Of a stretch of 39,416 nt of DNA, positions 1-39,416 are shown in pieces. The stretch spans positions 1 through 39,416 of the forward strand of contig JAUSGG010000181.1 of the NCBI GenBank assembly GCA_030649165.1, read 5' to 3'. The position numbers were made by a program, and so were the translations under genes. The DNA is from Armatimonadota bacterium. GTDB lineage: Bacteria > Armatimonadota > UBA5829 > JAUSEB01. Below the pieces are notes generated by a model. The model was given only the letters and a program-made list of their open reading frames with translations. It made no database searches and was not told where the DNA came from. The stretch's first letter is position 1. Each line of letters starts with the position of its first letter.

Positions 1-65
1 ACAATACGATCAAGTTCTCGCCGCTCCTGCGGCGTCAAATCGATTCGTGGAAGCGCTCGCGCCAT
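1..65 (-). CDS. IS630-family transposase, N-terminal fragment (runs off the window)
   Basis: Reading the minus strand from the ATG at 65 gives MARALPRIDLTPQERRELDR and continues past the window edge. The phrase 'LTPxERRELxR' is typical of the N-terminal helix-turn-helix of IS630/Tc1-type DDE transposases. A strong ribosome-binding site (TAGGAGG) lies 4 nt before the ATG, so this is a real start. The transposase would cut and paste the element at TA dinucleotides. Only 21 residues are visible; the catalytic DDE core is outside the window, so the family call rests on the N-terminus and the context of a gene interrupted at a CTAG site. Confidence 0.6.
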   Translation of the reverse strand, partial: MARALPRIDLTPQERRELDRI

Positions 66-139
66 ACTGCCTCCTACCTTTTTTTGTAGGATAACACGTA
101 CGCGAGTATTAGTCAATGTATTTCAGAAACGCACTACTA
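66..139. mobile_element. Terminal region of the IS630-like element and junction with the interrupted gene
   Basis: This 74-bp non-coding stretch lies between the transposase start and the point (about 139-142) where an FN3-domain reading frame suddenly begins with PDFTGT-like codons. The junction contains CTAG at 137-140. IS630 elements are known to insert at TA, often within CTAG, which fits. The other end of the element is outside the window, so the inverted repeat and target duplication cannot be confirmed. Confidence 0.5.
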
Positions 140-159
140 GTCCCGACTTCACGGGAACG

Positions 160-1896
160 ATGATACGGTACAAGATGAACGGTTACCCATCGAGCCCAAC
201 GGATGGAGCGCTCGCTGCCGATGAGGCGGGCGCTCCCGGCGCGGCGGACGGCTGCGCCCACTCCGGCCTTATGACGGGCGCGACCTACTACTATCGGGCG
301 TTTTCGCACGACGCTTTGAGCAACTACAACACTTCCACATCAGTTACGGCATCGGCGACAACCGGCTCCGGCACGCTTTGGCTCGATGAGACCTTCAACT
401 CATACCCCAATGGCAACCTCGGTAGCCAGGGCAACTGGGCCACGGTCGCCGGTGAAAGCCAGGTCGAATCGTCATTCGCCTCGGGAGGGTCCGGCAAGGC
501 GATACTCCTTGACTGCGTCGCGGCCGGCGGTACTGTGAGTAATGACTACGGCGGATTTGCGAAGAAGACTTCAGGAGCCCAGGCGATATCCTTCGACGCA
601 GCCCAGACCTGGGCGGGAACGACCTCGACCACCATCTTCGGAAGCCTCTACTTCTACGGCGACGACTCGGCGACGGAGATTGCCCGGTTCGGCGGAACGA
701 CGGGACAGTGGCGGCTGGAATACGGCTCAGGGAATGTAGCCATTCTTGAGAGTTCCGTGGTTCAGAACACGTGGTACAACATCAAGCTCGTCTTCGATAT
801 TGGCCAGAGGAAGATCAGCGCTTACGTCAACGGGGCAAGCAGAGCGAGCAGTCTTTCGTGGAAGACCGGCTCGGGAACCAATCTCGCCCGAATCAGTCCC
901 TCTTCAAGTTCAGTGTCGGGACTCTCGGTTCAGCAGTTGTACCTGGACAGCGTAAAAGGGGAGACTTATCCCCTGGCTCCGACCGGGGTCACGGACGACG
1001 GGGCTTACACCGGCTCCCTGAGCAAGCTGCACTGCTCGTGGACGGCGGGAGGTCCATCGTCCATCGAACACAAGTACGCGATAGGGACCATCCCAGGCGG
1101 AACAAACGTAGTGGGATGGACTAACGTAGGGGGTCTCACGGAGATATGGAAGGACGGTCTCGCGCTTGAGTCGGGCCGAACATACTACTTTGCCGTGCAG
1201 TCCGGAAACGGCTGCGGGTCGTGGACGACATCCGTCAACTCAAACGGCATAAAGACGCCTTCGGTCGAGGTAGGCATACTCGCCGCAAAGGCCCTGCCCA
1301 ACGGGTCTTTCGCGTTGGACAACAAGGCGATACGAGGCAAGGTGATCTCCGCCGTGTTCCCAGGCTACTTCTACATTCAGGAACCGAGCAGTTATGCCGG
1401 TCTAAAAGCTCTCTCGCCGATTTCCGTTACCGCGGGAGCTTACGTTGACGTCGCGGGCCTGATGAAAGGCGCCGGGGCCGAAAGATACATCGACTGCACG
1501 GGCAACGCAGTGGCGCTTACGACGCCCGGCCCCGGCGTTCCGTCTTCGGTTGTGATGACCAACGCGTCGGTCGGTGGGGCCGCTCTCGGCACGTACGCTC
1601 CCGCGGTCGTTGGCGCTATTGGGCCTTACAACATAGGCTCAATGGTAACTGTCTACGGGATAGTGACACAGAGGAAGACAACCGATCCGAAGTACTTCTA
1701 CATCGACGACGGCTGCGGTATTAGAGACGGGACAACGACGGACGGCGCTGAGAATGTGGGAGTGAGGATCATAGCGGATCCCGCCGGTTATCCGGTGGGC
1801 GCGTACCTGGCCGGCATCGGCATCGCCTCCTGTTTCGACAGTTCGGGGCTCAGGCCGCAGATGTTGCCCGTTAGCGCGCGGATTCTGTACCCTTAG
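160..1896 (+). CDS. Truncated secreted protein: FN3 (partial), LamG-like, FN3-like, C-terminal double OB-like domain
   Basis: This is the C-terminal part of a large extracellular protein whose 5' end is lost at the IS630-like junction near 139. The frame stays open upstream of the ATG at 160, which sits mid-domain (FTGTMIRYK), so that ATG is not the native start. Order from the ATG: rest of an FN3 domain (about 1-68), a concanavalin/LamG-like domain (about 72-268), an FN3-like domain starting SVTDDGAYTG-style (about 272-370), then two OB-like halves (about 373-578) with RGKVIS...FYIQEP and VTVYGIVTQ...FYIDDG. No catalytic module, signal peptide or anchor remains. It is very similar, in protein and DNA, to the end of the next gene (about 4220-5970), so it is probably a recent duplicate. 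Likely a pseudogene fragment, since it lacks its secretion signal. Confidence 0.75.
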   Translation: MIRYKMNGYPSSPTDGALAADEAGAPGAADGCAHSGLMTGATYYYRAFSHDALSNYNTSTSVTASATTGSGTLWLDETFNSYPNGNLGSQGNWATVAGESQVESSFASGGSGKAILLDCVAAGGTVSNDYGGFAKKTSGAQAISFDAAQTWAGTTSTTIFGSLYFYGDDSATEIARFGGTTGQWRLEYGSGNVAILESSVVQNTWYNIKLVFDIGQRKISAYVNGASRASSLSWKTGSGTNLARISPSSSSVSGLSVQQLYLDSVKGETYPLAPTGVTDDGAYTGSLSKLHCSWTAGGPSSIEHKYAIGTIPGGTNVVGWTNVGGLTEIWKDGLALESGRTYYFAVQSGNGCGSWTTSVNSNGIKTPSVEVGILAAKALPNGSFALDNKAIRGKVISAVFPGYFYIQEPSSYAGLKALSPISVTAGAYVDVAGLMKGAGAERYIDCTGNAVALTTPGPGVPSSVVMTNASVGGAALGTYAPAVVGAIGPYNIGSMVTVYGIVTQRKTTDPKYFYIDDGCGIRDGTTTDGAENVGVRIIADPAGYPVGAYLAGIGIASCFDSSGLRPQMLPVSARILYP

Positions 1897-1904
1897 ACAA
1901 TGCG

Positions 1905-1982
1905 ATGCGCGTGGAGAGAGTCGCGCGAGCTTACCGATCCTTCGGTAGCAAAGCGGCGGTGTCGCTGCCGAAGGACGCGCAT
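1905..1982 (+). promoter_or_regulatory. Candidate structured leader RNA, possibly GEMM-I (c-di-GMP)-like
   Basis: In the 117-nt gap before the CBM6 protein, ATGCGCGT (1905-1912) pairs perfectly with ACGCGCAT (1975-1982) and encloses two hairpins: 1929-1949 (UACCGA/UCGGUA stem with one bulge) and 1955-1969 (5-bp stem). The linker reads GCAAAGC (1948-1954) and the 3' part reads TGCCGAAGG, both resembling conserved pieces of the GEMM-I riboswitch. The upstream GGGCAAACC core is not intact (GAGCTTACC here) and the first hairpin loop is not GNRA. The paired architecture is visible; the ligand class is a guess. Confidence 0.35.
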
Positions 1983-2013
1983 AATATAAGCTAACACGTA
2001 TGGAGAGAGTGTT

Positions 2014-5000
2014 GTGCGAATTCTGATCTGTTTGGTTGTCCTGACTGCAACGCTGAGCGCCGGTTCCTTGTGGGCCGTCCCCAAGTCCATCATCGACTTG
2101 GGTTCGCCCGACACGGCGACGTTGATGACCCATATCCAGGTTGCGGACGGCGACACCACGCCCGCGACCATCGGCGGCCTGACTTGCCGCCGCAACGTGA
2201 ATCCCTCGGAAGACCGATACTTCTACTTCGGCATCGACAACAGTTTCGCATATCAGGGCAGCCGGCCCACCTTGTACATCACCATCCACTATTACGACAC
2301 CGGTTCCGGGTCGCTGGAGCTGCACTACGACTCGACCAGCGCCGCCTACACGAGCGGCGGCGCGGTGACTCTCACCAACAGCAACACCTGGAAGTCGAAG
2401 GGCTTTCGTGTCACGGACGGCTACTTCGGCAATCGCCAGAACGGCGGGGCCGATTTCCGAATAGTCGGTCCGGCCTCGACCACATTCTACCTCGACCTGG
2501 TGTACGCGCGAGACTTCTGCGGGCCAAACCCCCGCGTTCGCATTCATCCGCCTCCCGGACGGCCAACTATGAACGCGCAAGCAACGCGCGACCTGATGGA
2601 GAATTGGGACCAGTGGCAGGTGACTCGAGCTTACACGAACGTCTTCGGCGATTACGATCATTCCATCCCCAACTTTACGGACGCTGAACTCAGCTCTTTC
2701 TACGCTCAACTCGTCGCATCCGGCATAGGCATCTGCATGGAGACCGGAGCCATAACCCAAAACGGCGGCGAGGAGGCGTTCAATAACAATAAGGCTTTGC
2801 ACGACCGCATCATCAGTAATGGAGGCCCGCTTGATTCTCTGGCTATGCAGGAGCCTCTTACGGGAGCCCGTTACAACAACTGGGGAAACGAGTTCGCGGC
2901 GAACGAAACGGTGGACTGGATCCAGTTGGTGCGCCAGAACCGCCCGGGAGTCCGGATAGGCAGCATCGAGGCCTATCCTTATAACAGCCAGTCTTTGCTG
3001 CAGTGGTGGATTACGGCTTTGCAGGACCGCTGCGCTCAGAGGGGGGTCGAAGGAATAGACTTCTTCGAGATAGACTGCGACTGGCGGATTTTCCCCAGCC
3101 AGGGCAACTGGACAACGGTCAAAAACCTTGAAACCTGGTGCCACAACAACGGGCTTGCCTACAGCGTTATCTACTGGCCGGGCCCTCACGCGTCGAGTAT
3201 GAATGACATAGATTTCTACACCGACATCATGAACCAGGGCAACGCCTATAAGAACGCCGGAGGCGCGCCGGACGAGTACGATATCCAGTGCTGGGACTAT
3301 ATCCCGTTGAACACCGTGCCGGAAACCACGAACTATACCTTTACCAATGGGGCCATCAGGTTCATAAACGCGTACGTGCCGCGACCTCAGAGCCCCTACA
3401 ATGGCGTCATTTCGCTGCCCGGGATTATCCGGGCCGAGAACTTCGACAAAGGCGGGGAGAATGTAGCGTATCACGATCTATCCATCGGCAATACGGGCGG
3501 CGACTACCGCATCGATGACAGCGTCGATATAGAAACCGTTGGAGGCATTCGCAACGTCGGGTGGATCGAGACCGCCGAATGGCTGGAGTATACGGTCAAT
3601 GTGGCCGCCGTCGGCAGCTACACCATCGAAGTCAGGGTTGCCACTCCGAACAATGGGTGCACGTTCCACATCGAGATAAACGGAACCAACGTCACGGGGA
3701 CGCAGACGATTCCCAACACGACTGATTGGCGCATTTGGACCTCGAAGATCGTCTCAGGGGTCAGCCTCAACGCGGGAGAGCAGACGCTGCGGCTCGTGGT
3801 CGATAGCGGGAGCTGGAACGTCGATTACGTTTACGTGAGAAGCGCCGCGGCGCCTATCGATCCGGTGACGAATTTCACCGCCGACTATGGTGGCAGCCAG
3901 AACACGCTCTCTTGGACCAACTCGAGCGACAGTCGCTTTACCGGCACGATGATCCGCTACAAGACCACGGGCTATCCTACGAGCGTCACCGATGGAACGC
4001 TTGTGATAAACAAATCCAACAATCCCGGAACGAGCGACAGCCACATCCACACCGGGCTGACAAGCACGGTGGCTTACTACTACTCTGCTTTCGCTCACGA
4101 TGGCGCCGGCGGATACGCGAGCAAAGTGGACGCCGGCGCCATGCATCCCGTGACGAGCTTTACCGCGTCCGCGGGCTTGCAGCAGGTCAATCTCTCGTGG
4201 CAAAACCCGCCCAATCTTGATTACACCGGAACGATGGTCCGGTACAAGACGAACGGCTATCCTTCCGACATATCGGACGGCGCTCTACTGACCGATGAGC
4301 CCGGCCCTCCCAACGCGTCAGACGGCTGCGTCCACTCCGGGCTCATAACCGGGGCAACTTGCTACTACCGGGCGTTCTCGCACGACGCTTTGAACAACTA
4401 CAATACGTCGACATCAGTTACGGCATCCGGGACAACCGAATCCGCGACGCTTTGGCTTGAGGAGACGTTTGACGCTCGCGCAAACGGCAACCTGGGAGGG
4501 CAGGGCAACTGGACCACAGTCGCCGCGCAAAGCCAGGTGGAATCGTCCTTCGCCTCGGGAGGATCGGGCAAAGCAATACTCCTCGACTGTGTCGCCGCGG
4601 GCGGCACGGTGACAAATGACTACGACGGATTTGCGAAGAAGACTTCAGGAGTGCGGGCGGTTTCTTTCGACGTATCCCAAACGTGGGCCGGAACGACCTC
4701 GACCACCATCTTCGGCAGCCTTTATTTCTACGGAGATGATTCATCGACGGAGATAGCTCGCTTCGGCGGAACGACGGGGCAGTGGCGGCTGGAATACGGC
4801 TCAGGCAACGTGGCCATTCTTGAGAGTTCCGTGGTTCAGAACACGTGGTACAACGTGAAGCTCGTCTTCGACGTAGTCACGAGGAAGGTCAGCGTCTACG
4901 TCAACGGCGCAAGCAAAGGCAGCAACCTGGCCTGGAAGACAGGTTCGGGGACCAATATTCATAGAATCAGCCCCTCCTCAAGTATCGTCTCTGGACTCAC

Positions 5001-5973
5001 TGTTCAGCAGCTCTATCTTGACAACATAAGAGGAGAAACCTCTCCCGCGGCCCCGGCTTCGGTCACGGACGACGGGGCCTACACCGGCTCTCTGAGCAAG
5101 CTGCACTGTTCCTGGACATCGGGAGGGCCGTCGGCTGTCGAGCACAAGTACGGCATAGGGACATTTGCCGGTTCGACAAACGTATTGGGATGGACGGACC
5201 TTGGGTCTGCCCTGGAAGTCACAAAAGACGGCCTATCGCTGGAAGCGAACAGAACTTACTACTTCACCGTGCAGTCAGGAAACGGCTATGGGACCTGGAG
5301 CAATTCCACCAACTCGAACGGCATCAAGACGCCGACCGCCGCTGTGGACATACTTGCGGCAAAAGGTCTGCCGAACGGATCACTGGCCGCGGACAACAGA
5401 GCGATAAGAGGCAAGGTGATCTCCGCGGCGTTTCCTGGATATTTCTATATCCAGGAGCCGGGCGGCTACTACGGCCTGAAAGCTCTCTCATCCGCTGCGG
5501 TCACTCCCGGCGCTTATGTCGATGTCGCGGGATTGATGAAAGGCGCGGGAGCTGAGAGATACATAGACTGCACGGGCAACGCCATCGGCACGACAACTCC
5601 GGGACCGGGTGTTCCGAGTCCTGTCGTCATGACCAACGCGTCGGTCGGTGGAGCCTCTCTTGGCCTGTACTCCCCCGGAGTCACGGGCGCGATAGGGCCC
5701 CACAACATCGGCTCTCCGGTGACGATCTACGGCAGAGTGACCCAGAGGAAGACGACCGATCCGAAGTACTTCTACGTAGACGACGGCTGCGGTCTGAGAG
5801 ACGGAACGACGACCGGCGGAGAGGAGAATGTCGGAATCAGGGTGATGGCCGATCCGGCGGCCTATGCCGAGGGCTGCTACGTCGCCATTGCGGGTATCAG
5901 CTCCTGCTTCGACTCAGCGGGCATGAGGCCGGAGATATTGCCAATCGCCATTACAGTTCTGAGGACGCCATAA
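2014..5973 (+). CDS. Secreted multidomain protein: TIM-barrel-like module, CBM6, two FN3, LamG-like, double OB-like
   Basis: The start is GTG with GGAGAGAG just upstream. A Sec signal peptide (about 1-22, ending SLWA) leads into a beta-sandwich-like domain (about 25-165) and then a region (about 170-455) with features of an alpha/beta barrel, such as GIDFFEIDCDW and LAMQEP. A family 6 carbohydrate-binding module follows (about 468-610: IIRAENFDKGG ... IETAEWLEYTVNV ... TLRLVVDSGSWNVDYVYV). Then come two FN3 domains (about 617-706 and 711-809), a LamG-like domain (812-1009), an FN3-like domain (1013-1106) and a C-terminal double OB-like module (1109-1319). It probably binds, and perhaps hydrolyses, a plant or microbial polysaccharide outside the cell. 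The barrel's glycoside hydrolase family was not identified. The next gene starts 18 nt downstream, so the two are probably cotranscribed. Confidence 0.85.
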   Translation: MRILICLVVLTATLSAGSLWAVPKSIIDLGSPDTATLMTHIQVADGDTTPATIGGLTCRRNVNPSEDRYFYFGIDNSFAYQGSRPTLYITIHYYDTGSGSLELHYDSTSAAYTSGGAVTLTNSNTWKSKGFRVTDGYFGNRQNGGADFRIVGPASTTFYLDLVYARDFCGPNPRVRIHPPPGRPTMNAQATRDLMENWDQWQVTRAYTNVFGDYDHSIPNFTDAELSSFYAQLVASGIGICMETGAITQNGGEEAFNNNKALHDRIISNGGPLDSLAMQEPLTGARYNNWGNEFAANETVDWIQLVRQNRPGVRIGSIEAYPYNSQSLLQWWITALQDRCAQRGVEGIDFFEIDCDWRIFPSQGNWTTVKNLETWCHNNGLAYSVIYWPGPHASSMNDIDFYTDIMNQGNAYKNAGGAPDEYDIQCWDYIPLNTVPETTNYTFTNGAIRFINAYVPRPQSPYNGVISLPGIIRAENFDKGGENVAYHDLSIGNTGGDYRIDDSVDIETVGGIRNVGWIETAEWLEYTVNVAAVGSYTIEVRVATPNNGCTFHIEINGTNVTGTQTIPNTTDWRIWTSKIVSGVSLNAGEQTLRLVVDSGSWNVDYVYVRSAAAPIDPVTNFTADYGGSQNTLSWTNSSDSRFTGTMIRYKTTGYPTSVTDGTLVINKSNNPGTSDSHIHTGLTSTVAYYYSAFAHDGAGGYASKVDAGAMHPVTSFTASAGLQQVNLSWQNPPNLDYTGTMVRYKTNGYPSDISDGALLTDEPGPPNASDGCVHSGLITGATCYYRAFSHDALNNYNTSTSVTASGTTESATLWLEETFDARANGNLGGQGNWTTVAAQSQVESSFASGGSGKAILLDCVAAGGTVTNDYDGFAKKTSGVRAVSFDVSQTWAGTTSTTIFGSLYFYGDDSSTEIARFGGTTGQWRLEYGSGNVAILESSVVQNTWYNVKLVFDVVTRKVSVYVNGASKGSNLAWKTGSGTNIHRISPSSSIVSGLTVQQLYLDNIRGETSPAAPASVTDDGAYTGSLSKLHCSWTSGGPSAVEHKYGIGTFAGSTNVLGWTDLGSALEVTKDGLSLEANRTYYFTVQSGNGYGTWSNSTNSNGIKTPTAAVDILAAKGLPNGSLAADNRAIRGKVISAAFPGYFYIQEPGGYYGLKALSSAAVTPGAYVDVAGLMKGAGAERYIDCTGNAIGTTTPGPGVPSPVVMTNASVGGASLGLYSPGVTGAIGPHNIGSPVTIYGRVTQRKTTDPKYFYVDDGCGLRDGTTTGGEENVGIRVMADPAAYAEGCYVAIAGISSCFDSAGMRPEILPIAITVLRTP

Positions 5974-5991
5974 GGGTATAAGGAGCGCAAC

Positions 5992-8220
5992 GTGAGAAAA
6001 CCGAACTGCGGATTTGTAATCCTGACCATAGCTTTGCTCGCATTGTCCATAGCAGGCACGGCCTGGGGTCAGTCGGTCCGGTGGAACGCTGACGGAACGA
6101 AGTCGCTGACGCAGGAAACCTGGACACTGGCCGGGAATCCGAGCGACGGCCTGACGAAGTCCAACGACTTCTCGAACGGTCAGGCCGACACGGGATCCGA
6201 CGGTGTCTGGCACATCAACGATAACAACAGCCCGTCGGCGGCCTACATGAGAATGTACAAGGACCCGGGAGGACTATCCTCCCAGGGCATCGTTATGGCC
6301 AGGGCGAGGTTCATTGCGGCGTCGGCCAGCATATCCGGCACGTTCGGTTACTCCTATGCGTCGGGCAATCACTCCGTCGTGATGGCGATCAGGGGCGGAC
6401 AGATCAACTGGAAGACGGCGGAGAGCGACAACATGGTTCCAGCTCCCGTCAGCGTCGATACCTCGGTCTATCGCGTTTACGCCCTGAGGTGGTACTCGGA
6501 CGGCTCGTTCGACGCCTGGTATTCCAACACGACCGACTGGAGTTCCAACCAGAGTGATTGGACTCAGGTCGTGTCCGGCGGGCGCGTCGATACCGGCATT
6601 TCGCAGACCGCTCTCATCGATCACAACAGCGTCGCTCGGACCGGCCTTCTCCTGGGCAGCTTCGGCACGAGCACGATATCCTGGGAAGGCAACGTCGATT
6701 ATATCGCGTGGTCCAACAACAGCGGGGAATGGCTGCCCTGGAACTTCAACCCGCTCCCCACGCAGCCCGATGACTCGCAGTACGTCAGCGACACGATCCC
6801 CTCCGCAATGGGGCCCGGCCAGCAGTACAGCGTGTCCGTAACTCTGAAGAACAGCGGAAGCAACACGTGGACTGCCGCGGCCGGCTACAAACTTGGCGCG
6901 GTCGGCGACTCCGACCCCTTCTGTGCCTTCAACAGAGTCGATCTGGCGGGCGGGGACTCCATCGCCCAGAACCAGCAGAAAACCTTTAGCTTCACGATGA
7001 CCGGCCCCTCCACGCCGGGCACATACACCACCGACTGGCGGATGATCCACGAGGGCATAGGCTGGTTTGGCTACACCTTGACCAAGCAGATCGCGGTACT
7101 CTGGCCTGATTCCGCTCAGTATATCTCCGACACTATCCCAGCCACAATGAACGGCGGCCAGCAGTACAACGTCTCCGTCACGATGAGGAACACCAGCCAG
7201 AACACCTGGACGCTGGCCTCCGGCTGCAGGCTGGGAGCAGTGGATGATTCGGACCCGTTCTACAGCGAGGGCCGCGTCGATTTGGGACCGTCCGAATCCA
7301 TCGGTCCGGACCAGCAAAAGACCTTCAGCTTCACCATGACCGCCCCGAGTTCCGCGGGCACATACACGACCGACTGGAGAATGGTGCGCGAGAGTCTCTG
7401 GTGGTTCGGCGACACCCTCACGAAACAGGTTGAGGTTGCATTCACAGGTCCGCCGCCAGGGCTGCTCCTGGATGATCCCCTTCAGGGATCGACGAGCGGA
7501 ACGCGTCAGGGAGGGCAGTTCGTCACCGGCGGATGGAAGGTAACCGGCACGCAGGACTGGATCTTCTGGCATCTGCCTTACACTGTCAGCCATGGCGCGG
7601 CCGAGTTCTACATAATAGGGCTCAACTCCAGGGATAGTCGCCCCACCATGTACGACAAGACCGAACTCTGGCACATGTACGACTACACCTATGGCAACGC
7701 CGACTATCAGTACAATGGCGGGTACAGAGAGAACCCCTACAAGCACTTCATCAGGAAGAACGGGGTAGCGAGCGACTATAACAACACGACCGACGCCTGC
7801 GAGGTCTTGTGGGCCACTCCGACCGAATACTATGAAGCCGACACGCCCGTCCTGAGCTGGAACGCCGCCAACAACTATCACTTCCGGGTGGAATGGGGGC
7901 CGGACGGTCAGGGCAACAGCGTGCTGAAGATATATCGTGACGGGGTTCTGGTCCTCGAACGGGGTGTCGCCGGGCAATTACGCTCCGCCCGGCCACAGTG
8001 TCAGGATTGCGTCCAGCAACAGATACGCCGCGGATTCGGGCGCGCCGATAGATGCGATTTTCAGCTATGTGAAGGTGTGGGATCTGTCCACCTATGTGCC
8101 AAACGCTCCCACCATCGTTTCGCCCGTGAGCGGCTCGACCCGGAAGAGCAACCTGGCCTTCATCAAATGGTCCGGCGACACCTCGACCAGGTATCAGGTC
8201 AGAGTCTGCACGGTGAATGA
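5992..8220 (+). CDS. Secreted protein, 5' part: LamG-like, two NBR1-type Ig-like domains, LamG-like (frameshifted gene)
   Basis: The start is GTG with AAGGAG about 6 nt upstream, 18 nt after the previous gene. A signal peptide (about 1-26, cleavage near AWG/QS) is followed by a LamG/concanavalin-like domain (about 30-250). Two Ig-like repeats of the NBR1 type follow (about 262-362 and 375-482), each with a 'sDtIP..M..GQQY.VSVT..N...NTWT ... TFSFTMT.P...GTYTTDWRM' pattern. A second LamG-like domain (about 487-660) ends this frame. After about residue 657 the frame becomes unrelated sequence (RGVAGQLRSARPQ...) while the natural continuation appears one base over, from about 7960. The real protein therefore spans 5992-11503 (about 1837 aa) unless the shift is genuine. 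Confidence 0.8.
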   Translation: MRKPNCGFVILTIALLALSIAGTAWGQSVRWNADGTKSLTQETWTLAGNPSDGLTKSNDFSNGQADTGSDGVWHINDNNSPSAAYMRMYKDPGGLSSQGIVMARARFIAASASISGTFGYSYASGNHSVVMAIRGGQINWKTAESDNMVPAPVSVDTSVYRVYALRWYSDGSFDAWYSNTTDWSSNQSDWTQVVSGGRVDTGISQTALIDHNSVARTGLLLGSFGTSTISWEGNVDYIAWSNNSGEWLPWNFNPLPTQPDDSQYVSDTIPSAMGPGQQYSVSVTLKNSGSNTWTAAAGYKLGAVGDSDPFCAFNRVDLAGGDSIAQNQQKTFSFTMTGPSTPGTYTTDWRMIHEGIGWFGYTLTKQIAVLWPDSAQYISDTIPATMNGGQQYNVSVTMRNTSQNTWTLASGCRLGAVDDSDPFYSEGRVDLGPSESIGPDQQKTFSFTMTAPSSAGTYTTDWRMVRESLWWFGDTLTKQVEVAFTGPPPGLLLDDPLQGSTSGTRQGGQFVTGGWKVTGTQDWIFWHLPYTVSHGAAEFYIIGLNSRDSRPTMYDKTELWHMYDYTYGNADYQYNGGYRENPYKHFIRKNGVASDYNNTTDACEVLWATPTEYYEADTPVLSWNAANNYHFRVEWGPDGQGNSVLKIYRDGVLVLERGVAGQLRSARPQCQDCVQQQIRRGFGRADRCDFQLCEGVGSVHLCAKRSHHRFARERLDPEEQPGLHQMVRRHLDQVSGQSLHGE

Positions 8221-11200
8221 CCCGAACTCAGGAGTAGCCTGGGATTCCGGAGAAGTCTCCTCCGCCAGAAACTGGGCCTGGAGCGGGACGCTTACCGACG
8301 TGACGAATTACTATGCCTATGTTCGAATAGGGAGTTCCGCCGGCTGGAGCGGCTGGAGCGCGCCCGGTCACTGGTTCAGAACGGATAGCTCCCAGAGCGG
8401 CTCCGAAAACGTGCTCCTGCTGGGCAATTCTTATGCGGACGACGATGGCCCGTTCCTCGGCCTTGGCGTCACCTATATGGCCGCTATGTGGATGTGCAAG
8501 TACGACAGGACCAACTTCCGCGGCGACCTCGCCTTCCTGCAGCAAAAAGGCTTCAACTACATGCGCATACTGTCCGAGGTGCCCGCCGCGGATGCCCAGG
8601 ACTATTGGTATAACCGCGCGATACTTCCCAACAACATCGTCTGCCAGCACGGGACCCCGGCCAACGCCTGGCCCGACTACGATCAGCAGTTCCGGGACAC
8701 CATCGATATTGCCTACGACGAGTACGGCATCCGCACCGAGATCACGGTCTTCGGTGGCGCCGGCGAGTCTATGCCCAACTATTCCACTCGACAGGCCCAC
8801 TGCCAGCGTATCATTAACCTGATTGCAGGCCGCGAGCACAAGGTCATCCTGGTCGAAGTCGCCAACGAAGGATGGCAGACAGGTTGGTCCGGCGAACAGG
8901 GCCGGCTCGACCTGCGCTCCATCGGGCAGTACCTGGCCGATCGCACCTCGATCCCCATTGCCCTGACCGCTATGTGCACGAGCGAAGCGACCCAGGGCGA
9001 TCTGGTCAACCTGTACAGCGGCAGCGCCGCCGATGTCACGACCGAGCACTTCGAGCGGTATATCAACGGTCCGGAAGGTCACTGGTTCCCGGTGCGCGAC
9101 TGCTGGCGCGTGGTCGATGTTCCCGGCCTCCCGCCGGCAAGCAGTAACGAACCTATCGGCCCCGGATCGTCGGTCAATACGGAAGATGACCCGATTCATC
9201 TGGCGTCCGCCGCCGCCTTTGCCTGGACGGCCAACTTGAACAGCTACGTGTTCCATTCCAGCGCCGGTGTAAGACGGGACGTCACGTTCCAGAGCATGGC
9301 CGGAATCAATAACATGGGATACCTGCGCCAGATACTGCCTCCCGACCTCTCAAGCTGGGTCAGGAACGACGGCAAGGAGTCTACGGCTCCGTTCACGGCG
9401 TACTGCAACGGCCAGGCGAATAAGTATTGGACCGACGTAGGCGGGGCCACCAGCGGCTGTCACAGGAACATCGGAGGCCGCAAAGGCAACGAGTTCGTCT
9501 GTTACCCGCAGGGCATCCTGAACGGAGGCCTGATCCTCGAAGCGAGGCAGCAGGTTACGTTCACGGTCTACAATCCGTTGACGGGCGCCGTCGTGGTCGA
9601 GACGACGATTAAGAACCCCGGCCAACAGCTCAACCTGCCGAAAGGTCCGGAAGCTTACATTATCAAGGGCGTTCTCGGCGCGGCGGATATCGCTGCTCCC
9701 GCCGCCCCGTCGGCGTTTACCGCAATATCCAATGGGACCACCAACGATCTCTCCTGGACAAATCCCGCCGACGCCGACTTTGCCGGCACGATCATAAGGT
9801 ACAGGACCGACACCTATCCCACCGGGCCAACCGACGGGACGCTCGTATGCAACAGAACGGCGTCGCCCGGCTCGAACGACAGCTTCCCGCACACTGGGGT
9901 GAATCCCGCGAGTCCTTATTACTACGCCGCCTATGCCTATGATGAGGTTCCTAACTATTCGCTCGCGGCTCTCGCTTCCACGGTTCCATCCACCATTCCG
10001 GTCTGGCTGAACGAGATATTCGATAACTACAACAACGGCAATCTCGGCAACCAGGGAGCCTGGTTGACCGTGGGGGCATCGAGCGCGCAGGCGCAGTCCG
10101 CGTACGCCAAAGGCGGTACGGGCAAGTCCGCTCTTATGGACACCGTCCCGAGCGGGCAGTCGGTAGCCAACCAGATAACGTTCAGTGACAAGACGAGCGG
10201 CTATTGCTATCTGAGCTTCGACATCGCTCAGGACGCCACCGCCACACTCGGCCAGGTCCTCGGTTACGTCACCATATACGGTTCGGACTCCGCTACAGAG
10301 ATCACGAAGCTGCACATACAGAAGAGCCGGATGTTCGTAGAGTACGGCTCAGGATCACTCACCACTCTCAGCGCGGCCGTGGCGAATACGACCTGGTATA
10401 ACGTCAGGTTCGGTTTCAACGTGGATACCAGGAAGTTCGACCTCTGGCTCGATGGCGCGCCCAAGGGGACCAACTATTCCTGGGAGGGAACCGCAACCAG
10501 AATATCCAGGATAGTGATCTCCAGCGACAGGAACCCGTCCGCCGATCCACAGAAGATATACATCGACAACGTCAAGCTGGAGCCGAAGCTTACAATCTCC
10601 AGTGTGACCGACGACGGCTCCTGGAGTCCGAGCCTGGATAAGCTGCACTTCAGCATTGCCCCGGTGGCCGGCGCGCTGCAATACCATTACGCCGTAGGAA
10701 CCACCTCAGGCGGGACTCAAGTCAGAGGCTGGACGAACTGCGGCTCGTCTACCGACTACACAGCCACCGGCCTGAGCCTGATCCAGACCACTACGACCTA
10801 CTACGTAAGCGCTCAGGCGAGTATGTACGGCAACTTCGGACCGACGGCGAGCGCTAACGGCATCAAGATCGCCCCCGGCATCGGGACGATACTGGCCGCA
10901 AAAGGTCTTGCGAACGGAGCGCCTACTGATGTCAAAGCCCTGAGAGGCAAAATAGTTACAGCGACATTCCCCGGCTGCTTCTACATTCAGGAGCCTGGCG
11001 GATTGCACGGACTCAAGGTGATCTCAACGGCATCCGTCGCTCCCAGTGATGAAGTTGATGTTGCCGGAGTAATGGCCGGAGCCGGTTCCGAAAGATTCAT
11101 GGACAGCTCCGGAAACGGAGTAATAAGAACCACTCCCGGTCCCGGGGTTCCTCCCGCCGTGATCGTAGGTGGCGCCTCGGTGGGCGGAGTCGAGCTTAAC

Positions 11201-11503
11201 GCTTACACTCCCGGAGTCATAGGGGCGACTGGACCGAACAACATCGGTCTATACATGACGGTCATTGGCCAAGTGACTCAAAGAGACACGGGAGACGCCT
11301 ACTTCTACGTCGATGACGGCTCCGGCAAGCTCGACGGAACACAGACCGGGGGAATCGATAACGTAGGAATTCGAATTTCGGCTGATCCGACGGACTACCC
11401 CGCGGACAGCTACGTGATGGTAACCGGCGTAAGCTCCTGCTTCGACAGCGGCGGTTTGCGGCCGCTCCTGTTGCCGAGCCGGATAACCCTGTTGCGGCCG
11501 TAG
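7937..11503 (+). CDS. Secreted protein, 3' part: Ig-like, glycosidase-like barrel, FN3, LamG-like, FN3-like, double OB-like
   Basis: This is the downstream half of the frameshifted gene; the GTG at 7937 is only an upper limit. It continues the LamG-like domain (to about residue 50), then an Ig/FN3-like domain (52-150: YQVRVCTVNDP...). A (beta/alpha)8-type region follows (about 155-580) containing VEVANEGW, where NE311 resembles the acid/base Asn-Glu of clan GH-A glycosidases, and TTEHFERY, a candidate nucleophile strand. Next come FN3 (588-685), LamG-like (689-881), FN3-like (885-978) and double OB-like (982-1188) domains. It is likely an extracellular glycoside hydrolase. The GH family and substrate were not assigned. 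No signal peptide is present in this half, as expected for the rear of a split gene. Confidence 0.78.
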   Translation: MTGFWSSNGVSPGNYAPPGHSVRIASSNRYAADSGAPIDAIFSYVKVWDLSTYVPNAPTIVSPVSGSTRKSNLAFIKWSGDTSTRYQVRVCTVNDPNSGVAWDSGEVSSARNWAWSGTLTDVTNYYAYVRIGSSAGWSGWSAPGHWFRTDSSQSGSENVLLLGNSYADDDGPFLGLGVTYMAAMWMCKYDRTNFRGDLAFLQQKGFNYMRILSEVPAADAQDYWYNRAILPNNIVCQHGTPANAWPDYDQQFRDTIDIAYDEYGIRTEITVFGGAGESMPNYSTRQAHCQRIINLIAGREHKVILVEVANEGWQTGWSGEQGRLDLRSIGQYLADRTSIPIALTAMCTSEATQGDLVNLYSGSAADVTTEHFERYINGPEGHWFPVRDCWRVVDVPGLPPASSNEPIGPGSSVNTEDDPIHLASAAAFAWTANLNSYVFHSSAGVRRDVTFQSMAGINNMGYLRQILPPDLSSWVRNDGKESTAPFTAYCNGQANKYWTDVGGATSGCHRNIGGRKGNEFVCYPQGILNGGLILEARQQVTFTVYNPLTGAVVVETTIKNPGQQLNLPKGPEAYIIKGVLGAADIAAPAAPSAFTAISNGTTNDLSWTNPADADFAGTIIRYRTDTYPTGPTDGTLVCNRTASPGSNDSFPHTGVNPASPYYYAAYAYDEVPNYSLAALASTVPSTIPVWLNEIFDNYNNGNLGNQGAWLTVGASSAQAQSAYAKGGTGKSALMDTVPSGQSVANQITFSDKTSGYCYLSFDIAQDATATLGQVLGYVTIYGSDSATEITKLHIQKSRMFVEYGSGSLTTLSAAVANTTWYNVRFGFNVDTRKFDLWLDGAPKGTNYSWEGTATRISRIVISSDRNPSADPQKIYIDNVKLEPKLTISSVTDDGSWSPSLDKLHFSIAPVAGALQYHYAVGTTSGGTQVRGWTNCGSSTDYTATGLSLIQTTTTYYVSAQASMYGNFGPTASANGIKIAPGIGTILAAKGLANGAPTDVKALRGKIVTATFPGCFYIQEPGGLHGLKVISTASVAPSDEVDVAGVMAGAGSERFMDSSGNGVIRTTPGPGVPPAVIVGGASVGGVELNAYTPGVIGATGPNNIGLYMTVIGQVTQRDTGDAYFYVDDGSGKLDGTQTGGIDNVGIRISADPTDYPADSYVMVTGVSSCFDSGGLRPLLLPSRITLLRP

Positions 11504-11745
11504 CGTAGGTTGTCGCAACCTGGAGGTCTAGTACAATTACCAGTTTACTCCCGCAATCGTTGACGCACTATTGACAGCCTGGTAACTTGGTAATAGGAAC
11601 TCAAGCCTCGAATCCTTCCGTGCCCGGATGCGGTTGTTCGCTTCGGCTTGTTCCGTTGAGAAGCGAAACCAACGCTCCGATGGCCGGACTAGGGCGACGG
11701 CGAGTGGTGACGCCGTTTGCCTGCAACAGGAAAGGAAAATCTGTA
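11504..11745 (+). other. 242-nt intergenic leader with hairpin potential and a weak promoter
   Basis: There is no protein gene here. TTGACA at 11571-11576 is a perfect -35 box, but the nearest good -10 (TAATAG, 11591) is only 14 nt away, so the promoter is doubtful. Downstream, CGCTTC/GAAGCG (about 11639-11665) and ACGGCG/CGCCGT (about 11696-11715) can each form a 6-bp hairpin. No known riboswitch core was recognised. A GTG-start gene with a good ribosome-binding site follows. Confidence 0.35.
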
Positions 11746-14700
11746 GTGACACGTTCTGAACTCCCTCCGAGGTGGCGTCCTGCCGGACGCTTGGTCGTCG
11801 GCTCCACGCTCGTGGCCGCGGCGCTCATCCTATCGGTCGTCCCCTTCTCCCCGGTCGCGAGCGCCACGCTCCTCGGCCCGCAGATCAACATTACCAGCAG
11901 CGGAACGTACTGGCCTAACGAATGCTATAACCCGTATTCCGACCGTTACCTGGCGTTGTGGGTGGACGTGACAGACCCATCCGGTTGGCAGACGAAAGCT
12001 CGGCAGATCGACGCCGTGACCGGCGCGGTGATCGGGTCTGAATTCTACGTGTCCTCCAATCCGGCGAGCGTAGTGGCGGTCACCGGGAACGCGACCTACA
12101 ACTCAGTCAACCAGGAGTGGTTTGTTGCCTATAAAGCCAATTTTGGAGGCGGCAATCTGGAGGACGTAATCGGTCAGAGGATTGCGAGCGATGGGACGCT
12201 TGTCGGCGGATGGATTCCTCTGGTGGCCAAGTCCGCCTACCAGAACGAGCAGGCCGTTGCCCACGACCCCGTCAACAACAGGTACCTTGTAGTCTGGATG
12301 GAGGTCGTAGGAGGCGAGCGTGACGTGAAGGGCAAGTTCTTCAACCAGTATGGCTCTCCCATCGGTTCCGAGTTCCCGATAAGAGACTCTGCGTCCAGCT
12401 ACAATGGCTACGAGCCCAAGGTCTCCTACAACCCTTACTACGACGAGTTCATGGTGATATGGAAGGACTACCGCAACTACATCGGGACCGGCCAGGATAA
12501 CGAGTATGGCGACATCTACGGCCAGAGGATCAACGCCAACACTATGGCGAAGATCGGCGTGAATATCCCGATCTACTGGGGAGGATCGCCTTACGTCACC
12601 AACGGGCAGGATTCGCCCGGAAGTTTGGTCTGCAATCCGAACGATGGTCGGTACTTCATAGGTATGACTACCCTGACGGCTGCCTACGGCTGGACCGTCC
12701 GCGCGCTGGTCATCAACTACGACGGGAGTTTGCACAGCGGTATACTCAACGTCACCCACCCGGCGTTCGGCACCTGCCAGGGTGTTGCGTTCAGCGACTA
12801 CGATGACACCTACGCCATAAGCTTCCAGGCAGGCGACGGAAGCTTCTCGACACGGCGCTACACGGCGGCGGGAGCGCCTGTCGGCGGCGTCGATATCATC
12901 CTTCCACCGATGGCGTCGGAGGGCGGCGATCTCGCGGTGCGCGGGACGACCGGGGACTTCCTGCAGCTCGGATACAGCTCCAGCAATCACGCGCTCAAAG
13001 GGCAGCGATTCGCGTTTGCCGCGGACACCTTCGCGCCCGGGACCGTCAACCCGCTTCGCGCTTACAGGCAGTCGGACACGAGCGCGCTCCTGACCTGGGC
13101 CAACCCCTACGACCTCGACGTGGCGGGCGCCATGATTCGCTATCGCACGGACACGTATCCTACGTCTATTACGGACGGGACGCTTCTCTGCAACCGCGCG
13201 GCGACTCCGGGGTCGAGCGATTCGTTCGCGCACGCGGTAACAGCCGGACAAGCTTACTACTACACCGCGTTTGCGTACGACGGCATCCCGAACTACTCCG
13301 CTGGGACTAATGCGGTCTCATCACTGGTCTGGCTGAACGAGCCGTTCGATAACTACGGAAACGGCCCGCTGGACGGCCAGGGAGGCTGGATCAAGGACGC
13401 CGCCAAGAATAGCTGCATTCTGCAGGAGACCACCCGCGTGGGAGGCTCCGGCAGAGCAGCGGAGCTCTTCGGCAGCGCCACCGTCTACGACGACGCCAGT
13501 GTTGCCAACTTCGGAACGATCAGCGGCGGGTATCACAGGATCAGCTTCGATATGCGCCGCAATACGAGCGCCACAAACAACCAGGCGTTCATCGGAATCT
13601 TCCAGGGTCCCACCATCATCACGAGAGCTTACTGGAGCACGAATTTCTCGTTTTTGCACGGCCCCGGAGCGCTCTTCACGGAACTGGTGACAGGCCCGGT
13701 GTCCGGCCAATGGTACCACGTTGAGATCGGAGTCGACCTGACAAATCGGACGCTGGACGCCTGGGTGGACGGCGCGCAAAAGGCGTCCGCGAAGCCGTTC
13801 TACCAGACCGCGTCGCAGATCAACACCATAAACCTGACCGGCTACAGCGCGGCCACGGCGGCATCCTATCTCGACAACCTCAAGGGGGAGAGGATTCTCA
13901 CGACGATTCCGCCCTCAGCCCCGACAATCACCGGCCCGGCGCAAGGCTCGACGGTGTACACCCCAACGCCGCGCGTAACCTGGACCGGCGACGTTCACGA
14001 CGCCTATGAGGTCCACGTCAACACTACGAACAACCCCACCGATGGATCGAGCTACGATTCGGGGACGGTAGTGAACGGCGGCGGCCAGCACGACGTGGGG
14101 CCGCTCGCCGCCAACCAGAACTACTACGTCTTCGCTCGCCTGCGCAACGGCATAGGATGGGGCAACTGGAGTTCGGCGGGGCGCTGGTTCCGAGTTGAGG
14201 ACGACGGCGCGCCACCGGCGGCCCCGTACGATTTCAACGCGCTCGGAACCAACGCGGCCGTCAAACTGAACTGGACGAATCCTTCCAACGCGGACCTTGC
14301 CTCTGTCGTGATTCGTTTCCGCGCCGATCGGTGTCCCACTTCGGAAAACGATGGTATGCTTGCCGCCACGCTTTCAGGCATGACTCCGGGGGCTAACGCT
14401 ACTTACACCCACACAGGTCTGACAAACGGGGTCAGGTACTACTACAGCGCATTTGCGGTCGATCAATGGGGGCTCTATTCGCCGCCGACGGGTGACTTCG
14501 CCGCGCCTGAGACGTGGACGGTCGAGTATGCGGCCGACGCGCTTCCGTCCGTCTCCAGCCCCGCATGGACGATATTCGACGCCGGCAACGACGAGGCATA
14601 CAGCCACATCGAGCCCGGCGGCGGTATTCTGCACATCCTCGACAACTCCATAGACTGGGGCACGAAGATACGCTGGTACCGCGACTGGTCGGCGTCCAAC

Positions 14701-15684
14701 GCCGCCGGAACGACCGTTCTGACGCGCGCCGGATGCGACTCGGCGACCGCGACCGAGTATACGAGCAACGTGACCCTGTCGGACGGCGCGATGTACATTA
14801 ACTTCGTCATCCTGCCGGACAAGGTCGCTTCCAAAGCCGAGGCCACCGCGATCCTGGACCAACAGTATTCGCTTAACGGAACCCTGTACCACAAGTACCG
14901 GTTCACCCTGATAGGAGCGACTTACGCCTGCCGCGTCGATGAGGACCCGACCCCCGTTTTCACCGGCCCGGCCTACGCCACAACGGACAATAAAGTGGTC
15001 TTCGGCGCGAACGGCTCAAATGCGATGCAGAGTATCTACTACGACTATCTGCTTTACAGAACCGATTCAGCGGCGGCTCCGGCCGGACCATCCCAGAGCA
15101 TTCTGGACGCGAAACTCAGCGCGAACGGGGCGCCGGTCACTATTCCGGCGAACGCGGTGAGCCTGGCTTCCGGCAACTACTTTTACATTGAGTCGCCGGA
15201 CGGATTGCACGGTCTGCGCGTGGAGAGGCTATCGCACGGCAGAACCGCGGGGCAGGCGGTCGATGTGATCGGAACAATGTACACAAACCCGGACGGTGAG
15301 CGTTACGTGTCCGCATCGTCAACGCCATCCATCGGATCGGGGACCTCCCGAGCTGTGATGATGAAGGCTTCGGACCTCGGCGGCGCGAATCTCCAGTACA
15401 ATCCCTCGACCGGCGCCGGCCAACAGGGCGAAGAAGGCGGAGTTGGGCCGAACAACGTCGGCCTGCTCGTCTCTGTCTGCGGCGAAGTGACCGGGGTGGA
15501 TCCGGGCGGCGCGTATTTCTGGGTCGATGACGGCTCAGGTCCATTGAAGGTCGTGAGCGGCTCTCTTGCCGAGCCGGTCAAGCCTTATGTGTCGGTCACA
15601 GGCGTATGCGGGCTCGACGCCTCCAGCGGCGACGCGCTCGCTGTAATACGCCCACGGACGCAGAGCGATATTGTCGAGTTTTAA
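11746..15684 (+). CDS. Secreted multidomain protein: propeller-like repeats, FN3, LamG-like, Ig-like, double OB-like
   Basis: I chose the GTG at 11746 because AGGAAAGG lies 8-10 nt upstream and a clean signal peptide follows (about 16-40, VGSTLVAAALILSVVPF, ending VASA). An alternative TTG at 11587 would put 53 unlikely residues in front. Residues about 49-425 are repeats of 45-60 aa with 'YNP.YDE.mViWkD...DIYGQRi' patterns, like a secreted beta-propeller. After it come FN3 (432-522), LamG-like (525-715), Ig/FN3-like (720-818), FN3 (824-918), LamG-like (924-1112) and the most diverged double OB-like tail of the set (1115-1312). No catalytic residues were recognised, so a binding or adhesive role is more likely than hydrolysis. 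The gene is followed 39 nt later by the next array member. Confidence 0.83.
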   Translation: MTRSELPPRWRPAGRLVVGSTLVAAALILSVVPFSPVASATLLGPQINITSSGTYWPNECYNPYSDRYLALWVDVTDPSGWQTKARQIDAVTGAVIGSEFYVSSNPASVVAVTGNATYNSVNQEWFVAYKANFGGGNLEDVIGQRIASDGTLVGGWIPLVAKSAYQNEQAVAHDPVNNRYLVVWMEVVGGERDVKGKFFNQYGSPIGSEFPIRDSASSYNGYEPKVSYNPYYDEFMVIWKDYRNYIGTGQDNEYGDIYGQRINANTMAKIGVNIPIYWGGSPYVTNGQDSPGSLVCNPNDGRYFIGMTTLTAAYGWTVRALVINYDGSLHSGILNVTHPAFGTCQGVAFSDYDDTYAISFQAGDGSFSTRRYTAAGAPVGGVDIILPPMASEGGDLAVRGTTGDFLQLGYSSSNHALKGQRFAFAADTFAPGTVNPLRAYRQSDTSALLTWANPYDLDVAGAMIRYRTDTYPTSITDGTLLCNRAATPGSSDSFAHAVTAGQAYYYTAFAYDGIPNYSAGTNAVSSLVWLNEPFDNYGNGPLDGQGGWIKDAAKNSCILQETTRVGGSGRAAELFGSATVYDDASVANFGTISGGYHRISFDMRRNTSATNNQAFIGIFQGPTIITRAYWSTNFSFLHGPGALFTELVTGPVSGQWYHVEIGVDLTNRTLDAWVDGAQKASAKPFYQTASQINTINLTGYSAATAASYLDNLKGERILTTIPPSAPTITGPAQGSTVYTPTPRVTWTGDVHDAYEVHVNTTNNPTDGSSYDSGTVVNGGGQHDVGPLAANQNYYVFARLRNGIGWGNWSSAGRWFRVEDDGAPPAAPYDFNALGTNAAVKLNWTNPSNADLASVVIRFRADRCPTSENDGMLAATLSGMTPGANATYTHTGLTNGVRYYYSAFAVDQWGLYSPPTGDFAAPETWTVEYAADALPSVSSPAWTIFDAGNDEAYSHIEPGGGILHILDNSIDWGTKIRWYRDWSASNAAGTTVLTRAGCDSATATEYTSNVTLSDGAMYINFVILPDKVASKAEATAILDQQYSLNGTLYHKYRFTLIGATYACRVDEDPTPVFTGPAYATTDNKVVFGANGSNAMQSIYYDYLLYRTDSAAAPAGPSQSILDAKLSANGAPVTIPANAVSLASGNYFYIESPDGLHGLRVERLSHGRTAGQAVDVIGTMYTNPDGERYVSASSTPSIGSGTSRAVMMKASDLGGANLQYNPSTGAGQQGEEGGVGPNNVGLLVSVCGEVTGVDPGGAYFWVDDGSGPLKVVSGSLAEPVKPYVSVTGVCGLDASSGDALAVIRPRTQSDIVEF

Positions 15685-15723
15685 GGAAAACGCTTCCGGC
15701 CCGGCCCTCGGACGAACCATTCA

Positions 15724-18700
15724 ATGAAGGCGGCTATGCTAATGAGAAAGGCGCTTGCTGAGGCGATCGCACTGGCGTTCGCCATCGCGACTCTGACTGT
15801 GACGGTAGCGGGAGCGGTTCTGCTCTTCGACGACCCTCTGACAAGCGGGGCCACGATCGGCGTCCGCGACAACGGCCAGGGGCTTTTCGTAAGTGGTCAG
15901 GGTTGGAAGGTCATCGCTTATTCCGATAACATCCGCTATACTCCCACGCCCCCCGTTGAAGATGGGGCCGTGGAGTTCGAAGTGATCGGCCTCCAACCCA
16001 GCGATAATCTGAACCCCGACGGCCAGCTCATGAGCATGTACGACGCCTCGTATGGCGATCCCCGCCACGTGTACGCTCCCGATCTCAGGATGAACCCCTA
16101 CAAGTTCGTCTGGCATCGCTACGGCGACGACGGCGCGCAGTACCACGAAGACGAGTTCAAGATGATCATGAACACCGGCGGTTTCAACCAGTTCGAGGAT
16201 TACTCCGCGATCGGCAAGTATCCGTGGAATCCAGCGACCAAGTACAGCCTCAAGGTGAGGTGGAAGGACGGCGTCGTCCGTTTCTACCTCAACGGAGCCG
16301 AGACGGATGGCTGGCCGTGGTTCTACAAGGAAGTTTACAGACCGGGCATCCACGACATACGCATCGGCACCAACACTCGCGACAACGCGATCATCAACGC
16401 GATCTACTCCAATGTGAAGATCTACGATTATGGCCCCACCCCGACAGCGCCCTACGTCAACAATCCAAAGCCCGGCGGAATCGTGAACACCCTCACTCCT
16501 GTCATCGACTGGACCGGAGAGCGGCACGACAGCTACGAAGTCCACGTAACCACTTCCACAGATCCGACGACCGGCGTCGTTTGGGACTCGGGAGAGGTTT
16601 CGAGCACGAACAGCTACTGCACGTCCGGCTCCCTCAGCGACGGCGCGACGCACTACGCCCACGTAAGGCTTCACAACGACAAGGGGTGGGGACCGTGGAG
16701 CGCCGCTCAGCAGTTCCAGACGAACACGGGCGGAACCGTCACGGTTCCCAAATTCGGAGAATACGAGATCGCTCTAACGACGAGCGCCTCGTACGCAAAC
16801 CCTTACACTCAAGTGACTCTCTCGGCAACCTTCACAGGCCCGACTCAGACTATTACGGTCAACGGCTTCTGGGATGGCGGAAAGCTGTACAAGTTCCGCA
16901 TGACGCCGACCGAGGTCGGAGCCTGGTCGTGGGCCACGACATCGAACGACAGCCAGTTGAACGGGAAGACCGGCGGATTCACGTGCGCGGACTCGACCAA
17001 CAAAGGGTACGTCAGGGTTTCGACCGCTTATCCGTACACATACGAGTGGGCCAACGGGACGCCGTTTTTCCTCATGGGCGACACAACCTGGCATATGTGG
17101 TACAACATCCGTTACTCCGATGGGTCGTTCCGGAGCCTCATAGACGCCCGGGCCGCGCAGCATTTTAACTATATGCACGGCGTCGTGCACGACTCGCCCC
17201 ACAACGAGGGCGGCGGCATCTACCGCGGCCAGAAGGCGTCCATCGCCGATCCAAACAAGGCAATATGGGACGTCAACACGCTTAACCCCGGCTATTTCCA
17301 CTGGCTCGACAAGAAGATCGACTACATGAACTCGAAAGGTATGGTCGCGAGCCTCTTCTTCTCCTGGGGGAACGAAGGATACGACCTCGACTACGAGTCG
17401 CCGTCTCAGTACATCGCCTATATCAAATACCTGGTCGCCCGCTATGCGTCAAAGAATGTTATATGGATCATAGTCGGCGAATACGAAGAAGCCGGTGAGT
17501 CCAACTCGCAGTGGATCGCCTACATGGACACGGTGTACAACAACGATCCCTACAAGCATCCGATCTCGATGCACACCGTGAACACCACCAACGCGTTCGG
17601 CGGCACGACCTCACATTCGTTTGTCGGCCAGCAGCGCCAGGGTACGCCGGAACAGCTTCGTATCGATATAGCGGGCTCGCGTGTCTACAACAAGCCCGTG
17701 GTCAACCTCGAATACGGCTATGAGGGCGATCCGGTCATGTTCCCGGCCAACCAGTCGGCGGACGACGTTCGCAAGGACCACTACGGTATATGTCTGGCGG
17801 GCGGCTACGGCGTCTACGGTAACAACAAGCCGGGCTATTCCACTTATCACGTCACGAGCGACTTTGTGCTGACGGGGACCGATACTCCCGGCGCCCAATA
17901 CATGAAAATCCTGTACGAGTTCTTCGCGCAGACCAACTTCCACCGGCTTGCGCCTTCCCAGAGCTTGACGAGCAACGGCATTTGCGCCGCCTGGCCCAAC
18001 AACGAATATATCGTCCAACTGGTCGTGGGGACCAGCGTAACGGTCAACCTGTCCGGCGCGAGCGGAACCTTCTACGTGGACTGGTTTAATCCGCGCACGG
18101 GGGTCAGGACCGCCGCGGGGACTACGACCGGGGGCGGCAGCCGCAACTTCACCGCGCCCGACAGCAACGACTGGATTCTGCACATCCACAATTACGTGAT
18201 TAACATCCCAGGGAGCACAGTGACCAACTTCACGGCGGTGGGAGGCGACAGACAGGTCAGCCTCTCCTGGACGAACCCAACCGCCGCCGATTTCACGGGA
18301 ACGTTGATCCGCTACAGGACCACAGGCTATCCAACCGGCCCCTCGGATGGGACGTTTATAATCAACAAGGCGAATACCCCCGGCTCAAACGACAGTTACC
18401 TGCACACTGGCCGCACGAACGGTGTCACCTACTACTATTCGGCGTTTCCGCACAACGCGGCTCCGATATATGGACCCGCCGCTAATGCGGTCGCCACTCC
18501 GATAGACACCGTGCCTCCGGGGCCGGTGACGTCCTTCGCCGCGGTCGCCGGCGAGCTGCAGGTAAACCTCTCTTGGACCAACCCCTCCGATACGGACTTC
18601 ACCGGAACGATGGTTCGCTGCAAGACCAGTGGCTACCCCACAAGCATCTTCGATGGCCAACTCGTCGTGGATGAACCGGGCGCGCCGGGAACCACCAGCG

Positions 18701-20310
18701 GCAGTATTCACACAGGACTGCTCGGCAACACCACTTACTACTACCGGGCGTTCTCTCACGACGCCGTCCCGAACTACAATACCTCCTCGTCGGTTACGGC
18801 GTCCGCTGCCACTCCCGTCAGTTCCGTCTGGCTCAACGAGACCTTCGACAACTACGCGAACGGCGATCTGGCAGGCCAGGGAGCATGGACTAAGGAACCG
18901 ACGAAGAACAGTTGTCTGATCCAGGACGTGATCTATATCGGCGGCAGCGGCAAAGCCGTCGAGATACTCGGCAACAGCACGACTTACGACGATTCCAGCA
19001 TCGCCGGCTTTGGCTCCATAACCAGCGGGTACCACCTCATCAGTTTTTATATGCGGCGCAATGCCGCCGCCTCCAACAACCAGGCGGTCATGGAGTTCCT
19101 GGACGGAACAACCAAGATCACGCGAGTATATTGGACGACGACATACAACATGCTGACCGGTCCGGGCGTCACCTTTACGGACCTCGTGACATCTCCGGCA
19201 TCGGGCATGTGGCGCCACATCGAGGTCGGAATAGATCTGGATTCCAGGACCGTGGACGCATGGGCTGACGGTGTCCAGAAAGTCTTCGACATGCCGTTCT
19301 ACCAGGCCGCCACCAAAATCACCTCGCTGAACCTGACCGGCTATTCCGGGGCGAGCATAGCGTCATACATAGACAATCTGAAGGGCCGAAGCGTGTCGGC
19401 TCCGCTCTTGCCGGTCGTCACGGACCAGGGAGTCTACACCGGCTCGCTCACCACGCTTGCCTGCTCCTGGCAGCCCGGAGACCCGGCAGCGCTGGAGTAT
19501 CGTTACGCCATCGGCGCGAGCCAGGGGGGCACGGATGTCGTGGATTGGACGTGGGTCGGTGGAGCCGGCGGCGTGACGAGGACCGACCTCAGCCTCTCAG
19601 AGAACGCTGCCTACTACTTCTCCGTGCAAGCGGGCAGCGGTTACGGACAGTGGAGCGGCTCGGGGTTCTCCGATGGGATAACGACAGCCCCGGGGGTGGG
19701 CGTACAGGAAGCTAAAGCTCTTCCGGATAACGCCGTGAGGTCCCTGAGAGGCAAAGTAGTCACCTGCGGCTTCGGCGACAACTTCTATATTCAGGAGTCG
19801 GACAAGCCCTTCGGCATACTCGTGGTCGCGTCTGGAACTGAGGCTGAAGGGAATCTCGTGGATGTCGCCGGGGCCATCAAAGGAACCGGCGCCGAGAGAT
19901 ACATCGACTGCGTGGGAAACGCGATCAACGCCACTAGCCCCGGCCCCGGTCTCCCCGATTCACTCGTTATCGCCAACTCCGCCCTGGGCGGCGCTCAACT
20001 CAACCCGAACACCCCCGGAGTCTTCGGAGGATTTGGCCTCAACAACATAGGCTCCCGGGTGACCATATTCGGCAAAGTGACCGCGGTCGGAACGGGCTTC
20101 TTCTACCTCGATGACGGAAGCGCGGTGACCGATCCGAGGACAAACCCCGGCACGGGCCAGCCTTGCGTCGGAGTGAAAGTCCTCAGTTCCGTCGTCCTGC
20201 CGGACGTCGGCAATTACTGGACGGCAACAGGCATCTCGACAGTGGAATCCGATTCCGGCAATCTCATACGCGTCCTGCGCGCAACCGAGGCGCACATACT
20301 GCGTCCGTAG
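15724..20310 (+). CDS. Secreted apiosidase-like (DUF5060-DUF4038) glycosidase with FN3, LamG-like and double OB-like domains
   Basis: A signal peptide covers about 7-30; starts at 15724 or 15742 (MRKALAE) are both possible and neither has a strong RBS. Order: LamG-like (33-237), Ig-like (239-334), DUF5060 beta-sandwich (343-430: TVNGFWDGGKLYKFRMTPTE), then the DUF4038 barrel (440-736) with the hallmark GTPFFLMGDTTW, NVIWIIVGEYEE and VVNLEYGYEG (candidate catalytic acids around E586, E663 and E667). A PF12904-type C-terminal sandwich follows (738-821: WFNPRTG). DUF4038 proteins include GH140 apiosidases acting on rhamnogalacturonan-II side chains, so a pectin-related substrate is plausible but inferred. 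Two FN3 domains (833-926, 933-1029), LamG-like (1035-1222), FN3-like (1230-1326) and double OB-like domains complete it. This is the best-supported enzyme of the array. Confidence 0.88.
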   Translation: MKAAMLMRKALAEAIALAFAIATLTVTVAGAVLLFDDPLTSGATIGVRDNGQGLFVSGQGWKVIAYSDNIRYTPTPPVEDGAVEFEVIGLQPSDNLNPDGQLMSMYDASYGDPRHVYAPDLRMNPYKFVWHRYGDDGAQYHEDEFKMIMNTGGFNQFEDYSAIGKYPWNPATKYSLKVRWKDGVVRFYLNGAETDGWPWFYKEVYRPGIHDIRIGTNTRDNAIINAIYSNVKIYDYGPTPTAPYVNNPKPGGIVNTLTPVIDWTGERHDSYEVHVTTSTDPTTGVVWDSGEVSSTNSYCTSGSLSDGATHYAHVRLHNDKGWGPWSAAQQFQTNTGGTVTVPKFGEYEIALTTSASYANPYTQVTLSATFTGPTQTITVNGFWDGGKLYKFRMTPTEVGAWSWATTSNDSQLNGKTGGFTCADSTNKGYVRVSTAYPYTYEWANGTPFFLMGDTTWHMWYNIRYSDGSFRSLIDARAAQHFNYMHGVVHDSPHNEGGGIYRGQKASIADPNKAIWDVNTLNPGYFHWLDKKIDYMNSKGMVASLFFSWGNEGYDLDYESPSQYIAYIKYLVARYASKNVIWIIVGEYEEAGESNSQWIAYMDTVYNNDPYKHPISMHTVNTTNAFGGTTSHSFVGQQRQGTPEQLRIDIAGSRVYNKPVVNLEYGYEGDPVMFPANQSADDVRKDHYGICLAGGYGVYGNNKPGYSTYHVTSDFVLTGTDTPGAQYMKILYEFFAQTNFHRLAPSQSLTSNGICAAWPNNEYIVQLVVGTSVTVNLSGASGTFYVDWFNPRTGVRTAAGTTTGGGSRNFTAPDSNDWILHIHNYVINIPGSTVTNFTAVGGDRQVSLSWTNPTAADFTGTLIRYRTTGYPTGPSDGTFIINKANTPGSNDSYLHTGRTNGVTYYYSAFPHNAAPIYGPAANAVATPIDTVPPGPVTSFAAVAGELQVNLSWTNPSDTDFTGTMVRCKTSGYPTSIFDGQLVVDEPGAPGTTSGSIHTGLLGNTTYYYRAFSHDAVPNYNTSSSVTASAATPVSSVWLNETFDNYANGDLAGQGAWTKEPTKNSCLIQDVIYIGGSGKAVEILGNSTTYDDSSIAGFGSITSGYHLISFYMRRNAAASNNQAVMEFLDGTTKITRVYWTTTYNMLTGPGVTFTDLVTSPASGMWRHIEVGIDLDSRTVDAWADGVQKVFDMPFYQAATKITSLNLTGYSGASIASYIDNLKGRSVSAPLLPVVTDQGVYTGSLTTLACSWQPGDPAALEYRYAIGASQGGTDVVDWTWVGGAGGVTRTDLSLSENAAYYFSVQAGSGYGQWSGSGFSDGITTAPGVGVQEAKALPDNAVRSLRGKVVTCGFGDNFYIQESDKPFGILVVASGTEAEGNLVDVAGAIKGTGAERYIDCVGNAINATSPGPGLPDSLVIANSALGGAQLNPNTPGVFGGFGLNNIGSRVTIFGKVTAVGTGFFYLDDGSAVTDPRTNPGTGQPCVGVKVLSSVVLPDVGNYWTATGISTVESDSGNLIRVLRATEAHILRP

Positions 20311-20389
20311 ACGACCCGCAAATGAGTAACAGTTCAGGCTTGGTGAGTACGTATGTCTTCGCTGCTCACTTCCGGGAGACGACGAGCGG

Positions 20390-20411
20390 AAATAAGGGCG
20401 AAATAAGGGGA
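20390..20411 (+). repeat. Short tandem repeat next to the IS4-family element
   Basis: GAAATAAGGGc and GAAATAAGGGG stand head to tail directly before the left end of the IS. A target-site duplication was sought on the other side of the IS and not found. Confidence 0.5.
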
Positions 20412-20413
20412 CG

Positions 20414-20433
20414 CATCCAATGCTGTCCAAAAT
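20414..20433. repeat. Left terminal inverted repeat of the IS4-family element
   Basis: This segment is complementary to 21817-21836 at about 15 of 20 positions, sharing the block GTCCAAAA. It is the end nearest the transposase stop codon. Confidence 0.65.
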
Positions 20434-20513
20434 AATCTCTGCTGTTCTGTCTCCGTGTCCACTGATTTCCCTGTCAATCTATGCGCCCCGTGTCTGTGGA
20501 TTCTCGCTGCTGT

Positions 20514-21674
20514 CTAAAAGCCAAGCATAAGCTGCTGTGGTGGAATGATAGGTGGAGTTCGGAACGGATTATTCAGCCAGTCCCAGAGATGGCGATAGGT
20601 GAACAGATTCACGCGCAGCAAGGCGAGCAGTCGGGATAGATGCCAGCCGAACGTGGAGCGAAAACGGCATATAGCGATTAGAAGCAAAGCGATAAGCGCT
20701 GTCCAAATCTGAATGGCGAGCGCATTGGCGCTTGTTCCCACGAAAGTCTTGATGCGCAAACATTGCTTAATAGTGCGGAAGAATATCTCAATCTCCCACC
20801 GGTCACGGTAGATCGCCGCCACGGTGGTTGCCCCCAAACTCAGATGGTTGGTGAGCAGGACTACCTGCTCACCGGTTGTGTCCCGCGCAACGATGCGCCG
20901 AAGCAAACACTGACAACGCTCTTTGGCGTATGGGCTGGAAAGCCGAACGAGTTGGTGAGCGACAATCTGGCTGTGGGCAGGTGGTGTCAACTCTCGCTCA
21001 ACGGTGTAGACGGCGTTGTCTCTAAGACGGGTGACAAAGTGGATTCCCTGTTCGGTCCAAGCTTGGAACATAGCATAGTCAGTGTAGCCGCGGTCCATCA
21101 CCACGATGCTACCCTTGGGGAACCTTAGGAGCCGGGCGACAGAAATATCGGTGGTGTTGCCGTCTGTAATGACGACGTAGGTGGGAAGATATCCGTCGTG
21201 ATCCAGAACCAAGTGGACCTTGGCCGCCCCCTTGCGTTGCTGGTAGTGCGCCCAAGGGAACAGGTTGGCGCAGAGCTCCAGTATAGTCGAATCGATCGTG
21301 AGCAGGCGATGCTTGAACCGGAAACGCTTCTTTTTCCCGGGCCGCCAGGCGTCAGCTTGCGCCAGCGTTGCGTAGTAAAGACGCTCGTAGATTCTGGCCG
21401 GGCGATGCTCGTTGGCGTAGGCCAGGGAGCTTCTGGCCGGCGCGGTGGTGATTCCCAGGTGGTTCAGCTTGCCGCAGGTGAGCCGCAAGCCGTCACAGAT
21501 CTCGGCGAGGCTTCTCGCCTGGGCCAGTTGCAGATAGAGCATCGCCACCAATTGCATCCGGCACGTGAAACCTTTCGCATGACGCTCGCCGTGTTCCTCG
21601 CGGACGATGCGTTGAAACGCGGGCAGTGGGATGATCTGCAGGAGTTGGGCGAACAAACTAGAAGTAGCAGGCAT
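20514..21674 (-). CDS. IS4-family transposase
   Basis: The start chosen is the ATG at 21674 (MPATSSLFAQLLQ), preceded by AAAGGAA and matching the usual family N-terminus; an upstream in-frame start at 21776 would add 34 unlikely residues. The 386-aa protein has an N-terminal DUF4372-like part (RHAKGFTCRMQLVAMLYLQL) and the RNase-H-like DDE core. The motifs are LTIDST (first Asp), IVVMDRGY (second Asp) and Y-x2-R-x3-E-x6-K (third acid, in YRDRWEIEIFFRTIKQ), the IS4 signature. All catalytic residues and a plausible C-terminus are present, so the element may still be active. It acts by DNA cleavage and strand transfer at the element ends. Confidence 0.92.
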   Translation of the reverse strand: MPATSSLFAQLLQIIPLPAFQRIVREEHGERHAKGFTCRMQLVAMLYLQLAQARSLAEICDGLRLTCGKLNHLGITTAPARSSLAYANEHRPARIYERLYYATLAQADAWRPGKKKRFRFKHRLLTIDSTILELCANLFPWAHYQQRKGAAKVHLVLDHDGYLPTYVVITDGNTTDISVARLLRFPKGSIVVMDRGYTDYAMFQAWTEQGIHFVTRLRDNAVYTVERELTPPAHSQIVAHQLVRLSSPYAKERCQCLLRRIVARDTTGEQVVLLTNHLSLGATTVAAIYRDRWEIEIFFRTIKQCLRIKTFVGTSANALAIQIWTALIALLLIAICRFRSTFGWHLSRLLALLRVNLFTYRHLWDWLNNPFRTPPIIPPQQLMLGF

Positions 21675-21816
21675 AGGGAAGTGTTCCTTTCCGAAATGAT
21701 GGTCGAAGCAACCGTTCACTTCGGCATAAGCTGGATGCTTCCCTTTGTTCGGACCATAGCGAAAACCACCCCCCAAGGCAATGTTTACGCTTGCGCTGAG
21801 CGCGGACGAAAACGTC

Positions 21817-21836
21817 GTTTTGGACGGGATTGATTG
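21817..21836. repeat. Right terminal inverted repeat of the IS4-family element
   Basis: The partner of 20414-20433, lying about 140 bp upstream of the transposase start codon. TTTTGGAC is the shared core. Confidence 0.65.
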
Positions 21837-21948
21837 TAACCATATTATCGGTCGAACCGCACTCAGGTGTCAAGGAAGGAATGAGTTCAGAAACGGTCAG
21901 TACAATCACCCTTGCTGCCCACCCGCGGGCACAAAGCGACGCGTAACC

Positions 21949-21971
21949 CCCTCTCCCTGGGAGGGAGAGGG
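21949..21971. repeat. Perfect 10-bp inverted repeat, dispersed-repeat type
   Basis: CCCTCTCCCT / AGGGAGAGGG with a 3-nt loop, followed by TAGGGTGAGGG. This composition is familiar as a dispersed intergenic repeat in many bacterial genomes. It lies in the roughly 300-nt gene-free gap between the IS4-family element and the DUF5131 gene, where nothing else but a promoter was seen. Confidence 0.6.
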
Positions 21972-22082
21972 TAGGGTGAGGGTTGAACCTTGCAGGCGAG
22001 ATCACCTAATGCCGAAGAACCGAGCGACTCCTCTCAAACAGAGGCATTTCCCGCAGAACTGAACTCCCTTCCCGCCCTCGTC

Positions 22083-22112
22083 TTGACCGCCCTCCCTCCG
22101 TCCTGCTACAAT
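22083..22112 (+). promoter_or_regulatory. Sigma-70-type promoter of the DUF5131 gene
   Basis: TTGACC (22083-22088), an 18-nt spacer and TACAAT (22107-22112). Transcription would begin near 22119, about 24 nt before the GTG start, with a GGAG ribosome-binding site in between. Confidence 0.6.
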
Positions 22113-22142
22113 AAAAACGGATGTTCGCATCGGAGTAACAAC

Positions 22143-22856
22143 GTGTCCGCCAGAACCAGGATCGAATGGACATACGCGAGCTGGAATCCGCTCACCGGCT
22201 GCACGAAGATCAGCCCCGGGTGCAACCACTGCTACGCCGAGCGCATGGCCGTCCGGCTCAAAGCCACCGGCGTTCCCAAGTACGCAACCGGCTTCAAACT
22301 CACCCTGCACGAGGACTTGCTCGATCTGCCCCTGACGTGGAAACGGCCCCATGCTATCTTCGTCAACTCGATGGCTGATCTGTTCCACAAGGACGTGCCG
22401 GCCGAGTTCATATTGCGCGTTTTCGAAGTGATGCGCCGGGCTGACTGGCACAGCTACCAGATCCTGACAAAACGGTCCGACCGGCTCCTGGAACTCAGCC
22501 CGCGACTCCAGTTCCTACCGCATCTTTCGGTCGGAGTCACCGTGGAGAACCAGGCCTACGCGTTCCGCATCGACCACTTGCGGAGGACCGGCGCGGCGAC
22601 CAGGTTCATCTCAATGGAACCGCTGCTGGGGCCGGTCCGAGACCTGGACCTGCGAGGCATCAACTGGGTATACGCGGGCGGCGAGTCCGGGCCGAACGCC
22701 AGACCAATGGACCCGGCCTGGGTCGAGGAAATCCAAGCGCAGTGCGAACGGCAGGGCGTCTCGTTCCACCTGAAACAGTGGGGCGGAAAGAGCCGGAATA
22801 AGACAGAAGACGAGCCCGTGCGGGCGTTGACGCTGTTCCCGGAGTTGGATGGGTAA
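22143..22856 (+). CDS. DUF5131 (phage Gp37/Gp68-type) family protein
   Basis: The GTG at 22143 gives VSARTRIEWTYASWNPLTGC, the usual family start; GGAG precedes it by about 8 nt. Near the N-terminus three cysteines stand as GCTKISPGCNHCYAER, an arrangement recalling the FeS or metal site of radical-SAM-like enzymes, but CxxxCxxC is not exactly met. Family features further on are FVNSMADLFH, ILTKRSDRL and the C-terminal GGESGPNARPMDPAWV ... FHLKQWGGK. Length (237 aa) is normal. The biochemical function is unknown; members occur in phages, plasmids and defence-type islands, sometimes beside a 'three-Cys-motif partner' gene, which is absent here. It lies immediately beyond an IS, so it may have been acquired. 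Confidence 0.88.
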   Translation: MSARTRIEWTYASWNPLTGCTKISPGCNHCYAERMAVRLKATGVPKYATGFKLTLHEDLLDLPLTWKRPHAIFVNSMADLFHKDVPAEFILRVFEVMRRADWHSYQILTKRSDRLLELSPRLQFLPHLSVGVTVENQAYAFRIDHLRRTGAATRFISMEPLLGPVRDLDLRGINWVYAGGESGPNARPMDPAWVEEIQAQCERQGVSFHLKQWGGKSRNKTEDEPVRALTLFPELDG

Positions 22857-22887
22857 GTCGCGGTTGTTTGTCAGTTCCCGCGAGCGT

Positions 22888-22914
22888 TCCCTCCAGGTAG
22901 GGTGCCTGGAGGGA
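22888..22914. terminator. Hairpin between convergent genes, possible bidirectional terminator
   Basis: TCCCTCCAGG pairs perfectly with CCTGGAGGGA around a 7-nt loop. It lies about 30 nt after the DUF5131 stop and about 35 nt beyond the minus-strand gene's distal stop. There is no U-tract on either side (TAAAAG follows), so intrinsic termination is not certain. Confidence 0.5.
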
Positions 22915-22949
22915 TAAAAGAAAAGATACAACAACCGCAATGCTCGTGT

Positions 22950-23165
22950 CTACGACGCGGCGACCGCATTGCCGCAAGGTCTGCAAGAGACAGGTTTCTT
23001 CTCCGCTTCCTTCTCCTGCGCGGGAGTCGGGCCAACTATTGTGACCTGCCTCTTCGCCGACAGCACGCCGAGCTTCGACTTGGTGTCGATGAAGACTTCC
23101 ATCGCATACTTACCGGGCTTCAACTGCTTAGGTACGTCGACCACGTACTCGTCCGCTCCGCCGTC
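22950..23165 (-). pseudogene. C-terminal continuation of the CarboxypepD_reg protein beyond an in-frame TGA
   Basis: Directly after the TGA at 23166-23168 the same frame reads DGGADEYVVDVPKQLKPG and on to a TAG at 22950-22952, about 71 codons. The part up to QVTIVG looks like a complete beta-sandwich ending (a 'PGKYAMEVFIDTKSKLGVLSAKRQVTIVG' type strand pattern), followed by a charged tail with CRPC. It has no convincing start of its own. It is best explained as the original C-terminus cut off by a point mutation such as CGA or TGG to TGA, or by a base-calling error. Confidence 0.65.
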
Positions 23166-26039
23166 TCACGTATAGCCCACATTCGTCGTCCAGAGGTTCT
23201 TGCCCGTCTGGGGATCGGCAAACCGCACCTTTGCCGAATAATCGCCGCGGCCGTCGTTGAAGCCTCTCAGCCTGAAGCCGTCCGCTTTCATGTCCTTGAG
23301 CCAGTAGACTTTCTCTTCCTTGCCCTGCGTAAGCGTGATCTCGCTCTTTCCCGGATCGACCGCCCAGGAAATGGTCCCCCCGAAAGTCAGAGGGGTCAGC
23401 CGGCCGACATTTAGAGCCACGTTGGGATATGTCTCAAGAGACGCCTCCAGCTTGCGCTGGCCCTTCTTCTTCATATCTCTGACGTCCAGGCCGCCCTGGC
23501 AGAAAATCTTATACGTTCCGACCGGCAGGCTGACCGGCTCGCCCTTGTAGTTGTCGAAGTTGTAGTACCCCGTCTTGCTCGTTGCCGTGAGACGCTCGAT
23601 TCCCATCTTGAACCCGTTGAGCTTGCCGCCGCGAGCCACGATTTGCCCCGTCTGGCCTTCGTACGGCGCGATAGTGACCTCACTGCCGGCGTTAGTCTGA
23701 ATCCTGTAGAAACGGCTCCCGACCTTGCTGACTTCGCACAATTGCACCGCCTGGGGGCCGAAAGTGCGCGGGACGATTCTTCCAAGACCTATGGTGTCGA
23801 TGCAGACGTAGTCGCCGGAGCTGTCGTAATCCAGGTCTTCTTTGATCTTTACAGAGTCGCCAAAGACGCCGTTGTTGTTTGAATCGAGCAGCATGACCGG
23901 GACCCTGCCCTTGCTGGAATCCACGGCTCCGGACCACGCGCCTTTGCGTTCGAGCTGTAGATTGCTGTCGTTTGGCGTCCAGTTGGAGATGTCTAACCTC
24001 ACCTGGACCGGGTAGTTCATCCCGCCGTCCTTAGGCCCCTGGTGTGATGGGATGGCCAGCCACTCACTCTTGCTGTTGTGGCTCGCTTTCGGGGTGAACT
24101 TGATCGGCTGATCGTCGGTTAGGTCGCTGTTGCGGTTCAAATCCACATAAGCGGTATCGTACCACTTTCCCTTCGGATCCGATTTGTCCAAAACGATGAG
24201 AAGCAGACCGGAGTCGTCAGTCCCGTCAATCCGATAAGCGGAATACTTCGGCTTCGTGGAGACCAGAGCCGGCAGCTTGGCCATCCGCGACATCGCTTCT
24301 TTGCCCTCATAGTCGGTGAACCACACGTCACCGGAAGTGACCGTCTCCGGGTCCCACGCCAACTGGTAGGTCCCCGGCCGCAGCGCGAAATCGGACGGAA
24401 TCTTGGCGTTGTAGATGTCGGAAGAAAGGCCTCCGCCGCCGTGGTCGCTCTGCGTCAAATCGAAGCTGAGCTTGACGTCGTTCTGGTCCTTGCCCTCTTC
24501 GACCTTGAACGTCTCCCTGGGCTGGTCGGTCTCATCCGAACCCCCGAAAAAGCTCAACCGTTCGCCTTTGTCACCCGTTGCGCTGCTGAGTGTGACGGCG
24601 ACTTCACCGGCCGGCGACCGAAAGGCGAATCTGCCTTGTTTGTCCGTAGCCGTGTTCCCCATATAGCCTTCAAGGTTGCCGGAGTCCTTTACGTACAACT
24701 CGGCAAATGCAAGCGGCTTTCCGGTGGCTTTGTTCAGGGCGACTCCCTTGACCAGGGCTCCGCGCGTGGCAGTCAAATGGAGCTTGGTTGTCTCCCCGGC
24801 CTTCAACTCAATCTGCTGAGCGGTTAGAGTCCAGGGCATGGGCTCGCCGGCTCTCGCGGGATGCCCGTTCTCGAACGTAACGCCTCCCGTTTCAAGGGCG
24901 AGAGTCGCCTTGCCCGGCGGAAGCTCCGACATCCGGAAATTGCCCTTGTCGTCCATGTTGATGGACCGGTAGTCTTCAGAACCCTGCGGTCCGCCTATCC
25001 GAAGACTCAGCGGCGCGAAGAAATGTACTCCACCTTCGGTTTCAGGTATGTGAACGGTTCCGACGAGCTTGGCCTCGCGGGGCAGAGTCACTTTGAGCGG
25101 TTTCTTCAGGGCGTCAAGATCGAGACTCTTGGAAATGCGAGCCCGGCCTTTCGCGGACACGTCCATAGTGATGCTGATGTACTCGAAGCCCTCGGTCCGC
25201 GGCAAATGTCGTATAGCGAAAGAACCGTCCTTCGCGGAACGGACCTGCCAGTCGTTCGGCTGCGGCAGCCCCCAGGCGCTGGCGTTGTAACCGGCCCCTC
25301 TGCCCCTGACGCTGCCATAGACATTGTTGACGCCGACGCTCGCCCCGGCAATCGGCGCGCCGCGCTCATCCACCACGCGGCCCTTGAGCTTCATCTCCGG
25401 GCGCAGGGTGATGACGATGGGCGCTTTTTGATTCGCCGCCGCATGCTCCGCGTCGTACGCGTAGCCGTCAACCGATACGCGTAGCCAAATGTCCGACCCG
25501 CCGAAGGCTTCTTGCGGAAGCTTCATCGAATACGCGCCCTTCGCGTCCACCACGAGGTCAGGCCGGCCGGCCTTTGCCTCTTCTGTGGAGCGCAGGCGGG
25601 CTTTCGGCAGGGGTTTGCCCCGCCGGTCGACAACCTTGACGCTGTACATCAATCTGGAAGGTGTTGCGCGCGAGACATAGCGGAATCCGCCTTTGCTGTC
25701 GGTGCGGACCGTGACGGTCTTCTCTCCGCCTCTGGTTGACATTCTTACCGTCGCCCCAACGGCGGGCTTGCCGCGCCTGTCGAGGACCCGGACCGTCACT
25801 TTACGCTTGCGGTACTCTTCAGGGACCATAGCGGTTTTGGCGTAACTGATGGTGTACTCGCCCTTGCCGTTCGTCCGGTAGACGTGCGTGTCCATCAGAT
25901 TGCCGTCGCTCACGATCACACTCACGCCGCGCAGAGGCCTCCCCCTGTTGTCGACGACCCGGCCGGTTATCGCCCAAGCCGGCGAAATCAGCGCGACGAG
26001 CGCCGCCGCGACAAATACACATCCAATCAGTCTCTTCAT
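23166..26039 (-). CDS. Secreted protein with carboxypeptidase-regulatory-like (CarboxypepD_reg) domains, cut by an in-frame stop
   Basis: The ATG at 26039 follows GGAGAGAGGA and opens a signal peptide (1-23, ending SPAWA). Several regulatory-like beta-sandwich repeats follow, seen as 'GRVVDNRGRPLRGVSV', 'VKVVDRRGKPLPKARL', 'GRVVDERGAPIAGASV' and 'GVALNKATGKPLAFAEL', up to about residue 520. The rest (about 560-957) is beta-rich, with DLNRNSDLTDD and DSNNNGVFGD motifs that look like calcium-type loops. No enzyme active site was recognised, so it is probably a surface or periplasmic structural or binding protein. The frame ends at TGA (23166-23168) but the same frame continues downstream with matching composition to 22950, so this 957-aa product is probably truncated. 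The gene diverges from proS. Confidence 0.85.
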   Translation of the reverse strand: MKRLIGCVFVAAALVALISPAWAITGRVVDNRGRPLRGVSVIVSDGNLMDTHVYRTNGKGEYTISYAKTAMVPEEYRKRKVTVRVLDRRGKPAVGATVRMSTRGGEKTVTVRTDSKGGFRYVSRATPSRLMYSVKVVDRRGKPLPKARLRSTEEAKAGRPDLVVDAKGAYSMKLPQEAFGGSDIWLRVSVDGYAYDAEHAAANQKAPIVITLRPEMKLKGRVVDERGAPIAGASVGVNNVYGSVRGRGAGYNASAWGLPQPNDWQVRSAKDGSFAIRHLPRTEGFEYISITMDVSAKGRARISKSLDLDALKKPLKVTLPREAKLVGTVHIPETEGGVHFFAPLSLRIGGPQGSEDYRSINMDDKGNFRMSELPPGKATLALETGGVTFENGHPARAGEPMPWTLTAQQIELKAGETTKLHLTATRGALVKGVALNKATGKPLAFAELYVKDSGNLEGYMGNTATDKQGRFAFRSPAGEVAVTLSSATGDKGERLSFFGGSDETDQPRETFKVEEGKDQNDVKLSFDLTQSDHGGGGLSSDIYNAKIPSDFALRPGTYQLAWDPETVTSGDVWFTDYEGKEAMSRMAKLPALVSTKPKYSAYRIDGTDDSGLLLIVLDKSDPKGKWYDTAYVDLNRNSDLTDDQPIKFTPKASHNSKSEWLAIPSHQGPKDGGMNYPVQVRLDISNWTPNDSNLQLERKGAWSGAVDSSKGRVPVMLLDSNNNGVFGDSVKIKEDLDYDSSGDYVCIDTIGLGRIVPRTFGPQAVQLCEVSKVGSRFYRIQTNAGSEVTIAPYEGQTGQIVARGGKLNGFKMGIERLTATSKTGYYNFDNYKGEPVSLPVGTYKIFCQGGLDVRDMKKKGQRKLEASLETYPNVALNVGRLTPLTFGGTISWAVDPGKSEITLTQGKEEKVYWLKDMKADGFRLRGFNDGRGDYSAKVRFADPQTGKNLWTTNVGYT

Positions 26040-27714
<1,675 letters not shown>

Positions 27715-27735
27715 GGAAAGCAAGGAGTTGGGCCC

Positions 27736-28026
27736 ATGAATCGAGACGAAGCATTGCGCTTGCTGGCGCGCGAGCAGGGCAAGCTGGCCGAGTTCGGAGT
27801 CAGTTCGGTGTCGCTGTTTGGCTCGCATGCGCGCGACGAAGCCTCGGCGTCGAGTGACATAGACGTTCTTGTGGAATTCGCTCAGCCGGTCGGACTGTTT
27901 AGATTCCTGGACGTGAAGGAGTATCTTGAGCGACTAATGGGTTGTGGCGTAGACCTGGTTACGAAGGACGCGCTCAAGCCGCAACTGCGGACGCGAATCC
28001 TGGAGGAGGCAGTGCATGTCTTCTAG
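27736..28026 (+). CDS. mntA: MNT-domain nucleotidyltransferase antitoxin (MntA-like)
   Basis: This 96-aa minimal nucleotidyltransferase contains the exact GSx10DxD signature (G29-S30, D41, D43). In HepT-MntA systems the MNT protein neutralises the HEPN RNase by adding AMP units to a tyrosine. An AAGGAG site precedes the ATG by about 9 nt. Its stop overlaps the start of the HEPN gene by 11 nt, the usual order for the antitoxin-first pairs. All catalytic residues appear intact. Confidence 0.9.
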   Translation: MNRDEALRLLAREQGKLAEFGVSSVSLFGSHARDEASASSDIDVLVEFAQPVGLFRFLDVKEYLERLMGCGVDLVTKDALKPQLRTRILEEAVHVF

Positions 28027-28387
28027 AGATTGGAGACTCAGGCTGGAAGACATCATTGACGCGATCGGCAAGATAGAGCATTACGTCGAAGGCATGGATT
28101 TCGAGGCATTCGAATCCGACGAAAAGACCATAGACGCTGTCCTGCGGAACATGGAGATCATCGGAGAGGCCTCCAGGTATGTGCCTGACCCTGTCGAAGA
28201 ATCGTACACCGACATTCCGTGGCACAAAATGCGCGGCATTCGCAATGTAGTCGCGCATGAGTACTTCGGCGTGAGCATACCCATCATCTGGCGCACCCTC
28301 AAGGAGGATATTCCGCCTTTGGTCCCGATGCTCAGACAGGTCCTGCAGGACGACGCCGATGGGTTCCTGGGGAAAACGGGTGAGTGA
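28016..28387 (+). CDS. hepT: HEPN-domain RNase toxin (HepT-like, DUF86)
   Basis: This all-alpha protein of 123 aa is of DUF86/HEPN type. It contains the Rx4HxY motif as RNVVAHEY (R76, H81, Y83), the RNase active site, with the tyrosine that partner MNT proteins modify. The start codon lies inside the end of mntA, indicating translational coupling. The expected role is a toxin cutting RNA when the antitoxin is lost, protecting against phage or stabilising DNA. The next gene follows 3 nt after its stop, so it is probably in the same transcript. Confidence 0.9.
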   Translation: MSSRDWRLRLEDIIDAIGKIEHYVEGMDFEAFESDEKTIDAVLRNMEIIGEASRYVPDPVEESYTDIPWHKMRGIRNVVAHEYFGVSIPIIWRTLKEDIPPLVPMLRQVLQDDADGFLGKTGE

Positions 28388-28390
28388 GCG

Positions 28391-29566
28391 GTGTTGGTCA
28401 GCGCTGTGACACACCGAGAGCGTTTCTTCGCGGTAATGGAGAACCGGCCCGTCGACCGGCCGCCCTTCTTCCCGGACATCACCGACTGGTACAAGGCAAG
28501 GCGCGCGCCGGTCGGCGAGCCGCAGAAGTACGGCACGGGCGAGTTCATCTTCGACGACGACCCCTTCCACCGCAATCAGATCGATATGCCGGAGCGCTTC
28601 CGGGACTTCACTCTGTTCGACTTCTACCGCGAATTCGACTGGGGCTGCCCGGTCCACGCGTACGGGTCGTATGAAGTGCATTACGAGGGGGTCTGTGTTC
28701 GCGAGGAACGCGAAGGGACGCGCCGCCGCGAGATCGTCGAAACGCCGGTCGGGACTCTTCACACCATCTGGGGTATGGCTCCGTTCGGCAGCGAGTCTAT
28801 TGTCCGATACCCAGTCCAAGGGCCGGACGACGTTCCCGCGCTGGAATTCCTTGCCGCGCATACTCACTACCGGGGCCAACCCGAGATCGTCCGCCGTATC
28901 CTGTACGCGCTGGGCGACCGCGGCGTGCTCGATATTCCGATATGGCGCACGCCGTTCGGCTCCCTCGTCCAGGACTATATGGGATATGAAGCCGTAGCCT
29001 ATGCCCTGGCGGACGACCCTGGAATTGTGCGTCGCCTGATGACCGCCTTGGAAGCCGGCTTCTTTGAACGGGTTCGCGTGGCGAGTGAGCTGCCCGGCAG
29101 GATTGTCATCATCACGGACCACGCCGACGAGCACCTGATCAGCCCGCGGCAGCTCAGGGACTACTGCGCGCCATACTACAGAGAAGCCCAGTCTATCCTT
29201 CACAGGGCGGGCAAGCTGGTTTCAACGCACCTTGACGGGAATATTCGCGGCTACCTTGGATTGCTCGCAACAGCCGGGTTCGACCTTCTGGACGGCTGCA
29301 CGCCCGCCCCAATGGGTAACTACGAACCGGAGGACTTGGCGACCGTTCTGGGGTCGAACGTGAAGGCGTACTGCGGCGTCCCCTCCGCGTTGTTCTGCGC
29401 GGGTGAGGACTTTGACGAAATACTGGCATACGGCAAACGCATACTCGATAGCCTCAGCCCGTATGTGATCCTCAACGTCGGAGACGTCCTTCCGCCAAAT
29501 GGCAAGATCGAGCACGTCATCGCGTTGGGGGAGATGGTGAAGCAGACCCACCGCCCGCCCGATTGA
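28391..29566 (+). CDS. Uroporphyrinogen decarboxylase-like (URO-D superfamily) protein
   Basis: The protein (391 aa, GTG start) is a TIM-barrel of the URO-D/methyltransferase superfamily. It starts with the typical THRERFFAVMENRPVDRPPF and has IITDHADEHLISPRQLRDYCAPYYRE, VSTHLDGNIRGYLGLL and GFDLLDGCTPAPMG. The last two segments are where MtaA-type cobamide methyltransferases carry a His-x-Cys zinc site; here it is H-L-D, so the usual zinc cysteine is missing. It is longer than true HemE and lacks its hallmark N-terminal motifs, so haem synthesis is unlikely. A sugar- or methyl-related barrel function is possible but unproven. It lies directly behind the MNT/HEPN pair with no obvious metabolic link. 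Confidence 0.82.
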   Translation: MLVSAVTHRERFFAVMENRPVDRPPFFPDITDWYKARRAPVGEPQKYGTGEFIFDDDPFHRNQIDMPERFRDFTLFDFYREFDWGCPVHAYGSYEVHYEGVCVREEREGTRRREIVETPVGTLHTIWGMAPFGSESIVRYPVQGPDDVPALEFLAAHTHYRGQPEIVRRILYALGDRGVLDIPIWRTPFGSLVQDYMGYEAVAYALADDPGIVRRLMTALEAGFFERVRVASELPGRIVIITDHADEHLISPRQLRDYCAPYYREAQSILHRAGKLVSTHLDGNIRGYLGLLATAGFDLLDGCTPAPMGNYEPEDLATVLGSNVKAYCGVPSALFCAGEDFDEILAYGKRILDSLSPYVILNVGDVLPPNGKIEHVIALGEMVKQTHRPPD

Positions 29567-29592
29567 CTTGCGGCAGCGTACGGAGCTATAGT
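29563..29592 (+). promoter_or_regulatory. Sigma-70 promoter of the efflux genes
   Basis: TTGACT (29563-29568), an 18-nt spacer and TATAGT (29587-29592). The -35 box overlaps the stop codon of the preceding gene. A start near 29600 would leave about a 50-nt leader before the TTG start. Confidence 0.65.
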
Positions 29593-29610
29593 GTGAATAC
29601 GATCATACTA
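29589..29610. promoter_or_regulatory. Possible operator: inverted repeat overlapping the -10 box
   Basis: TAGTGTGA (29589-29596) and TCATACTA (29603-29610) are inverted repeats matching at 7 of 8 positions around a 6-nt spacer. The location is right for a TetR- or MarR-type repressor of the pump, though no such regulator gene is seen in the window. Confidence 0.45.
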
Positions 29611-29651
29611 AGCATCCTTGGTTGTGCGCAACCGTAGGTAGGTAGTATCGC

Positions 29652-30938
29652 TTGGCAGCCCAACAACCTGAACCCCAATCTCCGACGCCGAACAACCGGC
29701 GCAAGTTTGTAATCATCGGCCTCCTGCTGATTCTGACTATAGCCGGTCTCACCTATTGGCTCCTTGGACGCGGTAAGGTCTCCACAGACGACGCCCAGAT
29801 CAACGGCAACCTTGTCCCTATCAGTCCGCGTGTGGCCGGCTACGTGTCCGGGATAGCCGTATCGGAAAACCAGCAGGTTAAAGCCGGCCAACTCCTGGTC
29901 CAGCTCGACCAGCGGGACCTTGAAGCAAAGGCGCTCAGGGCTGAGGCCGATATGGCCAGCCAGCGCGCACAGACCACGGCGGCAGAGGCTCAGTTGGCGC
30001 TGACTGAGCGCACCGCCCCTGCCGGCGCGAGCCAGGCGCGGGCCGGGGTGGCGGCAGCCGAGTCCGGCGTGGCGGCGGCGCAGAAGCAAATCGCGGCCGC
30101 GGAAGCGCAGGTCGCGGCGGCGCGGGCTGTTTTGCGGGCCGCTCAGGCGGAGGTGAGATCCGCCGGCGCCCAAGCAGCCAAAGCCGCGGCGGACGCGGTG
30201 CGATATAGAGAGCTCTACGCCAAGGGCGCCGTTGCCAAACAGCAACTGGACGCGATTGAGGCCGCAAACACCTCCGCACAGGCGGCTCTGGATGCGGCCG
30301 GAGACAGGGTGAACGCCGCAAAGGCCGCCGAGGCTCAGGCCCGCACCGGGATCGGGCAGGCGAAGGCGGGTTTGACCCAGGCCCGGGCGCAGGTCGCGCG
30401 GGCGCGGGCGGCGCAATCGGGAGCAGAGACATCCCCGCAGCAGATATCGATCAGCGCTTCCCAGCAGAAAGCGGCCGCGGCGCGCATCGCCCAATCCGCC
30501 GCCGATTTGCGAAATGCGAAGCTGCAGTTGTCCTACACCACGATAACCGCGCCTGTCGCCGGAGTCGTGAGTCAGAAATCCGTCGAACCCGGTCAATACG
30601 TCCAACCGGGCCAACTGCTGATGGCTATCGTCCCGCTCAAAAACGTCTGGATCGTCGCTAACTTCAAAGAGACTCAGATCGGGCAAATGCGCCCCGGACA
30701 ACGAGCGGATATAGATGTGGACAGCTATCCGGGCCGCGCCTTCAGCGGCAGGATTCAGAGCATAGGCGCGGCCACGCAGTCCAAGTTCAGCCTGCTGCCG
30801 CCCGAGAACGCCACCGGAAATTTCGTCAAGGTGGTGCAGAGAGTCCCGGTCAAGATCGTATTCGATCGACCGATTCCCCGCGACGTGGTCCTGCGCCCGG
30901 GGCAGAACGTCAGAGCCACGGTCCGGCTCGGAAGATAG
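29652..30938 (+). CDS. HlyD/EmrA-family membrane fusion protein
   Basis: This periplasmic adaptor links an inner-membrane pump to an outer-membrane channel. From the TTG start, one N-terminal transmembrane helix (19-40, FVIIGLLLILTIAGLTYWLL) follows a short cytoplasmic tail. The first half of the lipoyl-type barrel (about 44-90: ISPRVAGYVSGIAVSENQQVKAGQLLVQLD) leads into a long alanine-rich coiled coil (about 95-290, with two runs of ~8-residue A/Q heptads). The second half has ITAPVAGVVSQKSVEPGQYVQPGQ and a beta-barrel with VWIVANFKETQIGQMRPGQ, classic EmrA wording. Length (428 aa) is a little over EmrA's. Paired with the MFS gene downstream. The TTG start has no strong RBS but no better in-frame start exists. 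Confidence 0.9.
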   Translation: MAAQQPEPQSPTPNNRRKFVIIGLLLILTIAGLTYWLLGRGKVSTDDAQINGNLVPISPRVAGYVSGIAVSENQQVKAGQLLVQLDQRDLEAKALRAEADMASQRAQTTAAEAQLALTERTAPAGASQARAGVAAAESGVAAAQKQIAAAEAQVAAARAVLRAAQAEVRSAGAQAAKAAADAVRYRELYAKGAVAKQQLDAIEAANTSAQAALDAAGDRVNAAKAAEAQARTGIGQAKAGLTQARAQVARARAAQSGAETSPQQISISASQQKAAAARIAQSAADLRNAKLQLSYTTITAPVAGVVSQKSVEPGQYVQPGQLLMAIVPLKNVWIVANFKETQIGQMRPGQRADIDVDSYPGRAFSGRIQSIGAATQSKFSLLPPENATGNFVKVVQRVPVKIVFDRPIPRDVVLRPGQNVRATVRLGR

Positions 30939-30969
30939 TTCATGGTTCATGGTTGATAGTTCATGGTTT
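30938..30969. repeat. Left arm of an inverted repeat flanking a gene relic
   Basis: GTTCATGGTTCATGGTTGAT continues to AGTTCATGGTTT. Its reverse complement matches 31246-31277 with only two differences in about 31 bases. The two arms enclose a roughly 280-bp segment. Confidence 0.7.
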
Positions 30970-31000
30970 GTCGTGCTTGGGTGGCGGTTTGGGAGGGTAG

Positions 31001-31233
31001 ATGGTCGCGATCAAGACAATAGAGGATATCGAGGTATGGAGAGAGGCTCGGAAGCTCGCGGCCGATGTCTACAGGCTCTCGATCGGGCGTTATTTGCAAT
31101 GACGCCCGCGACAGAACTTGGGGATTTGAAATCCCGATATTCGGTCTCGCACGCGATGGCATATCGCGAGCGATCAAGCTATATGGATTACCTGAAGCGC
31201 ACCCCGAATCGGCCCAAACCCGAACCGCCGTAA
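31001..31233 (+). pseudogene. Decayed four-helix-bundle (23S rRNA intervening-sequence-type) protein gene
   Basis: The ATG at 31001 gives MVAIKTIEDIEVWREARKLA and 13 more residues ending at a TGA (31100). This matches the opening of the four-helix-bundle/IVP family ('IKsfEDiEvWk.AReLa..vY.lt'). Past the stop, pieces such as ISRAIK in another frame resemble the family's 'DQIRRAAVS' helix, but no coherent frame remains. Complete members are about 115-125 aa. It lies inside a perfect-looking inverted repeat between the two efflux genes. The function of intact members is unknown; it is considered a relic. Confidence 0.6.
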
Positions 31234-31245
31234 ACATCAACGACC

Positions 31246-31277
31246 AACCATGAACCATCAACCATGAACCATGAACC
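31246..31277. repeat. Right arm of the inverted repeat, overlapping the EmrB-like start codon
   Basis: AACCATGAACCATCAACCAT continues to GAACCATGAAC. It pairs with 30938-30969. The start codon of the MFS gene (31271) is inside this arm, so translation initiation may be affected by the hairpin. Confidence 0.7.
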
Positions 31278-32845
31278 AACAACCTGACATACAGGAACAA
31301 GGCTGGTGCCCGATAGGCACGCCGGGCATCGTCGCGCTGTCGGTGATGCTCGCCACGTTCATGGAAGTCCTCGACACGACCGTGGTGAACGTGTCCCTGC
31401 CGCATATTTCCGGCAATCTCTCCGCTACCATAGATGAGACCACGTGGGTTATCACCTCATACCTCGTATCCAATGCGATTGTCTTGCCGGCTACCGGATG
31501 GCTGAGCCGGGTGTTCGGGCGAAAGAAATTCTACATGACCTGCGTGGCCGCTTTCGCGGTGGCGTCGTTTCTGTGCGGGCTTGCGCCGTCGCTTCCGTGG
31601 CTCGTGTTCTTCCGCGTGCTTCAGGGCCTGTGCGGCGGCGCGCTCCAGCCGATCTCACAGGCGATATTGCTGGAGAGTTTCCCTCTGCGAAAACGCGGAA
31701 TGGGGATGGCGATATTCGGCATCGGCGTCGTCTTCGCGCCGATTATCGGTCCGACGCTTGGCGGCTGGATAACGGACAACTTCACCTGGCGTTGGATATT
31801 CTACATCAACATACCTGTCAGTGTCCTTTCCCTTACGCTGACAGAGATGTACATCGTGGATCCGCCCTATCTGCGGCGCGGCGTGACGAAGGTAGACTAT
31901 GCAGGGCTGGGGCTTCTCGCCGTCGGCATAGGCGCGCTCCAGATTGTGCTGGACAACGGGCAGCGCAAGGACTGGTTCGAGACGTCCTGGATAACCCAGC
32001 TCAGCATTATTGCCGTCGTATGCCTGATAGCGCTTGTGGTTTGGGAACGGAGGGCGGAGCACCCGATCATCGACCTCAGCGTGTTCAAGGCGCGGAATTT
32101 TGCGCCCGGAGCGCTGCTCATATTCATGCTCGGCATAGCCCTTTACGGCAGTCTCGTTTTGCTTCCGATATTCCTGCAGAACCTGCTCGGATATACCGCG
32201 ATGCAGAGCGGGTTGGCGATGTCGCCCGGCGGAATCGGCACGCTGATTTTCATGCCTCTCGTCGGATACCTTGTGGGCAAACGCGACGCTCGGTACCTGA
32301 TCATATTCGGCCTGGCGATGATGTCGACCTCGATGTTCATGATGTCGCATTACAACCTCCAGATCAGCTTCTGGCACGCAATGTACCCCCGCATCGTCAT
32401 GGGCATGGGTCTCGCCTTCCTGTTCGTTCCGATCGCGACCGCGACGTTCGCATTCACGCCGCGGGAGCAGATGGGCACGAGCACGGGATTGTTCAACCTG
32501 ATGCGAAACGTCGGCGGGAGTTTCGGCATAGCGGGCGTTACGACGATGCTTGCCAGGCGGGCGCAGTTTCATCAGTCAAGGCTGGGCGAGCACATTACCG
32601 GGTACAATCCGTTCGTGCAGGAGGCGATGCGGAAGTCGGTCGCGGCGCTGGTCGCCCACGGGCAGAGCTACTGGCTCGCGCAAAAACAGGCCCTGGGGCT
32701 GGCGTACTTCGGCGTTCTGCGCCAGGCCGCCTTAATGTCTTTTGTAGACTGCTTCCGGCTGCTCGGCGTTATAATGCTGGTCTTGATTCCCGTGGTCTTC
32801 ATCATGCGCCGCCCGCCCCGGCACGGACCGGCGACGGGGCATTAG
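31271..32845 (+). CDS. DHA2/EmrB-family MFS efflux transporter
   Basis: The protein (524 aa) is an inner-membrane proton-driven drug exporter with 14 predicted membrane segments. TM1 carries the DHA2 phrase MEVLDTTVVNVSLPHI; loop 2-3 has GWLSRVFGRKKFY (the MFS GxLaDrxGrkxxl motif), and the motif C region is FGIGVVFAPIIGPTLGGWI. The long TM13-14 loop and cytoplasmic end (MRRPPRHGP) are as in EmrB. It partners the EmrA-like adaptor 330 bp upstream. No TolC-like channel gene is seen. The ATG at 31271 has no Shine-Dalgarno and lies in the right arm of an inverted repeat. The substrate is not predictable from sequence. Confidence 0.93.
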   Translation: MNQQPDIQEQGWCPIGTPGIVALSVMLATFMEVLDTTVVNVSLPHISGNLSATIDETTWVITSYLVSNAIVLPATGWLSRVFGRKKFYMTCVAAFAVASFLCGLAPSLPWLVFFRVLQGLCGGALQPISQAILLESFPLRKRGMGMAIFGIGVVFAPIIGPTLGGWITDNFTWRWIFYINIPVSVLSLTLTEMYIVDPPYLRRGVTKVDYAGLGLLAVGIGALQIVLDNGQRKDWFETSWITQLSIIAVVCLIALVVWERRAEHPIIDLSVFKARNFAPGALLIFMLGIALYGSLVLLPIFLQNLLGYTAMQSGLAMSPGGIGTLIFMPLVGYLVGKRDARYLIIFGLAMMSTSMFMMSHYNLQISFWHAMYPRIVMGMGLAFLFVPIATATFAFTPREQMGTSTGLFNLMRNVGGSFGIAGVTTMLARRAQFHQSRLGEHITGYNPFVQEAMRKSVAALVAHGQSYWLAQKQALGLAYFGVLRQAALMSFVDCFRLLGVIMLVLIPVVFIMRRPPRHGPATGH

Positions 32846-32882
32846 TTCGAGCCAGTAGCTTCCCGTAGCTCGCGCGTTCCCG

Positions 32883-32888
32883 TATAAT
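32883..32888 (+). promoter_or_regulatory. Consensus -10 box of the HAD gene, giving a near-leaderless transcript
   Basis: TATAAT at 32883-32888 lies only 10 nt before the ATG at 32899; a weak -35 (TTCCCG, 32860-32865) is 17 nt upstream. No Shine-Dalgarno fits in between, so translation would begin almost at the 5' end. Confidence 0.5.
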
Positions 32889-32898
32889 AACCCTTGTT

Positions 32899-33693
32899 AT
32901 GTCCAGCAGCGCCCGTTATGACGCCATAGTCTTCGATCTTCTCGACACCCTCTACCCCTGGGGGCCTGACAGATACTCTCAGGCGCTCGATGCGCTCTGT
33001 GACACCGTCGCGAAGGCATGCGCTCCGGTCACTTCCGAGGAGGTCAAGGCCGTTTACGTAGACATAAGGACGAGGTATTCCGCCGAGAACCTGTCCCGTT
33101 TGGTGGAAAATGATTTTCCCGCTTTCGTCCTGGAACTCACGGCCAGCCTCGGAGCACGGGAACCTGGTGAACTCGCGCGAGAAGGCGTCCGCGCATACAA
33201 CTCCGCCTTCGCCGCCGCGCTCGAGCTACCCGGCGGTGTCTTTGATATGCTGCGCAGGCTCTCAACCAGCTTCAATCTGGGCGTTCTCTCCAACTATCCT
33301 ACGTCCGGCGGAATACGCCAGGCGCTTCAGCGCGACGGACTGGCTAACGTGCTCAAAGCCATCGTCGTATCCGCGGAAGTGGGATACATCAAGCCCCACC
33401 CCGCAATGTTTCGCGCCGTCCGCGGGGAACTCGGCTGCCCTCCCGACCGAGTCCTCTTCGTCGGCGACACGTTCGAGAGTGACGTGGTCGGCGCGTGGCT
33501 CGCCGGAATGCCGTGTGTTCGTATCACGCCGTCCGCGTCGGGCGTGGAGCAGGGACAGTTCTTCAACGGCCACATTCGCAAATGGCTGGAGTCGCAGACG
33601 GACCTCAAGTGGCGCGATGCGAAGCCTATCGTAGAGCTGGAAAACGTCGCCCAGCTCGAACGCTGGTTGGAGAAGTTGAATGTTGAAGGTTGA
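32899..33693 (+). CDS. HAD-superfamily hydrolase
   Basis: The 264-aa protein has the HAD motifs in order: I, VFDLLDTLY (nucleophile Asp in DLLDT); II, LGVLSNYPTSGG (Ser); III, VGYIKPHPAMF (Lys); IV, VLFVGDTFESDVVGA (acidic pair). A helical C1-type cap fits between motifs I and II (about 20-110). Motif I has Leu at the +2 position where phosphatases normally have the acid/base Asp, as in the dehalogenase-like/DxFDTL branch. It is therefore uncertain whether it is a phosphatase, phosphonatase-type or dehalogenase-like enzyme. Cytoplasmic, with its own near-leaderless promoter. A C-terminal extension of about 35 aa after motif IV is present. Confidence 0.88.
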   Translation: MSSSARYDAIVFDLLDTLYPWGPDRYSQALDALCDTVAKACAPVTSEEVKAVYVDIRTRYSAENLSRLVENDFPAFVLELTASLGAREPGELAREGVRAYNSAFAAALELPGGVFDMLRRLSTSFNLGVLSNYPTSGGIRQALQRDGLANVLKAIVVSAEVGYIKPHPAMFRAVRGELGCPPDRVLFVGDTFESDVVGAWLAGMPCVRITPSASGVEQGQFFNGHIRKWLESQTDLKWRDAKPIVELENVAQLERWLEKLNVEG

Positions 33694-34388
33694 AAGAGCC
33701 GGAGCAGCCTCGCCCTAACCCCGTCCCAGGAGGAGGGGGACTTCCCGATCCATCGGGACTGAGGTGGGGCCGCGGTGACCGTGTTAACATTTTGGTCATC
33801 GAAGGCGGGATGGGCGGTTTTCTCCTCATTTTGCATTTTTTGTGCGTGAACCGCCCCAAAACTGCTCCATTTCCGCGCGATTCTGCGCTGTAATAGCGCT
33901 GAAACTGGCCGAAACTGATGTACAAAGCTGTGAAAACGAGCCGAAAACGCGCGTAACATCACCGAAACTAACCAAAACCGCTCCGAAATCGTAGTTGATG
34001 GTTGGGGAGGGGATGTAACCGCCGATGGACGCGGAGGGGGGAGGTTTGCAAGGGATTTAACCACAGATCACACAGATGGACACGGAGGGGGAGGGAGCGG
34101 GCTGTCGGACCGGAAAAACCAACCGCCGATGGACGCGGATGGACGCGGAGGGGGGAGGTTTGCAGGGGATTTAACCACAGATCGCACAGATGGACACGGA
34201 TGGGGGGAGCGGGCTGTCGGACCGGAAAGCTCAACTCGCCGATGAACGCGGATGGACGCGGAGGGGGGAAGAGGGAGGAACCGCAGAGACGCAGAGGACA
34301 CAGACGGGGGGAGGGGAGGTTTGTGAGGGCGGGGAGGGGGTGGGAGAAAAAGTGGGATATGTCCCCGCGGGCTTAGGACGGTGTTTCG
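33694..34388. other. Roughly 700-bp gene-free, repeat-rich stretch
   Basis: No credible gene is seen on either strand. The left part has a perfect hairpin (TCCCGAT/ATCGGGA, 33743-33758) and, around 33895-33990, several spaced CCGAAA motifs. The right part is a degenerate tandem repeat. Confidence 0.7.
34017..34270. repeat. Degenerate tandem repeat of about 104-112 bp, 2.3 copies
   Basis: Units begin with (A)ACCGCCGATGGACGCGG at 34017 and 34121, and with AACTCGCCGATGAACGCGG at 34233. Each of the first two continues through GGGGGGAGGTTTGCA, ATTTAACCACAGATC(A/G)CACAGATGGACACGGA and GAGCGGGCTGTCGGACCGGAAA. The second unit has an extra GGATGGACGC. Phrases such as 'ACCACAGATCACACAGATGG' are well known as dispersed intergenic repeats. 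Not CRISPR: the units are not separated by unique spacers. Confidence 0.75.
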
Positions 34389-34485
34389 CCCCACACCTCC
34401 GCGATCTTCGCCTTGATCCGCGACTGCATCGCCTCGATCAGCTTCTTGTTCGCCTCGATGGCCGTCCGCTCTTCCTCGATCTCTG
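34389..34485 (-). pseudogene. Detached second copy of the HsdMS gene's 3' end
   Basis: This 97-bp block equals 36709-36805, the last codons of the fused methylase-specificity gene, with 4 differences. In the minus-strand frame it encodes AIEANKKLIEAMQSRIKAKI-type residues, i.e. the last 30-odd residues of HsdMS, then diverges. No start or upstream coding sequence belongs to it. It marks either an old duplication of the gene end, or the remains of a second specificity subunit gene, on the far side of the DUF433/PIN/DUF1828 cluster. Confidence 0.85.
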
Positions 34486-34504
34486 AGACACCCGAAAAGG
34501 AACT

Positions 34505-34521
34505 CCCTCGCAGTGCGAGGG
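34505..34521. terminator. Hairpin after the DUF1828 gene
   Basis: CCCTCGC and GCGAGGG pair perfectly around AGT, about 32 nt past the DUF1828 stop codon. There is no T-run, so terminator function is uncertain; the flanking bases also look like a dispersed repeat. Confidence 0.4.
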
Positions 34522-34552
34522 TCTCTGGCCCCGCACATTGCAGGATGGGGCA

Positions 34553-35338
34553 CTACAAGCCAGAGGCGGCCATGGCATCAGTCACGTAGGCCAGTATTCT
34601 CTCTTTATTGCCCCCCAAATTGGAAAACTGTCGTTCGCAAACGTCGGTGAACCGCGCCAAGACTTTGCGGCCTATCTCTTCCTGGTCCTCGAAGATGCCC
34701 ACGGCGCGAAACTGGAAGCCCCACTTCTCGAACCGATGTAAAGCGATTGTGGCGTCACGGACCTTAGCGTCCCCCGTTAGAGCGTATACGAACAGCGGGC
34801 GCGCCATGCCATTAACCCGGCAATCTACGGCGTAATTGCTTTCGGGGTCTAAGACGGGGTCGTGCCAGTCGAAGGTGCGCCGTTGGTCCTCGACCTTCTC
34901 TGTCAGGAACAGCTTGAAGTCCGCCAAAAACGCGGAACGCACCTGTTCTCTGGAAAGGAATTCAACATCGGTGATCTTGAGCAATGCTTGGACAAAACTG
35001 TACAGAGCGTCTCCGTAATCCTCATCCGGCACAGGGAGCGTCAGCTCTCCATCTCTATCCTGAACCGAGAACACACTCAGGGCATTGGTAATGATTTTCT
35101 GTCTGGCGCCGGAAGTGAGGTCTTTATGGTCCAGACTGTAAGACAGATGCATATAGGTACTTCCCTCGTCTGAAAGAACCCAGTCTGCATTCTCTCTTCG
35201 CAACACAATGCCCAGGTGGTCGCCGTCGTCGAACTTGAACGGCGTGAACACTCTGAAGCGGTCAACCCCTTCCGGCATCAGCCTTACAGTTCCGCTAACC
35301 TTCTGTTTGAGCAGTTCCTCGATCGCTGTTGCAGTCAT
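34553..35338 (-). CDS. DUF1828/DUF1829 domain protein
   Basis: The 261-aa soluble protein has an N-terminal DUF1828 domain (about 25-100: [32 protein letters not shown], the 'LTDdG' type phrase) and a C-terminal DUF1829-like domain (about 155-245: [37 protein letters not shown]). The ATG at 35338 follows AGGGGCG by 6 nt. Family function is unknown, although members are often found with mobile or defence genes. Last gene of a minus-strand cluster downstream of DUF433/PIN-like genes. Confidence 0.82.
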
Positions 35339-35352
35339 TTTGTTTCGCCCCT

Positions 35353-35436
35353 CTAGAACAAGCGGCCCTGTTCGTTCTCACCGTCAGGTAGCTCAAAGGC
35401 ACAGTCTTGAAGCAAACACGTTAGAGCATCGGCCAT
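35353..35436 (-). CDS. Possible 27-aa ORF between the PIN-like and DUF1828 genes
   Basis: On the minus strand the ATG at 35436 gives [20 protein letters not shown] and seven more residues, ending at TAG (35353-35355). The spacing fits an operon: 17 nt after the PIN-like stop and 14 nt before the DUF1828 start. No strong Shine-Dalgarno is present and no family is recognised, so it could be chance. Confidence 0.3.
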
Positions 35437-35452
35437 TGTTGAGAGAGGGCCT

Positions 35453-35950
35453 CTAGGGAACGAGCGAGAACGTGTCATCCGGCGGGCCGGTTGGCTTTGC
35501 CTTGCGCGGCCGGCCCCCTTGCGCGGTGTGTCCCGGCCGGCTGCCCGTCGTGGGAGTCACAGGGACAATGCGGCCGTTCTTATGAACCCGCACCAATCGG
35601 CCAGGGGACATTGTGGCGGCATGCTCCTTGATCTTTCGCCAGTACTTCAGCAGCCATATCGCCTGATCCCAAGGTCTGCTGTTCGCGAAGTGGGGTCCGA
35701 GAAAAATCATAGTGGCGCGCTGGTCGATCAGTATCTGTGCAATGCCACTTTCCGCCAGCATTCTGCGGTCGCAGGTGAGGCAGATGTAGCCTCGCTCAAT
35801 CACACTGGGGAGCCACACTTCGTCCGGTTGTCCGGCGTACGGGCTCCCGTGCATGGACTCTATCGATTTCTCGTTGAGCTTCCTGAGGATTGTTACCAGA
35901 ACGGGAGGGATATTCTCGTCGGCCAGAAATTTTAAGCGGCTTTCAACCAT
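35453..35950 (-). CDS. PIN-like (DUF5615-type) putative nuclease, VapC-like toxin
   Basis: The protein (165 aa) opens with KFLADENIPPVLVTILRKLN, the typical first acidic motif of DUF5615/Mut7-C-like PIN proteins (D11), followed by GQPDEVWLPSVIERGYICLTCDRRML (D43/E44, D61), giving the acidic cluster of a Mg-dependent RNase. The basic C-terminal third (about 110-160, RPGHTAQGGRPRKAKPTG) is not part of the core and may bind nucleic acid. Its start overlaps the DUF433 gene's end by 19 nt. DUF433-DUF5615 pairs are generally regarded as VapBC-like toxin-antitoxin systems, with this as the toxin; no target is known. Confidence 0.82.
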   Translation of the reverse strand: MVESRLKFLADENIPPVLVTILRKLNEKSIESMHGSPYAGQPDEVWLPSVIERGYICLTCDRRMLAESGIAQILIDQRATMIFLGPHFANSRPWDQAIWLLKYWRKIKEHAATMSPGRLVRVHKNGRIVPVTPTTGSRPGHTAQGGRPRKAKPTGPPDDTFSLVP

Positions 35951-36648
35951 GTCTCCTCGAACTCAACCGCTGCTTTCACCTGCTCTGGCGGGATTTCGTA
36001 CCAGTTAGCTACGGCCTCCACGTCTCTGTCCTCGGCCTGGTACGCAGCATAAAGTATCTCCGTGCGGACGCCAGACTTCAGGTCGATAGGCGTGCCGAAG
36101 GAACGATGAGGATCGATGACAACCAGCTTGTCGCGGCCCATTGGCCACCATTTCTCCGCAAGGCAGTCGTCAGAGAAGTCTATGTTCTTGAAGAAGTCCT
36201 CCGCAAAGCGAAAAACGTTCTGTTGCCTGGCAACGTTCTCGTAATGCTCCCCTGCGGCCATAAGTATCTGAACGCCATCGGTGTCGAGCTTGCGGCAGGC
36301 AAATGGATAAGGGGTATCCCATTTCTCCGAAAGTAATTTGGCAGCACCTCTGATGTCTTGCAGAGAGACACCCGCGTTGCGGAATTCCCGGACAAAGAAC
36401 AATTCTATCAGGTCGTGAAACGTCAATAGGCCGGGCTGGCCCGCGCGGCGCTGCAGAACGGGCGCTTTCGTTCTCTCCCGGCCGTCGATCTGGTAAGTAT
36501 ACCCCTCGGCCCAGTTGCGAGCTTTGGCCGTGGACACGCGCAAGAGCCGTGCAGCCTCTGCGTGCGTATAAATGCCCGATCCCAAACCTGGTTGCTGTTG
36601 GACTGTCTGTGCCATAGTCTGTGAACTCACAATCGTTTCGCCATCCAT
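35932..36648 (-). CDS. DUF433 protein with N-terminal MerR-like HTH, VapB-like antitoxin/regulator
   Basis: I chose the ATG at 36648 (MDGETIVSSQT) because a TATAAA box lies 18 nt before it; other starts are a GTG at 36714, which would overlap HsdMS by 13 nt but has its GGAGGT too close, and an ATG at 36615. Residues about 25-52 form a MerR/excisionase-like HTH (YTHAEAARLLRVSTAKARNW). The C-terminal DUF433 part (about 170-238) has FGTPIDLKSGVRTEILYAAY ... VANWYEIPPEQVKAAVEFE. It is much larger than the 75-90 aa typical DUF433 antitoxins. The middle (about 70-165) is unassigned. Likely binds its own promoter and the adjacent PIN-like protein. Confidence 0.8.
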   Translation of the reverse strand: MDGETIVSSQTMAQTVQQQPGLGSGIYTHAEAARLLRVSTAKARNWAEGYTYQIDGRERTKAPVLQRRAGQPGLLTFHDLIELFFVREFRNAGVSLQDIRGAAKLLSEKWDTPYPFACRKLDTDGVQILMAAGEHYENVARQQNVFRFAEDFFKNIDFSDDCLAEKWWPMGRDKLVVIDPHRSFGTPIDLKSGVRTEILYAAYQAEDRDVEAVANWYEIPPEQVKAAVEFEETWLKAA

Positions 36649-36666
36649 GAGAGCAGATTCACTATG

Positions 36667-36672
36667 TTTATA
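36667..36672 (-). promoter_or_regulatory. Possible -10 box of the DUF433/PIN-like operon
   Basis: On the minus strand TATAAA stands about 18 nt upstream of the ATG at 36648; a weak TTCCCG -35 is 18 nt further up, just past the HsdMS stop. It would allow expression separate from HsdMS. Confidence 0.35.
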
Positions 36673-36701
36673 CCACAATTGATCCGTTGGCGGGAAGAGC
36701 A

Positions 36702-39227
36702 CTATTCCCCCCACACCTCCGCGATCTTCGCCTTGATCCGCGCCTGCATCGCCTCGATCAGCTTCTTGTTCGCCTCGATTGCCTTCCGCTCTTCCTCGAT
36801 CTCCGTTACGATCTGTCGCTGGACTTCGAGGGGTGGGAGGGGGATTCTGGCCTCGTTAAGGCTCCGAATCGGAAGTTGTGGCTGTGCGGCACCTGAAACG
36901 ATCGCTTCCGTCTGTGAGCGGAAGTTTTCCGACTGAAAGAAATGGAAGAGATAGCAACCCGTGAGCTTGGCAGCATCTGGCCGAAAAATGAGCATGCCGG
37001 AGTTGATGCGTATGTTCTCAAACTCGACTGACGCATCATAGAGAGCTGTGTTTCCGATGGTCCCGCGTGTTGTGAGCAATACGTCACCGCGCTCAAGTTT
37101 GCCTTTACGCAAGGCATGGTCTTTCTCCACACCGATGAACTCCAATTCATCGAACCTAAATCCGTCGGAACGCACGTTCTTCGTATTCAAGAAGAGGCAA
37201 TGTCCCGCAGGGACAAAGTCTGATTTGCTCGGGTAGTTTGTTCCCCGATCACCGTCAATGATCTGAAAAGGTGCCGCTTCGAAGGTCGCAATCGGCCAGT
37301 CCGGGTCGATGGGGATGGTGGGCTTCCAGGCGGCGATGACCTGCTTCGCGCCGTCTATCACCTTCTGCCAGGCGTCTATCTCCGCCACGATCTGCTGCTG
37401 GACATCGAGGGGCGGGAGAGGAATTGTAATAGCTTCTATATCCCGGCGACTTATGGAATCAAAGACCGCTCCACCGTTACCCCGTATCCGATCCTCAATT
37501 GCTCTCAAGAGGTAGTAAGTGTAGCGATTGTCGAGTTGACCAGATGGGCGGATGGCCGCTAGCCCACGGCCTATGCATATACGGCAGGCGGCAATATTGA
37601 CAGGCCCTACGGGTGCGCGTACAGACATGAGCACATCCCCATCCTGGGCTTCCTTGGTGACCACGGTAGTCCAAAAGCGTGGCGCACCCAGATACATGTC
37701 ACCGAACTCAGTCTTTCCCTGATAGAAAGGAAGGCCGTTTCCGTCCTGGTTGTAGCTGGAGCCAGGCGGTGACTGTCCCGCGATAATAGTGGCAAGCTGC
37801 CCCAATTCCACCATGGGCCACTTCAGACGCAGATTGCTGATCGTCTCTCGGTATCTGTCGCCGGAGAGGTTGTAGTCGCCGGAGGCGGCGATTTTGGACT
37901 TGGATACGGTGTGGGTGAGCTTCATCCCGGGAAAAGCAGATTCCTCGACTGCGCTCGGAATGACGGTGGTGGCGCGCGCGGAATGGCAGCCAAGGACGGT
38001 CTGCTGGTAGTTGCGGACGATCTCCAGGGCCGCCGGGAGGTCGTTTTTGTCTATCTCGCGGCGCTGTGCCCCAAGGTCCAGGCCGTCGTTTTCCACCTTT
38101 ACAAAGAGAATCTCATCGGTCCGTTTCGCAAGCTCTCTGTCCATCAGCAGGATGCTTGTCTTGACGCCGGCATAGGGGTTGAAGACGCCGGCGGGCAGGG
38201 AAACCACTGCGTAAAGATAGTTTTCGACCAGCATCTTTCGGAGGCTCTTGTATGCGTTGGAGGCAGTAAAGATAATCCCCTCCGGCACGATGATGCCAGC
38301 GCGTCCGGCCGGGTTCAGATGCTCGGCAATATAATCAACAAAGAGCACTTCGCTCCGGTTCGCATGGACAGAGAAGCGCTTGTGCGGCCTGATACCGCCC
38401 ATCGGAGTCATAAAGGGGGGATTGGCCATGATCACGTCGTAGCTCTCATCCCACCGGTCTTCGCTCGAAAGGGTATCGTACTCATGTATGCTTGGGGACT
38501 GAAAGCCGTGAAAATACATATTGACCAGCGCAAGACGCACCATGCCCGGGTCTATGTCGTATCCGGCGAAATGGCCTACCAGGGCGTTCTTCTCATCGGT
38601 CGAGAGAGCACCGCCGGGCCGCCCATCCTCGGCATCATGTTCCATGATGTGCTGGTAGGCGCAGATCAGGAATCCCGCGGTGCCGCAGGCAGGGTCAAGG
38701 ATAGTTTCATCCTTTTGCGGGTCAACGCACTTCACGATGAAGTCTATGATGTGCCTCGGTGTACGGAACTGCCCCGCCTCGCCCTGCTTACCCATGATGG
38801 AAAGGAGGTATTCGTAAGAGTCCCCCAGGTCCTCCGTGTGGTCCAGCGGAAAGCCGTCTATCTCCGACAGAAAGAGGCGCAAAGTCTCAGGGGCGCGGTA
38901 CGGCAGGAAGGCGTTCTTGAAGATGTCGCGGAAGAGCTGGGGCAAATGAGGGTTCTGCGACATCCGGGTCAACGCCTCGCCGTACAGTTCCAGACGTTCG
39001 TGACCGCCGACGGACCTGTCCACCAGATTCGACCACGCGTATTTCTCGTAGCCGTTCGTAAAGAACCTGGCCTTGCCGCCCCAGCCTTCCGACTGATCGT
39101 CCATGTAATCCATGAACCGGTAGATGAGGGCGAGGGTGATCTGCTCCACCTGGGACTTGGGGTCCGGCACTTTGCCGACCAGTACGTTGCGGGCGTTGTC
39201 TATCTTGCGTTTGGTATCACCGTTCAA
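36702..39227 (-). CDS. Fused type I restriction-modification methylase and specificity protein (HsdM-HsdS)
   Basis: The protein (841 aa, TTG start, GAGG 7 nt upstream) joins an N6-adenine methyltransferase to a specificity subunit. Residues about 1-150 are the helical HsdM N-domain (QITLALIYRFMDYMDD ... QNPHLPQLFRDIFKNAFLPY). The SAM site is LDPACGTAGFL (about 177-187) and the catalytic motif is NPPF (269-272). After a linker (about 405-460) come two target-recognition units: about 470-640 (WPMVELGQLATIIAGQ, ending ITIPLPPLDVQQQIVAEI) and about 655-841 (ending IPLPPLEVQRQIVTEIEEE plus coiled coil). It would methylate an asymmetric bipartite site. No HsdR is present in the window; the upstream side carries an IS1182-like start. 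A typical dispersed repeat is built into the linker. Confidence 0.92.
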   Translation of the reverse strand: MNGDTKRKIDNARNVLVGKVPDPKSQVEQITLALIYRFMDYMDDQSEGWGGKARFFTNGYEKYAWSNLVDRSVGGHERLELYGEALTRMSQNPHLPQLFRDIFKNAFLPYRAPETLRLFLSEIDGFPLDHTEDLGDSYEYLLSIMGKQGEAGQFRTPRHIIDFIVKCVDPQKDETILDPACGTAGFLICAYQHIMEHDAEDGRPGGALSTDEKNALVGHFAGYDIDPGMVRLALVNMYFHGFQSPSIHEYDTLSSEDRWDESYDVIMANPPFMTPMGGIRPHKRFSVHANRSEVLFVDYIAEHLNPAGRAGIIVPEGIIFTASNAYKSLRKMLVENYLYAVVSLPAGVFNPYAGVKTSILLMDRELAKRTDEILFVKVENDGLDLGAQRREIDKNDLPAALEIVRNYQQTVLGCHSARATTVIPSAVEESAFPGMKLTHTVSKSKIAASGDYNLSGDRYRETISNLRLKWPMVELGQLATIIAGQSPPGSSYNQDGNGLPFYQGKTEFGDMYLGAPRFWTTVVTKEAQDGDVLMSVRAPVGPVNIAACRICIGRGLAAIRPSGQLDNRYTYYLLRAIEDRIRGNGGAVFDSISRRDIEAITIPLPPLDVQQQIVAEIDAWQKVIDGAKQVIAAWKPTIPIDPDWPIATFEAAPFQIIDGDRGTNYPSKSDFVPAGHCLFLNTKNVRSDGFRFDELEFIGVEKDHALRKGKLERGDVLLTTRGTIGNTALYDASVEFENIRINSGMLIFRPDAAKLTGCYLFHFFQSENFRSQTEAIVSGAAQPQLPIRSLNEARIPLPPLEVQRQIVTEIEEERKAIEANKKLIEAMQARIKAKIAEVWGE
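37925..37985 (-). repeat. Dispersed repeat inserted in-frame in the HsdM-HsdS linker
   Basis: Read on the minus strand the segment contains GTCATTCCGAGCGCAGTCGA continuing to GGAATCTGCTTTTCCCGGGATG, a sequence type familiar as an intergenic dispersed repeat. Here it is translated as part of the protein (HSARATTVIPSAVEESAFPG, about residues 415-434) between the methylase and specificity halves. Homologues I recall have no such peptide in this position. Confidence 0.55.
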
Positions 39228-39370
39228 TACAGAGCCTCATAGTAACAGTCTCACGCGGCACGTTTGGAGTGCGGCAACTTGCAGGCTGTTGCAAAACTTT
39301 TCTGTTCACTATTAGTAAACAGGCATGAATATTGGAGATGGGTGTCGAACACCTTATATGGAGGATGACG
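39228..39370. other. Intergenic with probable left end of an IS1182-type element
   Basis: TGCAGGCTGTTGCAAAACTTTT (about 39279-39300) resembles IS1182-family ends; two small hairpins follow (TGTTCAC/GTAAACA around 39303-39321; GGTGT/ACACC around 39341-39353). The HsdMS promoter must lie here on the other strand but no clear box was found. Confidence 0.4.
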
Positions 39371-39416
39371 ATGCCCAACTTCAAGCGGATGCCGATGGAA
39401 CCATCTCAATTGGTGA
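39371..39416 (+). CDS. Transposase N-terminus (IS1182-like), runs off the window
   Basis: The ATG at 39371 follows GGAGG (39360-39364) by 6 nt and reads MPNFKRMPMEPSQLV before the window ends. 'MPNFK' with 'PMEPSQLV(LF)' is a typical opening of IS1182-group DDE transposases. Only 15 residues are visible, so the family is a best guess. Confidence 0.55.
   Translation, partial: MPNFKRMPMEPSQLV

Follow-up and report, generated by a model that had tools for sequence, protein, structure and literature searches.

The window analyzed here is the whole of contig C52 of an Armatimonadota genome (39,416 nucleotides; contig JAUSGG010000181.1 of assembly GCA_030649165.1). Five genes lie head-to-tail on the plus strand in positions 1-20310, and the ends of their products are homologous, with FN3, LamG-like, Ig-like and two OB domains (Table 1). 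A sequence-only reading had proposed a common tail in all five genes, and this was borne out both by homology, with the tails matching that of gene 2 at E-values from 0 to 1.7e-49, well outside what chance would give, and by AlphaFold, which predicted an all-beta multidomain chain from the tail alignment (pLDDT 81.8) and a confident model of the OB pair described below. The composition proposed for the tail requires a correction, because the middle of gene 4 differs: an Ig (Rha78A-like)-FN3-(LamG-like) arrangement replaces the Ig-like domain, and only FN3, LamG and the double OB end (OB-OB) are common to the array. The part common to all five genes is the last ~200 residues, which form the two OB folds. 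Likewise, the five-member set holds as five tail-bearing genes, but gene 3 consists of two ORFs and the tail is not confined to these five.

Table 1. Coordinates of the array and of the parts of its genes in the window.
Feature	Position	Strand	Content
IS630-type element end (transposase start)	1..140	-	interrupts gene 1; contig end falls within element
Gene 1	139..1896	+	remnant FN3 fragment; front lost to IS/contig end
Gene 1 tail			LamG-like 349-969, Ig-like 994-1254, OB1 1318-1518, OB2 1567-1845
Gene 2	2014..5973	+	signal peptide, then beta module 2092-2496
Gene 2 front, continued			barrel-like region 2518-3378, CBM6 3388-3837, then FN3 x2, LamG-like, Ig-like, OB1, OB2
Gene 2 complete tail	4150..5973	+	FN3 4150-4404, LamG-like 4423-5043, Ig-like 5068-5328
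Gene 2 tail end			OB1 5389-5592, OB2 5641-5919
Gene 3	5992..11503	+	two ORFs, 5992-8220 and 7937-11503; apparent frameshift near 7970
Gene 3 front			LamG-like, NBR1-Ig x2, LamG-like, Rha78A-like Ig, barrel-like region 8411-9679
Gene 3 tail			FN3, LamG-like, Ig-like, OB1 10925-11128, OB2 11177-11452
Gene 4	11587..15684	+	propeller-like front 11869-13041, then FN3, LamG-like
Gene 4, continued			Rha78A-like Ig, FN3, LamG-like, OB1 15124-15333, OB2 15373-15627
Gene 5	15724..20310	+	LamG-like, Rha78A-like Ig, DUF5060 16738-16998
Gene 5, continued			Apiosidase-like catalytic domain 16999-18243, FN3 x2, LamG-like, Ig-like
Gene 5 tail end			OB1 19726-19932, OB2 19981-20256
DDE transposase (DDE_Tnp_1 + DUF4372)	20514..21776	-	right end of array

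The sequence of window positions 1-140 recurs with 100% identity at four other genomic sites, three of them at the start of a contig, and corresponds to the end of a complete IS630-type element on contig C85 that carries a 362-aa transposase ORF on the minus strand. Gene 1 looks truncated because its FN3 domain is interrupted by this element, within which the contig ends. This result rules out gene 1 as a biologically short member, and the truncated front previously listed among the member types reflects the insertion and the contig end. For gene 3, three uninterrupted paralogues, among them one of 1792 aa on C92, cover both ORFs in alignment, with the change of frame near position 7970; in view of these paralogues, a programmed frameshift was set aside. 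A consensus scan of the array for promoters and terminators returned fewer sites than in shuffled sequence.

Pfam searches with the window proteins identified CBM6 in gene 2, two NBR1-Ig domains in gene 3, and DUF5060 with an Apiosidase-like domain (PF13204) in gene 5. The PF13204 match scored 121 bits against a cut-off of 26.5, and both gene 5 domains were covered over nearly their full length. These front domains, named before, are confirmed, but the barrels of genes 2 and 3 and the propeller of gene 4 had no Pfam match, the two barrels had no sequence match in the PDB either, and their assignments remain readings of the sequence. By its sequence, the gene 5 front is a predicted enzyme of the Apiosidase-like PF13204 family. 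It matches both domains of family members with DUF5060, but has additional LamG/Ig modules ahead of them and is followed by the FN3-LamG-Ig-OB-OB tail.

The rest of the contig carries housekeeping, transport, restriction-modification and IS genes (transposase, DUF5131, CarboxypepD_reg, ProRS, HepT-like, URO-D, HlyD, MFS and type I RM; a HAD-like neighbour was assigned by reading its sequence). A search for a polysaccharide-utilisation context beyond the window had been suggested. The contig outside the array, all of which lies downstream of it, holds no such locus with clustered enzymes, a transporter or SusCD-like pair and a regulator.

Origin of the array and exchange within the tail

In the tail tree, the five tails of the window fall in four separate places and require at least four label changes, which is not clearly fewer than with shuffled labels. 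Genes 1 and 2 form a local pair (support 99/97), and C58 carries a third copy close to them. The tail of gene 3 clusters with dispersed copies on C51, C38, C92 and C218, a group that keeps the same barrel and the same FN3-LamG tail at its dispersed loci. Genes 4 and 5 have orthologues that lie side by side in an unchanged order in another genus (69% and 71% identical, respectively), and the catalytic or propeller fronts of the two pairs are 81-82% identical. The idea that a single ancestor was duplicated head-to-tail in place and that its copies then had their front modules replaced is largely refuted by these results, and we regard it as improbable. Genes 1 and 2 would suit such an origin, being mutual nearest tails, adjacent and on the same strand, as would the presence on C51 of another array of related genes; the four places in the tree, the old pair shared with another genus and the dispersed relatives of gene 3 all speak against it. 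Tandem duplication explains genes 1 and 2 only. In the best explanation, the array combines a tandem pair (genes 1-2), gene 3 as a member of a dispersed paralogue group, and the old pair formed by genes 4 and 5. The duplication and module swapping proposed earlier hold only in part, duplication for the local pair and exchange mainly within the tail. The tails themselves are homologous; separate origins from unrelated families, which would have refuted that proposal, were not seen.

Trees of different tail segments conflict strongly with each other (p-AU 2.8e-9 and 1.6e-7), for groups that were picked after the identity table had been seen; the copy on C113 reaches the end of its contig and may be an assembly chimera. 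Members of the gene 3 paralogue group mostly resemble each other more in the tail than in the front (46-70% identity in the barrel, mostly 60-85% in the tail domains). Between orthologues of different genera the order is reversed, with 74-84% for the gene 5 front and 48-72% for its tail. As judged from these alignments, the pieces of the tail are mosaic, and exchange is shown mainly inside the tail. The opposite patterns within and between genomes make this a clear case of tail homogenisation in a multigene family.

The double OB domain and its distribution

FN3 matches dominated a Foldseek search with the whole tail, and OB-OB was therefore modelled separately. AlphaFold returned a very confident double OB fold (pLDDT 95.5, pTM 0.91), in which the two units are joined by a conserved linker, GG...PGVxGGxGxNNIG; the domain also has ER and DDG motifs. 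Structural matches were to the OB domains of SSB, Teb1, RPA and LysRS, with E-values down to 1.9e-4; overall TM-scores were modest because two OB units were compared at once. The model, with its five-stranded beta barrels, high confidence and structural matches, places the domain in the predicted OB fold. Scans of 71 OB-OB ends showed no model for the domain in Pfam or NCBIfam; only two of the 71 touched PF04076 (BOF/YgiW), with a best E-value of 3.5e-5, which does not place the domain in that family. In the PDB, the sequence-profile relatives of OB1 were an endonuclease OB region (9sf8, E=0.0013), then YgiW (E=0.0034) and RPA14. The nearest of these, the OB region that precedes endonuclease/exonuclease/phosphatase enzymes and BOF/YgiW, match as a single OB domain near the N-terminus, whereas OB-OB is a C-terminal tandem pair with a conserved linker. 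A literature search of papers outside subscription found no description of the domain.

The tail had been presented as a feature of the array. However, the window genome holds 19 full tail copies and 101 OB-OB hits, and the array is a local cluster of a dispersed family. The genome of a closed relative has 67 OB-OB hits. In 71 of 77 ORFs, 15-25 aa separate the end of OB2 from the stop; among 53 proteins sampled from the closed genome, 48 end no more than 48 aa from the domain (44 no more than 15 aa) and five carry it internally. Nearly all of these 53 have a hydrophobic, export-signal-like N-terminal segment, none has a C-terminal transmembrane segment, and hydrophobicity at the C-terminus is similarly low in nearly all other carriers. 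In several proteins the unit is repeated at the end, in two or three copies. Across the class, OB-OB occurs in 24 of 28 genomes with at least 15 hits each, and the four genomes that lack it belong to two genera (three in g6 and one in g16); in the rest of the phylum, 6 of 173 genomes have a single hit each. A shorter tail alignment matched four Armatimonadota records in a genome collection. OB-OB is the closing domain, in one Armatimonadota class, of about 50 to 100 exported proteins per genome. Among the 25 commonest families listed, the fronts of the carriers include GH9, GH20, GH99, GHL10, Apiosidase, NAGPA, subtilases, Amidase_2, and PQQ and WD40-type propellers.

Proposed role of the double OB end

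Carriers of OB-OB share the ancestry and C-terminal position of this end, its predicted fold, export-signal-like N-termini, restriction to a lineage and mosaic tails, while their cargo varies. We infer a targeting or retention function, and we lean towards OB-OB being a cargo-independent C-terminal surface-retention or export domain whose tails are exchanged by gene conversion. An anchoring or targeting tail on different fronts, as the sequence-only reading had it, fits this evidence well, although the five sampled proteins that carry the domain internally speak against it. The proteins would leave via Sec with an N-terminal signal peptide and fold outside the inner membrane. The OB-OB end would then engage a surface receptor or envelope component, making the enzymes and binders cell-associated; in the window family an FN3-LamG-Ig spacer stands ahead of it. 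Intragenomic gene conversion would swap, and partly homogenise, tail segments.

One end module on otherwise different exported enzymes is also found with dockerin, SLH and other C-terminal modules, and OB-OB resembles them in this respect. No match to dockerin, SLH, LPXTG-type or PEP-CTERM-type modules was found in the window proteins or the OB-OB ends; PEP-CTERM and LPXTG-type signals have a hydrophobic C-terminal helix and a basic tail, in contrast to the 53 carriers of the closed genome, which have no hydrophobic C-terminal segment. Another likeness is the T9SS CTD of Bacteroidota, described in two reports as a cargo-independent C-terminal beta domain on dozens of Sec-exported proteins per genome, restricted to a lineage (PMC12618676, PMC4804311). 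OB-OB is likewise cargo-independent, C-terminal, lineage-restricted and present on many exported proteins, but the CTD is a conserved beta-sandwich and OB-OB a tandem OB fold with no match in Pfam or NCBIfam. The 71 OB-OB ends contain none of the T9SS CTD families (Por_Secre_tail, TIGR04183 or similar) in either database. PorV was absent from 27 of 28 class genomes, the exception being a weak match in the window genome, and of SprA/Sov, SprA was not found in the window genome, where the control set also gave none. With these tests essentially negative, and the SprA control silent, T9SS was set aside as the machinery. Secretins of the type II/IV family are nearly universal in the class and do not track OB-OB, which makes them uninformative as a partner. 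More tentatively, OB-OB might be what an undescribed system for outer-membrane export or surface attachment recognises in its clients, similar in function to the T9SS CTD on another fold, with some 50-100 such clients per genome and tails swapped by gene conversion.

Glycans and nucleic acids are common ligands of OB folds, and OB-OB may have a ligand-binding role. One such role, to which we give a limited share of probability, is that FN3, LamG and OB-OB attach to polysaccharide of plants or microbes and carry the fronts to their substrate in the manner of a CBM. Glycoside hydrolases with other CBMs (CBM6, CBM9-like, CBM35-like) are numerous among the fronts, and LamG-like jelly rolls and OB folds are known carbohydrate-binding folds. 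On the other hand, OB-OB also ends subtilases, WD40-type propellers, carboxypeptidase-regulatory-like proteins and peptidoglycan amidases. CBMs spread between phyla and change place within proteins, and the strict C-terminal position and class restriction of OB-OB are atypical of them; the 71 ends gave no CBM match. Binding of extracellular DNA, holding proteins in a biofilm matrix, is remote by our estimate: the best profile match in the PDB is the endonuclease OB region (E=0.0013), followed by YgiW and RPA14, and SSB and other nucleic-acid-binding OB proteins head the structural matches, yet such matches mirror the make-up of the PDB and the domains are acidic, 63 of 71 having a pI below 7 (overall median pI 4.9, median net charge -4).

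That OB-OB is a structural cap or serves maturation, aiding folding, stability or protease protection with no targeting, is unlikely, though the high predicted rigidity of the domain, its constant position at the end and its repetition there would suit a cap. Where class members lack OB-OB, relatives of two carriers' enzyme domains occur in shorter ORFs, mostly 360-620 aa as against 1629 and 1027 aa. A generic cap also fits poorly with a domain that occurs dozens of times in one class but is missing from two genera of it.

The closing of so many exported proteins by OB-OB suggests an unrecognised tag for export or surface attachment. As a domain that ends dozens of exported proteins per genome class-wide and yet has no Pfam or NCBIfam model, OB-OB is a practical marker for the surface or secreted proteome of this phylum, whose members are poorly cultivated. 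Should it prove to be a targeting signal, the placement of enzymes outside the cell by diderm Armatimonadota becomes testable, and the four class genomes that lack OB-OB provide a natural comparison for finding its partner.

Domain maps and damage in the array

From the left contig end to position 20310, five genes lie head to tail on the forward strand of a genome of 5.48 Mb (266 contigs, 99% completeness), whose contig C52, in its entirety, is the window. Domain maps built by iterated HMMs from window-derived seeds showed that the common C-terminal tail proposed in the sequence-only reading is real in all five; it reads FN3-LamG-Ig-OB-OB, except that gene 4 has no Ig-like domain and other modules separate its LamG from OB-OB. 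The differing fronts were confirmed by Pfam for CBM6, NBR1-Ig and DUF5060, as well as Apiosidase, whereas the barrel-like and propeller-like regions found no match in domain libraries.

The left end of the window exactly matches the terminus of an IS630-type element (so assigned by reading its transposase) found at four other sites in the genome. At least five identical copies are present, and the complete one, on contig C85, encodes on its minus strand a transposase of 362 aa. Because the window contig breaks off within this element, gene 1, previously taken to have a truncated front, is cut by the element or contig end and is not a short member. Several contigs begin inside the element, which thus fragments the assembly. 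Gene 3 consists of two overlapping ORFs, an apparent frameshift. Alignment to three paralogues with uninterrupted reading frames, on contigs C92, C51 and C38, placed a single frame change near 7970; the break may be a sequencing error or mark a young pseudogene.

Features of the window and of the window genome (domain orders of genes 1–5 from iterated HMM maps)
Feature	Position	Strand	Description
Gene 1		+	FN3-LamG-Ig-OB-OB
Gene 2		+	beta module, barrel-like region, CBM6, FN3, FN3, LamG, Ig, OB, OB
Gene 3		+	LamG, NBR1-Ig x2, LamG, Rha78A-like Ig, barrel-like region, FN3, LamG, Ig, OB, OB
Gene 4		+	propeller-like region, FN3, LamG, Rha78A-like Ig, FN3, LamG-like (by sequence reading), OB, OB
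Gene 5		+	LamG, Rha78A-like Ig, DUF5060, Apiosidase-like, FN3, FN3, LamG, Ig, OB, OB
Gene 3 ORF overlap	7937-8220
IS630-type element	1-140; C205; C207; C37 (start); C85:30-1142
Transposase	20514-21776		DDE_Tnp_1 + DUF4372
DUF5131	21990-22856		phage Gp37-like
HepT-like toxin family protein	28016-28387
Tandem repeat	34020-34269		~114 bp, 2.2 copies, 92% match
DUF1828	34553-35338
Type I methylase/specificity protein	36702-39227		fused
Dispersed ~100-bp repeat	L014:14913-15016; L025:1067-1170; L052:12736-12839; L056:256-359; L061:2691-2794; others
Successive OB-OB units	L063:4185-7376; L072:4427-6622; L083:255-4964; L083:5034-10223; L077:7189-12450		2 or 3 units, C-terminal
PorV-family match	G000:C98:5763-6320		window genome

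Composite origin and mosaic tails

Maximum-likelihood analysis of 27 tails, drawn from the window genome and a second genus, put the five tails of the window in four separate positions. Genes 1 and 2 paired as recent local copies, and contig C58 carries a third. The tail of gene 3 clustered with copies on C51, C38, C92 and C218, which have its barrel too; in one further C51 copy the end of the contig removes the front. Nearest to genes 4 and 5 were two adjoining genes of the other genus, arranged in the same order (69% and 71% identity over the whole length). By these placements the array is a composite. It is also in part damaged, by the IS element and the frameshift, and its context is ordinary. 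The head-to-tail duplication suggested earlier accounts for genes 1 and 2 only.

Comparison domain by domain showed that tail identities are discordant. The C163 copy is 89% identical to two C51 copies in OB1, compared with 41-55% in FN3, 50-55% in LamG and 65-66% in OB2, and the C113 copy, which runs up to the end of its contig and could be a chimeric join there, shares 86-89% with C51a and C92 in OB2 and 50% in LamG. Separate segment trees conflict for these groups, which were selected after the identities had been inspected: FN3-LamG rejects the OB1 group with C163 (moderate support only, 93/82; p-AU 2.8e-9), and the OB2 group of C113, C51a and C92 (98/86) is rejected by FN3-LamG (p-AU 1.6e-7) and by Ig (p-AU 0.01). 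Among the gene-3 paralogues the barrels are 46-70% identical and most tail domains 60-85%, the exception being the C218 copy in Ig and OB1, whereas gene-5 orthologues of the two genera share 74-84% in their fronts and 48-72% in their tails. If only constraint were at work, fronts and tails should rank alike in the two comparisons; homogenisation of tails within the genome accounts for the reversal.

A double-OB domain of the class and its possible role

The notable result is that the double-OB C-terminal domain (OB-OB, the last ~200 residues) is a feature of the whole class. At least 15 matches were found in 24 of its 28 genomes, with 101 in the window genome (some being contig-end fragments) and 67 in the closed 3.29-Mb relative; outside the class, 6 of 173 other genomes of the phylum gave one match each. 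Neither the three genus g6 genomes (G006, G008 and G016) nor the sole genome of genus g16 (G024) had any OB-OB. An AlphaFold model based on 71 sequences (pLDDT 95.5, pTM 0.91) matched OB-fold proteins in Foldseek, and profile searches gave weak E-values to an endonuclease-associated OB region and to YgiW. No family in Pfam or NCBIfam covers the domain, and we found no description of it in the literature and domain libraries searched. It is acidic (median pI 4.9). Glycines, one ER pair and one DDG motif are, together with the inter-barrel linker GG...PGVxGGxGxNNIG, its most conserved features.

All 19 full FN3-LamG-Ig-OB-OB tails recovered from the window genome stand at the protein end. Of 53 carriers sampled in the closed genome, 48 have no more than 48 residues after OB-OB (44 no more than 15), and none has a C-terminal transmembrane segment. 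A hydrophobic N-terminal segment of signal-peptide type exceeded the set threshold of a simple hydropathy measure in 41 of 52 carriers, and acceptance of most others by inspection brings this to nearly all. The fronts include glycosidases, subtilases, carboxypeptidase-regulatory-like proteins, propellers, amidases and NAGPA. In class members without OB-OB, relatives of two carrier enzyme domains occur in shorter ORFs, which gives the tail the look of an addition to these two enzymes. In some proteins of the window genome, two or three OB-OB units follow one another at the C-terminus, and L077 has up to seven Ig-like domains in runs ahead of further C-terminal modules.

Because OB-OB is C-terminal on many unrelated exported proteins, is confined to a lineage and comes without a membrane anchor, it is best explained, with a modest degree of confidence, as an address or attachment domain; the earlier guess of a shared targeting or anchoring tail was a sensible one. 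The main rival is that OB-OB binds glycan, as OB and LamG-like folds are capable of binding sugars; however, the cargo extends beyond carbohydrate enzymes, and we consider this reading rather unlikely. As machinery for an address domain, T9SS was ruled out as far as tested: unlike T9SS cargo, OB-OB ends matched no CTD family, and PorV was absent from 27 of the 28 class genomes, the window genome giving one weak match (31 bits, above the curated cut-off). Almost every genome of the class has type II/IV secretins, whose distribution does not follow OB-OB. Genus g6 has 0-2 secretin-like genes, fewer than most of the class.

Other features of the contig

A transposase distinct from the IS630-type lies at the right border of the array, and the second half of the contig has a defence or mobile flavour (DUF5131, HepT-like, DUF1828, type I methylase/specificity). 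The tandem repeat there translates into an HRWTRRG-like repetitive peptide of a type met in spurious ORFs. A dispersed ~100-bp repeat, 94-98% identical and probably intergenic, occurs at many sites of the window genome and may represent a mobile element, small and non-autonomous.
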